Origin: Mycolicibacterium mengxianglii
GTDB lineage: Bacteria > Actinomycetota > Actinomycetes > Mycobacteriales > Mycobacteriaceae
Direction of reading: 5' to 3'
Assembly (NCBI RefSeq): GCF_015710575.1
Contig: NZ_CP065373.1
Location: 5,890,001 to 5,954,000 of the forward strand
DNA: 64,000 bases
The position numbers were made by a program, and so were the translations under genes. Under the pieces are notes generated by a model. The model ran no database searches. It saw nothing but the letters and a program-made list of their open reading frames with translations, and was not told where the DNA came from. Shown here piece after piece: positions 1-64,000 of the stretch (positions are counted from its first letter, which is position 1; each line of letters opens with the position of its first letter).

Positions 1-338
1 GCGCGGGCATTGAGGTCGAACGTCTGGGCGAAGTGGTCCTCGGTCACGTCCCCGACGTTCATGCGCTCAATGCGTCCCGCGTTAGCGACGACCACATCGA
101 GGTGCCCGCTTTCCCGGCGGACAACCTGGACCAGATTGTCGAGATCACGCGAGGACGTAGCGTCCGCGGTGACTGCGGTGACGTGTCCCTGAATGGAAAC
201 TCTCGCGGCTTCGAGCGCGTCCGTGTGTCGCCCCGTGATGTAGACGTGTGCGCCTTCGGTTGCAAATCGTTGGGCTATCGCCAGACCAAGGCCCCCACTT
301 GCGCCAGTGACGACGGCTACCTTGTTCGCGAGACGCAT
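1..338 (-). CDS. Short-chain dehydrogenase/reductase, 3' end cut by the window edge
   Basis: The reading frame opens at the ATG at 338 and runs off the window at base 1, giving about 112 residues. The N-terminus has the Rossmann glycine motif TGASGGLG and the downstream VANAG motif, which are the NAD(P)-binding signatures of classical SDRs. The catalytic Ser-Tyr-Lys lies beyond the window. A strong AAGGAGG ribosome binding site precedes the ATG. The substrate cannot be told. It lies next to a flavin/F420-type oxidoreductase on the same strand, 177 bases away, so the two could be co-transcribed, but this is inference. Confidence 0.85.
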   Translation of the reverse strand, partial: MRLANKVAVVTGASGGLGLAIAQRFATEGAHVYITGRHTDALEAARVSIQGHVTAVTADATSSRDLDNLVQVVRRESGHLDVVVANAGRIERMNVGDVTEDHFAQTFDLNAR

Positions 339-515
339 ATGTCCTCCTTGCGCTTGAGACTGTGAGCGCCGCGCCAGGGAGCGCGGGTGCGCATTGGCCC
401 GGAATATGCTGCGCGGCCAGGACCGGAGAAGGTCATCTCCGTGGCGGCATGCTTCGAGAACAAGATGGCCGTGCACCCCGCCCCGGGCATCTCCCCGCGT
501 GAGGGCGTTGCGCGG

Positions 516-1343
516 TCATTGCAGCGCTTTTCGCCAAGCGAGCATCTCGTTAAGGACCGAGAAGTCATAGCCCGCATCGGTCGGGTGAATTTCGGTGGTG
601 AACGTCGTGGCACCGGCGTCGAGGAAGGCGTCGGCACTGGCGGCGCCTTCCCAGCCCACTGACCGTTCGATGTCGGCGGGTGCGCGGCCAGCGGCGGAAG
701 CGAGGTCGTCGAGGCGCGCGCTGGCATTGTGGAAGTTGTCGAGACCAATGTAGGTATGCCAGATGTCGGCGTGCCGAGCTACCGCGGGCAGCGTCCGCTT
801 GATACCGGATCCACCGATCAGGATAGGAATCTTGCGTACCGGTGCAGGCGTAAGGACCGCCAGGCGCGCCGCGATGCGATCCAAGCCGGCGTCAAGCAGA
901 TCGAAACGCGACTTCAAGGTGCCGAAGTCGTAACCGTAGGTGGTGTAGTCCTTTTCATACCAGCCGGAGCCGACGCCGAGGATCAGTCGGCCGCCGCTGA
1001 TGTGATCAACAGTGCGGGCCATGTCGGCCAGCAGGTCAGGATTGCGATACGCGACACCGCTGACCAGTAACCCAATCTCGGGGCGGTTGGTAATTTCGGC
1101 CCACGTTGCCAGCGAGGTCCACCCTTCGAAGTTGTTCACGTCGGGTTGGACCTCGTCGAGCACGGGCATCCCGTCGACGATCTCGCTGAAGGTAGGCCTA
1201 TGGAAGTGGTCGTAACCGAAAATGATGTCGGTTCCGATGTCTTCGGCATGCAGGACCGCGCTGCGCCAGCTCTGGTAGTCCGGGGCCCCGCCGGGCCACA
1301 GTTGCACTGCGATGCGTATTGGTCGACTCATGAGCTGTTCCAT
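516..1343 (-). CDS. LLM-class flavin/F420-dependent oxidoreductase
   Basis: About 275 residues of a TIM-barrel luciferase-like monooxygenase fold protein. The N-terminal strand (PIRIAVQLWPGGAPDY), the FGYDHF block and the segment DHISGGRLILGVGSGW are typical of F420-dependent LLM enzymes of actinobacteria. The start is uncertain: ATG 1343 or ATG 1331 both fit, and neither has a strong ribosome binding site; an upstream in-frame extension to 1430 is less likely because it would run into the promoter region. It is a close paralogue of the Rv0044c-like gene at 21949-22743. It is divergent from a LysR regulator, which is the likely controller. Substrate unknown. Confidence 0.85.
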   Translation of the reverse strand: MEQLMSRPIRIAVQLWPGGAPDYQSWRSAVLHAEDIGTDIIFGYDHFHRPTFSEIVDGMPVLDEVQPDVNNFEGWTSLATWAEITNRPEIGLLVSGVAYRNPDLLADMARTVDHISGGRLILGVGSGWYEKDYTTYGYDFGTLKSRFDLLDAGLDRIAARLAVLTPAPVRKIPILIGGSGIKRTLPAVARHADIWHTYIGLDNFHNASARLDDLASAAGRAPADIERSVGWEGAASADAFLDAGATTFTTEIHPTDAGYDFSVLNEMLAWRKALQ

Positions 1344-1425
1344 CCATCTGTCGGGGGTTGTCGATGATTCGCAGGGCCCGGCCGTGCTCATCTCGGGCGC
1401 TGGGTCCCCACGGTATGAGCGGTAG

Positions 1426-1478
1426 GACATAGAGGCAAATAGTGGGAACGTATAATCTCCATTGACACTATCTATGTC
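1426..1478. promoter_or_regulatory. Divergent promoter region with LysR-type inverted repeats
   Basis: GACATAG (1426-1432) and CTATGTC (1472-1478) form a perfect outer inverted repeat, and ATAGTG (1439-1444) and CACTAT (1466-1471) form a perfect inner one. A TATAAT hexamer sits at 1451-1456. The site lies between the LLM oxidoreductase and the lysR gene, the usual place for an autoregulated LysR operator. Binding is inferred from position and symmetry only. Confidence 0.5.
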
Positions 1479-1497
1479 ACGTCAGAGGTGGATCCGA

Positions 1498-2406
1498 ATG
1501 AGCTTGCGTCAATACGAATACGCCCTGGCTGTCGCCGAGGAGGGCTCCATGACAGCGGCAGCGGAGCGCCTGCGAGTCACCCAGCCATCGCTGTCCCAGC
1601 AGATCGGCGCCCTAGAGAAGCACCTCGGGGTGCAGCTGTTCACCCGTACCCCGAACGGGGTGACGGTGACGGTAGCCGGCCGGGCCTTCCTGGCTGAGGC
1701 GAAGATCGCGACCACCGCATCCCGGCGCGCCGTCATGGCCGCCCGGGCCGCTGACGGGGAGCTGGCAGGCGAACTCATCATCGCCGTCCACATGGGGCTG
1801 GGAGCACGGCAGCTGCCGCAAGCCTTGGGACAGCTGCGCAACCGGCACCCGAAGTTGCAGGTAACGCTCCACGAGGAGCCCGATCCCGCGGACATGGAAC
1901 GCCTGCTTCGCCAGGGGGCTCTCGACATGATCCTCGTACACCACGTCCCGGCGGGGTGCCCTTTCGACGTGCACCGGCTGGGCGAGGAAGCCTTCGTCGC
2001 CGTCGTACCGAAGGGGCACCCGCTTTCCTTCGACGTAGCCCCCCTGCGCCTGGAAGACCTGGCGTCAGAGGCGTGGATCCGGTACCGGGGCGCAAGCCTG
2101 CTCGACGACTACCTCGCCCGCCTACTCGCCAGCGCGGGCCTCAGACCGCACACGGTAGCCCGAGCGTCACAGATCTCCACCGCGGTGCGTCTCGTCGCGC
2201 AAGGCCTCGGTGTGACTGTGGTCCCAGCCTCGGCCGTCCCCGAAGGCTTCGAAGAACTGGCCCGTCCGCTACAGCCCGCCCTAACCGAGCCCGTCCTCGT
2301 CGGCGTGCGGCACAATCCAGGCCCGGCAGAGACCGCCATGCTCGACCAGCTCAACCAGCAGAACTGGTGCGGCACAGGCCTACTCTCTCGCTCAGCACTT
2401 GTTTGA
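1498..2406 (+). CDS. LysR-family transcriptional regulator
   Basis: A 302-residue protein. It has an N-terminal winged helix-turn-helix (TAAAERLRVTQPSLSQQI, roughly residues 20-37) followed by a periplasmic-binding-like effector domain from about residue 90. Length is normal for the family. I chose ATG 1498 because GAGGTGG lies just upstream; an in-frame ATG at 1462 falls inside the inverted-repeat region. It is divergent from the LLM oxidoreductase, so it probably regulates that gene and itself in response to a small ligand that cannot be identified. Confidence 0.92.
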   Translation: MSLRQYEYALAVAEEGSMTAAAERLRVTQPSLSQQIGALEKHLGVQLFTRTPNGVTVTVAGRAFLAEAKIATTASRRAVMAARAADGELAGELIIAVHMGLGARQLPQALGQLRNRHPKLQVTLHEEPDPADMERLLRQGALDMILVHHVPAGCPFDVHRLGEEAFVAVVPKGHPLSFDVAPLRLEDLASEAWIRYRGASLLDDYLARLLASAGLRPHTVARASQISTAVRLVAQGLGVTVVPASAVPEGFEELARPLQPALTEPVLVGVRHNPGPAETAMLDQLNQQNWCGTGLLSRSALV

Positions 2407-2694
2407 TCGTGGCGACTCCACGCCGCGCCGTAAGAACCGGACGGTTCCCCTTCGCCAGGCTTCGTGAACTCCAGCTCCGCATTAACGGCTCTTCGTGAAT
2501 GAGAGTGCAGCGCTGCTCAGCGGAACACTGGGGGAAAGTGTCGTGTCGGTGAGCTGAAGCGGGGCCTCGGTGGGGAGCAGACCACGATCTTCTGCTCGCC
2601 GGTGGTTCGTGATCCTGTCCAGCAATGATGGCGCCCATGCTCAGTAGGGCGGGGTTCCCTGGGTCCCAATGTTGCTATGCGCTGCTAACTCGCG

Positions 2695-2868
2695 AATCTC
2701 AGTTTCATGTCCAATCGGAAATCTCGGTTGAGAATTGGATCAAACTTGGGAAGCCACACATCATGTGGCTTCTCAAACTTCATGTCCACCGAACCTTCGC
2801 TGGCCTGTACCCGCGTCCGCGTTCTCACGAGATGTCCACACCTCGAATTCTCACTTCCGCGTCCACTG
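2695..2868. repeat. Four degenerate short repeats (TCTCA-N4-6-RYGTCCA)
   Basis: Four copies on the + strand at about 2697-2713, 2772-2788, 2823-2838 and 2850-2866. Each consists of TCTCA, a 4-6 base spacer, and ATGTCCA (GCGTCCA in the last copy). Copy spacing shrinks from about 75 to 51 to 27 bases. A related TGGACAT pair on the opposite strand occurs at 8190-8222. Function unknown; recombinase or integrase arm sites, or decayed intergenic repeats, are possible. Confidence 0.45.
2750..2772. repeat. Perfect 9-bp hairpin within the repeat array
   Basis: GAAGCCACA (2750-2758) and TGTGGCTTC (2764-2772) are exact reverse complements separated by the 5-base loop CATCA. It lies between the first two copies of the short repeat and is not next to a gene end. 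A terminator role is therefore not obvious. Confidence 0.55.
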
Positions 2869-3196
2869 TTTCGGAGGCACCGACCGATCACTCCCAGCCG
2901 TGGCCCCCCGGGTAGACCCAAGGCCTAGCTTTTGTCGCGTGATGCGGAGGCGAATGCCGGGACGGAGCTGAATCCCAGCTGTTGCAACGCTTTTCGGCTC
3001 GCGCGTATGCGCTGGGGCCAAGCTGTTTACCGCGGGGGCTCGCATAGCCGCTCCTACGCCGTCGTCGTGTTTTGTGAAGCCGGTATCCGGTCCCTGCCCC
3101 CGACCGCCTGTGCTATGCCGTCTCGTCACATTGCATCATCACCATCCCAGCAAACGAGGGATCGTGACGATTGCCCCTCGCCGTTAGGATCGTTGC

Positions 3197-3410
3197 ATGT
3201 CCTTTGAGGGCAGAGTCGCTCTGGTGACCGGCGCGACGAGGGGGATCGGCGAAGCCATTGCGCTGCTCCCGACCCAACGCGGCGCGCACATTCTGGTTCC
3301 GGGGCGATCGACAGCGTGGTGAATGAGTCATCGCGGACATCCGAGCTGCCGGGGGCGACGCCGCTTCCCGCGTGTCATGTCACTCTTGTGCCGCCGACCT
3401 GCGGCGACCG
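3197..3410 (+). pseudogene. SDR-family pseudogene fragment
   Basis: ATG 3197 begins with an SDR N-terminus: GRVALVTGATRGIGEAIA includes the Rossmann TGxxxGIG motif. The frame then hits a stop at 3320-3322, after only 41 codons. The continuation VIADIRAAGGDAA, typical of the region after the second SDR strand, appears in a different frame from 3327. Similarity fades by about 3410, so the gene has at least one frameshift and has lost the catalytic half. It is unrelated in position to the intact SDR at 1-338. Confidence 0.7.
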
Positions 3411-3534
3411 AAGTAATCCCGCGCGATGTCCGCCGGCCGAAGTCCCACTTTCATGTACACAATTGCGCACCGCTGATTAGCTCCGCTCCGTCGGCAGGTC
3501 GATAATCGCATAACGCTGAGCTTCCAGCTGTACG

Positions 3535-4470
3535 TCACTGGCAGGAGGCGGACCCTCGTGCTGCGAGCGTGACGGCCATCGAGCGGTAGCCCTCCCACAC
3601 GCTCGGGTAGCGAGGCTTCCAGCCGGTGCCGTCGCGAAACCGCGCGTTGCTCACTCGCAACGATCTGGTCAGCGAGGTCGCTCGGTCCCCGAGCAGCAAG
3701 GCAAGGCGGCCCGGCGCGGTGACGAAGGCGCCGCATCCGACTGCAGCCATGATGGCCTGGGCATGTTGTTCACGTGTGACCGGGTGGTCATCGACGATGT
3801 TGTAGACACCCGAAGGGCATTCGAGCGCGGCCACGACAGCGCGGGCCGCGTCGGCCAGATGGATCGAGGACATGTAGCCCTGCTGGCGGCCCGCCTGGAA
3901 GGCCACGTGCCGTCGCGCCCACCGCATAATCTGCTCACTGTGAGCCGCGCCCGGCCCGTAGAACAGACCAAAGCGTAAAACCACTGCCGCAGCACCGGAG
4001 TCCACCATTCGAGCTGCGCTGGCTTCGGCGGCGTGGTTTCCCGCCGCGATCGGATAGTGCTCTACTGGACAGTCTTCGTCTAGGACCCGGTCGCCTCCGT
4101 CGCGATAGATCATCACCACCGATTCCTGCACCAACCGGCCGATGCCCGCGTGCAACGCGGCATCGACGACGGTCGCGGACCCCCGAGTACGGATCCGCTC
4201 ACACTCCGACCACGCGGATCTGAGCATGAACCGCGCCGGTGGCGGCAACGACGAAGCTAGGTTAATCACCGCATCGTGGTTGGCGAACTGCGCCGCCAGT
4301 TCAGCGCTGTCGAACAGCGACACCCCCACCGGCGTCGCTCCTTGGCGACGAAGCACCTCGGCCTTGTCCTGACTTCGGGCCATGGCCGTCACCTCGTGGC
4401 CTTCGGCTATCAACGCCGGCACGGCGTAGCTGCCGATCGCTCCCGTACCTCCGGTGATGAACACCCTCAT
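3535..4470 (-). CDS. NAD(P)-binding epimerase/dehydratase-like protein (extended SDR)
   Basis: A 311-residue protein starting at ATG 4470. The N-terminus MRVFITGGTGAIGSYAVPAL carries the extended-SDR glycine motif GGTGAIG. A later block (ESVVMIYRDGG, near residue 120) occupies the place of the catalytic Tyr region but does not show a clean YxxxK, so it may be an atypical member that binds nucleotide without classical dehydrogenase chemistry. The segment LRFGLFYGPG is typical of NAD-dependent epimerase relatives. It precedes a P450/ABC1 pair on the same strand but is separated from it by about 74 bases. Substrate unknown. Confidence 0.85.
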   Translation of the reverse strand: MRVFITGGTGAIGSYAVPALIAEGHEVTAMARSQDKAEVLRRQGATPVGVSLFDSAELAAQFANHDAVINLASSLPPPARFMLRSAWSECERIRTRGSATVVDAALHAGIGRLVQESVVMIYRDGGDRVLDEDCPVEHYPIAAGNHAAEASAARMVDSGAAAVVLRFGLFYGPGAAHSEQIMRWARRHVAFQAGRQQGYMSSIHLADAARAVVAALECPSGVYNIVDDHPVTREQHAQAIMAAVGCGAFVTAPGRLALLLGDRATSLTRSLRVSNARFRDGTGWKPRYPSVWEGYRSMAVTLAARGSASCQ

Positions 4471-4544
4471 CTCACGCCCCCTCCAGATCGACCGCCGCTG
4501 ACCTCGTTGGGGAATCGCGGCCGATCACCTTATCTACACATGGG

Positions 4545-5723
4545 CTAGGAAAAGACGGCGGGAATCGTCAGGGGTCCCCGAATAGCAGGGGTGTCCCGCC
4601 ACACGGGGCTGCCGCTCAGACTGAGTCGCCGTGAAAGGACCTTCTGCAACGCGACGCCCATTTCGAGGCGGGCCAGCGCTGCACCGAGGCAGTAGTGCGC
4701 ACCATATCCGAACGCCAGTGGCGCGGGTCCGGCTCTGTGGAATTGGAGTCGGTCGGGTCGGCTGAAGACTGCTGGATCGCGATTGCCGGCGGCAAGAACG
4801 ACGAGCACGGCTTCGGTCGCGCGGATGGTGACACCATCGATGATGTGGTCGCACGTCGCCGTGCGTCCGACAGCCTGCACGGGTCCGTCGAGGCGGAGCA
4901 GTTCGGTGCATAGTCGGCCGTCGATGGTCTCGGCTGTGACGACCGGCCGGTCTCCGTCAGAGCTGGGTGTCAACAGTCGAATTATTGCCGCTCCCAGTAG
5001 GTTCGCGGTGGTTTCGTGTCCTGCCACAGCGATGATGAGCGCCATGGTGACGACGTCGTCGAGTTCCAGATCTGGATCGGCGCCCAGGAAACTGAGCAGA
5101 TCGTCGCCGGGATGGTGGCGGCGGTCGGCCGCCAACGGGAGTAGTTCGGTCAGCAACGTAGCGAACGCAGCCGTTCCGCCTTCGACAGCAGCGGGGTCGA
5201 CGAAATCGCCAAGCATCCTGCTGATGGCCGGCGATTCTTCACCCAGCAGTCGCGACGAGTCGACGTCCAAACCCAACCACGCCGCGGCGACCGCGATGGG
5301 GATCGGCAACGCAACATCAGCCATGAAGTCGAACTCCGCCCCAGCTGGGATGTGATCAATCGTTTCCGAGGCTATGGCCTCCACACCAGCGGTGAGTCCG
5401 GTGATGAAGCTTCGAGTGAACACATCGCGGACAGCGCCACGCAGGCGGTGATGATCGGCGCCATCGACGGTCAATATGTTGCGACGCAGCATCTCTGGAT
5501 CCAAAGCGCGGATGGCGCGCGGAGCGTTCGGATTCGCTTGGGGATTGCTCGTCCATCCGGGGCCACCAAGGATCTGCTTGGCGGCCTCATAGCCGAGTAC
5601 CAGCCAGGCACCGATCTCACAGTCCCACACCACGTTTCCCGCCAGGCGTCGCTGCGCGTAAAAGGGGTAGGGATCAGCCGCATCCCAGGGCAATCGCCCC
5701 ACCGTGAGGTCACGGCTGGCCAT
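4545..5723 (-). CDS. Cytochrome P450
   Basis: A 392-residue soluble bacterial P450 that would use haem iron to monooxygenate an organic substrate with external ferredoxin partners. Visible signatures: I-helix AGHETT at residues 234-239, the ExxR salt bridge E274-R277, the NRDP stretch near 314, and the haem-binding loop FGYGAHYCLG with the ligand cysteine at C345. Length is normal. No ferredoxin gene lies beside it. The start ATG 5723 falls inside the 3' end of the upstream ABC1-kinase gene (14-base overlap), so the two are translationally linked. Substrate cannot be predicted. Confidence 0.95.
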   Translation of the reverse strand: MASRDLTVGRLPWDAADPYPFYAQRRLAGNVVWDCEIGAWLVLGYEAAKQILGGPGWTSNPQANPNAPRAIRALDPEMLRRNILTVDGADHHRLRGAVRDVFTRSFITGLTAGVEAIASETIDHIPAGAEFDFMADVALPIPIAVAAAWLGLDVDSSRLLGEESPAISRMLGDFVDPAAVEGGTAAFATLLTELLPLAADRRHHPGDDLLSFLGADPDLELDDVVTMALIIAVAGHETTANLLGAAIIRLLTPSSDGDRPVVTAETIDGRLCTELLRLDGPVQAVGRTATCDHIIDGVTIRATEAVLVVLAAGNRDPAVFSRPDRLQFHRAGPAPLAFGYGAHYCLGAALARLEMGVALQKVLSRRLSLSGSPVWRDTPAIRGPLTIPAVFS

Positions 5724-7125
5724 GGTGGTCCAGCGCTAATGGCAGGCCCCGACCGCGCACCCAGGCATGGTGTTGTTTACCGAGGTCGGTGACGGGGTCG
5801 ATAACGTTGTCCAGGTCGTCCATGATGCTTCGCATCGGCAGGGTGGCGCGCAAGCCGGCGGCCACGGCATTGAGCGCGAACGTTGCGCGGCTGGCGAACA
5901 CGTAGTCATCCGGCGTATTCATCCGGCCGATCGGATGCTCGTCGTCGCGCACGTCGAAGAACGTCTGCAGGACCCGCCGCGTCGTCTCAGGTGAGTAGGT
6001 CGCCGGCTGGTCCGCTACGCAGATCTCGTATAGCCCCTGCGACTGCCACTGGTACATCTCGTCAGCGGCAAGGTCGGACTCGGCGTCCAGGAAACCGGCT
6101 TGGACCATGAGGCCGCGGTAATCATCTTTGCGGCCCTCGATGACCGCCCGCGTCATGGCCACGAGCCGCCACCGCTCCAGTTCGGGAAGCACCTTCACGC
6201 AACCGAAGTCCACGAAGCCGACGGTGCCATCGGTGTTGAAGCGAAAGTTGCCCGGATGGGGATCGGCGTGCAGCAGGTTCGCGTGCCGAAAGCTGCCTTG
6301 GTTGAAGCGGATGATGGTCTCAGCCCAGGTGTTCTTCAGATCCTGGTCGGCGTGTCGGGCAGCGGCCCAGTCCATTCCGTCCAGATAGGTCATCGTCAGC
6401 ACCCGATCACCGGACATCTCCGGGATGACGTTGGGTACGCGGATGAACGGGTGGTCGTGGTAGAGGTCGCTGAAGGTCGCGATGGTGGCCGCTTCATGTC
6501 GATAGTCCACCTCTTCAGAGATTCGTGCCGCCGCTTCACGGGCGACGGCACGAACGTCTGCCTTCATGCCCGACGCGGCCTGCATGAAGCGCAGAAACGT
6601 GGCCAGCAGCTCGGTGTTGGCCAGATCGTCGCGAATGGCGGCAGCAACACCGGGATACTGAATCTTGACCGCGACCGCACGACCGTCACGCAGGACGGCA
6701 CGGTGCACCTGACCGATCGACGCGGCTGCCACCGGTTCATCGGTGAACTCATCGAATCGTTCAGCGGCGGAGCCAAGTTCGGCGCTGATGAGTGCGCGCA
6801 CCAAGTCCGGGTGCATCGGCGGAGCGCTGGCCTGGAGTCGGGTCATGGCTTTCTGATAAGGGTGGAACCCGCCGGTACCCAGGGCTCGGCTGTCGACCAT
6901 CGACATCATCTGGCCGACCTTCATCAGCGCGCCTTTGGAGTGGCCGAGCAACTCCGCGTAGCGCTCGGCGGTGCGTTCGTGAAACTGATCGACCGCGCCG
7001 CCCTGGCCCGCCGTCTCCCGGAGGCCGGCGACCAACCGTCCGCCGACCGCGCGGGCGGTGAATCCAGCCAAGGGCATGGTGCGCCGTATCCGTCCCTGCG
7101 CCACGGGTTCGTTCTGGTGCGACAA
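5710..7125 (-). CDS. ABC1/ADCK (UbiB-family) atypical kinase
   Basis: About 471 residues. It shows the hallmarks of the ABC1/UbiB family: the KVGQMMS (KxGQ) motif near the N-terminus, the alanine-rich loop EPVAAASIGQVHRA, the lysine in VAVKIQYPGV, the catalytic-loop-like HADPHPGNF and the metal-binding VDFGCVK. Family members act as ATPases or kinases in quinone or lipid metabolism. TTG 7125 is chosen as start because GGGAGG lies 7 bases upstream; ATG 7077 is an alternative. It overlaps the P450 gene downstream, forming a two-gene operon, and is divergent from a TetR regulator. The precise substrate is unknown. Confidence 0.9.
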   Translation of the reverse strand: MSHQNEPVAQGRIRRTMPLAGFTARAVGGRLVAGLRETAGQGGAVDQFHERTAERYAELLGHSKGALMKVGQMMSMVDSRALGTGGFHPYQKAMTRLQASAPPMHPDLVRALISAELGSAAERFDEFTDEPVAAASIGQVHRAVLRDGRAVAVKIQYPGVAAAIRDDLANTELLATFLRFMQAASGMKADVRAVAREAAARISEEVDYRHEAATIATFSDLYHDHPFIRVPNVIPEMSGDRVLTMTYLDGMDWAAARHADQDLKNTWAETIIRFNQGSFRHANLLHADPHPGNFRFNTDGTVGFVDFGCVKVLPELERWRLVAMTRAVIEGRKDDYRGLMVQAGFLDAESDLAADEMYQWQSQGLYEICVADQPATYSPETTRRVLQTFFDVRDDEHPIGRMNTPDDYVFASRATFALNAVAAGLRATLPMRSIMDDLDNVIDPVTDLGKQHHAWVRGRGLPLALDHHGQP

Positions 7126-7151
7126 CCCATTACCTCCCACGCAACGCTTGG

Positions 7152-7187
7152 GTAAAGTGATTCTGTACTGACGGTAAGTGATCACTT
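7152..7187. promoter_or_regulatory. Putative TetR operator between ABC1 kinase and tetR
   Basis: AAGTGATCACTT at 7176-7187 is a perfect 12-bp palindrome, and a related half (GTAAAGTGATTC) lies at 7153-7164 as a near direct repeat. The site is centred in the short divergent region between the ABC1-kinase and tetR starts, so it could control both directions. Inferred from symmetry and position. Confidence 0.55.
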
Positions 7188-7198
7188 TGGAGGAGTCA

Positions 7199-7810
7199 AT
7201 GGCGACCCCAACCCGCGACCGATTACTCGATGAAGCGATGCGACTGTTCAGCCACAAGGGATTCGAAGCCACCAGCGTCTCCCAAATCGAAGCGGCCGCC
7301 GGGCTCGCTGCCGGCTCAGGTGCGCTCTACCGGCACTTCAAGTCCAAGGACGCGCTACTCGCCGCCGGTATCGACCGCCAACTCGACCGCCGCGCCGCCA
7401 TGGCCGACATCCGTGGGCTGTTCGCCGGACTCGGCGATCTGCACAGTGAGTTGACCGTCCTCGGCCGCTACCTGCTTGCCGTGATCGATCAGGAAACCGA
7501 ACTACTCCAGATCGCTGCGCGCACTCCTGCCGGGCTCTCCGAACGCCTCGACACTGCTCACGCCGCCCTGGTCAACGGCCTCACAGCCGAACTTCAGGGA
7601 TGGATCACCACTTGGGCACCCCAGGGGGGCGCTGAGCAGACCCACCTCTTGGCAGCGCTCGGTATCAACAGCCTCCTCGGCGAGCGGTTCGCCGCGAATC
7701 GCGTCCGACAACTGGAAGCACCGCTATCGGAAGACCGTTACCTCCAAGAGTGGACAGCCGTGTTGACAGCACGGGTGAAATCGCTGAGCACCGAGAGCCA
7801 ATCCACATGA
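7199..7810 (+). CDS. TetR-family transcriptional regulator
   Basis: A 203-residue protein. The N-terminal DNA-binding domain is clear: RDRLLDEAMRLFSHKGFEA leads into a helix-turn-helix ending in LYRHFKSKD. The C-terminal ligand-binding domain is, as usual, not diagnostic. ATG 7199 is preferred because GGAGGAG lies just upstream; an in-frame upstream ATG at 7178 lies inside the palindrome. Divergent from the ABC1 kinase-P450 operon, which it most likely represses. Confidence 0.92.
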   Translation: MATPTRDRLLDEAMRLFSHKGFEATSVSQIEAAAGLAAGSGALYRHFKSKDALLAAGIDRQLDRRAAMADIRGLFAGLGDLHSELTVLGRYLLAVIDQETELLQIAARTPAGLSERLDTAHAALVNGLTAELQGWITTWAPQGGAEQTHLLAALGINSLLGERFAANRVRQLEAPLSEDRYLQEWTAVLTARVKSLSTESQST

Positions 7811-8269
7811 CTTGGTCGCTATGGCCGCGCCGTACCCACATCGACCGCTACTGCAGTCGCGCCCCACGGTCCCGCGGATCGACTCACTCATCGGCACGGG
7901 AATCCGGGCGACCCTTACTTCATCCGCCCGTCGGGTGTTCGTCGCGCGGACCAGGGTTGGTCGAACGACGCGGTCTGGGTGCGCCATTCGCCGAACGGCG
8001 TTCGCCACCGGCCGAGGACATCACCCCTCGTCATTCCGGTAGCCGCATCGTCGCTTTGGGTGGCCCTGCGCTGCCGCGACAGCCGACGACCGCGGAGGCG
8101 ACAACGCCCCCCAATGGCCGGATCATCTACGGAGCTGTCGCTACGCCGGGCCGCCTAAGCCGTAACCCGGACTGCCCACAATCCCAGTTTGTGGACATCG
8201 AGTGGGATTTGGGTTTTGGACATTAGCTTCGGGAAGCCAACAGCAGCGGCAGCCGACGACTTGCGCTCA
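7811..8269. other. Intergenic region between tetR and dnaB, no gene seen
   Basis: About 460 bases with only incoherent open frames. Near 8190-8222 two TGGACAT words occur 33 bases apart, resembling the reverse strand of the repeat array at 2695-2868. It contains the 3' ends of two convergent genes, so a terminator would be expected, but I do not see a clear one. Confidence 0.5.
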
Positions 8270-9658
8270 TTAGCCGCCGTGGGCCATATTCGCGAAGCGC
8301 GAGAAATGCAGTTGGTGCGCAACAGTAATGGTCTTCGTCGGCCCATTACGGTGCTTGCCCAGAATCAGGTCCGCCTCGCCGCCACGGGGGTCGTCGCGCT
8401 CGAACGCATCCGGCCGGTGCAACAGGATAACCATATCCGCGTCCTGCTCCAGCGAACCTGATTCACGGAGGTCGGAGACCATAGGGCGCTTGTCGGTGCG
8501 CTGCTCTGGACCACGGTTCAGCTGGCTGATCGCGATCACGGGAACTTCGAGTTCCTTGGCCATCAGCTTCAGGTTTCGGGAGAACTCCGAGACTTCCTGC
8601 TGGCGCGACTCGATCTTCTTGCCCGAGCTCATCAGCTGCAGGTAGTCGACGACGATCAGCCGCAGATCCGCTTTCTGGTGCAGCCGACGGGCTTTCGCGC
8701 GGATCTCCATCATGGTCAGGTTCGGCGAGTCGTCGATGTACAGCGGCGCTTCGGAGATCTCGCTCATGCGCCGCGCCAGGCGCGTCCAGTCGTCATCAGT
8801 CATCCGGCCCGAGCGCATATCGCCGAGCTTGATCTTCGCCTCAGCCGACAACAGCCGCATCACGATCTCGGACTTGCTCATTTCCAGTGAGAAGATGACG
8901 CTGGCCATCCGGTGCTTGATCGAGCAGGACCGCATGAAATCCAGCCCGAGGGTCGATTTACCCACACCGGGGCGGGCCGCCACGATGATCATCTGGCCGG
9001 CGTGCAGCCCGTTGGTGACCTCATCGAGTTCGGTGAAGCCGGTCGGCACACCACGCGCGAGGCCGCCGTTGGAGGCGATGGCGTCGATCTCGTCCATCGT
9101 CGGCTGCAGCAGGTCTTCCAGCGGCATGAAGTCATCCGACGAGCGGCGCTCCACCACGTCGTAGATCTCGGCCTGGGCGCGGTCGACAATCTCGGCCACG
9201 TCGGCGCCCTCAGCGCCGGCGTAGCCGTACTGGACCACCCGCGTGCCGGCCTCGACCAGCCGGCGCAGCAGTGCCTTCTCGGCCACGATGTCGGCGTAGA
9301 AGCCGGCGTTGGCAGCGGTGGGCACGGTGGAGATCAGCGTGTGCATGTAGGGCGCGCCGCCGATGCGCTTGAGCAGACCGCGCCGGTCCAGCTCCGCGGC
9401 GACGGTGACAGCATCGGCAGGCTCACCGCGACCGTAGAGATCGAGGATCGCGTCGTAGACGTTCTGGTGCGCGGGGCGGTAGAAGTCCCCGGGACGCAGC
9501 CGTTCGAGCACGTCGGCGATGGCGTCCTTGCTCAGCAGCATGCCGCCCAGGACGGACTGCTCGGCAGCCATGTCCTGCGGGGGCTGGCGCCCGAAATCCT
9601 CGCTGGGTGGAGGTGCGTCGTTCCTGCCGGCGTGCCCAAGATCATCTACAACGGCCAT
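8270..9658 (-). CDS. dnaB: Replicative DNA helicase DnaB
   Basis: A 462-residue replicative hexameric helicase that unwinds DNA at the fork and recruits primase. The N-terminal DnaB domain covers about residues 28-130. The RecA-like domain carries Walker A GVGKST at 231-236, a Walker B-type LRLIVVDYLQLM, and the conserved AISQLNRGPEQR segment. The gene is collinear with an intein-free DnaB; the M. tuberculosis orthologue is interrupted by an intein and this one is not. It is the last gene of the rpsF-ssb-rpsR-rplI-dnaB neighbourhood, but separated from rplI by a terminator and nearly 490 bases. Confidence 0.98.
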   Translation of the reverse strand: MAVVDDLGHAGRNDAPPPSEDFGRQPPQDMAAEQSVLGGMLLSKDAIADVLERLRPGDFYRPAHQNVYDAILDLYGRGEPADAVTVAAELDRRGLLKRIGGAPYMHTLISTVPTAANAGFYADIVAEKALLRRLVEAGTRVVQYGYAGAEGADVAEIVDRAQAEIYDVVERRSSDDFMPLEDLLQPTMDEIDAIASNGGLARGVPTGFTELDEVTNGLHAGQMIIVAARPGVGKSTLGLDFMRSCSIKHRMASVIFSLEMSKSEIVMRLLSAEAKIKLGDMRSGRMTDDDWTRLARRMSEISEAPLYIDDSPNLTMMEIRAKARRLHQKADLRLIVVDYLQLMSSGKKIESRQQEVSEFSRNLKLMAKELEVPVIAISQLNRGPEQRTDKRPMVSDLRESGSLEQDADMVILLHRPDAFERDDPRGGEADLILGKHRNGPTKTITVAHQLHFSRFANMAHGG

Positions 9659-10093
9659 GCAGCGTAGACACCCCTCCCTGACGTTCTGCTCGAACTCACG
9701 TTCGACTTCATAACGCCGACCGTAGATCGGGCCACCGACATACTTCCTCGGGCCGACTCACACTGCTCAACGCGCCCGCATGACGGTAGAGATTTGCTGG
9801 CACGGTGTCCAACCGTGCCTGTTCATAGCTCTGTGCATGGAGTGTGCATAGCCTTGGACAGCCATGTTGAGTGCTTGGGGACAACTTGTGGAGTAACTAC
9901 GGATTTTCGGGTGTCTTCCCAGATAAAGGCACCATAGCGAGCCGCGAGCTCTGTGGATGGAAATCCGTACGGCGTGTCGAGGTCGGTAGCCGTTTCGGGC
10001 GTGTTGTATTGCTTGTTCTTGTGCATTAGGTAAACAGCAAGTTAGCTTCGCTGAAGTTGCCGTGCCCAGAACAGTTCGCCAGCTGAAACAGCA
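9659..10093. other. Intergenic region between rplI and dnaB
   Basis: Mostly non-coding, with a less GC-rich central part. A perfect hairpin, GGCACGGT (9799-9806) with ACCGTGCC (9812-9819), has a 5-base loop. One 67-codon open frame on the minus strand (9823-10026) starts at an ATG but has no recognised domain and atypical composition. I give it separately at low confidence. Confidence 0.5.
9823..10026 (-). CDS. Possible small hypothetical protein
   Basis: A 67-residue frame beginning MHKNKQYNTPETATDLDTPY and containing LAARYGAFIWEDTRKSV. It has no recognisable domain. Its codon use is less GC-biased at third positions than the neighbouring ribosomal genes. It lies after the rplI terminator and upstream of dnaB, at the place where M. 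tuberculosis has Rv0057. It might be a gene remnant or chance frame; I would not rely on it. Confidence 0.2.
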   Translation of the reverse strand: MHKNKQYNTPETATDLDTPYGFPSTELAARYGAFIWEDTRKSVVTPQVVPKHSTWLSKAMHTPCTEL

Positions 10094-10131
10094 ACGCCCC
10101 GGCAAGAGCCACAGGGCTCCTACCGGGGCGT
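10094..10131 (-). terminator. Intrinsic terminator after rplI
   Basis: ACGCCCCGG (10094-10102) pairs perfectly with CCGGGGCGT (10123-10131), and an inner stem GAGCC/GGCTC adds to it. Read on the minus strand the hairpin is followed by a T-rich run (TTGCTGTTT). It lies 14 bases past the rplI stop codon and would end the rpsF-ssb-rpsR-rplI transcript. Confidence 0.85.
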
Positions 10132-10144
10132 ATTTACGATTCAG

Positions 10145-10603
10145 TTAATTTGATGCTGTGACGTTGAGCGACACGGTCGCTGTCACGTCGTGGTGCAACC
10201 GCAGCTCGACCGCGTGTGTCCCGGTCGACTTGATGTGCGCCTTGGGCAGGTGCACGACGCGCTTCTCCAGGCTCGGGCCGCCGGCCTTCTTGATCGCAGC
10301 AACGACGTCCGCCGGTGTCACGGAGCCGAACAGCTTGCCCGAATCGCTGGCGGTCTTGACGGTCAACTGCACCGACTCGAGCGCCTCGATGGCGGTCTTG
10401 AGCTCCTTGGCGTGATCGAGATCGCGCACAGTCTTGATGTCCCGGGCACGACGGATATCGTCGGCCTGGCGCTGGGCACCACGGCTGGCCACGATCGCCA
10501 GCCCACGAGGCAGCAGGAAGTTCCGGCCGTAGCCGTCCTTGACCTCAACGGTGTCCCCGGCGGACCCCAGGTGGTCCACCTCAGAGGTGAGAATGAGTTT
10601 CAT
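10145..10603 (-). CDS. rplI: 50S ribosomal protein L9
   Basis: A 152-residue protein with the L9 N-terminal signature: [13 protein letters not shown], then [21 protein letters not shown], followed by the long central helix and the C-terminal rRNA-binding domain. L9 binds 23S rRNA at the base of the L1 stalk. Last gene of the rpsF-ssb-rpsR-rplI operon and followed directly by a strong hairpin terminator. Confidence 0.98.
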
Positions 10604-10630
10604 TGGTAGATCCTTCTGCTTCCGTGTGGG

Positions 10631-10894
10631 CTAGCGGGTCGCTGAGCCGAAGGGCAGCAGCGCGACCTCGCGGGCGTTCTTGACCGCCACCGCGACGTCC
10701 CGCTGATGCTGGACACAGTTACCGGTAACCCGGCGGGCACGGATCTTGCCGCGCTCGCTGATGTAGGTACGCAGCAGGTTGGTGTCCTTGTAGTCGATAT
10801 TCGCCCCGCCCTTCTTGGAGCAGAACACGCACTTGCGAGTCTTGACGGGCTTTTCCGGCGCCGGGCGCCGCTTGCTGCTACTGCTTTTGGCCAT
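10631..10894 (-). CDS. rpsR: 30S ribosomal protein S18, cysteine-containing (C+) form
   Basis: An 87-residue S18. The core [10 protein letters not shown] and [12 protein letters not shown] contain the CxxC plus later Cys that mark the zinc-binding (C+) paralogue of mycobacteria, as opposed to the Zur-regulated cysteine-free S18 made under zinc limitation. S18 pairs with S6 in the platform of the 30S subunit, which matches co-transcription with rpsF. It sits 27 bases upstream of rplI. Confidence 0.97.
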
Positions 10895-10957
10895 GTTGGT
10901 TCTCTTTCATCACATGCTGTGCGGCGCAAGGGCCGCGTAGTTCATAAGTAAGCGGAC

Positions 10958-11479
10958 TCAGAAAGGAGGCTCGTCGTCGCTGCCGCCGAAGGAACCTGAC
11001 GCCGGGGCGCTGCCCCACGGATCCTCGGCAGGCGCACCGCTGCTCGCTGCGGCCGCTGCGGGACGTGAGCCACCGCCGCCACCACCGCCGAAGCCCCCGC
11101 CACCACCGCCGCTGCGGCTGGCCTTGTTGACCTTCGCCGTCGCGTAGCGCAATGAGGGACCGATCTCGTCGACCTCGAGCTCCACGACGGTGCGCTTCTC
11201 ACCTTCGCGGGTCTCGAACGAACGCTGCTTGAGCCGTCCGGAGACGATCACCCGCGAGCCGCGGGTCAAGCTTTCGGCGACGTTCTCGGCCGCCTCCCGC
11301 CAGATGTTGCAGCGGAGGAACAGCGCTTCGCCGTCCTTCCACTCATTGGTCTGGCGGTCGAACGTGCGCGGAGTGGACGCAACGGTGAAGTTGGCCACCG
11401 CCGCGCCGGACGGCGTGAAACGCAGTTCCGGATCGGCAGTCAGGTTTCCGATAACGGTGATGACGGTGTCACCAGCCAC
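10958..11479 (-). CDS. ssb: Single-stranded DNA-binding protein
   Basis: A 173-residue SSB. Residues 1-115 or so form the OB fold ([20 protein letters not shown]), followed by a glycine-rich flexible linker with long GGGG runs, and the conserved acidic tip DDEPPF, which recruits replication and repair partners. Located between rpsF and rpsR as in most bacteria. Length is close to the mycobacterial norm. Confidence 0.98.
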
Positions 11480-11580
11480 TGGTGTCCTCCAAGTCCCTTG
11501 GATCCAAGCCGGATCGATGTTCGCAAAACGCGGTCGCAGGGGAGCCTACGGAAACGCTCTGACGAGCATCGACTTTCTGC

Positions 11581-11871
11581 TCAGTGCTTGTCGGTCCGCA
11601 TCACCTTGGTGCGCAGCACCGACTCGTTCAGGCTGAGCTGACGGTCGAGCTCGGACACCGTGGCGGGCTCGGCCTTCACGTCGATGACGGCATAGATGCC
11701 CTCAGCGTGCTTGGCGATCTCGTAGGCCAGGCGGCGCCGGCCCCAGATGTCCACCTTGTCGACCGATCCACCGTCTTTGCGGATGACGTTGAGGAACGTC
11801 TCCAGCGACGGGGAAACGGTGCGCTCGTCGAGAGTGGGGTCAAGGATGACCATGATTTCGTATGGACGCAT
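11581..11871 (-). CDS. rpsF: 30S ribosomal protein S6
   Basis: A 96-residue S6 beginning [19 protein letters not shown], the typical N-terminus, with the S18-interacting beta sheet intact. First gene of the rpsF-ssb-rpsR-rplI operon. A near-perfect Shine-Dalgarno (AGGAGGTGA) lies about 10 bases upstream of the ATG, consistent with high expression. Confidence 0.98.
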
Positions 11872-11958
11872 AAGGAACCCATCACCTCCTATGGTCGTGT
11901 ACGGCCACGGTATTTCCGTGACAGGAGGGTCGCCTGCGTCGGCAACCGGCTTAGGTTA
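11872..11958 (-). promoter_or_regulatory. rpsF promoter and leader
   Basis: On the minus strand TAACCT (11958-11953) matches the mycobacterial TANNNT -10 box, giving a leader of roughly 75 bases. The leader contains a small hairpin, CACGG/CCGTG with a 5-base loop (11906-11920), before the strong ribosome binding site. Operons for S6-S18 often carry an autoregulatory leader bound by S6:S18, and this hairpin is a candidate, but I cannot confirm the motif. Confidence 0.4.
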
Positions 11959-12095
11959 CAGGAAAACCGCTGGTGAACCGAAATCGTCGCAGTTCACCTG
12001 CCGTCACCCAGCAGTTGTCACGGTACCGGCCGGGGCGAAGCTGACCTGGGGCCCTCCGTGACCGGAGGCGACCCGATGGTGGCCACGCCACCTCA

Positions 12096-13769
12096 TTAAT
12101 GGAGGCCGGCGCCGACCCGCTGCCGGGCGTCGTCACCCGGTGATACCGCAACCGGTCGCGGTCGCAACCAGGCCGGCAGCCACGACGGCGGCTGATCCGC
12201 CGCTCGGTCGAACACCCCGCCCGCCGGGTCGTCGAGCCGCCCACCCCACCGGACCAGGTCGGTGGCCGGTCGATAGACCTGCCGCACCACCAGCACACAC
12301 AGTGCGATCACGGCGACATCCCGCAGCAACACGGTGGTGGTCAACCACTGCTCCGACAGGCCTTTGTTCTGCTCGCCGTACAGGAACAGCATCCGGGGCA
12401 CCCAAACCAGCGCGTCAATCGTCATCCAGGCCAACAGGATCCGGCGGTGCGGCAAAGCCAGCACCGCCAACGGCACCAGCCACAGCGAGAACTGCGGACT
12501 CCAGACCTTGTTGGTCAGCAGGAAGGCCGCCACCGCCAGAAATGCCAGCTGCGCGACCCGTGGTCGCTGCGGCGCGGTCAAGGCGATGTAGGCGATTGCC
12601 ACACAACACATTCCGAACAGCAGCGCCACCACGGTGTTCAGGATCGCCGGTGGTTCCCAGAACCCGAGCTCGGTGTCGAAGCCCGGCCAGCCGGTGAAAC
12701 TGCCGAACACGTTGTACAACGAGTCCATGTCCTCGCCCCGGCGGCTGTTGAGCCGGAAGAACTCCGCCCAGCCCTGCGGGAACAGCGCCATGATCGGCAG
12801 ATTCACCACCAACCAGGCTGCCAGTGCCGCCGCCACCGACTTACCGGCTTCGGCCAACCGGCCCGAGCGCAGCGCCAACAGCACGATCGGCAACAGCAAC
12901 AGCACCGGGTACAGCTTGGCTGCGACGCCGAGCCCGATCAGCACCCCCGCCAACACCGGTCTTCGCCGGGCCCACGCAAGCATCCCGCCCATGGCGAAAG
13001 CCGTTGCCAGGGCGTCGAAATTGGTGAAGATCTGGAAGATCAGCACTGGCGAAGCGGCCACCAGAGCTGCGTCCCAGATCCGGCGGCCGGCCAACATCGC
13101 CGTCGCCCACACCGTCGCCAACCAGGCCAGCGCCAGCCCGAACGCGGCGATGTTGAAAAACATCACCACCTCGGCAACACCGGACAGGACCGGCCATGTC
13201 ACGGCCCGTGTCAGCGCCGAGTACGTCTTCGCCAAGGCCATCGACACGTACTGGTAGACACCGGTGATCACCGGATACTCCATGTAGCGCACGGCCGGGG
13301 TGCCGTCGTACTGCAGCCTCGGCTGCCCGGCCTCGTCGGTCTCCAGCCAACTGGACTTGTACGGAAACTTGCCCTGGCTCAACAACTCGGCGGTGTAAAG
13401 CGGGACAGTGTCGGAGTAACAGAGCTGGAAATACGCGCGCTGGCCGTTCCAGTTGGCCACCCGCTGATCCGCCGACCCGGTGCCGATGGTCTGCAGGCAC
13501 GGCGACTTCGTTGCCCAACCAAGGGCGAGGAACATCAACGCGATCACGAAAATGACCCGCAAGGGGGTGAAGAACCGCTGCCGGCCGATCAGCGCGTGCC
13601 GACCGACCGGGCCCCCCACCACCTCCGACATCGCCGAGATGAGCACATCGTTGCGGCTGGGGAGGTCACGGTCATCGGCACTGCGTGTATCGGCGGCCAC
13701 CGGCAGCGGCGACACCACCGGACGGGCCTCCTGCGTACCCGACTCGGCGTTCCCCCCCTCTACTGTCAC
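12096..13769 (-). CDS. GT87/DUF2029-type polyprenyl-sugar-dependent glycosyltransferase, membrane
   Basis: A 557-residue integral membrane protein with about 10-12 hydrophobic segments, matching the Rv0051 family and the GT87 mannosyltransferase group. The large loop between the first membrane segments (around residues 90-150) is typical of GT-C enzymes that use a lipid-linked sugar donor. The GTG start at 13769 overlaps the ponA1 stop codon as GTGA, so it is translated from the ponA1 message. In mycobacteria it always accompanies ponA1, which suggests a cell-envelope role; its own substrate is not certain. Confidence 0.85.
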   Translation of the reverse strand: MTVEGGNAESGTQEARPVVSPLPVAADTRSADDRDLPSRNDVLISAMSEVVGGPVGRHALIGRQRFFTPLRVIFVIALMFLALGWATKSPCLQTIGTGSADQRVANWNGQRAYFQLCYSDTVPLYTAELLSQGKFPYKSSWLETDEAGQPRLQYDGTPAVRYMEYPVITGVYQYVSMALAKTYSALTRAVTWPVLSGVAEVVMFFNIAAFGLALAWLATVWATAMLAGRRIWDAALVAASPVLIFQIFTNFDALATAFAMGGMLAWARRRPVLAGVLIGLGVAAKLYPVLLLLPIVLLALRSGRLAEAGKSVAAALAAWLVVNLPIMALFPQGWAEFFRLNSRRGEDMDSLYNVFGSFTGWPGFDTELGFWEPPAILNTVVALLFGMCCVAIAYIALTAPQRPRVAQLAFLAVAAFLLTNKVWSPQFSLWLVPLAVLALPHRRILLAWMTIDALVWVPRMLFLYGEQNKGLSEQWLTTTVLLRDVAVIALCVLVVRQVYRPATDLVRWGGRLDDPAGGVFDRAADQPPSWLPAWLRPRPVAVSPGDDARQRVGAGLH

Positions 13770-16267
13770 GGGGGCGGCGGGCCCGGGGCGACCGGAGCGC
13801 CCGGCACACCAGGTGCCACCGGCGCGTTCGGATCACCGGGCGGCGGCACCACAGGTGCACCCGGCCCGGGCGGAGCGCCCGGCGGCGCGGGCATCACCGT
13901 CGTCGGCGGACCCAGCGGAATCGTGATGCCTGGAGCGATCTCGATGCTCGGCTGGATCACCGTGCCGGGTTCCGGCGTCGGCGGGGCCGTGGCCGTGGGT
14001 CGTGGCGCCGGCGCTGCCGGCACCCCGGCATAACCACCGATCTCCGTCGGCTTGGGGAACGACTCGTTGTCGGTGCCCTCGAGCGCACCGTCCATCGTCT
14101 CTTTCCAGATGTCCGAGGGCAGGCCCGACCCGTATACCGGCGACCCCCACTGGTTGACCAGAGGTTTGGTGCCCTCGGTGGTGCCGACCCACACCGCCGT
14201 CGCCAATGACGGCGTGAACCCGACCATCCACGCGTCCCGGTTGTCACCGGTGTCGCCGAGCTGGTTGGTGCCCGTCTTGGCCGCCGACGGCCGTCCCCCA
14301 TCGAGGTTGTGGCCGTTGGCGTAGCCGGCGATCGGCTGCATCGCGGCAGTCACGTTGTCGGCGACCGCCTTGTCGATGCGCTGCTCGCCTTCGGGCTCCT
14401 GAGTGCCCGCATCGAACAGCACCTGGCCTTGAGCGTTGACCACCTTCTGCACGAAATGCGGTGCGTGGTAGACACCCGAATCGGCGAGCGTGGCGTACGC
14501 CGAGGCCATGTCGATCACCCGTGACTGGTACTGGCCCAGCACCACACCGTTGTTCGGCGGGCCACCCTTACCGTCCTCGCTCAAGGTGTGCTCGACACCC
14601 GGGAAGCTCTCCGCGATCCCGGCGCGGTGCGCGGCGTCGGCCACATCGGAGGGGCCGTTCGCCAGCTCCAGCATCAGCCGGTAGTAGCTGGTGTTCAACG
14701 ACCGCTTCAACGCCTCGGCGATATTGCAGGTGCCGCAGCCGCCACCTTCGACATTGCTGATCTGGATGCCGTTGACCGTCAGCGGCGACGAGTCGACCTG
14801 GTAGCCCAGACCCTTGCCCTGCTCCAGGGCGGCGACGAGAGCGAACACCTTGAACGACGAGCCCGTCGGCAGGCCGGCCTGCGCGAAGTCGAATCCCTGC
14901 GCGTCGTTGCCGCCGTAGTAGGCCTTGACCGCTCCCGTCTTCGGATCGATCGACACCACCGCCGCCCGCATGTCGGGGTCTTGGCCCTCCAGCGTCTCGG
15001 CCACCGCGTCCTCGGCAGCGGACTGGGCTTTAGGATCGATGGTCGTGGTGATCTGCAGGCCCTCGGTGTTGAGCTGCTGTTCGTTGATGTCGAACAGCTC
15101 GAGCAACTCCCTGGTGACCTGCCGCTCGATCAGACCGTTGGGCCCGGTGGTCTGGTTGGCGCTGTTGGCCTGGTCGGGTGGGATGGTCGGCGGGAACACC
15201 TGGGCCGCGCGATCCTCGGACGACAGCGCGCCCATCTCCACCATGCCGTCGAGCACCCAGTTCCACCGCTCGGCAGCACCCTCGGGGTCGATGGCCGGGT
15301 CCAGGGCGGACGGACGCTGGATCAGCGCCGCCAACAACGCGCCCTCGGCCACGTTGAGCTGCTCGACGGGCTTACCGAAGTAGGCCTGCGACGCCGCGGA
15401 CACCCCGTAGGCACCGCGGCCGAAATAGATGATGTTCAGATACGACTGCAGCACCTGGTCTTTGGACCATTCACTGGACATCTTGGTGGAGATCACCAGC
15501 TCTTTGGCCTTGCGGATCAAACCGCCGACACCGGAGCGGGCGTCGCCCACCAAGGCGTTCTTGACGTACTGCTGGGTGATCGTCGACCCGCCCTGCAGGT
15601 CACCGCCGAAGATGTTGTTCTTCACCGCGCGCAGGAATCCGGTGAACGAGAAACCCGGATTGGAGTAGAAGTCGCGGTCCTCGGCGGCCATCACCGCATC
15701 ACGCAGCGGCACCGGGATCTGGTCGATGGTGACGTCGACCCGGTTACCTTCCGGCGGAACGATCCGGGCGAGCTCGGCGCCGTCGCTGGCCAGGATCGTC
15801 GAGACCTGGTTGGTCCGGATATCACCGGGATTGGGCACGTCGACGATGGTGTACGCCATGCCGAACGTGATGAGCGGCAACAGGATGAGCACGGCCGCAC
15901 AGGCCGCCAGCCCGCGCCGCACCCATTTCCAGTTGATCTGCGACGGCCGCTTCGGCGGTTCGCCACCACCCCCACGAGGCGGGCCGCCATGGGGCGGGCG
16001 CGGCGGCAGAGTGCCGTCCAGCGCCGCCTTGACGACGTCGATCGGGTCACGCAGCCGGGGGTCGACGGTCTCGCGCACCGGCGGGATGACCGAGGTGGGG
16101 CGCAGGTCGGGCGGCACCGCCCCGCGGTTGGACTGGCGCGGCTTCGGCTCGCCCTGGATCGGGAGCCGGGCGGTCTTGTCCGGGTCGGGTCGAGCGTGCG
16201 CACGGTCGGCCGCTGGTCCGCGCTGGATTTCAGAAGCCGATCTGTCCTGCCGCCCCGGGTTATTCAC
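13766..16267 (-). CDS. ponA1: Bifunctional class A penicillin-binding protein PonA1
   Basis: An 833-residue peptidoglycan synthase. It has a disordered cytoplasmic N-terminus, one membrane anchor (LAACAAVLILLPLITFGMAY), a glycosyltransferase domain with the AAEDRDFYSNPG catalytic Glu motif, and a transpeptidase domain with SSFK (SxxK), SLN (SxN) and KTG motifs in order. The C-terminus is a long proline- and alanine-rich tail, a known feature of mycobacterial PonA1. The GTG start at 16267 overlaps the 3' end of the upstream DUF5318 gene. It works at the growing pole in elongation. Confidence 0.96.
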   Translation of the reverse strand: MNNPGRQDRSASEIQRGPAADRAHARPDPDKTARLPIQGEPKPRQSNRGAVPPDLRPTSVIPPVRETVDPRLRDPIDVVKAALDGTLPPRPPHGGPPRGGGGEPPKRPSQINWKWVRRGLAACAAVLILLPLITFGMAYTIVDVPNPGDIRTNQVSTILASDGAELARIVPPEGNRVDVTIDQIPVPLRDAVMAAEDRDFYSNPGFSFTGFLRAVKNNIFGGDLQGGSTITQQYVKNALVGDARSGVGGLIRKAKELVISTKMSSEWSKDQVLQSYLNIIYFGRGAYGVSAASQAYFGKPVEQLNVAEGALLAALIQRPSALDPAIDPEGAAERWNWVLDGMVEMGALSSEDRAAQVFPPTIPPDQANSANQTTGPNGLIERQVTRELLELFDINEQQLNTEGLQITTTIDPKAQSAAEDAVAETLEGQDPDMRAAVVSIDPKTGAVKAYYGGNDAQGFDFAQAGLPTGSSFKVFALVAALEQGKGLGYQVDSSPLTVNGIQISNVEGGGCGTCNIAEALKRSLNTSYYRLMLELANGPSDVADAAHRAGIAESFPGVEHTLSEDGKGGPPNNGVVLGQYQSRVIDMASAYATLADSGVYHAPHFVQKVVNAQGQVLFDAGTQEPEGEQRIDKAVADNVTAAMQPIAGYANGHNLDGGRPSAAKTGTNQLGDTGDNRDAWMVGFTPSLATAVWVGTTEGTKPLVNQWGSPVYGSGLPSDIWKETMDGALEGTDNESFPKPTEIGGYAGVPAAPAPRPTATAPPTPEPGTVIQPSIEIAPGITIPLGPPTTVMPAPPGAPPGPGAPVVPPPGDPNAPVAPGVPGAPVAPGPPPP

Positions 16268-16691
16268 TGGCGGTTCGCGCGCCCTTGCGCGCTGTTCGAG
16301 TGCGCGGCGCCTTGGGCGCCTTGGGGGGCCGCGGCGCGCCCAGCACATACGACTTGACCAGGTGATTCCAACTGCAGGTTCGGCATACCTCCACCACATG
16401 TACCGAGAACTCGTCGAAACGGGTTGCCAGCAGGACCAGTTCCTCGGCGGTTCGGGCCGAGCCTGACACCGGACCCAGATGATCGCCGAATACCCACGAC
16501 ACCAATGTCAGTTGTTCCTTACGGCAGATCGGGCAGGTCACCGTGCTGGGTTTCCCGTGAAATTTCGCAGCGCGCAGCAGGTAGGGGTTGGCGTCGCATA
16601 CCTCGGTGACGCCCGTGCGGCCCGAATACACCTCGGCCAGCAGGGAACGCCGCCGGAGCGCGTAGTCCACCACCTGTCGCTGCAGTCGCAC
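16260..16691 (-). CDS. Conserved actinobacterial protein, DUF5318 (Rv0049 type)
   Basis: A 143-residue protein with two CxxC pairs (CPIC near residue 54 and CRTC near residue 105) that look like a zinc-ribbon, and a basic C-terminal tail rich in Lys, Pro and Arg. It is always found immediately upstream of ponA1 in mycobacteria, and here its stop overlaps the ponA1 start. The start is GTG 16691. Function unknown; a small nucleic-acid or protein-binding zinc protein is a reasonable guess. Confidence 0.88.
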   Translation of the reverse strand: MRLQRQVVDYALRRRSLLAEVYSGRTGVTEVCDANPYLLRAAKFHGKPSTVTCPICRKEQLTLVSWVFGDHLGPVSGSARTAEELVLLATRFDEFSVHVVEVCRTCSWNHLVKSYVLGAPRPPKAPKAPRTRTARKGARTASE

Positions 16692-17044
16692 GGAACCAGA
16701 GTACGTCGGTGCTCTACGGGTCGAGGCGCGACGGGGCCGCCCTGTGCATCGACTGCGGTATCTGCCCAGCGCTGTCAGGGCCCATGACTCTCGTCACTGA
16801 AGCCCTGCACGCCCCCGGCCGAGCCCTGGCAGCCATCCGTGGTGGCGCGGCAAACAGCAGGTACCCGAGCCGGCGACACCGCCGGCACCGTCAAAACGGC
16901 GTCCGGCCCGAATGCTCCTGCTCGTACTTTTCGGCGCCTCGTCGGCCGGTAACGGTGTCCCCGATGTAGCGGCGCATATATCGGCGCGATACTATTTCGC
17001 GAGGTGTCGAACCGCCGTAACGGACGAGCAGGGAGGTGATGGTC
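16692..17044. other. Divergent intergenic region between the ponA1 operon and padR
   Basis: About 350 bases without a supportable gene; the position is where M. tuberculosis has Rv0048c, which is absent here. The part near 16960-17020 is AT-richer, contains short GCGC-rich repeats around a TATATC word, and is the likely promoter and PadR binding area. I see no perfect palindrome long enough to call. Confidence 0.4.
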
Positions 17045-17590
17045 ATGTTGGAACTCGCCATCCTCGGCCTTCTGCTCGAGTCGCCCATGCATGGTTATGA
17101 GCTCCGTAAACGGTTGACTGGGCTCCTGGGCGCTTTCCGCGCCTTCTCCTACGGTTCGCTGTACCCGGCCTTGCGCCGGATGCAGACCGACGGGCTCATC
17201 GTGGAAGATGCCGCCCCGGAGGGAACCCTCAAGGTCCGTCGGGCCCGTCGCGTGTACCAGCTCTCCGATGCCGGACGGCAACGGTTCAGCGAGCTGGTCG
17301 CCGACACCGGCCCGCAGAACTACACCGACGACGGCTTCGGTGTACACCTCGCGTTTTTCAACCGCACTCCCGCCGAGGCGCGGATGCGGATCCTGGAAGG
17401 TCGTCGACGCCAGGTGGAAGAACGCCGGGAAGGCCTACGTGAAGCCGTCGCGCGGGCCAGCAGTTCGTTCGATAGGTACACCCGCCAGCTCCATCAGCTT
17501 GGGCTGGAGTCCAGCGAACGTGAGGTGAAGTGGCTCAACGAGCTCATCGCCGCCGAACGCGTCGCACAGGGACGCACCGATCAGCCTTGA
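17045..17590 (+). CDS. PadR-family transcriptional regulator (Rv0047c type)
   Basis: A 181-residue PadR. The winged helix domain is N-terminal (LELAILGLLLESPMHGYELR, then GSLYPALRRMQTDGLI), followed by a helical dimerisation tail. Length matches Rv0047c (180 aa). ATG 17045 is chosen with the ribosome binding site GGGAGG at 17031-17036; in-frame GTG 17036 and ATG 17039 overlap that site. It lies 42 bases upstream of ino1 on the same strand and probably takes part in its control; Rv0047c is reported to repress ino1 in M. tuberculosis. Confidence 0.92.
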   Translation: MLELAILGLLLESPMHGYELRKRLTGLLGAFRAFSYGSLYPALRRMQTDGLIVEDAAPEGTLKVRRARRVYQLSDAGRQRFSELVADTGPQNYTDDGFGVHLAFFNRTPAEARMRILEGRRRQVEERREGLREAVARASSSFDRYTRQLHQLGLESSEREVKWLNELIAAERVAQGRTDQP

Positions 17591-17632
17591 TCAACAACAC
17601 AGATTCGAAAGTACGGATGAAGGGATACGTCC

Positions 17633-18706
17633 ATGACTGAGCAGGACATCCGGGTCGCCATCGTCGGCGTCGGCAACTGCGCATCCTCGCTGGTGCAGGG
17701 TGTGCAGTACTACAAGGACGCCGATGAGAACTCCACGGTGCCCGGCCTGATGCACGTGAAGTTCGGCCGTTATCACGTGCGGGACGTCAAATTCGTCGCC
17801 GCTTTCGACGTCGATGCCAAGAAGGTCGGCTTCGACCTTTCCGAGGCCATCTTCGCCTCCGAGAACAACACCATCAAGATCGCCGACGTGCCGCCGACCG
17901 ATGTCGTCGTGCAGCGTGGCCCGACCCTTGACGGCATCGGCAAGTACTACTCCGAGACCATCGAGATCTCCGACGCCGAAGCCGTCGACGTCGTGAAGGC
18001 CCTCAAGGACGCCAAGGTCGACGTGCTGGTGTCCTACCTGCCGGTGGGCTCCGAAGAGGCCGACAAGTTCTACGCCCAGTGCGCGATCGACGCCGGCGTG
18101 GCCTTCGTCAATGCGCTCCCGGTGTTCATCGCCTCGGATCCGGTGTGGGCCAAGAAGTTCGCCGACGCCGGCGTGCCGATCGTCGGCGACGACATCAAGA
18201 GCCAGGTCGGCGCCACCATCACCCACCGCGTGATGGCCAAGCTGTTCGAGGACCGCGGGGTGCAGCTCGACCGCACGATGCAGCTCAACGTCGGCGGCAA
18301 CATGGACTTCCTGAACATGCTGGAGCGCTCGCGGTTGGAGTCGAAGAAGATCTCCAAGACCCAGGCCGTCACCTCCAACCTGCAGCGCGAGTTCAACACC
18401 AAGGATGTGCACATCGGCCCGTCCGATCACGTCGGCTGGCTCGATGACCGCAAGTGGGCGTACGTCCGCCTCGAAGGCCGCGCCTTCGGCGACGTGCCGC
18501 TGAACCTGGAGTACAAGCTCGAGGTGTGGGATTCGCCCAACTCCGCGGGCGTCATCATCGACGCGGTGCGCGCGGCCAAGATCGCCCAGGACCGTGGCAT
18601 CGGCGGACCCGTCGAGGCGGCGTCTGCCTACCTGATGAAGAGCCCGCCCAAGCAGCTGGCCGACGACATCGCCCGCACGCAGCTCGAAACCTTCATCGAA
18701 GGCTGA
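17633..18706 (+). CDS. ino1: Inositol-3-phosphate synthase
   Basis: A 357-residue enzyme that converts glucose 6-phosphate to 1L-myo-inositol 1-phosphate with NAD. This supplies phosphatidylinositol mannosides, lipoarabinomannan and mycothiol. The NAD loop [17 protein letters not shown] is at the N-terminus; [33 protein letters not shown] and [11 protein letters not shown] are family blocks around the active site. Length agrees with mycobacterial Ino1. The ATG has GAAGGGA upstream. A perfect hairpin follows the stop codon. Confidence 0.97.
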
Positions 18707-18719
18707 GTTTCTCTGCGAC

Positions 18720-18762
18720 TTGTGGAGTCTGAGCGGCGCTGAACGCCGGTCAGACTCCACAA
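18720..18762 (+). terminator. Long perfect hairpin after ino1
   Basis: TTGTGGAGTCTGA (18720-18732) and TCAGACTCCACAA (18750-18762) are exact complements, and the stem continues inside with CGGCG/CGCCG after one mismatch. It starts 14 bases past the ino1 stop. No U-run follows, as is common for mycobacterial intrinsic terminators. Confidence 0.8.
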
Positions 18763-18780
18763 ATCGCTTATGGTCGAGGC

Positions 18781-19674
18781 GTGATCACCGACGACGAGTT
18801 GCTGAGTCTCGACGAGTTCGCCCTGTTGCCGGAGAACGCCGAGCAGGCCGGAGTAGACAGCCCCCTGCCGCCGGTTGAGCGCATCGACGTGGGCGCGATC
18901 AGTGCGCTGAAGTTCGGCGCCGAGCCGCCGAAAGTGGTGTTCCTGCACGGCGGCGGGCAGAACGCGCACACCTGGGACACCGTGATCGTCGGGCTGCGGG
19001 AGCCCGCGCTGGCCGTGGATCTGCCCGGCCATGGCCGCTCCGCGTGGCGCGAAGACGGCAACTACGGGCCCCGGCTGGCCGCCGAACAGATCATTCCCAT
19101 GCTGCGCGAGCACGCCCCCTCCCCCGCCCTGGTGGTCGGCATGTCACTCGGCGGCCTCACCGCGCTGCGGATCGCCGCCACCGCACCCGAGCTCGTGCCA
19201 CAGCTGGTACTGGTCGACGTCACCCCGTCGGCACCCGAGCGACATACCGGGATGACCGACGCCCAGAAGGGCACCGTCGCTCTGGTGCAGGGCGACCGCA
19301 CCTTTCCCAGCTTCGCCGCGATGCTCGACGTCACTGTCGCCGCTGCCCCGCATCGGGATCGGAAGTCGTTGCGGCGCGGAGTGTTCCACAATTCCAAACA
19401 GCTCGACGACGGAACCTGGACCTGGCGCTACGACGCTTTCCGCAACGGTGACGGCTTCGAGAACCTCTGGGAGGACGTCTCCGCGATCTCCATGCCGACC
19501 ACGCTGGTGCGGGGGGCGAATTCGTTCTTCGTCAACGACGCCGATGCCGACCAGTTCGCCAATGACGCGCCCGGTTTCCAGCAGACGATTGTCGTCGACG
19601 ACTCCGGACACTCGGTGCAGAGCGATCAACCGCACCGACTCATCGAGATCCTGCGCGACGTCCTGAGCAGCTGA
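18781..19674 (+). CDS. Alpha/beta hydrolase (Rv0045c type esterase)
   Basis: A 297-residue alpha/beta hydrolase, almost the length of Rv0045c, a studied mycobacterial esterase. The oxyanion-hole motif FLHGGGQNAHTW is near residue 55, the nucleophile elbow GMSLGG near 122, and the catalytic His in DDSGHSV near the C-terminus. GTG 18781 follows a TATGGT box (18769-18774) by six bases, so the mRNA is probably leaderless. The natural substrate is unknown. Confidence 0.92.
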   Translation: MITDDELLSLDEFALLPENAEQAGVDSPLPPVERIDVGAISALKFGAEPPKVVFLHGGGQNAHTWDTVIVGLREPALAVDLPGHGRSAWREDGNYGPRLAAEQIIPMLREHAPSPALVVGMSLGGLTALRIAATAPELVPQLVLVDVTPSAPERHTGMTDAQKGTVALVQGDRTFPSFAAMLDVTVAAAPHRDRKSLRRGVFHNSKQLDDGTWTWRYDAFRNGDGFENLWEDVSAISMPTTLVRGANSFFVNDADADQFANDAPGFQQTIVVDDSGHSVQSDQPHRLIEILRDVLSS

Positions 19675-19802
19675 ATCCACGGCGGGCCCGTCGCCTGCCG
19701 TTCACCTGCTGCTCGACTGCTGATTGCAAAGCTGCCGTAACTTCCTCCCCGTCCCGGTCGCCGGCCCCGGCTGGTGAGCCCGCTCGGAAGGAAACCGCAG
19801 TC

Positions 19803-21878
19803 ATGGCGATCGTGCCGCTGAACCTGTTTGTCAGCCACAACGGGAAGTCCTCCCGCCAGCGGGTGACCTGCCGCTACAAATGCGGGGACCAGTGCGCCCA
19901 TCCCGCTCCGAACACCACCGACAACGAGTACTTCGGTGACATCGCCCAGGCCGTGTCCCGTCGCACCGTGCTGCGCGCGACCGGCGTCACCGTACTGGCC
20001 GTCGGCGCCGGCGCCGCACTGGCAGCCTGCTCCGACGATGGAATGCCCACCACAGCAAGCACTTCCAGCCCAGAGCCCGCAGCGCCGGAACCCCCGGCTG
20101 GAATGAACTTCGCGGCGGTGGCACCGAACTCCGAAGACGCCGTGGTGGTCCCGGAGGGCTACCAGCAGGCAGTGGTGATCAGCTGGGGTGACCCGGTGTT
20201 GCCCGACGCACCGCCCTTCGACGTCAATGCCCAGACCGCCGCCGCCCAGCGTGGCCAGTTCGGTTTCAACAACGACTTCGCCGGCCTGCTGCCCATCGAG
20301 GGGACATCGAATCACTTCCTGCTCGTGGTCAATCACGAGTACACCACCGAGACCTTCATGCACCCCGGCTACAACGCCGACGCCCCCACCCGAGAGCAGT
20401 TCGATATCGGGGTCGCCGCGCACGGCCTGAGCGTTGTCGAGGTCGAGCGCACACCGGAGGGCCTCAAGCCGGTGATGGGTCGCTACAACCGGCGGATCAC
20501 CGCCGACACCCCGTTCATACTCACCGGTCCCGCCGCGGGCACCGCCTTGGTCAAGACCACCGCCGACCCGACGGGCCGCACCGTGCTGGGGACGGTCAAC
20601 AACTGTTCGGGTGGCGTAACTCCCTGGGGCACCGTGCTTTCCGGCGAGGAGAACTTCAACAGCTACTTCGGTGCCGCCGAAGGTGCCCCGGCGCCCAGAC
20701 CCGTCGACGCCGACCGGCTGGACCGCTACGGCATCAAAGTCGAACCCACCGAACGTAAGTGGGAGACGTTCGACCCCCGCTGGGACGTCACCAAGTCTGC
20801 CAACGAGGTCAACCGCTTCGGCTACGTCGTCGAACTCAACCCCTGGGACCCGTCGTCCACGCCCGTCAAACACAGCGCCCTGGGACGGTTCAAGCACGAA
20901 GCGGCCAACATCTATGTCACCGACGACGGCACCGTCGTCGCCTACGCCGGCGACGACGAACGCTTCGATTACATGTACAAGTTCGTCTCGTCGAAAAAGA
21001 TGCGAGAAGGTGTCGACCCGGCAGCGCTGGCGGCCAATATGACAATCCTCGACGAGGGCACGCTCTACGTCGCCAAACTGACCAGCGATACCCCCGCCGG
21101 TGAGATCGACGGTTCCGGCACGCTGCCGGCCGGGGGGTCGTTCAACGGCACCGGCACCTGGATCCCGCTGCTGCGATCCGGAGCCGACGGACAGGCCGAG
21201 TCGCTGGTCGACGGCATCAGCCCCGAAGAGGTGGCCGTGTTCACCCGATTCGCCGCCGACAAGGCCGGCGCCACCAAGATGGACCGCCCCGAGGACTTCG
21301 AGGCCAATCCGTTGACCGGCAAGGTGTATGTCGCACTGACCAACAACGACAAGCGTGGCGGCGACGGCCAGCCCGGTCCCGACGCCGCCAATCCACGCAA
21401 CGACAACAAGAGCGGGCAGATCCTCGAGATCAGCGACAACCACGCCGGCACCGACTTCACCTGGGACCTGCTGCTGGTCTGCGGTGACCCGGCCGCCGCC
21501 GACACCTACTTCGCCGGTTTCGACAAGACCAAGGTCAGCCCGATCTCCTGCCCGGACAACCTGGCCTTCGACAGCCACGGCAATCTGTGGATTTCCACCG
21601 ATGGCAACGCCCTGGACTCCAACGACGGGCTGTTCGCCGTCGCCCTGGACGGGCCGAACCGTGGCCTGACCAAGCAGTTCCTCACGGTGCCACTCGGCGC
21701 CGAGACCTGCGGTCCGATCGTCACCGACGACCTGGTCACCGTGTGCGTCCAACACCCCGGTGAAAGCGACGACAACAGCATCGACGACCCCCTGTCGCGC
21801 TGGCCGGAGGGTGGCAACGGCACCGCCCGGCCGTCGGTGGTCGCGGTGTGGAAGGACGGCGGCACCATCGGGGTCTGA
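19803..21878 (+). CDS. PhoX-family (DUF839) Tat-exported phosphatase
   Basis: A 691-residue protein. A twin-arginine signal (SRRTVLRATG followed by a hydrophobic stretch ending AALAACSDD) lies unusually deep, near residues 57-80. Before it comes a conserved-looking leader with a cysteine cluster, CRYKCGDQC. The mature part has PhoX/DUF839 blocks such as TPWGTVLSGEENFNSYF, DRLDRYGIKVEP, and acidic and asparagine-rich loops expected of the iron-calcium PhoX active site. The AAC after the hydrophobic stretch could also be a lipobox. PhoX enzymes release phosphate from organic phosphomonoesters outside the membrane. A hairpin terminator follows. Confidence 0.88.
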   Translation: MAIVPLNLFVSHNGKSSRQRVTCRYKCGDQCAHPAPNTTDNEYFGDIAQAVSRRTVLRATGVTVLAVGAGAALAACSDDGMPTTASTSSPEPAAPEPPAGMNFAAVAPNSEDAVVVPEGYQQAVVISWGDPVLPDAPPFDVNAQTAAAQRGQFGFNNDFAGLLPIEGTSNHFLLVVNHEYTTETFMHPGYNADAPTREQFDIGVAAHGLSVVEVERTPEGLKPVMGRYNRRITADTPFILTGPAAGTALVKTTADPTGRTVLGTVNNCSGGVTPWGTVLSGEENFNSYFGAAEGAPAPRPVDADRLDRYGIKVEPTERKWETFDPRWDVTKSANEVNRFGYVVELNPWDPSSTPVKHSALGRFKHEAANIYVTDDGTVVAYAGDDERFDYMYKFVSSKKMREGVDPAALAANMTILDEGTLYVAKLTSDTPAGEIDGSGTLPAGGSFNGTGTWIPLLRSGADGQAESLVDGISPEEVAVFTRFAADKAGATKMDRPEDFEANPLTGKVYVALTNNDKRGGDGQPGPDAANPRNDNKSGQILEISDNHAGTDFTWDLLLVCGDPAAADTYFAGFDKTKVSPISCPDNLAFDSHGNLWISTDGNALDSNDGLFAVALDGPNRGLTKQFLTVPLGAETCGPIVTDDLVTVCVQHPGESDDNSIDDPLSRWPEGGNGTARPSVVAVWKDGGTIGV

Positions 21879-21887
21879 GGCGTGGAT

Positions 21888-21930
21888 TTCGGCGCGCTCA
21901 TAACCGCTCAGCAACGATGAGCGCGCCGAA
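21888..21930 (+). terminator. Hairpin terminator between phoX-like gene and LLM oxidoreductase
   Basis: TTCGGCGCGCTCAT (21888-21901) pairs exactly with ATGAGCGCGCCGAA (21917-21930), a 14-bp stem with a 15-base loop. It begins 10 bases past the phosphatase stop and just precedes the start box of the next gene. Confidence 0.8.
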
Positions 21931-21948
21931 TTCACTACGGTGGGAGCC

Positions 21949-22743
21949 ATGACTCTTCCGATCCGCATCGGTGTTCAACTGCAACCCCAGCACGCGCCCG
22001 ACTACGGCCAGATTCGCGACGCGGTACGCCGCTGCGAAGACATGGGCGTCGACGTCGCATTCAACTGGGATCACTTCTTCCCGCTCTACGGTGACCCCGA
22101 CGGCGCCCACTTCGAGTGCTGGACGATGCTGGCCGCCTGGGCCGAGCAGACCTCGCGCATCGAGTTCGGCGCCCTGGTCACCTGCAACTCCTACCGCAAC
22201 CCGGATCTGCTCGCGGATATGGCGCGCACCGTTGATCACATCAGTGGCGGCCGACTGATCCTGGGCATCGGTTCGGGCTGGAAGGAAAAGGACTACGACG
22301 AGTACGGCTATGACTTCGGGACCGCAGGCAGCCGGCTCGACGACCTGGCCGCAGCGTTGCCCCGGATCCGGGCGCGGCTCGAAAAGCTGAATCCGGCGCC
22401 CACCCGGCACATCCCGATCCTGATCGGCGGGCAGGGTGAGAAGAAGACGCTGCGATTGGTCGCCGAGTACGCCGACATCTGGCACGGATTCACCGACCGC
22501 AGTACCTACCCCGGCAAGGCCGAAGTGCTGGACCGGCACTGCGCTGCCGCCGAGCGCTCGCCCGCCGCCATCGAGCGGTCCTCGGGGGTGCCGGAGGGCA
22601 GTGTCGAAGACATGCTGGCCGAAGCCGACGCCCTGGTCGACCTCGGGGTGACGCTGCTGACGACCGGGGTCAACGGCCCCGACTACGACCTGAGCGCGGC
22701 GCAGGCGCTGGTGGAGTGGCGGGATCGTCGGCTGAACGGCTGA
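21949..22743 (+). CDS. LLM-class flavin/F420-dependent oxidoreductase (Rv0044c type)
   Basis: A 264-residue LLM oxidoreductase, the same length as Rv0044c, in the same position between the Rv0045c and Rv0043c homologues. Blocks PIRIGVQLQPQHAPDY, FNWDHFF, RNPDLLADMARTVDH and ILGIGSGWKEKDY are shared almost word for word with the accessory paralogue at 516-1343. ATG 21949 follows TACGGT (21936-21941) by seven bases, so a leaderless transcript is likely. It may use F420 or FMN as cofactor; substrate unknown. Confidence 0.9.
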   Translation: MTLPIRIGVQLQPQHAPDYGQIRDAVRRCEDMGVDVAFNWDHFFPLYGDPDGAHFECWTMLAAWAEQTSRIEFGALVTCNSYRNPDLLADMARTVDHISGGRLILGIGSGWKEKDYDEYGYDFGTAGSRLDDLAAALPRIRARLEKLNPAPTRHIPILIGGQGEKKTLRLVAEYADIWHGFTDRSTYPGKAEVLDRHCAAAERSPAAIERSSGVPEGSVEDMLAEADALVDLGVTLLTTGVNGPDYDLSAAQALVEWRDRRLNG

Positions 22744-22953
22744 CGTTTCTTTCACGTAACACGTGTCAGGTAATGACAAAAGTCCATGACTTTCCTGTGA
22801 ATATCTGACCCACTCGCCGTTCACCTGCAGAATCCTCATTGTGGCGTTTAGTCTTGGGCCACGAAAACCGGCGAATCAGGGGTGCGGCCGTGGAGGGGAC
22901 GGCAGTATCTGTTAGGTACGCGCTCGTTTGAGCGCCGCCCCGGGGGAGACACC

Positions 22954-23625
22954 ATGCCCAAGAAGTACGGCGTCAAAGAGAAGGACCTCGTGGTGGCCCA
23001 CGTGGTCAGCCTGATCCTGAGTGGCAAATTACGCAGCGGCGATCGCATCGACCGCAACGAGATCGCCCGCGATCTCGGCGTGAGCCGGGTTCCGATTCAG
23101 GAAGCCGTGGTGCAACTCGAGCACGACGGCATCCTGAGCACCCGGTATCACCGCGGCGCTTTCGTGGAGCTGTTCGAAGAATCCGTGGTGCTCGAATACC
23201 ACGAGATCTACGGCATGCTCAACGGGATCGCTTCGGCCCGGGCCGCGACCGATCCGGAGTCACGGGTGCTGCCGCAGCTCGATGCGTTGATGCCGGTGCT
23301 GCGGGCCACCTTCAACAGCACCCAGGGGTTCAGCGACGCCGGTTGGGAGTACCGCCAGGCGATCTGCAACGAATACGCCGGCCCACGGCTGGCAGCCAAC
23401 ATCCGGGCGTCACAGAGCTTCATACCCCCCGAGTTCTGGGGTGTCTACCAGGGCACATCCGAGGACCTGCTGCCGCTCTACGAACAGGAGACGGAAGCGA
23501 TCCGCGCACACGACCCCGCCGCGGCGCGGGAAGCCAACGCCGAGCGTGCCCAGGTGATGGCCCAGGTGATGCTGGACACGCTGCGCCAACGCGGGGTACT
23601 CGCGCGACCCGCTTTCGCAGTCTGA
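22954..23625 (+). CDS. GntR-family regulator (Rv0043c type)
   Basis: A 223-residue FCD-type GntR. The winged helix is at residues 10-75 ([25 protein letters not shown] reads through the recognition helix region), followed by a helical effector-binding domain. ATG 22954 has GGGGGAG five bases upstream; an open frame extends further but without a second good start. It stands between the LLM gene and the amino-acid ABC transporter. In M. tuberculosis its neighbour is the marR gene, so the transporter genes downstream are an insertion and may or may not be its targets. Confidence 0.9.
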
Positions 23626-23674
23626 ATGAGCAGAATCATTCTCGTCGGGGGTCTCGGGCACTAGGTTGCTCACG

Positions 23675-25456
23675 GTGAGGTTCTCCGCCGCCCGATTCCT
23701 GGCTTTCGTCGCCACCATCCTGATCATCTCCGGTCTGGCCGTGGCGCCACCGGCTATGGCCGCCGACCAATGCGCACCCCCCGGCGTCGACAGCGCAAGT
23801 GCACTGCCGACCAACCTGGCCTCGGCGTCGGCGGGACCAGAAGAGGACAAATACACCACCGACTCGGTGGTGCCGCTGGACTCGGTGGACATCGCCGCGT
23901 TGGGTCTGGGCACACCCGGCACCCTGACCGTCGGCACCCTTTCTGACGCACCGCCGAGCATCTGCATCAACGCCCAAGGTCAGTTCACCGGTTTCGACAA
24001 CGAACTCCTGCGCGCCATCGCCGACAAGCTGGGCCTGCAGATCAACTTCGTCGGGACCGACTTCTCCGGGCTGCTCGCACAAGTCGCCTCCCGTCGATTC
24101 GACGTCGGGTCGTCGTCGATCACCACCACCGACGCCCGTCGCCAGACGGTCGGCTTCACCAACGGTTACGACTTCGGTTACTTCTCGCTGGTGGTCCCGA
24201 CCGGGTCACCGATCACCGGGTTCTCCGACCTCGCCGCCGGGCAGCGAATCGGCGTGGTGCAAGGCACCGTGCAAGAGGCCTACGTGATAGACACCCTGGG
24301 CCTGGATCCGGTGAAGTTCCCCGACTACAACACCGTCTACGCCAGCCTGAAAACGCGTCAGATCGATGCCTGGGTGGCGCCGTCACAACAGGCCGTCGGC
24401 ACCGTACAAGCGGGTGACCCCGCGGTGATCGTGGAGAACACGTTCAGCCTGGACAACTTCATCGCCTACGCGGTCGCCAAAGAGAACCGACCACTGATCG
24501 ATGCGCTGAACTCCGGCCTGGACGCGGTGATCGCCGACGGCACCTGGTCCAAGCTGTACACCGACTGGGTGCCACGCGCCGTGCCGCCGGGCTGGAAACC
24601 TGGCTCCAAAGCCGCTCCGGAGCCGAAGCTTCCGGACTTCGAGGTGATCGCCGCGGAGAACCAACTGGGGGACGACGCGCCTGCCGCCGCAGGGCCCAAG
24701 TCGACGTTCGCACAGCTCGGTGACGCGTTCTTCTCCTGGGACCTGTACCGCCAGGCCATCCCCGATCTGTTCAAGACCGGGTTGCCCAACACACTGATCC
24801 TGACCGTCAGCGCCGCCGTCATCGGCCTGGCACTGGGGATGGTGCTCGCCGTTTGCGGAATCTCCCGTTCGCGTTGGTTGCGCTGGCCCGCACGGGTTTA
24901 CACCGACATCTTCCGCGGACTGCCTGAAGTCGTCATCATCCTGCTGATCGGGTTGGGGCTCGGCCCCGTGGTCGGCGGCCTCACGGGCAACAACCCCTAT
25001 CCCCTGGGTATCGCCGCCCTCGGATTGATGGCAGCCGCCTATATCGGCGAGATCCTGCGCTCCGGCATCCAGAGTGTGGAGGCCGGTCAGTTGGAAGCTT
25101 CCCGCGCGCTGGGCTTCAGCTACTCCTCGTCGATGCGCCTGGTGGTGATCCCCCAGGGCGTCCGGCGGGTACTGCCCGCACTGGTCAACCAGTTCATCTC
25201 GCTGTTGAAAGCGTCATCGCTGGTGTACTTCCTGGGGCTGATCGCCAGCCAGCGCGAGCTCTTCCAAGTGGGCCGAGACCTCAACGCCCAGACCGGAAAT
25301 CTCTCCCCGCTGGTGGCCGCCGGATTGTTCTACCTCGCGCTGACCATTCCGCTGACCCATCTGGTGAACTACATCGACGGCCGCCTCCGCCGCGGACGCA
25401 CACCAACCGAAACCGAGGACCCCCTGACCCCGACGATCAGCCAGGAGATGGTGTGA
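23675..25456 (+). CDS. Polar amino-acid ABC transporter, fused binding protein and permease
   Basis: About 593 residues joining two normally separate parts. A signal peptide (AFVATILIISGLAVAPPAMA) leads to a solute-binding domain of about 250 residues (GTLSDAPPSICINAQGQFTGFDNELLRAIADKLG in sections), then a membrane permease of the HisM/GlnP class beginning near residue 360. The permease has the EAGQLEASRALG-type EAA loop that contacts the ATPase. Likely substrates are glutamine, glutamate or other polar amino acids. GTG 23675 and TTG 23666 are both possible starts. The stop overlaps the start of the ATPase gene. Confidence 0.88.
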   Translation: MRFSAARFLAFVATILIISGLAVAPPAMAADQCAPPGVDSASALPTNLASASAGPEEDKYTTDSVVPLDSVDIAALGLGTPGTLTVGTLSDAPPSICINAQGQFTGFDNELLRAIADKLGLQINFVGTDFSGLLAQVASRRFDVGSSSITTTDARRQTVGFTNGYDFGYFSLVVPTGSPITGFSDLAAGQRIGVVQGTVQEAYVIDTLGLDPVKFPDYNTVYASLKTRQIDAWVAPSQQAVGTVQAGDPAVIVENTFSLDNFIAYAVAKENRPLIDALNSGLDAVIADGTWSKLYTDWVPRAVPPGWKPGSKAAPEPKLPDFEVIAAENQLGDDAPAAAGPKSTFAQLGDAFFSWDLYRQAIPDLFKTGLPNTLILTVSAAVIGLALGMVLAVCGISRSRWLRWPARVYTDIFRGLPEVVIILLIGLGLGPVVGGLTGNNPYPLGIAALGLMAAAYIGEILRSGIQSVEAGQLEASRALGFSYSSSMRLVVIPQGVRRVLPALVNQFISLLKASSLVYFLGLIASQRELFQVGRDLNAQTGNLSPLVAAGLFYLALTIPLTHLVNYIDGRLRRGRTPTETEDPLTPTISQEMV

Positions 25457-26217
25457 TGACCAAGCCGACGTCAGCACCCCCGCGCACCGTGGATCCAGTA
25501 TCTCTGGCCGCCAACAACATTCACCTCGCCTTCGGTCCGAACAAGGTGCTCAAGGGCGTGGACATCGACGTACCTGCCGGCAGCACCGTCGTGGTCATCG
25601 GCCCGTCGGGGTCCGGGAAGTCCACCCTGCTGCGCACCCTGAACCGGCTCTACGAACCCGACCAGGGCGACATCCTGCTCGACGGCCGGTCGGTGCTTGC
25701 CGACAATCCCGATGAGCTGCGGCAGCGCATCGGCATGGTGTTCCAGCAGTTCAACTTGTTCCCGCATCGCACTGTGCTGGACAACGTCACGTTGGCGCCA
25801 CGCAAACTCAAGAAGATGTCGGCCGAGGCGGCACGGGATCTGGCGCTGAACCAATTGGAGCGGGTCGGGTTGCGGCACAAGGCCGAAGCACGACCGGGCA
25901 CGCTGTCCGGGGGCCAGCAGCAGCGGGTCGCGATCGCCCGGGCACTGGCCATGTCACCGCAGGTGATGTTCTTCGACGAGGCCACCTCGGCGCTGGACCC
26001 CGAATTGGTGAAGGGCATCCTGGCGTTGATCGCTGATCTCGGTTCCGACGGGATGACGATGGTGGTGGTCACCCACGAGATGGGCTTCGCGCAGTCGGCT
26101 GCCGACAACGTGGTGTTCATGGATCACGGTGCGGTGGTGGAGTCCGGCCCACCGGAGCGGCTGTTCGAGGCCGCGGAGACCGACCGGCTCCAGAAGTTCC
26201 TGTCGCAGGTGTTGTAG
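25456..26217 (+). CDS. Polar amino-acid ABC transporter ATP-binding protein
   Basis: A 253-residue ABC ATPase: Walker A GPSGSGKST, Q-loop FQQFNLFPH, signature LSGGQQQRVAIARAL, Walker B VMFFDEATSALD and the switch His in VVVTHEMGFA. The FQQFNLFPHRTVLDNV stretch is typical of GlnQ/HisP-type importers. ATG 25456 shares its A with the upstream TGA stop, so it is coupled to the fused binding protein-permease, and the two genes make a complete importer. Confidence 0.95.
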   Translation: MTKPTSAPPRTVDPVSLAANNIHLAFGPNKVLKGVDIDVPAGSTVVVIGPSGSGKSTLLRTLNRLYEPDQGDILLDGRSVLADNPDELRQRIGMVFQQFNLFPHRTVLDNVTLAPRKLKKMSAEAARDLALNQLERVGLRHKAEARPGTLSGGQQQRVAIARALAMSPQVMFFDEATSALDPELVKGILALIADLGSDGMTMVVVTHEMGFAQSAADNVVFMDHGAVVESGPPERLFEAAETDRLQKFLSQVL

Positions 26218-26307
26218 CTACGGGCACCCGACCGAACAGCATTTATTTGAGCCCAATTTCGCTTCCTCTACAGAATGACAGGCGCTGACAGGTTAGACTG
26301 GCGAACT

Positions 26308-26781
26308 ATGACAGAGAGCGAAGGCGGCGTCGCTGGCGTAGCTGACGTTTCTGACCTTGCCGAAGGTTTGCACCGAGCGTTGTCGAAGCTCTTCGCAGTG
26401 CTGCGGCGCGGGGACAAGACTGCCGCGTCACCCGCTGACGACCTCACCCTCGCCCAGCTGTCGATCCTGGTGACCCTTCTCGACCAGGGCCCCATGCGGA
26501 TGACCGAACTCGCCGCGCACGAAAAAGTTCGCACCCCCACCACCACGGTGGCGATCCGGCGGCTGGAGAAGCTGGGGCTGGTCAAGCGCACCCGTGACCC
26601 CTCCGACCTGCGCGCCGTCCTGGTGGAGATCACCCCGAAAGGCCATGCGGAGCACCGGGAAGCGCTGACCAACCGCTACGCGGTACTGGCGGCGATGCTA
26701 CGCGAACTCAGTCCCGACGAACTCGGCATGCTGCACAGCGCGTTGGAGCCGTTGGAGAAGCTGGCCACCAAGAAGACCTAG
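26308..26781 (+). CDS. MarR-family transcriptional regulator (Rv0042c type)
   Basis: A 157-residue MarR. The wing-helix core LAQLSILVTLLDQGPMRMTELAAH is followed by the beta-wing RRLEKLGLVKRTRDPSDLRAV, which includes the conserved DxR. ATG 26308 lies eight bases after a TAGACT box (26294-26299), so the transcript is probably leaderless. In M. tuberculosis it is next to leuS; here an 18 kb block separates them. It converges with the glucosylglycerate hydrolase gene. Confidence 0.93.
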   Translation: MTESEGGVAGVADVSDLAEGLHRALSKLFAVLRRGDKTAASPADDLTLAQLSILVTLLDQGPMRMTELAAHEKVRTPTTTVAIRRLEKLGLVKRTRDPSDLRAVLVEITPKGHAEHREALTNRYAVLAAMLRELSPDELGMLHSALEPLEKLATKKT

Positions 26782-26795
26782 CCCGGGCCTCTCGC

Positions 26796-28136
26796 TCAAC
26801 CAAGCCAGTCCAACACCGCTGCCGCAGTCCAGGACTGCTGCATGCTACCCAGCGGCTCCCCGGTGAACGGCTCGTAATACTCGGCGAACGTGCCATCGCT
26901 GGCCTGACGTAATCCCTCGCGGCGCAAGCCATTTGACCGTTCCGCCCAGCCACGCCGGGCGAAGCACCAGGAGAACAACCACGTCAGCACGGGCCACACC
27001 GGCCCGCGCCAATACTCCCGCGAACGGAAGTCCCGCGACACCGGCGACGTCGACGGTATCAACGCATACTTCAGGTCCGGGTGCCCGCAGAAGCGTGGCC
27101 CCTCCAACAATCGCAGCAGCGCCCGTTCCTTGTCGTGCGGCAAACCGCCGCACAGCAACGGCGCGAACTGCGCGGCGGTCTCCGTGGCCACCCAGGACTC
27201 GTTGCGAACGTCGTAATCCCTTGCTGCACCGGTTCTTTGGTCAGTCGTCTCGATGACTCCGCTGCGGAAGCGGTCAGCCCACGAGTACAGCTCCCGGACG
27301 TCGGCGAGGGGTCGCTTGTAGTCCTCCCCGATCTCGGCGAGCACGGTGCAGGCCACGGAGAAGATCGCCGAGACGAAGACATCTTCGACTGCGAAGCTCA
27401 TCACCTTCGGCAGCAGGGCGTCGTCGTATCGCGCCGCTTTCATCTCCTCCAGCAGCCACAGATACCGGTCGTACTCGGCATCGGACGGGCGCTGACTGGC
27501 GTCGGTGTTGATCTTGTTGTCTTCGCGTTGATACTCCGGCACCGCGCCGGGAATCACGTTGGCGTAAGCGGCATCCCAGCGCGGCGAATTGTCCATCCCG
27601 GATTCCCAGCCGTGATACAGCGTGATCCGGCCATGCTGGTTCTGGTCACGCGCTTCGGCCAACCAGCGGTGCCACCGCACCAGGTCCGGCCAGCGCCGAT
27701 CCAGGAACGCCTCGGCCACCCCGCGGGTTGAGCGACCGCGGGTGCGGGCGTGATCGAGGATGCGCTGCACAGCGATGGCGTGCACCGGCGGTTGGGTGAT
27801 GCCTGAGGTGTGCCGATTGCGCGGGGCGTCAGGGGACAACGCCGCGCACGCCCAACGCGCCGGGCCGGGAAAGTACCCGTCCACTCCATTGGCGAACACG
27901 ATGTGCGGGATCATGCCGTTGCCCCACTGCGCCGACAACAAGGTGTCCAACTCGACCACCGCACGCTCCACCGACAGCGGTGCCAGACCCACCGCCACGA
28001 AGGCCGCGTCCCAGCTCCACATGTGGGGGTACAGCAGCGGCGCCGCCGTGGTCATCACCCCGAGGTCGTTGCCACGCAACAGATAGGCGGCACGAGCTGC
28101 GAGCTGCGTCGGCGCAAAGCTGGGGTCCGGTGCCAC
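26796..28136 (-). CDS. ggh: Glucosylglycerate hydrolase (GH63)
   Basis: A 446-residue (alpha/alpha)6-barrel glycosidase. Length and residues match the glucosylglycerate hydrolase described in rapidly growing mycobacteria. HMWSWDAAF puts an Asp at position 43, SGMDNSPRWD carries the likely general acid Asp near 182, and AEYYEP puts the second catalytic Glu at 419. The enzyme releases glucose from glucosylglycerate, a solute that accumulates under nitrogen shortage. The family also includes mannosylglycerate hydrolases and trehalase-like enzymes, so a related activity is possible. It converges with marR and is divergent from the SDR at 28218. Confidence 0.87.
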   Translation of the reverse strand: MAPDPSFAPTQLAARAAYLLRGNDLGVMTTAAPLLYPHMWSWDAAFVAVGLAPLSVERAVVELDTLLSAQWGNGMIPHIVFANGVDGYFPGPARWACAALSPDAPRNRHTSGITQPPVHAIAVQRILDHARTRGRSTRGVAEAFLDRRWPDLVRWHRWLAEARDQNQHGRITLYHGWESGMDNSPRWDAAYANVIPGAVPEYQREDNKINTDASQRPSDAEYDRYLWLLEEMKAARYDDALLPKVMSFAVEDVFVSAIFSVACTVLAEIGEDYKRPLADVRELYSWADRFRSGVIETTDQRTGAARDYDVRNESWVATETAAQFAPLLCGGLPHDKERALLRLLEGPRFCGHPDLKYALIPSTSPVSRDFRSREYWRGPVWPVLTWLFSWCFARRGWAERSNGLRREGLRQASDGTFAEYYEPFTGEPLGSMQQSWTAAAVLDWLG

Positions 28137-28217
28137 GCGTCCATTCTGCGACCACCGCGCCCGGGCCGCGCGGCGGGCACCCAGTCCCGGTCACGCACCG
28201 CTTGTAGGGTTTGACCC

Positions 28218-28883
28218 ATGCCTACTGCGCTCATCACCGGGGCCTCCCGCGGCCTGGGCGCCGCGATCGCCGCCGCACTGGCCCCAACCCACACCCTGCT
28301 ACTGGCCGGCAGACCATCAGCAGAGCTCGATGCCGTCGCCGCCGAACACGGGGCGACCACGTGGCCGATGGACCTCACCGACGCAGCTTCGATCGAGGCC
28401 AGCACCGAAGTGCTCACCGAACTGGATGTGCTGGTGCACAACGCCGGGGTGATGTACCCGGGCCGGGTCGCCGAGTCGACCCTCGACGAGTGGCGCGCCA
28501 CCTTCGAGGTGAACGTGCTCGGCGCGGTCGCGCTGACCCTGGCCGTGCTGCCGGCGCTGCGCGCCGCCAACGGTCAGGTGGTGTTCATCAACTCTGGGTC
28601 CGGGCGCAACGTGTCAGCGGGGATGGCGTCTTATTCGGCCAGCAAGTTCGCGCTACGGGCATTTGCCGACTCACTGCGCGCCGACGAGCCGGCACTGCGA
28701 GTCACCTCCGTGCACCCGGGCCGCATCGCCACCGACATGCAGCGCGACCTGGTCGACTACCAGGGCGGCTCCTATGACCCGGAGAAGTTCCTGCAGCCCG
28801 AGACCGTGGCCGCCGTGGTCGCCCAGGCGGTGGCGACACCACCGGACGGACACGTGCACGAAGTGGTGCTGCGGCCCCGGTAG
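28218..28883 (+). CDS. Short-chain dehydrogenase/reductase
   Basis: A 221-residue classical SDR: N-terminal TGASRGLGAA nucleotide motif, the HNAGVM motif (NAG), a catalytic Ser in INSGSG, and YSASKFAL (YxxxK). The C-terminus is short. ATG 28218 is preceded by TAGGGT (28205-28210) with seven bases between, which fits a leaderless transcript. It is convergent with the E1 dehydrogenase gene (7 bases between stops) and unlikely to belong to that operon. Substrate unknown. Confidence 0.92.
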   Translation: MPTALITGASRGLGAAIAAALAPTHTLLLAGRPSAELDAVAAEHGATTWPMDLTDAASIEASTEVLTELDVLVHNAGVMYPGRVAESTLDEWRATFEVNVLGAVALTLAVLPALRAANGQVVFINSGSGRNVSAGMASYSASKFALRAFADSLRADEPALRVTSVHPGRIATDMQRDLVDYQGGSYDPEKFLQPETVAAVVAQAVATPPDGHVHEVVLRPR

Positions 28884-28889
28884 TCACCC

Positions 28890-31073
28890 TCAGGAGACGA
28901 GTGCCCGTGCTGCCGCCTCGATCGAATCCTCCGACAGCAGCACCTCCAACGCCGCGTCCCCCAACGGGATGAAGCTGTCGGCACTGGCGACCCGGGCCAT
29001 CGGGCCGGTGAAGCCCCCGTCGACCAGCGCGGCAAGCACGCCCTCCCCGACTCCGCCGGTGGCTCGGGTTTCGTCGACGACCAGGACGCGGCCGGTGGCG
29101 TGGGCCTCTCGCAGCATGTCGACCGTCGGCAACGGGGCCAGCCAGCGCAGGTCGACGACCCGGCTGTGCACCCCGGCGCGCTCGAGCCGACGAGCCACCC
29201 GCAGGCTCATCCGCAGGCCGTTGCCGAACGTCAGGATGGTCAGGTCCCCACCCTCGCCATACGTTCGGGCGCGGCCGATACCGGCACCGGTTTCGCCGGC
29301 GCCCGGGTATTCGGCCAGCCAACCGCCGTCGCCGTCGTCGTGCAGGTCACGCGTGTGGTAGAGGGCGATGGGTTCGAGGAACAGGCAGACCGCTCCGGCC
29401 TTGTCGGCCGCGGCGACGCAGGCGTGCAACATCGCCGCGGCGTCGTCAGGACGTGCCGGGGACGCGATGACAACACCGGGGATGTCGCGGATCGCGGCGA
29501 TGGAGTTGTCGTTGTGGAAGTGGCCGCCGAACCCCTTCTGGTAGGCGTAACCGGCCACCCGCACCACCATCGGGTTGCGGTACTGGCGGTTGGAGAAGAA
29601 CTGCAAGGTGGCGCCCTCGCCGCGGATCTGATCGACCGCGTTGTGCAGATAAGCCAGGTACTGGATCTCCGGGATCGGCAGCAGCCCCGACACCCCGGCA
29701 CCCAGCGCCAGCCCGAGGATGGTCTGCTCGTCGAGCAGGGTGTCGAAGACCCGGGCGGGGCCGGCCTTGCCGAGCAGGCCGCGGGTGACGCCGTACACCC
29801 CACCTTTGCGGGCCACGTCCTCGCCGAAAATCAGCGCTTCCGGATGCGCCGCCATGACGTCCTGCAGCGCCCGGTTGATGGCGAGCGCCACCGTCAGCGG
29901 CGCCTGATCCCCGGTGGTGTCAGGTGTCGCTGCTGACGCGGACTGGGTGGCCTGCACCGCGTCATCGAGGGTCGCCTGCAGCGGCTCCATGACGGCCTTC
30001 GCCGATTCCAGCGGCGCGAGGTCCATGACCACCCGGGCCAGGTCGAGGACCTCGGCCCGTTTGGCCTCATAGCGCGCCACCACTTCGTCGGGGGTCAAGG
30101 CGCCGTGCTCGACCAGTAGTGCGGCGGTACGCAGCACCGGGTCGTGCTCGAAGTCGGACGTGATCTCATCAGGCTTGCGATAGGCGGGCTCGTAGTCCGA
30201 GCCGGCATGGCCCATCAGTCGCACGGTGCGCAGGTGCAGGAAGGCCGGGCGCCGGTGGGTACGCACCCAGGACGCCGCCGCACTGGCCGCGTCGAACGCC
30301 GATGGCAGGTCGCAGCCGTCGCCGTGGAAGTACTCCAGCCCGGCACGGTTGGCATAGGTGTTGGCGATCCAGCCCCGCGGTGTCTTGACGCTGATACCGA
30401 TGCCGTTGTCCTCGCAGACGAACAGCAGCGGCATCGGCAGGCCCTGGTAGGCGGCATGGAGCGCGGCGTTCACCGCGCCGACCGCGGTGGAGTGATTGGC
30501 CGAGGCGTCGCCGAAGCTGCACACCGTCACCGCGTCCGCCGGCCACGCACAGGGCACGCCGAGCTTCTTGGCGCGGGCGATCGAGAACGCCACCCCCACC
30601 GCGCGCGGTAGATGTGAACTGATGGTGGAGGTCTGCGGGATGACGCCGAGGTCGTGACGTCCGAACACCTTGTGCCGGCCGCCGGAGATGGGTTCCTCCG
30701 TGGCCGCCACCAGCCCCGCCAACACGTCGCGCAGGGCGTCGCTGCCCTCGACCTGCTGGGCTCGCGCAACGTAGAAGCTACCCGAACGGTAGTGCAGCAG
30801 AGCGGGATCCGTGGGGCGCAGCGCCGCCGCCACCGCCGCGTTGCCCTCGTGGCCCGACGAGCCGATGGTGTAATAGCCCTTGTCCTGCGCCCGCAACCAC
30901 CGCGCGGCGAGGTCGAGGTGTCTACTGCCCAGCTGCGCGTCGAAGAGGTCGACGGCCTGGCCCACGGTCAGCACCGAACCGGACCGGAGGGGCTCCGTCG
31001 CAGCCCGCCGGGCGGGCCGGCCGGTCATCTCGGCGACGGTGGTGGTGAAGTATTCGTCGATGGACTCGGCCAT
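28890..31073 (-). CDS. Thiamine-dependent 2-oxoacid dehydrogenase E1, fused alpha and beta subunits
   Basis: A 727-residue protein joining an E1-alpha part (residues about 1-370) and an E1-beta part (about 390-727) in one chain. The alpha part has the ThDP motif starting GDASANHSTAVG and ending CEDNGIG (GDA in place of the usual GDG). The beta part has FGEDVARKGGVYGVT and the transketolase C-terminal domain. Such E1s decarboxylate branched-chain or related 2-oxoacids, or acetoin, and need an E2 and E3, which are not in this window. It follows the acyl-CoA dehydrogenase by 41 bases on the same strand and looks like the last gene of the catabolic operon. Confidence 0.88.
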   Translation of the reverse strand: MAESIDEYFTTTVAEMTGRPARRAATEPLRSGSVLTVGQAVDLFDAQLGSRHLDLAARWLRAQDKGYYTIGSSGHEGNAAVAAALRPTDPALLHYRSGSFYVARAQQVEGSDALRDVLAGLVAATEEPISGGRHKVFGRHDLGVIPQTSTISSHLPRAVGVAFSIARAKKLGVPCAWPADAVTVCSFGDASANHSTAVGAVNAALHAAYQGLPMPLLFVCEDNGIGISVKTPRGWIANTYANRAGLEYFHGDGCDLPSAFDAASAAASWVRTHRRPAFLHLRTVRLMGHAGSDYEPAYRKPDEITSDFEHDPVLRTAALLVEHGALTPDEVVARYEAKRAEVLDLARVVMDLAPLESAKAVMEPLQATLDDAVQATQSASAATPDTTGDQAPLTVALAINRALQDVMAAHPEALIFGEDVARKGGVYGVTRGLLGKAGPARVFDTLLDEQTILGLALGAGVSGLLPIPEIQYLAYLHNAVDQIRGEGATLQFFSNRQYRNPMVVRVAGYAYQKGFGGHFHNDNSIAAIRDIPGVVIASPARPDDAAAMLHACVAAADKAGAVCLFLEPIALYHTRDLHDDGDGGWLAEYPGAGETGAGIGRARTYGEGGDLTILTFGNGLRMSLRVARRLERAGVHSRVVDLRWLAPLPTVDMLREAHATGRVLVVDETRATGGVGEGVLAALVDGGFTGPMARVASADSFIPLGDAALEVLLSEDSIEAAARALVS

Positions 31074-31114
31074 CGGGCCTCCTCGGGTTCGGTTCGGTTC
31101 TCGTCAGGGCCCCG

Positions 31115-32296
31115 TCAGCGGAAGGCGGGGGTGCCCGTGAGCGCCTGTCCGATCACCAACGTATGCATTTCCGAGGTGCCTTCGTAGGTCAACACCGATT
31201 CGAGGTTGTTGGCGTGGCGCATCACCGGATACTCCGAGGTGATTCCGCTGGCGCCGAGGATGGTGCGGGCCTCGCGGGCGATCGCGATCGCCTCCCGGAC
31301 GTTGTTCAGCTTGCCGAGGCTGACCTGCTGAGACGCCAGCGCGCCGGCGTCCTTCATCCGGCCCAGGTGCAGGGCCAGCAGCACCCCCTTGCCGTACTCG
31401 AGGGTCATATCGGCCAATTTGGCCTGCGTCAGCTGGAATCCGCCGATGGCCTTTCCGAACTGCTGGCGGGTGCGGGCATAGTCCAGCGCCGTCTCCAGGC
31501 AGTCACGGGCGGCTCCCAGCGCGCCGAACACGATGCCGAACCGGGCTTCGTTGAGGCAGCTCAGCGGTGCGCCCAGGCTGGTGGCACCGGGCAGCCGGGC
31601 AGACTCGGGCAGCCGCACATTGTCCAGGACCAGTTCACTGGTGACCGAGGCGCGCAGGGACATCTTCGATTTGATGGTGTGGGCGCTGAATCCCGGCGTG
31701 TCGGTGGGGACAGCAAAACCGCGGACACCCTCATCGGTGCGGGCCCACACGACGGCGACGTCGGCGACCGAACCGTTGGTGATCCACATCTTGGTGCCGT
31801 TGAGAATCCAGTCATCGCCGGAACGTACTGCCCGGGTACGCATTCCGGCCGGATCCGAGCCCTGGTCGGGCTCGGTCAGACCGAAACACCCGATGGCGCG
31901 CCCGGCCGCCATCTCGGGCAGCCACCGCTGCTTGGTCTCTTCGCTGCCGTAGCGGTGGATGGCGAACATCGCCAGCGATCCCTGGACGCTGACCAGGGAG
32001 CGCAGGCCCGAGTCGCCGGCTTCGAGCTCCAGGCACGCCAGCCCGTAGGCCACTGCGGAGGTGCCGGCGCAGCCGTAACCCTGCAGGTGCATTCCGAGCA
32101 GGCCCATGCCGCCGAGTTCGACGGCGAGGTCGCGGACCGGCAGTTCACCCTCTTCATACCAGGTGGCGATATCGGGTGCGATCCGCTGCTTCACCATGGC
32201 ACGCACGGCTTCGCGGATCTGGCGCTCCTCGTCATCGAGGAGGCGGTCCACCCCGACGAGGGTGTCGGGTGTGGTGGGCTCGGAAAGGCGGGACAT
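31115..32296 (-). CDS. Acyl-CoA dehydrogenase
   Basis: A 393-residue FAD enzyme. Blocks typical of the family are FGLTEPDQGSDPAGM, GTKMWITNGS, RQQFGKAIGGFQLTQAKLADM and the C-terminal ASGITSEYPVMRHANNLESVLTYEGT-type region, in which the Glu of TYEGT is the usual catalytic base of the glutaryl-CoA dehydrogenase group. That similarity would fit a C5 dicarboxylic product. A good AGGAGA site precedes ATG 32296, only 29 bases after the enamidase-like gene. Candidate role: oxidising a CoA ester from the opened ring. The CoA-activating step is not seen here. Confidence 0.92.
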   Translation of the reverse strand: MSRLSEPTTPDTLVGVDRLLDDEERQIREAVRAMVKQRIAPDIATWYEEGELPVRDLAVELGGMGLLGMHLQGYGCAGTSAVAYGLACLELEAGDSGLRSLVSVQGSLAMFAIHRYGSEETKQRWLPEMAAGRAIGCFGLTEPDQGSDPAGMRTRAVRSGDDWILNGTKMWITNGSVADVAVVWARTDEGVRGFAVPTDTPGFSAHTIKSKMSLRASVTSELVLDNVRLPESARLPGATSLGAPLSCLNEARFGIVFGALGAARDCLETALDYARTRQQFGKAIGGFQLTQAKLADMTLEYGKGVLLALHLGRMKDAGALASQQVSLGKLNNVREAIAIAREARTILGASGITSEYPVMRHANNLESVLTYEGTSEMHTLVIGQALTGTPAFR

Positions 32297-32325
32297 CGGG
32301 TCTCCTGGGGTAGTGGTTGGGCGGG

Positions 32326-33546
32326 TCAGCAGCAGCCGGAGGCCGGCGCCGTCGCGGGTCGGGGGGCGGCGGCCTGCTGTCGCCAGGTGACCGCACGGCT
32401 CGGTGGTGGTGTCTGCTGGCTACGCGAGGCCACCAGCGGCACACCGTCGACCAGCACGGTGGCGATGCCCGGAAGGTCGCCTGCGGCAAAACATTCCAGC
32501 CCGTTACGGGCAGACGAGCCGGTGATCGGGCCCAGCACCAGGAGATCGGCGGGCCGGCCCGGAGCGATCACCCCGGTGTCGAGTCCGTGAGCTCTGGCTG
32601 TCTGCCCGGTCGCCGCGGCGACGGCGGCCACCGGGTCCACCCCGCAGACCGAGGCAAGCAGGCAGATGTTGCGCAGCATGCCGCGCGGAATCACACCGGT
32701 GCCACCGGGAGTGTCGGTACCCAGGGTCAGCCGGTCGAGCTGACCTCGGCGATTCAGTTCCTCGGCAACCAGTTTGGTCACCCGGAAGTTCATCGAACTG
32801 CAGATCTCCAGAAATGCCGAGGGCACCTCGTCGATGATGGCGAGGATGTCCTCGTCGGGTGCGGGTATGGGGCCACCGGAAATGTGCCCGACGATGTCGG
32901 GTTGCACCGCGACCACGACGTCGCGGCCCGCGGGCCGGCTCGAACCGGATCGCGAGACCCCGCCCGAATGCATCTTCACCGTCATGCCGCGCTCATGGGC
33001 CCAGGCGACGTATTGCTGAGCTTCCCCGTCACCCAACCGATTCCAGTCGTAGAAGATGAACTTCAACTGGTCGATGCCCTCGCGGTGGGCCCGGTCGAAG
33101 TGTTCTTCGGTCATGCCGGGTACCAGCAGGATGGTTCCGGCGTTGACCTTGACGCCGGACGGGCGCATCCGGCCCGTGGTGTGCTTGGAGGTGATGGCGA
33201 TGCTGAGGACCAGCTCCGGTGTCAGCGCATCGAACGCCAGCCCCGGGATGTGCAGTTCGCCCGCCGACACCATGGACGTCGTGCCGCCGTGGAGGTAGTT
33301 ACCGATCCATCCGATGGCGTCCTGTGCCGGTGTCCACTCCCCGAATGTCGGATGGACATGTCCGTCGACCAGACCGGGCATCACCGTCAGCCCACCGGCC
33401 GACAGCACCTGATCGGGTGCGCCGTGTTCGGTACCGACACCAGCGATACGGCCGTCTTCGATCCACAGCGTGGTGTCGGTCTCCGGAGCGACCGCGGGGT
33501 CACCGTGCACCAGCAGACCGATGTCTTCGATCAAGAGTGTTGTCAT
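32326..33546 (-). CDS. Enamidase-like amidohydrolase
   Basis: A 406-residue amidohydrolase-superfamily enzyme. Metal-binding points are H63 and H65 in DGHVHP, later His in VKMHSGG and VGHISGG, and Asp in GTDTPGGTG. Its whole-length pattern (RPSGVKVNAG, MHSGG followed by GSS, GVIAPGRPADLLVL, AAGDLPGI) closely resembles, from memory, enamidase of anaerobic nicotinate degradation, which hydrolyses tetrahydro-6-oxonicotinate to 2-formylglutarate. ATG 33546 has AAAGGTG upstream, and an operator sits 17 bases before it. It heads an enamidase-ACAD-E1 sub-operon. A dihydropyrimidinase- or imidazolonepropionase-like role is possible but fits the motifs less well. Confidence 0.75.
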   Translation of the reverse strand: MTTLLIEDIGLLVHGDPAVAPETDTTLWIEDGRIAGVGTEHGAPDQVLSAGGLTVMPGLVDGHVHPTFGEWTPAQDAIGWIGNYLHGGTTSMVSAGELHIPGLAFDALTPELVLSIAITSKHTTGRMRPSGVKVNAGTILLVPGMTEEHFDRAHREGIDQLKFIFYDWNRLGDGEAQQYVAWAHERGMTVKMHSGGVSRSGSSRPAGRDVVVAVQPDIVGHISGGPIPAPDEDILAIIDEVPSAFLEICSSMNFRVTKLVAEELNRRGQLDRLTLGTDTPGGTGVIPRGMLRNICLLASVCGVDPVAAVAAATGQTARAHGLDTGVIAPGRPADLLVLGPITGSSARNGLECFAAGDLPGIATVLVDGVPLVASRSQQTPPPSRAVTWRQQAAAPRPATAPASGCC

Positions 33547-33563
33547 GACGCACCTTTCAACAA

Positions 33564-33580
33564 TTGGATACACTATCCGA
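33564..33580 (-). promoter_or_regulatory. GntR-type operator 1, upstream of the enamidase-like gene
   Basis: On the + strand it reads TTGGATACACTATCCGA, an inverted repeat with 7-base arms around 3 bases and one mismatch. Read toward the gene, its centre is TAGTGT, a good -10 box, ending 23 bases before ATG 33546. It overlaps the last codon of the upstream FUSC-type gene. One of four such sites in the cluster. Confidence 0.75.
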
Positions 33581-34616
33581 TATTGCGGCCAGAGGTCGGA
33601 GCGACCCGGCCCATCAGGGCCGGCACCGCGAAGACCACCAGCACCACCACCGCCGCGCCCAGCAGATTCATCGCCAGCCGCACCCCGCCCTCGTACCAGG
33701 GGAACCTCCCGGGGTACTCGCTGATGATCAACAGCACCGGTGGTCCGGTGACCGCCCACCAGGTGTAATTCACCGGCCGCAGTGCCATGGCGACGACGAA
33801 CAGCACCACCGCCGCCCAGATCACGACGAGTCCCGGCAGATCGGCACCGAGCAACCCCGCCGCCACGAGCGCGCCGACCGCGTTTCCCGAAAGCCTTTGC
33901 ACCAGGCGGACACCGGTCTGCACGGCGGCCGGTTGAATCGTCAGCACCACGCAGGTGACCAGCCAGTGCGCCCCTAGCAGGTCGGCGGGCAGACAGGCGG
34001 AGATGGTGACGGCCAGCGCCACCGCGGCACCGACGCGTAGCGCATGCGGCTCGAGCCGCGGGCTGCCATCGGCACCCACATCCTGCGGCGCCCGGCTGGA
34101 GGCAACACTTCCCTTGCCCGCCAGCATCACCGTCGCCCGCCAGCACAACCACGCCACCGGTACCACCGCGGCGCCCACTACGTAGGCGGGCATCTGAGAC
34201 CACTGCGCGGTATTGCCGGTGTCGACCGCGATGAGCACCACTGCCAACGCCGCCGTCGGTCCCAACGTAGGGCGCAGGGCGCCGATCACCGCCGCGACCA
34301 CGGTCGCCAACCCCAGGGCCACCGGATGGCCGGAGGTCAGCACCGCGACAATCGCGCCGCCGATCACGCCGGCACCCCGGGTGGTGATCGTGATCGCGGC
34401 CGCGCGGAACGACAACGGCAGCGTCGGTACGGCCGTCAGCACAAAACCCAGCCCGATGGCCGAGGCCAGTTGCGGATGGCCGCCGAACCCGGGCAACGCC
34501 AGGACGGCGGCCAGGGCCACTCCCAGAACCACCGCCATGCCCCATCGGCTACGCCCTACCGGTCGCAGCAATTCGGCGGGGTGGAACCGACTCACCGCGC
34601 GATGCTCAGCCGACAC
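33573..34616 (-). CDS. FUSC-family-like integral membrane protein
   Basis: A 347-residue membrane protein with about ten hydrophobic segments arranged as two similar halves, resembling the fusaric-acid-resistance (FUSC/aromatic acid exporter) family. These proteins export or permit passage of aromatic or organic acids across the membrane. GTG 34616 is the likely start. It lies 30 bases after the small molybdenum hydroxylase subunit gene and its stop codon is inside operator 1. I infer that it handles an intermediate or toxic by-product of the pathway. Confidence 0.75.
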   Translation of the reverse strand: MSAEHRAVSRFHPAELLRPVGRSRWGMAVVLGVALAAVLALPGFGGHPQLASAIGLGFVLTAVPTLPLSFRAAAITITTRGAGVIGGAIVAVLTSGHPVALGLATVVAAVIGALRPTLGPTAALAVVLIAVDTGNTAQWSQMPAYVVGAAVVPVAWLCWRATVMLAGKGSVASSRAPQDVGADGSPRLEPHALRVGAAVALAVTISACLPADLLGAHWLVTCVVLTIQPAAVQTGVRLVQRLSGNAVGALVAAGLLGADLPGLVVIWAAVVLFVVAMALRPVNYTWWAVTGPPVLLIISEYPGRFPWYEGGVRLAMNLLGAAVVVLVVFAVPALMGRVAPTSGRNIG

Positions 34617-34646
34617 GCGCAGACACGCCGAACTGCCGCCGGATCA

Positions 34647-35147
34647 CTAATCCGGGGGTGTAGCCGCGTCGAGTACCGCCTGCACGATGCCCTGGTAGCC
34701 GGTGCAGCGACAGATGTTCCCGGACAACGCTTCCCGCACCACCTCTTCGGTCAGTGGTTTCTCAGCGTCGGTATCGCGCAACAACTCGAGGGAAGACACC
34801 AGGAAACCGGGGGTGCAGAAACCACACTGCAAGCCGCCGTTCTCGCTGAAGCACTCCCGCAGCCGGGGGGTTTCGCTGAATGCGTCCAGCCCCTCGACAG
34901 TGCGCACCGACAGCCCGTCGACCTGAACCGCCAGCGTCAAACACGCTCGGGCGCTGCGGTCTTCGATGAACACCGAGCAGGCTCCGCACACACCGTGCTC
35001 GCACCCCAGGTGAGTCCCGGTCAGACCGAGCTCGTCGCGCAGGAAGTCCGCCAGTGTCTGTCGGGGCGGCACCGAGCGGCGAAACACCCGGCCGTTGACG
35101 GTGACGGAGACCGGCTGTGCCGGCACCGGCGGATCAGCGTCTGACAT
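34647..35147 (-). CDS. Molybdenum hydroxylase, small [2Fe-2S] subunit
   Basis: A 166-residue protein of the CoxS/xanthine dehydrogenase small-subunit type. The plant-type cluster is CEHGVCGAC with C49, C54, C57 and C69; the helical-domain cluster is held by C108 and C111 (GFCTPG) and C146 and C148 (CRCTGY). It passes electrons from the Mo site to FAD. ATG 35147 has GGAGG upstream and lies within the 3' end of the FAD subunit gene, so the two are coupled. An upstream in-frame ATG at 35174 is possible but has no site. Confidence 0.95.
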   Translation of the reverse strand: MSDADPPVPAQPVSVTVNGRVFRRSVPPRQTLADFLRDELGLTGTHLGCEHGVCGACSVFIEDRSARACLTLAVQVDGLSVRTVEGLDAFSETPRLRECFSENGGLQCGFCTPGFLVSSLELLRDTDAEKPLTEEVVREALSGNICRCTGYQGIVQAVLDAATPPD

Positions 35148-36009
35148 GGGCCGGATCCTCCACTCGCAGGGCACGGCGTGCGGCCGCGGACATGGCCTCG
35201 GTCAGCGCCGAGGCACACAATCGACGTGCATAATCGGTGTCGTCGGCGGCCGGTTCGGTCTGTGCGGCCCAGGTGTGGGCCAGCTCATCCCACAGCGTCG
35301 GATCCGGTTGTGCATCAATGGTTTCGGTGAACAACAGCGGACGGTCCGCGGCGCTGAGCACCGCCGCCCTCACGGTGTGCACCCGGCCGCGCGCATCGAG
35401 TGTCACCAGACACCCCGCACCCGCCAGCCCGTAATCGCCATGTTGGTGGGCGTATTCCACAAAACCCCAGCCCTGATCGGGACGGATCGCCGGGACCGAG
35501 ATCCAGGTGATCATCTCGTGCGGTTCCAAGGCGTTCTCGTAGAACGACACGAACATGTCCTCGGCAGGCACTTCCCGACGGCCGGACACAGCGGACTCGA
35601 CGTGGAACGTCGCGCCACACACCAGTGTCGCCAGAGGCATCTCCGCTGCCGGATCGGCGTGCGCGACCGAACCTCCGATGGTGCCCCGGTTGCGGATTCC
35701 GATGTGGCCGATGTAGCCGGCCGCGTCGGCGAGCAGCGGCGCCCGCGCGCCGATGAGGGGGTCGGTCTCCACGGCGCGGTGCGTCACCAACGCACCCAGG
35801 ACCACCCGGTCGACGTCATCAAAGACCCGGGTGAGCTCGCCGAGCCTGCCGATGTCGATGACCAGGCGGGGCCGGGCCAACCGCAGGTTCATCAGCGTCA
35901 ACAGCGACTGACCACCGGCCAGCAGCTTCGCATCCGGGTTATCCCGCAACAGTTCCAGCGCCTCGGCCACCGACTCCGGTCGCACGTAGTCGAATTCGGC
36001 CGGTTTCAC
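35134..36009 (-). CDS. Molybdenum hydroxylase, FAD-binding medium subunit
   Basis: A 291-residue CoxM/xanthine dehydrogenase FAD-domain protein. KLLAGGQSLLTLMNLRL is the first FAD-binding loop, and IRNRGTIGGSVAHADPAAEMP is the second (TIGGS). GTG 36009 overlaps the stop of the large-subunit gene as GTGA, so a fixed stoichiometry is likely. The order large-medium-small is seen in several actinobacterial molybdenum hydroxylase operons. Confidence 0.95.
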   Translation of the reverse strand: MKPAEFDYVRPESVAEALELLRDNPDAKLLAGGQSLLTLMNLRLARPRLVIDIGRLGELTRVFDDVDRVVLGALVTHRAVETDPLIGARAPLLADAAGYIGHIGIRNRGTIGGSVAHADPAAEMPLATLVCGATFHVESAVSGRREVPAEDMFVSFYENALEPHEMITWISVPAIRPDQGWGFVEYAHQHGDYGLAGAGCLVTLDARGRVHTVRAAVLSAADRPLLFTETIDAQPDPTLWDELAHTWAAQTEPAADDTDYARRLCASALTEAMSAAARRALRVEDPAHVRR

Positions 36010-38333
36010 CCGCGTGCCCCTGACAGTGCCCGGCACAGGTCACCCGTCGCGATCGGGGTGCTGTCCACGTGGTACCTGCCGCCTACCGCGTCGTCCACGG
36101 CGCCGGCCACCGCGGAATACACCGCGATTGTCCCGCTTTCGCCAGCGCCACGGACGCCGATGGGGTTCGCCGGGGTATCAGCGTGCAGATGGGTGACCAT
36201 CACCGAGGGCACGTCGGTGGTCAAGGGCAGGTGGTACGCGGCGAAGGTGGTCGCCAACGGTTCGCCGTTACCGTTGTAGGCCCACCGCTCGAACAGCGCA
36301 CCGCCTATCCCCTGTGCCACGCCGCCGATGATCTGCCCCTCCACGATTTTCGGGTTGATCTCGCGACCGCCCTCATGCGAGACGGCATAACGCAGGACTT
36401 TCACGATGCCGGTCCGGCGGTGCACCCCGAGGATCACCGCGTGCACACCCATGGTCCAGGTCACCGTCTCGGTCCGGTAGACCGTCGTGACATCGACCGC
36501 GCCGCCACTTTCACCGGCACCGCCGACCGCGTGCGCGCGTGCCAACTCGCTCCAGGTCAATGTGTTTGATCCGCAGCGGAAGTGGCCTCCACCGTAGTCG
36601 ATTTCGCCCGGCTCGGCGTTCCAGAGTTCCCCGACGCGCCCGGTCGCGAGCTCGATCAACTCTCCGGCACACTGGTGCACCGCCGAACCGGCGAGCACCG
36701 CGGAGCGGCTGGCGAACGTGCCCACCCCTTCGGGCAGGCGCTCGGTGTCGGCGGCGATGTAGTGCACACAGTCCATCGGCACTCCGAGAGCATCGGCGGC
36801 CACCTGAGCGAACACCGTTTCGTGCCCTTGCCCTGCCGAAGCCGCCCCCGCGGTCACCTCGAATCGGCCGTCGGGCAGCAGCCGGATGCGGGCCGTCTCG
36901 TGCGGACCGCGGCCCGTCGCCTCCAGATACGACGACACCCCGTAGCCGATCCGGTAGTCCGGGTGCAGTTCCTGGTAATGCTGGACGTCGCTGCGCGGCA
37001 GCACTTTCACCACCGACTCCAGGCAAGCACGGTAGTCCGCGCCGTCGTAGGCGATGGGCACCCCGTCGCGGTAGGGAATCGGCCGGGAGTACGGCATGTC
37101 CTCGGCGCCAAGCAGATTGCGGCGCCGGATCTCCTCGCCGGACAGACCGAGCTCGGCAGCCGCCGCGTCGAGGCTGCGCTCCAGCGCGAACGTCGCCTCG
37201 GGACGACCCGCGCCGCGGTATTGGGCCACCAAGGTCTTGTTCGTCAACGCCGCCCGCCCACGGATCCGCGCCGCCGGTATGCGGTACGGGCCGAGCAGGT
37301 GGATCGCCGTATTGGCGACGATGCCGGCGACCCACAGGCTGCCCGCGCCGATGTCGACTACGAAGTCGTCCTCCCAGCAGACGATGTGACCCTGGTCGTC
37401 GACAGCCAACCGGGTGTGGTGCAACTGGTCTCGAGCCTGGGCGCTGCCCACCAGGTGTTCCTGGCGGTCCTCGACCCAGATCAGTTTCATGCCGGTCTTC
37501 TCGGCGAGGATCGCCAGGGCGATCTCCTCGCCGTACACGTTGGCTTTGGTCCCGAACCCTCCGCCGACATCGGGGACGACGACCTTCACATGCTGGCGTG
37601 ACCACCCGGTCACCCCGCAGATGGCGTTGCGCACCATGTGCGGCACCTGAGTTGAGGTCATGACTTCGACGTATCCGCGGCGGGTGTCGTATTCAGCGCG
37701 TACCCCCCGGCATTCCAGCGGTACCCCGCCGTGCCGGTCCATCCGGTACGTGCCGGTCACCACACGGTGTGCGCCCGCCGCGGCGGCCTCGGGGTCGCCG
37801 AATGAGAACTCCATCCGCGCAGCTTCATTGGAGTCCAAGTGGTCGAACAGTACGGCGGCGGTGGGTTCCAGTGCGGCGACCGGGTCGGTGACCGCCGGCA
37901 GCGGGTCATAGCTGACGATCACGTTCTCCACCGCGTCCTCGGCCCGGTAGCGGTCCTCGGCCACCACCACCGCCACCGGCTGTCCGACGTACAGCACGCG
38001 GTCATCAGCCAAGATGGGCAACCGCTGCTCGGGCAGCACACAGGAGGTGGCGGCACTGAAGTCCGGATCGGGGTTGGTCAGCGACGGTATCGGCACCCCG
38101 GCCAGACCGAGGTCGTCGGCCAGATAGACCCCGAGTACACCGGGCAGCCGCAGCGCCGCGTCACGGTCGACGCCGGTGATCCGGGCATGTGCCACCGTGG
38201 AGCGCACGAACGCGACGTGGTGAGCGCCCGCCGCGTGATCGGCCAGGAAGCGGCCCTGGCCGTGCAGCATGCGGGTGTCCTCGCGGCGGCGAACCGAACT
38301 ACCGACGTAGCCGGGGGCCGACTGCTTGCCCAT
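36006..38333 (-). CDS. Molybdenum hydroxylase, Mo-cofactor large subunit (CoxL form II type)
   Basis: A 775-residue molybdopterin-binding subunit. VGGGFGTKANVYGEE is the Mo-cofactor loop. QYRGAGRPEA shows the form-II AYRGAGR type and not the AYRCSFR loop of true CO dehydrogenase, so it is a hydroxylase of an unknown substrate and not a CO oxidiser. GVRGAGESG near the C-terminus contains the catalytic Glu. ATG 38333 overlaps the last base of the upstream permease stop (TGATG). The linkage to an enamidase-like enzyme and an importer suggests an N-heterocyclic substrate. No maturation genes (CoxDEF, XdhC) are present in the window. Confidence 0.94.
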   Translation of the reverse strand: MGKQSAPGYVGSSVRRREDTRMLHGQGRFLADHAAGAHHVAFVRSTVAHARITGVDRDAALRLPGVLGVYLADDLGLAGVPIPSLTNPDPDFSAATSCVLPEQRLPILADDRVLYVGQPVAVVVAEDRYRAEDAVENVIVSYDPLPAVTDPVAALEPTAAVLFDHLDSNEAARMEFSFGDPEAAAAGAHRVVTGTYRMDRHGGVPLECRGVRAEYDTRRGYVEVMTSTQVPHMVRNAICGVTGWSRQHVKVVVPDVGGGFGTKANVYGEEIALAILAEKTGMKLIWVEDRQEHLVGSAQARDQLHHTRLAVDDQGHIVCWEDDFVVDIGAGSLWVAGIVANTAIHLLGPYRIPAARIRGRAALTNKTLVAQYRGAGRPEATFALERSLDAAAAELGLSGEEIRRRNLLGAEDMPYSRPIPYRDGVPIAYDGADYRACLESVVKVLPRSDVQHYQELHPDYRIGYGVSSYLEATGRGPHETARIRLLPDGRFEVTAGAASAGQGHETVFAQVAADALGVPMDCVHYIAADTERLPEGVGTFASRSAVLAGSAVHQCAGELIELATGRVGELWNAEPGEIDYGGGHFRCGSNTLTWSELARAHAVGGAGESGGAVDVTTVYRTETVTWTMGVHAVILGVHRRTGIVKVLRYAVSHEGGREINPKIVEGQIIGGVAQGIGGALFERWAYNGNGEPLATTFAAYHLPLTTDVPSVMVTHLHADTPANPIGVRGAGESGTIAVYSAVAGAVDDAVGGRYHVDSTPIATGDLCRALSGARG

Positions 38334-39127
38334 CAATGGAGCCGCTTCTCCCACTGCCAAAGGGCGACGGAGATGGCGAAGGAGATGGTGATCAGCAGCA
38401 TGATGGTCGCCACCATCGACGGGTAATCGCCGTGGCTGTAGGACTGCAGCACCACCCGTCCCAAACCCCTTCTGGTGGCGAAGAACTCAGATAGCACCAC
38501 CCCGACCACCGACAGGCTGACCGCCAGCCGGATGCCGGTCAGCAACGGCCGTCGAATGGCCGGAAGGATGATGTGCACCAGCAGCTGCCAGGTGTTGGCT
38601 CGCACCGATTTGGCCAGCTTCCAGTACACGCGGGGGATTTCCTGCACACCGGTCGAGACGTTGATCAGCACGGGGAACAGGGCGAACAGCACACCCATGA
38701 CGACCTTGGAACCGGACAGGCTGAAGATCGGCAACAGCACCGGGTACAGCACGATCTTCGGCAGACCGTTGAGGATGATGATCATCGGCTCCAGCACCGT
38801 GCGCAGCCAGCTGAACAATCCCAGTGCCAGTCCGACGCTGCCACCGATGGCGGTGCCGATGACGAAGGCCATCAGCACCGACTGGGCCGTCACGCGCAAA
38901 TCGAACAGGTACGCCGGGTCCGACAGGTTCTGCGCGAGCACAACGGCCGTCTCCACCGGCGACGGGATGACGAACGTCAAACCGGAGAGGATCTCCCAGG
39001 CGATCAGCACCACGATCGCGAGCAGCGTCGAGCCGGCCAACTGGCTGCCCAGCAACGCGCGGATCCGGCTGGCGCGCGCCGGCTTTGGCACGGCGTCCTC
39101 GTCAGGACGCGGGAGTACCGCGGTCAC
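38333..39127 (-). CDS. ABC transporter permease (SsuC/TauC class)
   Basis: A 264-residue BPD-type inner-membrane permease with six hydrophobic segments. The EAA-like loop is in the central part (VYWKLAKSVRANTWQLLVHIILPAIRR read in pieces). Of the nitrate/sulfonate/taurine/pyrimidine importer class. GTG 39127 overlaps the preceding permease stop as GTGA. Two different permeases are used, so the complex is probably a heterodimer. Confidence 0.92.
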   Translation of the reverse strand: MTAVLPRPDEDAVPKPARASRIRALLGSQLAGSTLLAIVVLIAWEILSGLTFVIPSPVETAVVLAQNLSDPAYLFDLRVTAQSVLMAFVIGTAIGGSVGLALGLFSWLRTVLEPMIIILNGLPKIVLYPVLLPIFSLSGSKVVMGVLFALFPVLINVSTGVQEIPRVYWKLAKSVRANTWQLLVHIILPAIRRPLLTGIRLAVSLSVVGVVLSEFFATRRGLGRVVLQSYSHGDYPSMVATIMLLITISFAISVALWQWEKRLH

Positions 39128-39972
39128 AGGTTCCTCCCACGGAGCATCACACGCTCGAGCACAGACAGGATCACCGTCAGCAGGCCGGACAGCACCACCA
39201 CCACCACGATGTAGGCGAACATCTGGTTGTTGTCGAAAACTTCGTAGAGGTACCGGATGCGATAGCCGAGGCCGGCCTGGGCGGTGGTGAACTCCATGGC
39301 GATCGATCCGATGAGCGCATACACCACGGCCAGGCGCAGCCCGGCGGCGATGAACGGCCCCGCTGCCGGTATTGCGATGGCGAACAGCGTCTGTCGCGGT
39401 GAGGCGTTCAACGAGCGGGCCAGCTTCATGTAGACCGGCGGCATGGAGTTCAGCCCCACTGCGGTGTTGAGTGCCATCGGGATCGCGGCCATGATCGACG
39501 CCAGAATGATGACCGACGTCGCGTTGATACCGACCAGGACGATCATCACCGGGTAGAAGAGCACCAGCGGTACCGCGTAGAACGACACCAGGTAGGGCTC
39601 GAAGACCCGTCCCACCGTGGGGCGCTTCCAGAACAACAGCCCGGCGCTGAATCCGATCAGGCTGCCGGCCAGAATCGAGATCGACACCTCGATACCGGTG
39701 CGCGCGGCGTCAGTCCAGAACTGGCCCTGGGACAACATCGGTCCGAATTCGGCGAACACGACCGACGGTGCCGGCAGCACGTTGTCGCTCCACCACCCCG
39801 CCATGGAGCCCAGTTCGGCGAACGCGGTGAAGGCGAAGATCAGCAACAGCGTGGAGACCACGCTGATGGCGCCGCGGCTGCGCCAGCGCGGGTTCCGCGC
39901 CGCGGGCGGCGGCGGAGGCGGCGGCACGGCCTGGGCGGGCAGATCATCCTGGGCGACAAAGGAAGCCGTCAC
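39124..39972 (-). CDS. ABC transporter permease (SsuC/TauC class)
   Basis: A 282-residue permease with an unusual proline run near the N-terminus (AQAVPPPPPPPAARNPRWR) before the first membrane segment, six predicted membrane segments and an EAA-type loop. Same family as the next gene. GTG 39972 overlaps the ATPase stop as GTGA, so ATPase, permease and permease are translationally coupled. Confidence 0.92.
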   Translation of the reverse strand: MTASFVAQDDLPAQAVPPPPPPPAARNPRWRSRGAISVVSTLLLIFAFTAFAELGSMAGWWSDNVLPAPSVVFAEFGPMLSQGQFWTDAARTGIEVSISILAGSLIGFSAGLLFWKRPTVGRVFEPYLVSFYAVPLVLFYPVMIVLVGINATSVIILASIMAAIPMALNTAVGLNSMPPVYMKLARSLNASPRQTLFAIAIPAAGPFIAAGLRLAVVYALIGSIAMEFTTAQAGLGYRIRYLYEVFDNNQMFAYIVVVVVLSGLLTVILSVLERVMLRGRNL

Positions 39973-40769
39973 GAGGTGGCCGTCTCCTGTTGCTTGAAGC
40001 CGCGCATCGACTCTGCCTGCAGCGAGCTCCAGATCCGGTTGTGCAGTTCATTGAACCGCGGCGTCGACACCACCCCGGCGTCACGGGTGTCGGGTAGATC
40101 GATATCGACGACGTCGATGATGGTGCCGGGCCGGTAAGACATCACCCAGACCTGCTGTGACAGCAGGATCGCCTCGGAGATGTCATGCGTGACGAATACG
40201 ACGGTCTGCTTGGTGCTGGCCCAGATCTGTCGGACCTCCGCGCCGAGGAACAGCCGCGTCTGCTGGTCGAGCGCCGCGAACGGCTCGTCCATCAGCACCA
40301 CTTCGGGTCGCACCGCCAAGGTCCGCGCCAGCGCAACGCGCTGGCGCATACCGCCGGACAGCATTGAGGGGTAGGCCTTCTCGAATCCGTTGAGGCCGAC
40401 GAGTTCGACCGCCGCCTTGACCCGCTCGCGGCGCTGCGCCTTGCCGATGCCGATCATCTCCATGGCGAAGCCGACATTCTCCTCGACGGTGCGCCACGGC
40501 AACGTCGAGTCCTCTTGGAACACCACGCCGATCTTCGGGTCGGGACCGGTCACCGGCGTTCCGGCGACACTGGCCCGACCCGACGAGGCTTTCTGCAGTC
40601 CCGAGATCACCGCCAGCAGTGTGGACTTCCCGCATCCGCTCGGCCCGACTATGGACACGAAACTGGCATGCGGAACATGCTGGCTCACATTCGCGACGGC
40701 GGTGACCTTCCCGCCCGGAGTGTCGAAAACGACTGACACGTCTTTGAGTTCGATGCCTGGATTGTCCAT
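39969..40769 (-). CDS. ABC transporter ATP-binding protein (SsuB/TauB class)
   Basis: A 266-residue ATPase: GPSGCGKST Walker A, VFQEDSTLPWRTVEENV Q-loop, LSGGMRQRVALARTL signature, VVLMDEPFAALD Walker B and THDISEAILLS switch region. The SsuB/TauB/NrtD subfamily is plain from the EDSTLPW and DISEAI blocks. ATG 40769 is preferred; a TTG six bases upstream is an alternative. The binding-protein gene lies 39 bases upstream. Confidence 0.95.
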   Translation of the reverse strand: MDNPGIELKDVSVVFDTPGGKVTAVANVSQHVPHASFVSIVGPSGCGKSTLLAVISGLQKASSGRASVAGTPVTGPDPKIGVVFQEDSTLPWRTVEENVGFAMEMIGIGKAQRRERVKAAVELVGLNGFEKAYPSMLSGGMRQRVALARTLAVRPEVVLMDEPFAALDQQTRLFLGAEVRQIWASTKQTVVFVTHDISEAILLSQQVWVMSYRPGTIIDVVDIDLPDTRDAGVVSTPRFNELHNRIWSSLQAESMRGFKQQETATS

Positions 40770-40808
40770 CTTCAACGTCTCTTTCGATCTCTCGGGCGGT
40801 GACGGCTG

Positions 40809-41813
40809 TCAGAAGGTGGCGCGCGCGTCTTCGGGCAGGTACTGCTGATCCAGAACCGTTGCCCAGTCGATCGGAGCGTCGATCTGGCCCGCCTTGACCA
40901 TGAGATCTGACAGGTTCTTCAGACCTTCGGCGTCAACCTTCAGCGAGTACGCCTTGGCCATCTCCGGCGTCTGCTGGTACGCGGCCTTCATGACCTCCGG
41001 TGTCACTTTGATCAGGGGAGCGACTTCCAACGCAGCCTCGTCGGGGTTGGCGACCACCCACTCGTTGAGCCGGTCGACGACGGTGAAGAACGCCTTGACG
41101 TTGTCGGGATTGGCGTCGGCGTACTCGGTGTTGACGGCGACCAGGTCTGCGGGCAGATCGCCGAGTTCGTCACGGGAGTTCACCAGCACCTGGGCGCCCT
41201 CCTTTTCCTGCTTGTCCGCGATGAACGGCTGCATGGCCCAACCGGCGGTGATCTGGTCGGCCTTGGCCGCGGTCCAGTTGTCACCCATACCGCCGACGGC
41301 CTGGGCCTTGACGCCGAGCTTCTCCTCAAGTCCCTTGACGATCAGTTCGGTGGACGAACCCGCCGAGCTGAAGCCCAGCGTCGCACCGTCGATGCTGCGT
41401 CCGGGGGGGCTGATCCAGGAGAAGTCGTTGACCTGGAACCACGGCGCGATCACCTTGAGGTTCGAATTGGGCTGCTGTGCAGCCAGAATCACCGAGCTGT
41501 TACCGGCGATCGCCATGTCGGCGTCGCCGCTGGTGACCACGCGTAGAGTGTTTCCGCCGCCGCCGCCCGAGTAGAGGTCGACCGCAAGGCCCTCCTCCTT
41601 GAACCAGCCCTTGTCGATCCCGACCTGCAGGATGGCCATGAACGGCAGGCTGTCCACACCCGTGGCAGAGATGCTCAAGCTGTCCGTGGCCGAACCGGAT
41701 TCACTTGATCCCCCGGCTTCGGGCGCCTGCGACTCGTCAGCGCAGGAGGCGAGGCCAAGCGCCACCGCCAGCACTGAGATCAGCGTGAACAGTCTTTTCA
41801 AAAGTACGGACAA
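40809..41813 (-). CDS. ABC transporter substrate-binding lipoprotein (NMT1/SsuA class)
   Basis: A 334-residue solute-binding protein. TTG 41813 is chosen because GGAGG lies six bases upstream and because the resulting signal peptide ends in a lipobox, LASC, with C24 as the lipid anchor. Longer frames run through operator 2. Features of the NMT1/SsuA/THI5 fold are seen, such as LYSGGGGGNTLRVVTSGDADMAIAG in two parts. Members bind nitrate, sulfonates, taurine, hydroxymethylpyrimidine precursors or other small ring compounds; the ligand is not predictable from sequence. Confidence 0.92.
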   Translation of the reverse strand: MSVLLKRLFTLISVLAVALGLASCADESQAPEAGGSSESGSATDSLSISATGVDSLPFMAILQVGIDKGWFKEEGLAVDLYSGGGGGNTLRVVTSGDADMAIAGNSSVILAAQQPNSNLKVIAPWFQVNDFSWISPPGRSIDGATLGFSSAGSSTELIVKGLEEKLGVKAQAVGGMGDNWTAAKADQITAGWAMQPFIADKQEKEGAQVLVNSRDELGDLPADLVAVNTEYADANPDNVKAFFTVVDRLNEWVVANPDEAALEVAPLIKVTPEVMKAAYQQTPEMAKAYSLKVDAEGLKNLSDLMVKAGQIDAPIDWATVLDQQYLPEDARATF

Positions 41814-41838
41814 CTGAAACCTCCAGGAGGGTCGAATA

Positions 41839-41855
41839 TTGGATACAACATACGA
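41839..41855 (-). promoter_or_regulatory. GntR-type operator 2, upstream of the importer operon
   Basis: TTGGATACAACATACGA on the + strand. The gene-proximal arm is the conserved TTGGATA (TATCCAA as read by the gene); the distal arm is degenerate. In the direction of the binding-protein gene its centre is TATGTT, a TANNNT -10 match. It lies 25 bases upstream of TTG 41813. Confidence 0.65.
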
Positions 41856-41899
41856 TTGGCTGTGATCTACGTCAATGTTTGCGTCACGTGTCAGCACGC

Positions 41900-42187
41900 T
41901 CACCTGCGACGGCTGCCGCGGCGACGCAGCGTCAACAGGTGCGAGAGCTCAAGTCCGGCAGCGATTCCCAGCATCGCAGTGGCCGTGGTGAATCCGCGCA
42001 CCGAACCGACGGCGCCGGCTGAGGGGTCGGCAACCGGCGCGTTTTTGGCCGCCGACGCGGGCGCGGGCGCCACAAGGAGGCTGCCGTCGGCAGGGGTCAG
42101 CGCCCGCTTCAGCGGCGGCGGCGCGCCGGGTACCGCACTTCCGGGAGCCGGCAAGAGCGATTCCCTACCGGCCGCCTGATCGGTCAC
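41900..42187 (-). CDS. Small proline- and alanine-rich protein with one C-terminal membrane segment
   Basis: A 95-residue protein. The N-terminal two-thirds is Pro/Ala/Gly-rich and probably unstructured, ending in one hydrophobic segment (TTATAMLGIAAGLELSHLL) and a basic tail RRRGSRRR that would face the cytoplasm. Its ATG at 42187 overlaps the stop of the upstream LLM gene by four bases, which supports real coding despite low complexity. No family recognised. It may tether or stabilise a membrane partner in the cluster. Confidence 0.6.
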   Translation of the reverse strand: MTDQAAGRESLLPAPGSAVPGAPPPLKRALTPADGSLLVAPAPASAAKNAPVADPSAGAVGSVRGFTTATAMLGIAAGLELSHLLTLRRRGSRRR

Positions 42188-43179
42188 GACTGATTGTCGA
42201 CGATCTCGGCGAACGCGCGGATGGTGGGCGCCCTACTTTCACCGGGACGCACGAAGGGGACGATGGAGACCTGGTCGACACCCAGCGACTCGATCTGCTT
42301 GAGGCGCAGAGCGCATTCGTCTCGGGTGCCGGCCAGCGCGAACAGGTCGACCAACTCATCGGGCACCAGGTCGGCGTGCGATGCCTCCGTGTTCATGTGC
42401 TCGTAGTAGTTGTAGCTCTGTCGAATGCGGTCGATGGCGCTCTCCAGCTCAGGCTCCACCTGCGCCGGTAGCGGCCGAATGGCGACGCGAGAGACGTGAG
42501 CGCGCACCAGGTCTCGCGCCTCCTTGCGGTCGTCGCTGATCGCCGTCGGGGTCCACAGCACGATGTGGATGTCATCGAGGGTGCGGCCGCTCTCCGCAGC
42601 GCCCTCTTCGATGGTTTTCAGGGCCGCCTCGATGAAGTGCGGGGCCGTGCCGACGAGCACGATCACGCCGTCGGCGATGCGCCCGGACATCTTGAGGATC
42701 TTCGGGGCAGATGCCGCGATGTAGATCGGGATGTCGACCGGGGCGGTGAGGTAGTTCAGGTGGTACTCGGCGCCGCTGGTGGCTTCGCGGACCTTCTCGC
42801 CGCGGAACAACGTCCGCAATTGCGTGATGGATTCCTCGAGCTCGGCGAGCTTGAGGGGCTTGAGCCCCATGGTGCGCAACGACGAGTCACCGGTGCCGAT
42901 GCCGAGTGCGACTCGGCCGTCGGTCATTTCAGCCAGCGTGGCCCATGTCGACGCGAGCAGGGACGGGTGCCGGGTGACCGCGTTGGTGACCCCGGTGCCC
43001 AACACCACCTTGGTGGTGCCGACGGCTGCGGCCCCCATGACCGTCGAGGACTCTCGCCAGATGTTCTGCGAATCCCCGAACCAGACGTGGTCGTATCCCA
43101 ACGACTCACTCAACTGGACGTATTCGCACATCTTCGCCGCCGACTCGGTGGGGAAGAGTCCGACTCCCTTGCTCAACAT
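42184..43179 (-). CDS. LLM-class F420-dependent oxidoreductase of the catabolic cluster
   Basis: A 331-residue LLM TIM-barrel enzyme. MLSKGVGLFPTESAAKMCEY, DHVWFGDSQN, VVLGTGVTNAVTRHPSLLA and VALGIGTGDSSLRTMGLKP match the F420-dependent methylene-tetrahydromethanopterin reductase-like branch, which either oxidises substrates or passes a hydride from F420H2. A good AGGAGG lies before ATG 43179 and operator 3 lies 17 bases upstream. As the first gene of the cluster, it is a candidate ring reductase that would produce a reduced lactam for the enamidase. This role is inference only. Confidence 0.9.
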   Translation of the reverse strand: MLSKGVGLFPTESAAKMCEYVQLSESLGYDHVWFGDSQNIWRESSTVMGAAAVGTTKVVLGTGVTNAVTRHPSLLASTWATLAEMTDGRVALGIGTGDSSLRTMGLKPLKLAELEESITQLRTLFRGEKVREATSGAEYHLNYLTAPVDIPIYIAASAPKILKMSGRIADGVIVLVGTAPHFIEAALKTIEEGAAESGRTLDDIHIVLWTPTAISDDRKEARDLVRAHVSRVAIRPLPAQVEPELESAIDRIRQSYNYYEHMNTEASHADLVPDELVDLFALAGTRDECALRLKQIESLGVDQVSIVPFVRPGESRAPTIRAFAEIVDNQS

Positions 43180-43196
43180 CAGCTGGGCCTCCTAGG

Positions 43197-43213
43197 TTGG
43201 ATAGTGTATCCAA
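43197..43213. promoter_or_regulatory. GntR-type operator 3, divergent site between LLM gene and coxG-like gene
   Basis: TTGGATAGTGTATCCAA is a perfect inverted repeat (7-base arms, 3-base centre). Toward the LLM gene the centre reads TACACT and toward the coxG-like gene TAGTGT, both TANNNT -10 boxes, so one protein bound here could block both directions. This is the best copy of the four. Confidence 0.82.
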
Positions 43214-43267
43214 TCGTAGGCGGCGGTGGGGAAGCTCACAACCGGAAGCGACAAAAAGGTGGTCCAG

Positions 43268-43861
43268 GTGCAGCTCGTCAATACGTTTTCAGTGGACGCT
43301 CCGCTGCCGACGGCATGGAACACACTGTCCGACATCCCCCTCGTCGTGGCGTGTGTACCCGGCGCCGAACTGGAGGGACAGGACGGCGACGAGTACCACG
43401 CCCGGGTGGCAGTCAAGGTGGGTCCGGTTGGCCTCACCCTGGCGGGCAGCGCAACAGTGGTGGCCCGCGACGACGCCGCCCACCAGATGGTGGTGCGTGG
43501 CCGCGCAACCGACGCCAAGGGCAACGGCTCGGCCGAAGCCACGGTGACCATGGTCGTCACCGACAACGCCGGTCGTTCTGATGTCACCGTGACCACTGAT
43601 CTCGAATTAGGCGGCCGCATAGCACAATTCGGCAGCGGGGTGATCTCGCAGGTCAGCAATCGGATCCTCACCCAGTTCGCCAAGCGACTCAACGCCGCCA
43701 TCGCCGACCCGCAGGGTGCGGCGGGCACCACGATCACCCACACACCCTCCCCCGCCAACCGCCACCGTGGGAGCCGCGACGTCACCCAGCTGTTGGCGAC
43801 AGCTCTGGCCGGGGTGGCTCTCGGTCTGGCTGTCGGCCGGCTGGTGCAGCGCGCTCGTTGA
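43268..43861 (+). CDS. CoxG-like SRPBCC-domain protein with C-terminal membrane anchor
   Basis: A 197-residue protein. SRPBCC/CoxG domain occupies about residues 1-150: FSVDAPLPTAWNTLSDIPLVVACVPGAEL is the conserved start. A final hydrophobic segment (LLATALAGVALGLAVGRLV) with a basic tail would anchor it in the membrane. In carboxydotrophs CoxG recruits CO dehydrogenase to the membrane; here it probably does the same for the molybdenum hydroxylase, linking it to respiration. GTG 43268 is chosen because AAGGTGG lies just upstream; GTG 43226 is in frame. Convergent with the RidA-like gene. Confidence 0.85.
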   Translation: MQLVNTFSVDAPLPTAWNTLSDIPLVVACVPGAELEGQDGDEYHARVAVKVGPVGLTLAGSATVVARDDAAHQMVVRGRATDAKGNGSAEATVTMVVTDNAGRSDVTVTTDLELGGRIAQFGSGVISQVSNRILTQFAKRLNAAIADPQGAAGTTITHTPSPANRHRGSRDVTQLLATALAGVALGLAVGRLVQRAR

Positions 43862-43862
43862 G

Positions 43863-44324
43863 TCAGGGTTCAAGCGCGGCAACAAGTTCGAGCTCCACGC
43901 AGGCTCCACCGGGTAACGAAGCCACTCCGATGGCGGTACGCGCGTGCGCACCCACCTGCTCGCCGAATACCGCGACAAGCATCCGGGAGGCCCCGTCGAT
44001 GACCGCCGGGTGCGAACCGAAATCTGTTGTTGCCCTTACGTACCCCCGCAGGTGAAGCACGGCTGTCACGGCATCCAGGCCGACTGCGGCGTCGATGGCC
44101 GCCACCAGATTGAGCGCCGCGTTCTCGGCTTGAACCTGCGCCTGCTCGATCGTGACATCATCGCCCACCACGCCGAGCACACCGGGGTCCGCACCCCGGC
44201 GCGCTGTGGTTCCAGAAACCCAGATCTGATTGCCGCACAACCGGCTCGGCGAGTAGGCACCTTTCGGTGTCGCGGGCTCGGGCAATGTCAGACCCAACCG
44301 CGCGAAGCGCTCCTGCGGCGTCAC
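43863..44324 (-). CDS. RidA/YjgF-family protein
   Basis: A 153-residue RidA-type protein: YSPSRLCGNQIWVSGTTA near the N-terminus, QAQVQAENAALNLVAAIDAA, then VLHLRGYV and the C-terminal strand ARTAIGVASLPGGACVELEL (Glu of VELE is the family active-site region). RidA relatives hydrolyse reactive enamines or imines to carbonyl compounds and ammonia, or serve as detoxifying partners. GTG 44324 overlaps the gntR stop as GTGA, so it is co-translated with the regulator. In context it may deal with an enamine or imine product of ring opening. Confidence 0.9.
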   Translation of the reverse strand: MTPQERFARLGLTLPEPATPKGAYSPSRLCGNQIWVSGTTARRGADPGVLGVVGDDVTIEQAQVQAENAALNLVAAIDAAVGLDAVTAVLHLRGYVRATTDFGSHPAVIDGASRMLVAVFGEQVGAHARTAIGVASLPGGACVELELVAALEP

Positions 44325-45055
44325 AGCTTGGTTGCTTCCTGTTCCTCTTGGCCAAATGCCAGCGTGAGATGCTCCACGGCGTGCGCCCGATGCTGGTTGT
44401 TGAGCAGCACAGCCCGGTCGGTATCGCGCGCCTCGATGGCGTCGACGATCAACAGGTGCTCGGTGTTGACCTGGGTCAGATCCATCAGGTGCGCGTACAG
44501 CGGCCGATAGGCATCGGCGGTGTTCCACAGCTGGTTGACGATGCGTTTCGTGCGCGCCATCTGGCTGTCCTGATAGGTCAGGTGGTGGAACCGCCGGTTG
44601 GCGATACCGACCGCGACAAGATCCTCCACCGCGGCGGCAGCGTCCATTTCAGCCATCGCTTCTCGCATCTCACGGACCGCCGCGTCGGTCATCCGGGGCA
44701 TCGCGTCTCGGATCAGTTCTTCTTCCAGAATGTTGCGTAGCCGGAAAACCTCTGTGAGCTCAGCAAGACTCAGCTTGGTCACCCGGTATCCGCTGTGCGG
44801 CACGTAGGTGATGTACTCCTCGGCCTCCAGCGTTTTCAGCGCTTCCCGGATCGGGATCCGGGACACCCCGAACTGCTCGGCGACCGACTCCTGCACAATC
44901 CAGCTCCCCGGCGGGAGTTTGCCGGTGGTGATGTCTTCTCGCAATGCCTCCGCGACAGCCTGCTGCGCGGTCTTGGGCCGAACGAAATCAGCCCGCTGAC
45001 CGGCATTTCGATCGGTGCGCGCGGGTGCGCGTGGAGTGGAGGCTCGCGGTGACAT
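44321..45055 (-). CDS. GntR-family (FCD subfamily) regulator of the catabolic cluster
   Basis: A 244-residue regulator with an N-terminal winged helix (PPGSWIVQESVAEQFGVSRIP) and a C-terminal all-helical FCD domain with the usual metal-ligand His residues (ANRRFHHLTYQ, TEHLLIVDAIEARD, NNQHRAH). ATG 45055 has AAAGGCGG upstream; an in-frame ATG at 45073 overlaps operator 4 and is unlikely. Four palindromes of one type, including one before its own gene, suggest this protein is the repressor, released by a pathway compound. Co-transcribed with the RidA-like gene. Confidence 0.93.
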   Translation of the reverse strand: MSPRASTPRAPARTDRNAGQRADFVRPKTAQQAVAEALREDITTGKLPPGSWIVQESVAEQFGVSRIPIREALKTLEAEEYITYVPHSGYRVTKLSLAELTEVFRLRNILEEELIRDAMPRMTDAAVREMREAMAEMDAAAAVEDLVAVGIANRRFHHLTYQDSQMARTKRIVNQLWNTADAYRPLYAHLMDLTQVNTEHLLIVDAIEARDTDRAVLLNNQHRAHAVEHLTLAFGQEEQEATKL

Positions 45056-45072
45056 CGGTCCGCCTTTCGACA

Positions 45073-45089
45073 TTGGATACTCTATGCGA
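45073..45089 (-). promoter_or_regulatory. GntR-type operator 4, upstream of gntR
   Basis: TTGGATACTCTATGCGA on the + strand. The gene-proximal arm is perfect and the distal arm has two mismatches to the palindrome. Read toward gntR its centre is TAGAGT, a -10 match, 17 bases before ATG 45055. It would make the regulator autoregulated. Confidence 0.7.
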
Positions 45090-45116
45090 TCCGTATCGAG
45101 TGCGTTTGCCGATCGG

Positions 45117-48032
45117 CTAGACGACCAGGTTGACCAACCGGCCCGGAACCACGATCACCTTCTTGGGTTCCGCACCCGCCAGGAACGCCAGCACCTTCTC
45201 GTCGGCGCGCGCCAGCGACTCCACGGTGGACTTGTCGGCGTCGGCGGGAACCGTGATGCGACCGCGCACCTTGCCGTTGACCTGGACCGGGTACTCGACC
45301 GTGTCTTCGATCAGATAGGCCGGGTCGGCCACCGGGAACGGGCCGTGCGCCAACGAGGTGTCATGGCCGAGCCGCTGCCACAACTCCTCAGCCAGGTGCG
45401 GTGCCAGCGGCGCGACCATGAGCACCAACGGTTCCAGTGCCCCGCGTGCGCTCACCCCCGCCTTGGTGAGGTGGTTGGTGTACTCGATCAGCTTCGCCGC
45501 CGCGGTGTTGTTCCGCAGGTGAACGTAATCGTCGACGACGCCGTCGATGGTGCGGTGCAGGATTCGCAGGGTGGCATCGTCGAGCGCCTCGTGTGCGGAC
45601 ACCCGGGTGTCGCCGGTGCTCTCATCGACGACCAGGCGCCACACCCGCTGCAGGAACCGGTGCGCGCCGACGACATCCTTGGTCGCCCACGGCCGGGACG
45701 CCTCCAGCGGTCCCATCGACATCTCGTACACCCGCAGGGTGTCGGCGCCGTAGGTCTCGCAGATCTCATCGGGTGAAACGGAGTTCTTCAGGCTCTTGCC
45801 GATCTTGCCGAACTCCTGGTTCACCTCGATCTCACCGTCAGGACCGGGCCAGAAGAACTTCCCGTCCCGCTCGACGACCTCGGCGGCCGGCACATAGGAG
45901 CCCCGGGAGTCGGTGTAGGCAAATGCCTGGATATACCCCTGGTTGACCAGGCGGCGATACGGCTCGCTGGAGGACACGTGACCGAGATCGAAGAGCACCT
46001 TGTGCCAGAACCGCGAGTACAGCAGATGCAGCACCGCGTGCTCGACGCCGCCGACGTAGAGGTCCACCCCACCCGGGTCCGCAGGGCCGTGTTCAGCCGG
46101 CCGCGGCCCCATCCAGTACGCCTCGTTTTCCTTGGCGCACAACTCATCCGGATTGTGCGGGTCGGTGTAACGCAGCTCGTACCAGGAGCTGCCCGCCCAC
46201 TGCGGCATCACGTTGGTGTCGCGGGTGTAAGGCTGCAACCCGTCGCCGAGGTCCAGTTCCACATTGACCCACTCGGTGGCCTTCGCCAGCGGCGGTGACG
46301 GCTCGCTGTCCGCGTCGTCGGGGTCGAACGACACCGGTGCATAATCCGGCACGTCGGGCAGCTCCACGGGCAACGCCGACTCCGGCAGCCCGTGCGCGCG
46401 ACCGTCGGCGTCATAGACAATGGGGAACGGCTCACCCCAGTACCGCTGCCGCGCGAAAAGCCAGTCGCGCAGCTTGAATTCGACACGCCCCTGCCCGCGA
46501 CCGTCGGCTTCGAGGCGCCGGGTCACCTCGGCTTTGGCATCGGACACGCCCAGACCATTGAGGTAACCCGAGTTGACCAGGGTGCCGTCGCCCGAATAGG
46601 CGGCCTGCGAGATATCGCCGCCGGCTGGGCTGTCTTCCCCGGGTCGCTCCGCTCCTGCCCGCCGAACCACTTCCACGATGGGCAGCCCGAACTCTGTGGC
46701 GAAGTCCCAGTCGCGCTGGTCGCCGCTGGGCACCGCCATGATGGCACCGGTGCCGTAACCGGCCAGCACATAATCGGCGATGAAGATCGGGACCTGCGCG
46801 CCGTTGACCGGGTTGACGGCGTAACTACCCAGGAACACACCGGTTTTGGTCTTGTTCTCCTGGCGCTCGAGATCGGACTTGGCCGCGATCGCCTTGCGGT
46901 AGGACGCGACGGCGTCCGCCGGGTTGCCCGCATCGTAGGTCCAGCGGGCGTCGGTACCGTCGGGCCAGGATTCGGTGACCAGGGCGTCGACCATTTCATG
47001 CTCGGGCGCCAACACCAGATAGGTGGCGCCGAACAACGTGTCGGGCCGGGTGGTGAACACGCCGATGTCTCCGGCCGGAGAGTCGAACAGCACCGACGCA
47101 CCGACGGAGCGGCCGATCCAGTTGCGCTGCATCGCTTTGACCTTGTCCGGCCAATCCAGCACCTCGAGGTCGTCGAGCAGTCGATCCGAATAGGCGGTGA
47201 TGCGCATCATCCACTGGCGCAGGCGTTTACGGAACACCGGGAAGTTGCCGCGGTCGCTGCGGCCGTCGGAGGTGACTTCTTCGTTGGCCAGGACGGTGCC
47301 CAGGCCGGGGCACCAGTTGACCACCGAATCGGCGCGGTAGACCAACCGGTGGCCGTCGATCACGTCGGCGCGGTCACCGTCGGATAGCGCCGACCACTCC
47401 CGGCCGTTATCTAGAGTTCTTGTCCCGGAATCGAATTCCGCAATCAGTTCATCGATGCGGCGGGCCCGGCCCAGTGCGGTGTCGAACCAGGAGTTGTAGA
47501 TCTGCAAGAAGATCCACTGCGTCCACTTGTAGAAGTCGACGTCAGTGGTGGAGAAGCTGCGCCGCGAGTCGTGGCCCAGGCCGAGGCGACCGAGCTGGCG
47601 CTTGAAGTTGACGATGTTGGCTTCGGTGCGGGTGCGCGGGTGGGTGCCCGTCTGCACGGCGTACTGCTCGGCGGGCAACCCGAACGCGTCGAAGCCCAGC
47701 GCATGCAGCACATTGCGGCCCTGCATCCGGTAGTACCGCGCGTACACATCGGTGGCGATGTAGCCCAGCGGGTGGCCGACGTGCAGACCCTCACCCGAAG
47801 GGTAGGGGAACATGTCCTGGACGAACATCTTGTCCGCAGGCACCGATGCGCCGTCCGACGGCGCCAGCGGCCCCACCGGGTTCGGGACGTGGAACGTCCC
47901 GTGCCGCTCCCAGCTCTCCTGCCAGGTCTGCTCGATCCGACCCGCCAGGTCCGCCGAGTAGCGGAACGCGGGCGCGTCGGACTCTGCGGCAGTAACTGCC
48001 GCAACAGGGCCTGAGGTCGGGGATTCGGTCAC
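45117..48032 (-). CDS. leuS: Leucyl-tRNA synthetase
   Basis: A 971-residue class I aminoacyl-tRNA synthetase, near the 969 residues of M. tuberculosis LeuS. HIGH-type motif HVGHP (in [18 protein letters not shown]), the editing domain in the middle, the KMSKS equivalent [15 protein letters not shown], and the C-terminal anticodon-binding domain are present. It charges tRNA-Leu. The start is GTG 48032 or GTG 48038; the long upstream frame has no start signal. It lies alone between the catabolic cluster and the divergent Rv0040c homologue. Confidence 0.97.
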
Positions 48033-48275
48033 GCTCACAGGGTATAAGGGCAAGTCCGAGGGCCAAAAACAGCTGCCGACCGCAGCAGCGCGGTCACGGG
48101 TTCGTCTCGGTTGCGTTGCAGGGCTATCAGCACTTGATTCCAGCTCGATCCCAGCTTCCACCTGACCTGGAGAACGCCCCTCGATCGTGGTTACAGTCGC
48201 CCTCTGACCTCCGTAGGCGGGCTTGAATCCCAAGCGCCGCACCGCCAGATCTGGAGCTGAAAGGAACGACTGACC

Positions 48276-49178
48276 ATGTTTGACAGAGTCGCCGACCGGC
48301 CCCCTGGCCTGCGGATACTGGTGAGTGGTGTGGCCGCGGGCATCGTCGGGATGATCGGTCTCGCCGGCGGAACCGCTTCGGCTGAGCCCGCGCTGCCCCT
48401 GCCGCCGGCCCCCACGCCCGTCGCCGAGAGCGTCATCGTGCAACAGGCCGGCGTCACCCCGGTCCCGGCCGGTGTGCCCGTACAGCCGCCGGCCGCGGCG
48501 ACGGTCAATCTCACACCCCAACCCCAGCTCGCCCCCTCACTGCCGACAGCCGCCGGCCCCGCGGTGACCGCACCCGTTGCCCCGGCTCTGGTTCCCGCCA
48601 CCTCCGGGACCATCAAGGAGTTCCTCGCCGGCAAGGGCGTCACCCTCGAGCCACAGGACCCGCGCACCTTCAGTGCGCTGCACATCACCTTGCCGATGCC
48701 GCGAGGGTGGTCGCAGGTTCCCGACCCGAACGTGCCGGATGCGTTCGCGGTGATCGCGGACCGGGTCGGCGGGGACGGCCTCTACACGTCCAACGCCCAA
48801 GTGATCGTCTACAAGCTGGCCGGCGGTGACTTCGACGCCACGGAAGCCATCACCCACGGCTTCATCGACAGTCAGCAGCTGGCCAACTGGCAGTCCACCG
48901 ACGCGTCGCTGGCGTCGTACGGCGGCTTTCCCTCGTCACTCATCGAGGGCGCCTACCGGCAGAACGACATGATGCTCAACACCTCACGTCGCCATGTGCT
49001 GGCCAGCTCCGGACCCGACAAGTACCTGGTGAGCCTGTCGGTGACCACCGCCGTCAACCAGGCGATCGCCGCAGCCGACGCCACCGATGCCATCGTCAAC
49101 GGTTTCCGGGTGACCGGGCCGGCTCCCGCCGCACCCGCCGCCGCTCCACTGCCGGCACCGGCGGCGCCGCCCGCCTAG
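48276..49178 (+). CDS. Secreted proline-rich antigen, LpqN/Mtc28 type (Rv0040c homologue)
   Basis: A 300-residue secreted protein. Signal peptide ([22 protein letters not shown]) is followed by a Pro/Ala/Val-rich linker of about 75 residues and then an LpqN/MK35-type domain ([29 protein letters not shown] in blocks). The tail is again Pro/Ala-rich. Its orthologue in M. tuberculosis is the 28 kDa proline-rich antigen Mtc28. ATG 48276 has AAAGGA upstream. The function is unknown; it is divergent from leuS. Confidence 0.93.
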
Positions 49179-49221
49179 AGCAGTTTTTTGGCTGGGCGCG
49201 TTCACCTCGTAAGGTGAGCCC

Positions 49222-49581
49222 ATGCTGATTGCCGGTGTGGTGTGCCTGTGCGCAGCGGTTGCCGCGGCAGGTTCTGGAGTGTGGACCCTCACCCGGCCGC
49301 GGTCGGCGGACCTGACCCACCAGGTGCTGCGTGCCGTCGCGCCGGTGCAGTTGGCCGTCGCGGTCATGCTCGGTGCCGGCGGTGTCGTCGCACTGGCCGC
49401 GCCGGCGCGGACCGGCCTCGTGGTGATGATTGTCTGCGTGATCGGCGCGCTGGCCACCGTCGCTGCCGGGTCGTGGCAGGGCGCCCGGTTCGCTACCCGG
49501 CCACAACCGGCCGCCGACTGCGCATCCAGCTGCGGCTCGTGCACGTTGTCGTGCGCCAGCGGATCGCCACTGACGAACTGA
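49222..49581 (+). CDS. Small membrane protein (Rv0039c type) with a C-terminal cysteine cluster
   Basis: A 119-residue protein with three hydrophobic segments. It ends in a Cys-rich tail, CASSCGSCTLSC, with the spacing C-x3-C-x2-C-x3-C. ATG 49222 is preceded by TAAGGT (49210-49215) with six bases between, so the mRNA is probably leaderless. It converges with the YqgE gene, with stops only one base apart. Position agrees with Rv0039c. Function unknown; a metal- or disulfide-linked tail is possible. Confidence 0.85.
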   Translation: MLIAGVVCLCAAVAAAGSGVWTLTRPRSADLTHQVLRAVAPVQLAVAVMLGAGGVVALAAPARTGLVVMIVCVIGALATVAAGSWQGARFATRPQPAADCASSCGSCTLSCASGSPLTN

Positions 49582-49582
49582 C

Positions 49583-50200
49583 TCAGTTGCGGCTCACGTC
49601 GATGGGATGGGTGGCCAGCAGCGACAACGGCATCGGCTGACGGCGCAACACCCGCGCCCACAAGTCCACCCGCTGCTCCACCAGAACATCAGTTGGCAAC
49701 GCGGACAACACAATCCAGTCGTTGCGTTCGATCTCGCCCTCGAGCTGGCCGATGGTCCAGCCCGAGTAACCGGCGAAGATCCGCACACCTTCGATCACCG
49801 GAGCCAGCGCGTCGGGATCGGCGTCCAGGTCGACCATCACCATGCGCCCGGCGACGTGCCGCAAACCCGGCACCCCCTGAGCGTCCACGCCCACGCGTAG
49901 CGTCCCCAGGCACAGCGCGGAATCCCGCTTGACCGGCCCACCGATGAACATCGTCTTCGGTTTGGCGGCCAGCTTCGCCCACTGCGGCAACACGTTGTAG
50001 ACCGCCGTCTCACTCGGCCGGTTCAGCACCACCCCCAGCGTTCCGCCGTCATTGTGCTCGACGACGTAGATGACACTGCGGCGGAACGTGGGCTCCAGCA
50101 GATCGGTGTTGGCCAGCAGCAGCGTTCCCGCGCGCACCCGATGGGCCGCGGGTGCGACAAAATCCTCGGGGTCTTCCGACTGAGCCACGCCCTCCATCAT
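49583..50200 (-). CDS. YqgE/AlgH-family protein (Rv0038 homologue)
   Basis: A 205-residue protein of the UPF0301 family. LLLANTDLLEPTFRRSVIYVVEHNDGGTLGVVLNRPSE is the N-terminal family hallmark (in blocks), followed by FIGGPVKRDSALCL and FAGYSGWTIGQLEGEI. ATG 50200 or the adjacent ATG 50197 is the start; GTG 50188 is too near the GGAGG. The family is widespread with no defined biochemical role; AlgH in Pseudomonas affects alginate control. Confidence 0.93.
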   Translation of the reverse strand: MMEGVAQSEDPEDFVAPAAHRVRAGTLLLANTDLLEPTFRRSVIYVVEHNDGGTLGVVLNRPSETAVYNVLPQWAKLAAKPKTMFIGGPVKRDSALCLGTLRVGVDAQGVPGLRHVAGRMVMVDLDADPDALAPVIEGVRIFAGYSGWTIGQLEGEIERNDWIVLSALPTDVLVEQRVDLWARVLRRQPMPLSLLATHPIDVSRN

Positions 50201-50331
50201 GGCACCGTCACACCGCTGACGTGGCGAACCACCTCGGCGTGACGGCATATTTGTAGGCTGGGGCTCCAACCGCAGCCCGATCGGCGGCATTCGCAACCGT
50301 GCCCGGAAACACAGTGGAAGAAGGTTCATCG

Positions 50332-51609
50332 GTGGACGCGCGTGCCTCGCTGGCCTTGTGGCGCGCGGTGCGCAGCCTGCCGCAGTTCGGCCGACTGCTG
50401 CAGATGCGGCTGGCGAGCCAGTTCGGTGACGGGCTGTTTCAGGCCGCTCTGGCCGGCGCGCTGCTGTTCAACCCGGACCGCGCCGCGAACGCCCTGGCCG
50501 TCGCAGGTGCTTTTGCGGTCCTGTTCCTGCCCTACTCGTTGCTGGGGCCATTTGCCGGAGCACTGCTGGACCGCTGGGACCGGCGGGTGGTGCTGGTGGG
50601 CGCCAACCTGGGCCGCATGCTGCTCATCGTCGGCGTCGGGGTGCTGTTGTCGGTGGGCGCCGGCGACCTGCCGATCCTGTGCGGCGCGCTGATCGTCAAC
50701 GGCTTCACCCGGTTCGTGGCCTCCGGCCTGTCCGCGGCACTGCCACACGTGGTGCCCCGGGCCCAGGTGGTGACGATGAACTCGGTCGCCACCGCCGCTG
50801 GTGCCGCCGCGACGTTCCTGGGCGCCGCCTTCATGTTGCTGCCGCGCTGGTGGATCGGTGCCAATGACACCGGCTCCGCGGCCGTCATCTTCATGGTGGT
50901 GGTGCCGGTGGGACTGGCACTGATACTGGCGCTGCGTTTCCCGGCCCGGGTGCTGGGACCCGACGACACCGTGCGGGCGATCCACGGCTCGGCGTTGTAC
51001 GCGGTGTCCACCGGCTGGGTGCACGGGTTCCGCACCGTGTCGGCGGTGCCGTCGGTGGCGGCGACGCTGACCGCCCTGGCCGCCCACCGCATGGTGTTCG
51101 GCATCAACACCCTGCTGGTGCTGGTGATCGTCCGCCACACCGACATCCCGTCGGTCGAGGTCGCCGGCCTGGGCAGCGCGGCGATCTTCGTCGTGGCAAC
51201 CGGCTGCGGCTCTTTCCTGGCCACCGTGATCACTCCGGCGGCCGTCAAGCGCTGGGGGCGGTTCAGAACCACCAACGGTTCCCTCATCTGTGGGGCGGTG
51301 ATCCAGCTTGCGGGGGTGGGCCTGCACCTGCCGGTGATGGTCGGCTGCGGTTTCCTGCTCGGCGCCCTCGGGCAGGTCGTCAAGCTGTGCGCCGACTCGG
51401 CCATGCAGATCGACGTCGACGACGCCCTGCGCGGGCATGTGTTCGCGGTCCAGGATTCGCTGTTCTGGGTGTCCTTCATCGCGGCGATCACCCTGGCGGC
51501 GGTTGTCATTCCCGCTGACGGTGACTCCCCCGGTCTGGTGGTGGCGGGCTCGGTGATCTACGTGCTGGGGACCGTCGCGCACATGCTCGTCGGACGCGAA
51601 CGGGGCTGA
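50332..51609 (+). CDS. Major facilitator superfamily transporter (Rv0037c type)
   Basis: A 425-residue membrane protein with about 12 hydrophobic segments. The cytoplasmic loop between segments 2 and 3 has [17 protein letters not shown], matching the MFS motif A (DRxxRR). I chose GTG 50332 because GAAGAAGG lies seven bases upstream; GTG 50299 is also in frame and gives 436 residues. Neighbour order matches Rv0037c. The substrate is unknown. The downstream DinB-type gene starts three bases after its stop, so both are likely co-transcribed. Confidence 0.92.
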
Positions 51610-51611
51610 CG

Positions 51612-52385
51612 ATGACCGACGCGGGTCCGCTGATCGCCGAGTTGGTTGCCGAAAGCGATGATCTCGACGCGCTGGTCGCCGAGCTGCCGGCAGATCAGTG
51701 GGCGGCCGCAACCCCTGCCCCGGGCTGGGACATCGCCCACCAGATCGCCCACCTGTTGTGGACCGACCGGGTTTCGCTGCTGTCGGTCACCGACGAGCCC
51801 GGGTTCGCCGAGGTGCTAGCCGCCGCCGATGCCGACCCGCGCGGCTTTGTGAACCGGGGTGCCGCCGACCTGGCGATGCTGGCGCCCGCAGAGTTGTTGT
51901 CGGCGTGGCGGACTACGCGCACAGCGCTGCATGCCGCCCTGCGGACGGTGCCTGATGGCCGCAAGCTGGCCTGGTTCGGACCCCCGATGAGTGCGCCCTC
52001 GATGGCGACGGCCCGGCTGATGGAGACCTGGGCGCACGGCCTTGATGTCGCCGATGCGCTCGGTGTGCGCCGGATGCCAACATCGCGGCTGCGGTCGATC
52101 GCCCACCTCGGCGTGCGTACCCGCGACTTCGCGTTCAGGGTGCACGGCCTGCCGCCGCCGGCCGAGACGTTTCACGTGGAACTACGCGGGCCCGACGGGC
52201 AGAAGTGGGAGTGGGGCCCGGGCGATGCGACACAGCGGGTGACGGGGGCGGCTGAGGACTTCTGTTTGCTGGTGACGCAGCGACGGCCTCCTGCTGAACT
52301 GGATGTGACGGCCGTGGGGGTTGATGCTGAGCGCTGGCTGTCGATTGCGCAGGCGTTCGCGGGCCCGCCCGGCGTGGGCCGATGA
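51612..52385 (+). CDS. DinB/maleylpyruvate isomerase-like metalloenzyme (TIGR03084 family, Rv0036c type)
   Basis: A 257-residue protein, equal in length to Rv0036c. Its N-terminal four-helix bundle has the DinB metal His positions in [11 protein letters not shown] and METWAHGLD, suggesting a mycothiol-dependent or other metal-dependent transfer reaction. A C-terminal SCP2-like domain follows. ATG 51612 lies directly after the MFS stop. The last codons overlap the first copy of a 42-bp direct repeat. Confidence 0.88.
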
Positions 52386-52465
52386 GCGCTTGCGCGAAGA
52401 GGACCCACGCCGCACCAACCTGAGCGTGGGCCGATGAGCGCCTGCGCGAAGAGGCGCCACGCCGC
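52372..52465. repeat. Two direct copies of a 42-bp hairpin-forming element
   Basis: Copy 1 (52372-52413) and copy 2 (52424-52465) are 52 bases apart and differ at only a few positions. Copy 1 can fold: GCGTGGG pairs with CCCACGC, with GCGCTTGCGC inside. Copy 1 begins within the 3' codons of the DinB-type gene. The elements lie between two convergent genes and may act as transcription terminators, or be members of an intergenic repeat family. Confidence 0.7.
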
Positions 52466-52526
52466 GAACGTGCGCAGACCACGGGATGTGCCCGGCGAGT
52501 GGGCCGGGGACACGCACGCTCGGCGA

Positions 52527-52552
52527 GGGTTGGGGTTGGGGTTGGGGTTGGG
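52527..52552 (+). repeat. (G4T2)n tract, potential G-quadruplex
   Basis: Five G-runs (3, 4, 4, 4 and 3 G) are each separated by TT, giving a telomere-like repeat on the + strand. It satisfies the G-quadruplex pattern with two-base loops. It abuts the stop codon of the Rv3906c-like gene on the other strand and lies at the junction of two blocks that are separated in M. tuberculosis. Confidence 0.8.
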
Positions 52553-53071
52553 TCAGAGGGCGGCGGCGTCGTCGGCCGTACCGTCGCCGTCGGTGTCCAC
52601 CAGCTTGACGTCCCAGCGGCCGTCGCCGTCGGTGTCGACGTAGCCGCTGCGGTATCCCCCGCCCTCGTCCGCGCTGAGCACGCGGTCGGCGCTGCCGTCA
52701 CCATCGCTGTCCAGGAGCCGGTCATCGGCGGCCCCGTCACCGTCGAAGTCCACGTCCGGCCCGCCGGTGTGTTCCATGCCGTCAAGGCTCAGCCAGCGCA
52801 ACGGCCCACCACGGCTAGCGAGGCCGTCGGCGGGTACCGCCCAGGTACCGGTGCCGTCATCGGTGAACCAGGCGCTGCCGCCGTCGAGATCGAGTACGGC
52901 ATGCTCGGCGATGCCGTCGCCGTCCAGATCTGCCAGCGCGTCGTCGCGCAGTCCGTCCCCGTCGAAATCCAGCGCCACCCCGTCGAGCACGCCGTCACCA
53001 TCGGTGTCGATATCAGGGACCGCTGACCACATCGAGGCGGTGCCGTCTGCGGCACCCATGCAATAGTCCAT
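52553..53071 (-). CDS. DxDGDG-repeat (calcium-binding-like) protein, Rv3906c type
   Basis: A 172-residue acidic protein with seven copies of a DxDGDG motif (for example DTDGDG, DFDGDG, DLDGDG, DSDGDG), mostly 13-16 residues apart. This resembles thrombospondin type 3 or dockerin-like calcium-binding repeats. No signal peptide or membrane segment is seen. ATG 53071 is 17 bases past the pcnA stop; the frame upstream would overlap pcnA and is unlikely. It is co-directional with pcnA, as Rv3906c is in M. tuberculosis. Calcium binding is inferred from the repeat. Confidence 0.82.
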   Translation of the reverse strand: MDYCMGAADGTASMWSAVPDIDTDGDGVLDGVALDFDGDGLRDDALADLDGDGIAEHAVLDLDGGSAWFTDDGTGTWAVPADGLASRGGPLRWLSLDGMEHTGGPDVDFDGDGAADDRLLDSDGDGSADRVLSADEGGGYRSGYVDTDGDGRWDVKLVDTDGDGTADDAAAL

Positions 53072-53088
53072 AACCGTCAGACGGTGAA

Positions 53089-54582
53089 TCAGTCTGTGGC
53101 GTTCCCATGTTCTTGCCACCAGGCCAGGAGTTCGGCAACGGCCTCGTCGTGTTCGAGCGGCCCGCGTTCCATCCGCAGTTCCTTGAGGTAGCGCCACGCC
53201 TGCCCGACCTGCGGCCCGGCGGGGATACCCAGCAGCTCCATGATCGCGTTGCCATCAAGGTCCGGCCGGACCCTAGCCAGGTCCTCCTTCGCCGCCAGCT
53301 CGGCGATCCGCTGTTCGAGGTGGTCGTAGTTGGCCTGCAGCCGCGCCGCGCGCCGCTTGTTGCGAGTGGTGCAGTCGGCACGGACCAGCTTGTGCAGCCG
53401 CGACAACAACGGGCCGGCGTCAGTGACGTACCGGCGCACCGCAGCATCGGTCCACTTGCCTGCACCTTTGGCGTCCGCATACCCGTGGAAGCGCAGGTGC
53501 AGGTACACCAGCTGGGAGACGTCATCGACCATCTGCTTGGAGTACTTCAGTGCCCGCATTCGCTTGCGGGTCATCTTCGCGCCGACCACCTCGTGGTGAT
53601 GAAAGCTCACGCCGCCGTCGGGCTCATGCCGCCGAGTGCCGGGCTTGCCGATGTCATGCAGCAGCGCCGCCCACCGCAGCACCAGGTCGGGGCCGGTATC
53701 GGGATCCTCCAGATCGATTGCCTGGCGCAACACCGTCAGCGAATGCTGGTAGACGTCTTTGTGCTGGTGGTGTTCGTCGATGGCCATCTGCATCGCGCCG
53801 ACCTCGGGCAGCACCTGCTCCCCCAGCCCGGTCTGTACCAGCAGATCGATCCCGGCGACCGGGTCGGCGCCCAGGATCAGCTTGTCCAGCTCCGCGGCGA
53901 TGCGTTCCGGGGTGATCCGGGCCATCTGCGGCGCCATCTCCCTGATCGCCGTCAACACCCGGGGAGCCACCGAGAATTGCAACTGCGATACGAACCGCGC
54001 CGCCCGCAGCATCCGCAGTGGGTCGTCGCCGAATGATGTCTCCGGCGCCGCCGGTGTGTCCAGCACCCGGGCGCGCAGCGCCTCGAGTCCGCCGAGGGGG
54101 TCCAGGAATTCACCCGGACCGTCGGCCGTGATGCGGACGGCCATCGCGTTGACGGTGAAATCGCGTCGCACCAGGTCGTCTTCGAGGCGGTCGCCGAAGC
54201 GCACCTCGGGATTGCGCGAGACCTGGTCGTAGGTGTCGGCCCGGAATGTGGTGATCTCCACACGGACGCCGGCACGCGCCGCGCCGATGGTGCCGAACTC
54301 GATTCCGGTGGTCCAGATGGCGTCGGCCCAGGGCCGCAGCACCTTCTGGATCTCGTCGGGACGGGCATCGGTGGTGAAATCCAGGTCATAGGCAATGCCG
54401 GCGTCGGGGTGCGGTAGCCGGCCCAGAATGGCGTCCCGCACGGGGCCGCCGACCAGGAAAAGCTGCCGCCCGGCGGCATCGAACGCGGCGCCGAGCCCAC
54501 GCAGTGCGCCCGCGTGACCGTTCAGCGTGACGGCCGCGCGGGCCAGCAGTTCGGCATCGGAGGCGACGTCAGGCACGTTCAC
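53089..54582 (-). CDS. pcnA: CCA tRNA nucleotidyltransferase
   Basis: A 497-residue class II nucleotidyltransferase. The head has [14 protein letters not shown] (GG and the DxD region in [11 protein letters not shown]), the neck has [21 protein letters not shown], and an HD domain with [11 protein letters not shown] is present in the C-terminal half. It repairs or adds the 3' CCA of tRNA. GTG 54582 is the start. It is divergent from mutT4 and followed by the Rv3906c homologue. Annotated pcnA in mycobacteria (Rv3907c). Confidence 0.95.
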
Positions 54583-54668
54583 TGAGCCTAGAGGGCATCC
54601 TCGGTCCGTCTGTCACCGACCGGCGAGTGAGGTCAGAGGCTGGCCAGGTGCCAGCTACTATCGCTTGG

Positions 54669-55451
54669 GTGTCGGACGGCGAGCAGGCCAAACCACGACG
54701 GCGCCGCGGCCGCCGCCGTGGTCGTCGTGCCGCTGGACCACCCCAGCCCGCCGCCAACGGCGGCGCTGCCGCAGCGGCCGCCCCCGAGGCTGCGCCGCCA
54801 CCATCGAGCAGCGAGACCTCCCCACCGCGACGGGCCCGTCAGCACAAGAATGCGGCCCGGCTGCGCACGGTGCACGAGACCTCGGCCGGCGGGTTGGTGA
54901 TCGACGGTCTCGACGGTCCCCTGGAGCAACAGGTCGCTGCGCTGATCGGGCGCATCGACCGGCGTGGGCGCATGCTCTGGTCGCTGCCCAAAGGACATAT
55001 CGAACAAGGTGAAACCGCCGAGCAGACGGCAATCCGCGAGGTCGCCGAGGAGACCGGTATCGAGGGCAAGGTCCTGGCCGCCCTCGGCAGCATCGACTAC
55101 TGGTTCGTCACCGAGGGCCGACGGGTCCACAAAACGGTGCACCACTATTTGATGCGGTTCGCCGGTGGCGAGCTCTCCGACGAGGACGTCGAGGTCACCG
55201 AGGTGGCGTGGGTGCCGCTCGGCGAGTTGCCCAAGCGGCTCGCCTACGCCGACGAGCGCAAGCTGGCCGAAGTGGCCGGCGAGCTCATCCGCAAGCTGCA
55301 GGCCGACGGACCCAACGCGCTGCCCCCGCTGCCGCGAAGCACGCCCCGGCGCCGGCCGCAGACCCATTCACGCACCCGACGGCGGGGTCCTGCCCGGGGA
55401 ACCGACGAATCCGCATCCGGCCGGTCCAACGGTTGCGGACCGGGCACTTGA
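54669..55451 (+). CDS. mutT4: Nudix hydrolase MutT4
   Basis: A 260-residue protein. A basic, Ala/Pro-rich N-terminal arm ([13 protein letters not shown]) precedes a Nudix domain: [22 protein letters not shown] matches the Nudix box in spacing and residues, seen in two parts. GTG 54669 is favoured: TACTAT (54656-54661) lies seven bases upstream, so a leaderless mRNA is likely. The next gene starts in its stop codon (TTGA overlap). By homology with Rv3908 it would remove oxidised or noncanonical nucleotides; the exact substrate is not known. Confidence 0.92.
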
Positions 55452-57823
55452 CCGGCTGGCGCCGCCGGCTGACCACGGTTAGGGCGACCGGGTCGTCGAA
55501 GGCGCCCCGCATCCTGCTGATCCTGACCCTGCTGGCCATGTTCGCCCTACCCACCGCGCTGCCCCAGGCTGCCGCCGGTGAGCCGGGCGCGGTGCCGTTT
55601 CTGGTGATCCGCATCGACCGGGTCACCCCCGAGACGGTCACCACCGCCAGCGATCCGAACGTCACCGTGACCGGAACGGTGACCAATGTCGGGGACCGTG
55701 CGGTCCGCGACGTCGTCGCCCGCCTCGAACGTGCCCCGGCCGTCGAGAACTCCGCGCAGCTGCGCACCGATCTCGGCGGGACCAACGAACAGTTCAGCCC
55801 GGTCGCGGAATTCGTCGACATCGCCGGGGAATTGCAGCGCGGCCAACAAGCACCCTTCAGGCTGTCCTACCCCCTACGCTCGGGCACGCCGCCGTCGTTG
55901 GCCATCAACGCGCCCGGGGTGTACCCACTGCTGGTCAACGTCAACGGCACCCCCGACTACGGGGATCCGGCCCGACTCGATGACGCCCGGTTCCTGTTGC
56001 CCGTGCTCGGGTTGCCCCCAGCGGCCGACGGTGCCGACAACCTCGACGATTCATCCGGAGCTGATGTCGGCGACGTCGTGGCACCCGACACCTCGCGGCC
56101 CGTACCGGTGACCATGTTGTGGCCACTGGCCGACCGGCCCCAGCTGGCGCCAGGGGTGCCCGGCGGCACCACCCCGGCCCGGCTGAGCGACGATTCGTTG
56201 GCGGCTTCGCTGGCCCCCGGCGGCCGGCTCGACACTCTGCTGGCAGCCGTGGAGTTCGCGACCGGCCCGACCGTCGACCCAGGTGGCGAGGTCGGCCGGG
56301 CCCTGTGCCTGGCCGTCGATCCCGACCTGCTGGTCACCGTGAACGCGATGACCGCCGGCTACGTCGTGACCGGCGGGGCCGCCTCGCTGGCAGCGCCCGG
56401 GCAACCCGGTACCGGGCAGGCGGCTGCGACGGCCTGGCTGGATCGGCTGCGCGACCTGGCGCGCCGGATGTGCGTGACCGCCACGCCCTACGCGCAGGCC
56501 GACCTGGACGCCGTTGGCCGGGTCGGCGACCGCAATCTCGGGGTGTTCGCCACCGACACCGTCTTCGACCTGGTGGACCAGCTCCTCGGGGTCACCTCCA
56601 CCCGCGGTGTCGCGCTCGTCGGGGACAGCCCGCTGACCAGCCGCGCCGTCGACCTGCTCAATGCCGACGGCCCGACCGTCGCGATCGCTGCCGCGGACGG
56701 CTTCGCCCAGGACGTGAACACCGGCGAATCGGACACCGCCGACCTCACGCCGCGCCGGCTGTCTGCCCAGGTGGTGGCGGCGCCCTTCGATCCGACGGTC
56801 GGGGCCGCGCTGGCCGGCGTGGGAGACAACCCGGCCGCGCCGGCGTATCTGGACGCCTCCCTGGCCGTACCGCTGGACCACGAATCGGCGGTTTCCCGTC
56901 GCCAGGACGCGCTGGCCGCCATGGTGTGGCGTGGTCTGCATCCGGAGACCGAACCGCGCGGGCAGATCCTGATGCCGCCGTTGACGTGGGACCTGGCAGC
57001 CGGTGACGCCCAGGCGATCCTGACCACGCTGGCGACGACCATCCGCTCCGGTCTGGCCGAGCCCAAGCCGCTGCCCGAGGTGCTGGCCCAGGCCGTCGCC
57101 CAACCCGGCCCCCCGCAGCCGGTGTCGGATGCCGCGAACAACAATGAGCGGGGACGTATCGACGACGGTGTCGTCAGCCAGATATCGGGGCAGCTGAGCC
57201 GGGTGTGGGGGCTGACCGCGGCGCTGACCACCAACCCGCAGACAGGACTGACCGGAAATGCCTACACCGCGCCGCTGCGCGAGGACATGCTGCGCGCGTT
57301 GAGTGAGTCCGAGCCGCAGCAGGCGCGCAACGACCTGGCCCGGCAGCGGCTGAACACCGTCGGCGCCACCATCGAGGACCTGTTCGGCGCGGTCACGATC
57401 GTCAACCCGGGCGGCGGTTACACCCTGGCCACCGAGCACAGCCCGCTGCCGCTGGCCCTGCGCAACGACCTGGCGGTGCCGATCCGGGTACGGCTGAACC
57501 TCGACGTTCCGCCCGGGATGACGGTGGAGGACATCGGGGAGCAGGAACTCCCGCCGGGCTACCTGCCGCTACGGGTGCCCATCGAGGTGCACTTCACCCA
57601 GCGCGTCGCCGTCGACGTCTCGCTGCAGACACCCGACGGGCTGGCCCTCGGCGAACCGGTTCGGCTGTCAGTCAATTCGAATGCCTACGGCAAGGTGTTG
57701 TTCTTCATCACGTTGGCCGCCGGTGCGGTGCTGGCGCTCCTGACCGGACGACGCCTGTGGCACCGGTTCCGCGGCCAGCCCGACCGGGCCGACCTCGATC
57801 GACCCGAACCCGGCCGGCCATGA
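55448..57823 (+). CDS. Large secreted/membrane-anchored conserved protein, Rv3909 type (DUF6049)
   Basis: A 791-residue protein close in length to Rv3909. A signal peptide ([22 protein letters not shown]) is followed by a large extracytoplasmic region and a C-terminal membrane segment ([18 protein letters not shown]). A short basic cytoplasmic tail follows. TTG 55448 shares bases with the mutT4 stop as TTGA, which supports this start. Its stop overlaps the mviN ATG. Its place between mutT4 and the peptidoglycan flippase is conserved in mycobacteria. Function unknown, with a cell-envelope role likely from context. Confidence 0.85.
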
Positions 57824-60800
57824 GTACCGCAGGTCCGCAGCTGCCCGGCACCCCGCCGCGGAGGCAGTCCGTCCCGCCGCAAGAGCGCCGCCGGCCCGGT
57901 TCGGCGGAGCCGTCCGCCCCTCCCGGTCGCGCGGCACACCCACCCAAGACCACCCGGCGGCAAGCGGTCTGGGTACGGCCCGGCCCGCGGACCAAGGCGG
58001 TGCGTGCCGAGCTGAGTGATTCGGCGGTGGTATCCCGGTCCTGGGGAATGGCGTTCGCCACGTTGATCAGCCGCCTCACCGGCTTCACCCGCATCGTGCT
58101 GCTCGCCGCCATCCTCGGCGCGGCGCTGTCGAGCACGTTCACCGTGGCCAACCAGCTGCCGAACCTGATCGCCGCACTGGTCCTGGAAGCAACCTTCACC
58201 GCCATCTTCATACCGGTGTTGACCCGTGCCGAACGCGACGACCCCGACGGCGGAACAGCTTTCGTGCGTCGGCTGGTGACATTGGCGACGACGTTGCTGC
58301 TGGTGACCACCGTCCTGGCGGTGCTGGGTGCCCCGCTGCTGGTGCGGCTGATGCTCGGCGACGACCCGCAGGTGAACGAACCGCTGACCACCGCGTTCGC
58401 GTATCTGCTTCTGCCGCAGGTGATCTTCTACGGGCTGTCCTCGGTGTTCATGGCAATCCTGAACACCCGCAACGTATTCGCGGCACCGGCTTGGGCGCCC
58501 GTGGTCAACAACGTGGTGGCCATCATCACCCTCGGCGTGTACATGCTGGTGCCGGGTGAGTTGTCGATCGACCCGGTCCAGATGGGCAACGCGAAACTCC
58601 TGGTGCTGGGTATCGGCACCACGTTGGGGGTCGTCGCCCAAACCGGCGTGCTGTTCCTGGCGATCCGCACGGAGAAGATCAGTCTGCGCCCACTGTGGGG
58701 CATCGACGACCGCCTCAAGAAGTTCGGCACCATGGCCCTGGCGATGGTGCTCTACGTGCTGGTCAGCCAGTTCGGGCTGGTGGTCGGCAACCAGATCGCC
58801 AGCGGCGCGGCCGCCTCGGGACCGGCGATCTACAACTACACCTGGTTGGTGCTGATGCTGCCGTTCGGCATCATCGGAGTCACCGTGCTCACCGTGGTGA
58901 TGCCGCGGCTGTCCCGCAACGCGGCCGCGGACGACACCCCTGCCGTGCTGGCCGACCTGGCACTGGCCACCCGGCTGACCATGGTCACCCTGATCCCGAT
59001 CGTGGCGTTCATGACCGTGGCGGGCACCGCGATCGGCAGCGCGCTCTTCGCTTACGGCAACTTCGGTGAGGTCGACGCGAACTATCTCGGACTGTCGATC
59101 GCGATGTCGGCGTTCGCCCTGATCCCGTACGCGCTGGTGCTGCTGCAGCTGCGGGTGTTCTACGCCCGGGAGCAGCCGTGGACGCCGATCGGAGTGATCG
59201 TGGTGATCACCGCGGTCAAGATCGCCGCCTCGGTGGCGGCGCCCCATCTGACCGACGATCCGGAGATGGTCGCCGGATACCTTGGGCTGGCCAACGGGCT
59301 GGGCTTCCTCGCCGGCGCGGTGGTGGGTTCGGTGCTGCTGCGGCGCACCCTGCTGCCCCGTGGCGGCCGGCTGCTGCAACTGTCCGTCATCCGGACAATT
59401 CTGGTGACCACCGCGGCGTCGCTGCTGGCCGCCTTGATCGGCAACGTCGTCGATCATCTCCTGGGACTGGAATCTCTGACCACGAACCTCGGCGGGGCCG
59501 GGTCACTGCTGCGGGTTGTGGTGCTCGGCGTGGTCATGCTGCCGATCGTGGCGGCGGTGCTGCTCGCGGCGAAGGTGCCCGAAGCGGTATCGGTATCGGC
59601 TGCGGTCCGCCGTCGGCTGGGCCGCGGACCTGCGGCCCCGGTACCTGCCGCCACGCGCGGCGACTCCGCGTCGGCGGCCGCACCGGTCCCGTACCCTGAG
59701 CACAGGACTCTGCCGGGTACGGGAGGTCGGCCGGGCCGGACGACCACTGGGCACAGGCCTCCGGCACCGAGCGCCGGGGGGACGGGGAAAGGACCGATGG
59801 TGAGTGACGAGACCTCGGGCAGCCCCGATACCGGGACGCCGACGACGAAACTGCCGCGACAGTCGGCCGACGACTTCAAGCCCGATTTCAAACCCGATTT
59901 CGAGGCCGGGTCCTATGAGCCGGACCTCGACGCCGACTTCGAGCACGAGCTGGACCACGATTACGGCAAGCCCGACTCCGGGCCGCTCGAGACCGCCGAT
60001 GAACCGTTGGGCACCGTAGCTCCTGCGGTTCCGCCGACCCGTCCGAATGCCGATTTCGCCGGTGATCCCACCCGCGAGCCCATCACCATCGCGGCGCCGC
60101 AGGAACCCGCCCTCGACAACGCCGCGCCCGAGGATGACGTCCACCTGATTCCGGGAGCGAGCATCGGCAACGGCCGCTACCGGCTGCTGGTCTTCCACGG
60201 CGGTCCCCCCCACCTGCAGTTCTGGCAGGCGCTGGACACCGCGCTGGACCGCCAGGTGGCGCTCACTTTCGTCGACCCCGAGGGCACCCTGCCCGACGCG
60301 GAGCTGCAGGCGATCCTCACCCGCACACTCAAGCTCAGCCACTTCGAACTGCCCGGCATCGCGCGTGTTCTCGATGTGGCCAACACCGGCGCCGGCGGGC
60401 TGGTGGTGTCCGAATGGATCCGCGGCGGCTCGCTGCCGGAAGTCGCCGACACCGCCCCCTCCCCCATCGGTGGTGCACGCGCCATCCAGTCACTGGCCGC
60501 CGCCGCCGATGCCGCTCACCACGCCGGAGTCGCGCTGTCGATCGACCATCCCAGCCGGGTCCGGGTGAGCATCGAAGGTGATGTCGCCCTGGCATTCCCG
60601 GCGACGTTGGAAGACGCCACTCCCGAAGACGACATCCGCGGTATCGGGGCGGCGCTGTACGCGCTGCTGGTCAATCGGTGGCCGCTGCCCGAGAGCGGCA
60701 CCCCCAGCGGGTTGGCTCCCGCCGAGCTCGATTCCGCGGGCAACCCCGTCGAACCGCGCTCCCTCGACCGGGACATCCCATTCCAGATTTCCGCCGCCGC

Positions 60801-61617
60801 CGCCCGCTCCGTTCAGCCGGGTGGTGGAATTCGCACGGCGCCAACGCTTTTGAATTTGCTGCAGCAGGCGACCGCCGAAGCCGACCGCACCGACCTGCTG
60901 GACCCGGTGACGCCGGAGCCACCCGCGCCCGGGTCGACAGCTCCCGCATCCACCACCGACGAACCCGACCCCGACGGCAAACGCCGACGCGCTGTGTTGA
61001 TCGGTCTCGGCGCGGCCGCCGTGGTGATCGTCGTCGCCCTCATCGTGCTGGCCACCGTGCTGAGCCGGATCTTCGGCGACGTCGGCGGCCCCAGTATCGG
61101 CGAGCAACTCGGCCTGAACCCGCCGTCGGAGCAGACGTCCACCGAGGCGAGCCCGACCACACCCGGCAACACGGTGAAGCCCGTCAGCGCCACCGTGTTC
61201 TCCCCCGCAGGTGAGGCCGACAATCCAGACCTGGCCCCGTTGGCCATCGACGGGAACCGGTCGACGGTATGGCCCACCGACACGTACTCCGACTCCGATC
61301 CGTTCCCCAACTTCAAGAACGGGGTCGGCCTGATGCTGCAACTGCCCTCCCCCACCAAGGTCGCCTCGGTGTCCCTGGGGGTCGGCAGCACCGGCACCCA
61401 GATACAGATCAGGTCGTCGTCGACACCGAATCCGTCCAGCCTGGACGCCACCACCGCTTTGACCCAGCCGCAGACCATGCGCACCGGTGACAACACCATC
61501 GACGTGAATGCCGATGCGCCGACGTCGAACCTGCTGGTGTGGATCTCCAAGATGGGCAGCACCGGCGGCGAGAGCCGCGTCGACATCAACGAGATCACCG
61601 TCAAGGCGGCGTCCTGA
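57820..61617 (+). CDS. mviN: Lipid II flippase MviN (MurJ) fused to a pseudokinase and extracellular domain
   Basis: A 1265-residue multidomain protein. Residues about 75-600 form the MurJ/MviN membrane domain (FATLISRLTGFTRIVLLAAI at its start). A linker with repeated acidic motifs (FKPDFKPDFE) leads to a pseudokinase domain near 740-960, which in mycobacteria is phosphorylated by PknB and then binds FhaA. One membrane segment (AAAVVIVVALIVLATVL) and an extracellular discoidin-like domain end the protein. ATG 57820 overlaps the stop of the Rv3909 homologue. Essential for peptidoglycan precursor export. Confidence 0.94.
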   Translation: MSTAGPQLPGTPPRRQSVPPQERRRPGSAEPSAPPGRAAHPPKTTRRQAVWVRPGPRTKAVRAELSDSAVVSRSWGMAFATLISRLTGFTRIVLLAAILGAALSSTFTVANQLPNLIAALVLEATFTAIFIPVLTRAERDDPDGGTAFVRRLVTLATTLLLVTTVLAVLGAPLLVRLMLGDDPQVNEPLTTAFAYLLLPQVIFYGLSSVFMAILNTRNVFAAPAWAPVVNNVVAIITLGVYMLVPGELSIDPVQMGNAKLLVLGIGTTLGVVAQTGVLFLAIRTEKISLRPLWGIDDRLKKFGTMALAMVLYVLVSQFGLVVGNQIASGAAASGPAIYNYTWLVLMLPFGIIGVTVLTVVMPRLSRNAAADDTPAVLADLALATRLTMVTLIPIVAFMTVAGTAIGSALFAYGNFGEVDANYLGLSIAMSAFALIPYALVLLQLRVFYAREQPWTPIGVIVVITAVKIAASVAAPHLTDDPEMVAGYLGLANGLGFLAGAVVGSVLLRRTLLPRGGRLLQLSVIRTILVTTAASLLAALIGNVVDHLLGLESLTTNLGGAGSLLRVVVLGVVMLPIVAAVLLAAKVPEAVSVSAAVRRRLGRGPAAPVPAATRGDSASAAAPVPYPEHRTLPGTGGRPGRTTTGHRPPAPSAGGTGKGPMVSDETSGSPDTGTPTTKLPRQSADDFKPDFKPDFEAGSYEPDLDADFEHELDHDYGKPDSGPLETADEPLGTVAPAVPPTRPNADFAGDPTREPITIAAPQEPALDNAAPEDDVHLIPGASIGNGRYRLLVFHGGPPHLQFWQALDTALDRQVALTFVDPEGTLPDAELQAILTRTLKLSHFELPGIARVLDVANTGAGGLVVSEWIRGGSLPEVADTAPSPIGGARAIQSLAAAADAAHHAGVALSIDHPSRVRVSIEGDVALAFPATLEDATPEDDIRGIGAALYALLVNRWPLPESGTPSGLAPAELDSAGNPVEPRSLDRDIPFQISAAAARSVQPGGGIRTAPTLLNLLQQATAEADRTDLLDPVTPEPPAPGSTAPASTTDEPDPDGKRRRAVLIGLGAAAVVIVVALIVLATVLSRIFGDVGGPSIGEQLGLNPPSEQTSTEASPTTPGNTVKPVSATVFSPAGEADNPDLAPLAIDGNRSTVWPTDTYSDSDPFPNFKNGVGLMLQLPSPTKVASVSLGVGSTGTQIQIRSSSTPNPSSLDATTALTQPQTMRTGDNTIDVNADAPTSNLLVWISKMGSTGGESRVDINEITVKAAS

Positions 61618-61686
61618 GGCCCAGCTGTCCACAGCTGACGCCCGGCTGAAGTGCCGGGGCCGGGCCCGGAACCTACTGTCCGGACC

Positions 61687-62238
61687 GTGCTCAGCTCCAT
61701 CGCCGGGACCCGCAGCGACACCGAACTCCTCGCCGCGCACGTAGCCGGGGATCGGTACGCGTTCGAGGAACTCTTCCGCCGCTACAGTCCGCAACTGCAC
61801 CGGGTCGCGGGTCGGCGCTTACGCAGTCCGGAGGACGCCGCCGACGCCGTCCAGGAGGCGATGCTCGCCGCCCACCGCAGCGCACCGGAGTTCCGTGCAC
61901 ATTCGACGGTCAGCACCTGGCTGCACCGGATCGTGCTGAACAAGTGCATCGACCAGCTACGCCGCCCGCAGGAACTGCCGCAGGTCCTGGCCGACCGCGA
62001 CGTCGGGCCGGCCACCGACGCCACCGCCGGGGTCGAGACGACGATCGTGGTGCACCGGGCCCTGGCAGCGCTGTCAGCCGACCAGCGGGCCGCTGTGGTG
62101 GCAGTGGACCTGCAGGGGTATTCGGTGGCTGAGACCGCCCACCTGCTCGGGATCGCCGAGGGCACGGTCAAGAGCCGCTGCTCCCGGGGCCGGGCACGGC
62201 TGGCGGTGTTATTGGTCCCCGAGGCCCGCGTGGCCTGA
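61687..62238 (+). CDS. sigM: ECF sigma factor SigM
   Basis: A 183-residue ECF sigma factor. Region 2 (AFEELFRRYSPQLHRVAGRR to STWLHRIVLNKCIDQLRR) and region 4 (GYSVAETAHLLGIAEGTVKSRCSRGRARL) are clear. GTG 61687 is favoured: TACTGT (61674-61679) lies seven bases upstream, giving a leaderless transcript; ATG 61651 is in frame. In M. tuberculosis SigM controls secreted ESX-type and surface genes and is held by the anti-sigma factor RsmA, encoded immediately downstream here in shortened form. Confidence 0.93.
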   Translation: MLSSIAGTRSDTELLAAHVAGDRYAFEELFRRYSPQLHRVAGRRLRSPEDAADAVQEAMLAAHRSAPEFRAHSTVSTWLHRIVLNKCIDQLRRPQELPQVLADRDVGPATDATAGVETTIVVHRALAALSADQRAAVVAVDLQGYSVAETAHLLGIAEGTVKSRCSRGRARLAVLLVPEARVA

Positions 62239-62255
62239 CAGACCGACGCGCCCTG

Positions 62256-62744
62256 ATGGCGGAGACTGGCGATGTGCAACGTCCCGCCCACAGCGTGACC
62301 CCGCGGCTAGGCGGCATGCGCCTGGCCGGTGCGGTCGCCGGGGTCGCGGCGGTCGCCGTCGCGGCCGGGGTGGGGTTACCGGCGCTGGCCGACCAGGCGG
62401 CCCCGGCAGCGCACACCATCGTCACCGCGCGGTCGCTGACGGTCACCATTCCCGTTGCAGCCATACCGCTGTCCGATACCGAGCTGAAGGCCCTGCTGGA
62501 CGATCCGGCGGATCTGGGGCCCCTGCACAACCGGGCGCGCCGGGCGTCCTGCCTGGCCGGTCTCGGCTATCCGGCCGGCACCGCTGTCCTGGGTGCCCGC
62601 ACCGTGGCGATCAACCGCCGGCCCGCCCTGGTACTGCTGTTGCCAGGCGATGTCCCCGGCGCGGTGAACGTGCTGGCAGTGGATCCGCGCTGCAACGCGG
62701 CCGATACCGGCCTGGTGGTTGCGACCACCATCACCCGGCCGTGA
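62256..62744 (+). CDS. RsmA-like protein lacking the N-terminal anti-sigma domain
   Basis: A 162-residue protein beginning only 18 bases after the sigM stop. Only about 20 residues precede the membrane segment (LAGAVAGVAAVAVAAGVGLPALA). The extracellular part (CLAGLGYPAGTAVLG, VDPRCNAADTGLVVATT) matches the C-terminal region of mycobacterial RsmA with its two Cys. The cytoplasmic anti-sigma domain of about 90 residues in Rv3912 has no counterpart, and the space upstream is filled by sigM, so the domain seems deleted and not frameshifted. SigM control by this protein is doubtful. Confidence 0.75.
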   Translation: MAETGDVQRPAHSVTPRLGGMRLAGAVAGVAAVAVAAGVGLPALADQAAPAAHTIVTARSLTVTIPVAAIPLSDTELKALLDDPADLGPLHNRARRASCLAGLGYPAGTAVLGARTVAINRRPALVLLLPGDVPGAVNVLAVDPRCNAADTGLVVATTITRP

Positions 62745-62751
62745 CGCGGGC

Positions 62752-62778
62752 GGGAACAGCCCCGCCTACCCTGGTGTT
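62752..62778 (+). promoter_or_regulatory. SigH-type promoter of trxB-trxA
   Basis: GGGAACA (62752-62758), 16 bases, then TGTT (62775-62778) fits the mycobacterial SigH consensus GGGAAYA-N16/17-cGTT. It lies within about 50-75 bases of the trxB ATG. Thioredoxin genes are known SigH targets in M. tuberculosis, so oxidative or thiol stress induction is likely. Confidence 0.65.
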
Positions 62779-62826
62779 ACTAGACCTGCGACGATCGCAT
62801 CGCCGATCACGTAAAGAAAGGCCCGC

Positions 62827-63816
62827 ATGACTGACACTTCGTCCATCCATGACGTCCTCGTCATCGGATCCGGCCCCGCCGGATACACCGCGGCCATCTA
62901 TACCGCCCGCGCCAACCTGGCCCCCGTCGTCTTCGAGGGGACGTCCTTCGGCGGCGCGCTGATGACGACCACCGAGGTGGAGAACTTCCCCGGATTCAAA
63001 GAAGGCATCACCGGTCCCGAGTTGATGGACGAGATGCGCGAGCAGGCGCTGCGCTTCGGCGCCGACCTGCAGATGGAAGACATCGAAGCCGTTGACCTGG
63101 CCGGTCCCGTGAAGACGGTGACCACCGCCGGCGGTGAGGTCTACCGCGCCCGCGCGGTGATCCTGGCGATGGGTGCCGCAGCCCGCTACCTGGGTGTTCC
63201 CGGGGAGCAGGAGCTGCTGGGTCGCGGCGTCAGCGCCTGCGCCACCTGTGACGGCTTCTTCTTCAAGGACCAGGACATCGCCGTGATCGGCGGCGGTGAC
63301 TCGGCAATGGAGGAAGCCACCTTCCTGACCAAGTTCGCGCGCACTGTGACCATCGTGCACCGCCGCGACGAATTCCGCGCCTCCCGGATCATGCTGGACC
63401 GGGCCCGCGCCAACGACAAAATCTCCTTCCTCACCAACACCGCGGTGGTGGCTGTGGAGGGCGAGGGCACTGTGAGCGGTCTGCGGGTGCGCAACACCGA
63501 AACCGGCGAGGAGTCCACCCTGGCGGTGACGGGTGTGTTCGTCGCGATCGGCCACGACCCCCGTTCGGCCCTGGTGCGCGGCGCTGTCGACCTCGACCCT
63601 GAGGGGTACGTACAGGTCAAGGGCCGTACCACTGCCACGTCGGTGGACGGCGTGTTCGCCGCCGGCGACCTGGTCGACCACACCTACCGGCAGGCCATCA
63701 CCGCCGCCGGAATGGGCTGTTCGGCAGCCATCGACGCTGAGCGCTGGCTGGCCGACCAGGAGACGTCCGTTGTTTCCGACACTTCCGACACCGATTTGAT
63801 TGGAGCCCCCCGATGA
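62827..63816 (+). CDS. trxB: Thioredoxin reductase
   Basis: A 329-residue NADPH-dependent FAD enzyme. FAD motif [15 protein letters not shown] at the N-terminus, redox-active CATCDG near residue 139, NADPH motif [10 protein letters not shown], and C-terminal [16 protein letters not shown]. It reduces thioredoxin to repair oxidised proteins. ATG 62827 has AAAGAAAGG upstream and a SigH-type promoter before it. Its stop overlaps the trxA ATG as ATGA, so both are made together. Confidence 0.97.
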
Positions 63817-64000
63817 GCACCACCGAGAACAGCGCGACCGTCACCGTTTCCGACGACTCGTTCTCCCAGGACGTCCTGAACAGCAGCACCCCGGTGCTGG
63901 TCGACTTCTGGGCCACCTGGTGTGGTCCGTGCAAGATGGTTGCCCCGGTGCTCGAGGAGATTGCCAGCGAGAAGTCGGGTCAGCTCACCGTCGCCAAGCT
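63813..64000 (+). CDS. trxA: Thioredoxin, 3' end cut by the window edge
   Basis: ATG 63813 overlaps the trxB stop (ATGA). The visible 62 residues contain the thioredoxin active site [19 protein letters not shown] with the CGPC motif. The frame is open to the end of the window. Orthologue of mycobacterial TrxC (Rv3914). Reduced by TrxB from the upstream gene. Confidence 0.95.

Follow-up and report, generated by a model that had tools for sequence, protein, structure and literature searches.

A gene block conserved in soil mycobacteria, at positions 28890-45055 of the window (the whole 64,000-nt stretch that was analysed, from a 5.96-Mb genome), would constitute one GntR-controlled regulon by which a pyridine-2-carboxylate, in all likelihood picolinate, is taken up and fully degraded. 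Judged from sequence, this explanation, with its substrate and order of steps, appears fairly probable as a whole. The substrate, left as 'unknown' in an earlier sequence-only reading of the block, is narrowed by the downstream genes to a pyridine-2-carboxylate rather than nicotinate.

Gene content and shared operators

The genes and operators of the block are as follows.

28890..31073, minus strand: fused alpha/beta 2-oxoacid dehydrogenase E1, proposed 2-oxoadipate E1 (PF00676, PF02779, PF02780)
31115..32296, minus strand: glutaryl-CoA dehydrogenase, GCDH (3sf6 and 1siq matches)
32326..33546, minus strand: enamidase-like amidohydrolase, 406 aa, proposed 6-oxo-1,4,5,6-tetrahydropicolinate hydrolase (2vun match)
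33563..33576, plus strand: operator before the enamidase gene, exact ATTGGATACACTAT
33573..34616, minus strand: FUSC_2 membrane protein, possible aromatic-acid efflux (PF13515, E 2.4e-10)
34647..35174, minus strand: Mo hydroxylase 2Fe-2S subunit (PF01799, PF00111)
35134..36036, minus strand: Mo hydroxylase FAD subunit (PF00941)
36006..38360, minus strand: Mo hydroxylase large subunit, proposed picolinate 6-hydroxylase (PF02738, PF20256, PF01315)
38333..39127, minus strand: second ABC transporter permease (PF00528)
39124..39972, minus strand: ABC transporter permease (PF00528)
39969..40775, minus strand: ABC transporter ATPase (PF00005)
40809..41813, minus strand: SsuA/NMT1-type substrate-binding lipoprotein (PF09084)
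41838..41851, plus strand: operator before the binding-protein gene, two mismatches
42184..43179, minus strand: LLM-class oxidoreductase, Mer-like, proposed F420H2-dependent 6-hydroxypicolinate reductase (PF00296)
43201..43214, minus strand: operator between the LLM and CoxG genes, exact match
43226..43861, plus strand: CoxG-like protein, candidate Mo-hydroxylase anchor (PF06240, 52.7 bits, E 4.7e-14)
43863..44324, minus strand: RidA/YjgF-like protein, candidate 2-iminoadipate/enamine deaminase (PF14588, PF01042)
44321..45055, minus strand: GntR/FCD-family regulator (PF07729, PF00392)
45072..45085, plus strand: operator before the GntR gene, exact ATTGGATACTCTAT

All genes named in the sequence-only reading were recovered by family search; it had left the FUSC_2 protein unnamed, and its 'acyl-CoA dehydrogenase' is a GCDH. 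The Mo large subunit, whose nearest PDB entries are 7dqx and 1t3q, carries the motif QYRGAGR, which we take to be the form-II signature of such subunits, and the CoxG-like protein has a hydrophobic C-terminus. The FUSC gene, which precedes that of the enamidase, is present in all 22 Mycobacteriaceae loci and in none of the 13 other actinobacterial loci compared below. No E2 or E3 genes were found in the cluster. The GntR start is more likely at 45055, 17 nt downstream of the operator, than at 45073, where the ORF opens, and the GntR stop is overlapped by the RidA-like start at 44324. For the binding protein, a TTG at 41813 with a Shine-Dalgarno-like GGAGG in front is preferred over the opening of the ORF at 41903. 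Two mechanical ORFs were rejected as shadows: a minus-strand frame at 43785-43192 (594 bp) over CoxG, and an enamidase start at 34545 over FUSC, the correct gene being 33546-32326.

The shared operators are real, as the sequence-only reading had proposed: all three exact ATTGGATACWCTAT sites of the genome (33563, 43201 and 45072) lie inside the cluster, the one at 43201 forming an inverted repeat, TTGGATA-CAC-TATCCAA. With up to two mismatches allowed, the genome holds seven sites, four of them in the cluster and three outside, each of the latter with two mismatches; the pattern read backwards gave five genome sites, a total that does not break down by mismatches per site. A related operator pattern matched four times in the window against 0.17 expected. 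In related Mycobacteriaceae loci, counted by eye, a site with at most two mismatches precedes the LLM gene in 18/18 loci that hold the LLM start, the enamidase gene in 21/22, the binding-protein gene in 13/19 and the GntR gene in 6/6. A single regulon fits this evidence.

Neighbouring genes and 2-oxoadipate

Gene neighbourhoods were compared at 45 loci with an enamidase relative, which came from a single seed-pattern scan with the window protein and therefore under-sample distant relatives. Contig ends cut L012, L019, L020, L023, L028 and L032, and L026, L041 and L042 have less flanking sequence, on one side or both. Genes in the relatives were called with a simple codon-score caller, Pfam annotation of unlabelled neighbours covered 50 proteins, a part of the total, and the percentage thresholds for gene presence in the Mycobacteriaceae (22) and other actinobacterial (13) loci were set by eye. 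Free variation of the neighbours between species had been named as an argument against the sequence-only reading; their conservation extends through the Mycobacteriaceae and, in the upper part of the cluster, to other Actinomycetota as well.

The identity of the window acyl-CoA dehydrogenase as a GCDH is well supported by full-length matches (711 bits to 3sf6, 381 bits to 1siq, presumably the human GCDH), and its segments ELE-DSG-RS and TYEGT, which we take to hold the substrate residues, align with 1siq. It is the only GCDH found in its own genome (next best at no more than 36% identity), as the fused E1 is the only one of its kind found there. Fused E1 and GCDH lie beside the enamidase in most mycobacterial loci; GCDH occurs in 18/22 Mycobacteriaceae loci, in Planosporangium (L033), in Chloroflexota (L046) and, at 75%, in Knoellia (L092). 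A CoA-transferase III gene follows E1 in 11 mycobacterial loci, its best score, below cut-off, being to 2-methylfumaryl-CoA isomerase, and it is left out of the argument.

Genes of the HglS family (2-oxoadipate dioxygenase/decarboxylase, PF07063) stand by the enamidase in five loci (L023, L027, L029, L036 and L046). Pseudomonas putida HglS is reported to have been active only on 2-oxoadipate among the acids tested by the authors, and the arginine of its H-x3-R motif to bind this acid (PMC7286885). The motif is kept in all five cluster copies (four by regular expression, L046 by eye). These genomes have 14 HglS genes in total, five of them beside the enamidase, a placement with a chance of about 6e-11 if genes are placed independently and kinship is ignored, and the HglS label requires at least three changes on the tree. 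Mycolicibacterium bacteremicum (G633) and Georgenia (G646) carry HglS inside the cluster, and genome-wide searches of both detected neither E1 (E<=1e-100) nor GCDH (E<=1e-110). A ThDP decarboxylase-type gene is near the enamidase in four other loci (L033, L037, L040 and L041); no specific function over cut-off was assigned to the ThDP enzymes or hydroxyacid dehydrogenases. Since several differing neighbour genes (E1 with GCDH, HglS, ThDP decarboxylase) take this place, they indicate one metabolite, which is very probably 2-oxoadipate.

Six loci (L024, L025, L031, L032, L034 and L035) have none of HglS, GCDH and E1 beside the enamidase, and their nearest annotated flanking genes are unrelated, e.g., isochorismatase in L034; there an E1 lies 13.5 kb from the enamidase, and L032 is only a 5.6-kb contig. 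Away from the cluster, E1 is found in the genomes of L024, L025, L027, L029 and L031, HglS genes also occur, and a second GCDH is present in 17/22 mycobacterial genomes. The genomes of L027 and L029 hold E1, GCDH and HglS, that of L031 E1 without the other two.

Opening of an enamide to 2-oxoadipate places the carboxyl next to the nitrogen, so the ring would be picolinate or quinolinate, not nicotinate, and we regard picolinate as the likely parent. Quinolinate (pyridine-2,3-dicarboxylate) would be explained by the same genes, with C6 hydroxylation, reduction and opening to 2-oxo-3-carboxyadipate, then to CO2 and 2-oxoadipate, and is compatible with the HglS neighbours and GCDH; an extra decarboxylase would be unnecessary, because beta-keto acids such as this one lose CO2 readily. 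However, the cluster holds nothing that points to a second carboxylate or separates it from picolinate, and picolinate requires fewer assumptions; we regard quinolinate as unlikely.

The enamidase relative, the LLM enzyme and the proposed route

The enamidase relative matches Eubacterium barkeri enamidase (2vun) over its full length (residues 2-386 on 2-383, 279 bits, E 5.6e-82), and the letters of HxH, H, H and D, presumably the metal ligands, are identical in all five columns. The expected Glu of strand 4, presumed to be the bridging ligand, is not kept: the column holds Lys in 46/46 window-clade rows and in 8/12 other rows, and Glu in the E. barkeri enzyme, L064, L059 and L060. Relative to E. 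barkeri, the window clade has lost one arginine and gained another at a different site. In all 46 of its rows the PG-x column is without Arg (Leu in the window protein, Arg in E. barkeri) and the IP-x column has it, whereas all 12 rows outside the clade show the reverse; the Arg after PG may contact the substrate carboxylate in E. barkeri-type enzymes. In the 58-row tree the sole characterised enzyme is E. barkeri enamidase, and no characterised enzyme with a non-heterocycle substrate, which the sequence-only reading had seen as counting against it, falls in the clade.

No match to the enamidase relative was found in phage records. Plasmid records with a relative numbered 25, of which 20 are listed, at 35-41% identity, and six were read; a Mo-hydroxylase gene is nearby in two of these six, from Sulfitobacter and Thermomicrobium. 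On the Sulfitobacter plasmid a 36%-identical enamidase adjoins an annotated 6-hydroxynicotinate reductase. The Thermomicrobium protein, outside the window clade in the tree, is near ABC, AMP-ligase, enoyl-CoA hydratase and annotated ThDP-binding genes, and therefore a nearby ThDP gene is not specific to the clade.

The nicotinate pathway of E. barkeri and Azorhizobium (6-hydroxynicotinate, THON, 2-formylglutarate, glutarate and glutaryl-CoA, with GCDH last) would account for the best solved relative of the window protein and could use the GCDH. However, this route runs without the 2-oxoacids on which HglS, E1 and the ThDP decarboxylase act, the cluster has no CoA ligase, and the arginine signature of the window clade is opposite to that of the E. 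barkeri and Sulfitobacter enzymes. A search of the own genome with the Sulfitobacter 6-hydroxynicotinate reductase as query, run at E<=0.001 without a positive control, gave no match. Genomic context speaks against hydrolysis of THON to 2-formylglutarate by the window protein. Nicotinate, the ring to which the enamidase comparison of the sequence-only reading leads, is quite improbable as the substrate and was set aside on the presence beside the enamidase of HglS, 2-oxoadipate-specific in P. putida.

The LLM enzyme has F420-dependent Mer proteins as its best PDB matches and is below the cut-offs of all 25 NCBIfam families listed of 29 matched. In Knoellia, genes run in the order MoL-FAD-FeS-LLM2-TauE-GCDH-E1-CofGH-CofC-RibA, and CofGH, CofC and RibA each exceed their NCBIfam cut-offs. 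The presence of F420-biosynthesis genes further along this run makes F420H2-dependent ring reduction the probable function of the LLM enzyme.

The same run bears on whether the block joins two unrelated modules, an N-heterocycle cluster and adjoining lysine/glutarate genes (E1 and GCDH). E1 and GCDH genes are elsewhere in many relatives and several loci lack them at the enamidase, as would then be expected; yet other lineages have HglS or ThDP genes next to the enamidase, the Knoellia run again combines GCDH and E1 with Mo, LLM and F420 genes, and in the window GCDH and E1 come after the enamidase gene, itself preceded by an operator. We consider such a chance adjacency very unlikely.

In the preferred picolinate pathway, an SsuABC-class transporter would import picolinate, and the Mo hydroxylase, probably tethered to the membrane by CoxG, would, by its family, oxidise C6 to give 6-hydroxypicolinate. 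The LLM enzyme with F420H2, a link supported by the Knoellia run, would carry out a two-electron reduction of the pyridone to 6-oxo-1,4,5,6-tetrahydropicolinate, a cyclic enamide. Its amide would be opened by the enamidase relative to 2-aminohex-2-enedioate/2-iminoadipate, from which this enzyme or RidA would release ammonia, yielding 2-oxoadipate, the product supported by the neighbour-gene swaps. From this, the fused E1 would make glutaryl-CoA together with E2/E3 from genes outside the cluster, and GCDH would turn glutaryl-CoA into crotonyl-CoA; FUSC may export excess acid. The order of import, Mo-hydroxylation, ring reduction, amide opening and CoA-level oxidation suggested by the sequence-only reading fits the evidence. 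A non-aromatic, lysine-derived ring (piperideine-6-carboxylate to 6-oxopipecolate by the Mo enzyme, then to the same enamide by the F420-linked LLM enzyme) would share the end node 2-oxoadipate, and the Sciscionella E1 adjoins an amino-acid permease and a DAO-type oxidase, but the path is roundabout where a semialdehyde dehydrogenase would suffice, 7dqx and 1t3q act, by name, on aromatic N-heterocycles, and we regard it as most improbable.

Relation to known pathways

An enamidase cluster in an organism that is not an anaerobe is in itself no novelty: Sulfitobacter, an aerobe, has one next to an annotated 6-hydroxynicotinate reductase, and Azorhizobium, too, probably runs the THON route as an aerobe. 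The chemistry seen in the sequence-only reading fits in its order, but its aerobic setting is not what is novel; what would be new is a reductive path that leads to 2-oxoadipate, as predicted here. The nicotinate route of Azorhizobium is reported to pass through THON and is termed anaerobic in that source (PMC9304392). Like the cluster, the E. barkeri/Azorhizobium pathway combines Mo hydroxylation next to the nitrogen, partial reduction and cyclic enamide hydrolysis; in the cluster, however, the LLM/F420 enzyme would replace 6-hydroxynicotinate reductase, and the neighbours point to 2-oxoadipate instead of 2-formylglutarate.

The pic pathway (PicA-PicG) of Alcaligenes faecalis and Bordetella shares the predicted first step, picolinate to 6-hydroxypicolinate. 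It continues oxidatively with the monooxygenase PicB, the decarboxylase PicC and the ring dioxygenase PicD; studies of its cluster concern Alcaligenes, with a prediction for Proteobacteria, and Arthrobacter, Streptomyces and Rhodococcus are reported as Gram-positive picolinate users (PMC10142695). No PicB, PicC or PicD was detected among the cluster genes by Pfam and NCBIfam, and searches of CC-licensed PMC, judged by title or start of abstract, turned up no description of picolinate degradation that is reductive or linked to F420. KpiC of Arthrobacter, a dioxygenase of the Amidohydrolase-1 family that opens a pyridine ring, shares 28% identity with the E. barkeri enzyme; it acts oxygenolytically on 3,4-dihydroxypyridine, unlike the hydrolysis proposed for the cluster enamidase, and is set apart on its description only (PMC7356986). 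Lysine catabolism via 2-oxoadipate (HglS in Pseudomonas and plants; dehydrogenase with GCDH) has the same lower half, from 2-oxoadipate to glutaryl-CoA or 2-hydroxyglutarate, but the 2-oxoadipate of the cluster would derive from a pyridine ring.

We place at somewhat better than an even chance the broader reading that Actinobacteria have a dedicated reductive picolinate pathway, with Mo hydroxylation, F420H2-dependent pyridone reduction, enamidase-type opening to 2-oxoadipate, F420 genes in the Knoellia run and three interchangeable lower branches (E1 with GCDH; HglS with hydroxyglutarate dehydrogenase; ThDP decarboxylase with aldehyde dehydrogenase). If true, the cluster would supply Gram-positive genes for picolinate use, give F420 a new part in the degradation of nitrogen heterocycles and add a second specificity to the enamidases; for the fused E1 of actinobacteria it suggests what the substrate may be. 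Animals and microbes produce picolinate, which chelates metals, and the route may therefore matter in soils and hosts. Other neighbours accompany the enamidase at L038, L039, L042-L045 and L049, so the wider clade may serve further substrates.

Cluster architecture, shared operators and distribution

The cluster lies in a single-contig genome of 5.96 Mb (G000:C1:5890001-5954000 for the window), with an SDR gene and a glucosylglycerate hydrolase gene at one end and leuS at the other.

45073 down to 28890, minus strand: GntR/FCD regulator, RidA, LLM-class oxidoreductase (LLM), binding protein, ATPase, two permeases, Mo-hydroxylase large, FAD and FeS subunits, FUSC_2 membrane protein (FUSC), enamidase relative, glutaryl-CoA dehydrogenase (GCDH) and fused 2-oxoacid dehydrogenase E1, in this order
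Between LLM and RidA, plus strand: CoxG, the sole plus-strand gene of the cluster
26796-28136, beyond the SDR gene: glucosylglycerate hydrolase (NCBIfam NF047898, 764 bits against a cut-off of 550)

One operator is present in four cluster copies, upstream of GntR, LLM/CoxG, the binding protein and the enamidase gene; exact copies number three genome-wide, all three within the cluster. The LLM site is an inverted repeat, TTGGATA-CAC-TATCCAA, and the other three keep the TATCCAA arm with a poorer second arm. Counted by eye at ≤2 mismatches in related Mycobacteriaceae loci, the operator precedes LLM in 18/18 loci holding the LLM start, enamidase in 21/22, GntR in 6/6 and the binding protein in 13/19. 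At the same tolerance it is absent upstream of GCDH and E1, the transcription of which would come by read-through from enamidase. The genes and shared operators picked out in the sequence-only reading were correctly recognised and are more than a chance assembly.

The nearest named relatives of the enamidase gene are from Mycolicibacterium and Mycobacterium. A search of 248 genomes from the genus found it at ≥80% identity in 26 (counting the window's own and one partial), and two more carry a relative at 37–38%. In a sample of the class, 8 of 394 genomes gave a match at E≤1e-60 (three at 82–100% and five at 38–39%). One scan of genome contigs yielded 45 loci: 22 from Mycobacteriaceae, 13 from other Actinomycetota, nine from Pseudomonadota and one from Chloroflexota. 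Within 10 kb of enamidase, or less where contigs end, LLM, the Mo large subunit and the permeases were found in 18, 20 and 20 of the 22 Mycobacteriaceae loci and in 12, 9 and 10 of the 13 other actinomycetotal loci; for FUSC, E1 and GCDH, the counts were 22, 20 and 18 of 22, and 0, 1 and 1 of 13. GntR is close to enamidase in 11 of these 13; the mycobacterial GntR mostly lies beyond the fetched stretch, and both GntR and RidA were present in all five loci given longer flanks.

The locus of Mycobacterium sp. PO1 (L048) keeps GntR, RidA, CoxG and permeases; LLM, binding protein and ATPase were not found between CoxG and the permeases. Among the mycobacterial loci L006-L021, E1 is followed by genes for a CoA-transferase III (11 loci) and an acyl-CoA thioesterase (10 loci), absent there in the window.

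Downstream genes and their possible replacement

The acyl-CoA dehydrogenase of the window matches glutaryl-CoA dehydrogenase 1siq, the human protein, with 381 bits over its length, and GCDH 3sf6, an M. smegmatis protein, with 711 bits. A single GCDH copy was found in the genome, where the seven other matched acyl-CoA dehydrogenases are 29–36% identical; the fused E1 is likewise single-copy, and no 2-oxoadipate dioxygenase/decarboxylase (HglS) was found.

Genes adjoining enamidase vary between loci. HglS (PF07063) is encoded beside it in Mycolicibacterium bacteremicum, Sphaerisporangium, Nonomuraea, Georgenia and a Chloroflexota MAG. According to PMC7286885, 2-oxoadipate is the sole active substrate of Pseudomonas putida HglS in the panel tested, which is ascribed to Arg74, and members retaining this arginine are predicted to share the specificity. 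All five cluster copies have the H-x3-R motif, that of the Chloroflexota locus (L046), short and unlike the other four, by eye. In Sphaerisporangium and Nonomuraea, HglS is followed by a gene for an FAD/Fe-S protein, the Sphaerisporangium copy best matching D-2-hydroxyglutarate dehydrogenase YdiJ (482 bits, below the cut-off of 1350); a GlcD/GlcF-like pair at the Chloroflexota locus likewise scores below cut-offs. In Planosporangium and Streptomyces, the stretch from GntR to enamidase includes genes for an aldehyde dehydrogenase and a decarboxylase of ThDP type (Pfam on the Streptomyces copies), and a ThDP enzyme is also nearby in an Alphaproteobacterium and an Acetobacteraceae MAG.

Across the 45 genomes, HglS occurs in 12 (14 genes), E1 in 31 and GCDH in 32. 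In M. bacteremicum, the contig of which stops just past enamidase, and in Georgenia, HglS is inside the cluster and searches at the chosen thresholds detected no E1 or GCDH; for M. bacteremicum, the entire assembly was covered. Contrary to strict replacement, however, four mycobacteria with a cluster E1 have HglS elsewhere (L008, L009, L021, L047), an additional HglS gene lies outside the cluster in M. bacteremicum and Nonomuraea, Sphaerisporangium and Nonomuraea possess HglS, E1 and GCDH together, and Pseudonocardia acaciae has E1 without GCDH and HglS. All three are absent at the enamidase of six loci (L024, L025, L031, L032, L034, L035), where the nearest annotated neighbours (VTT, amino-acid kinase, PucR, isochorismatase, amidohydrolase, terpene synthase, esterase and others) gave no pathway hint.

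Predicted substrate and the enamidase-like hydrolase

The sequence-only reading, which proposed import, hydroxylation, reduction and opening of an N-heterocycle followed by CoA-level oxidation, holds in outline; all enzyme functions are predictions, to which the comparison adds 2-oxoadipate as predicted intermediate, F420 as predicted cofactor and picolinate as predicted substrate. By structure reasoning, the cyclic enamide hydrolysing to 2-oxoadipate is 6-oxo-1,4,5,6-tetrahydropyridine-2-carboxylate, and its parent pyridone is 6-hydroxypicolinate, which would be formed when picolinate is hydroxylated at the carbon adjacent to nitrogen, a usual reaction for this Mo-hydroxylase family. RidA would fit an imine or enamine freed by ring opening. 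Quinolinate as the parent would also arrive at 2-oxoadipate, by loss of CO2 from oxaloglutarate. According to PMC9304392, the nicotinate isomer of the enamide gives 2-formylglutarate. This product would leave E1, HglS and a ThDP decarboxylase without a role.

The window hydrolase aligns end to end with the Eubacterium barkeri enamidase. It groups with its 45 relatives in a clade of 46 rows (support 100/99); the tree has several long branches and a weak outgroup root (93/69). Lys occupies the strand-4 position in the window protein, in 45/45 relatives and in eight outside rows, and Glu is found there in four rows (E. barkeri, Sulfitobacter and two Nocardiaceae plasmids). Outside the clade, Arg follows PG in 12/12 rows and occupies the IP-x column in none; inside, 46/46 rows lack Arg after PG and have it at the IP-x column. 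Judged from the alignment, the moved arginine may follow a moved substrate carboxylate.

On a Sulfitobacter pontiacus plasmid (L064), an enamidase relative adjoins an annotated 6-hydroxynicotinate reductase and a Mo hydroxylase, apparently a nicotinate-type cluster. Another catabolic cluster is that of a Thermomicrobium roseum plasmid (L063), with a 38%-identical relative amid Mo-hydroxylase, GntR, ABC transporter, enoyl-CoA hydratase, AMP-ligase and ThDP-binding genes. The relatives at L042 and L043 have similar gene surroundings, and the annotated neighbours of L043 (LLM, ornithine-cyclodeaminase/mu-crystallin, rhodanese and MarR genes) suggest a different substrate for this sub-branch.

The proposed reductase and F420 supply

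Among solved structures, F420-dependent methylene-tetrahydromethanopterin reductases are nearest to the LLM protein. The Knoellia aerolata locus (L092:4606-13909) has a plus-strand run of Mo subunits, a second LLM, a TauE-like transporter, GCDH and E1, from which three genes directly continue:

Plus strand: CofGH (1444 bits, cut-off 1018)
Plus strand: CofC (121 bits, cut-off 105)
Plus strand: GTP cyclohydrolase II, RibA (231 bits, cut-off 148)

F420-synthesis genes (CofGH and CofC) inside the run support the use of F420 in the pathway, the run not singling out the enzyme that uses it.
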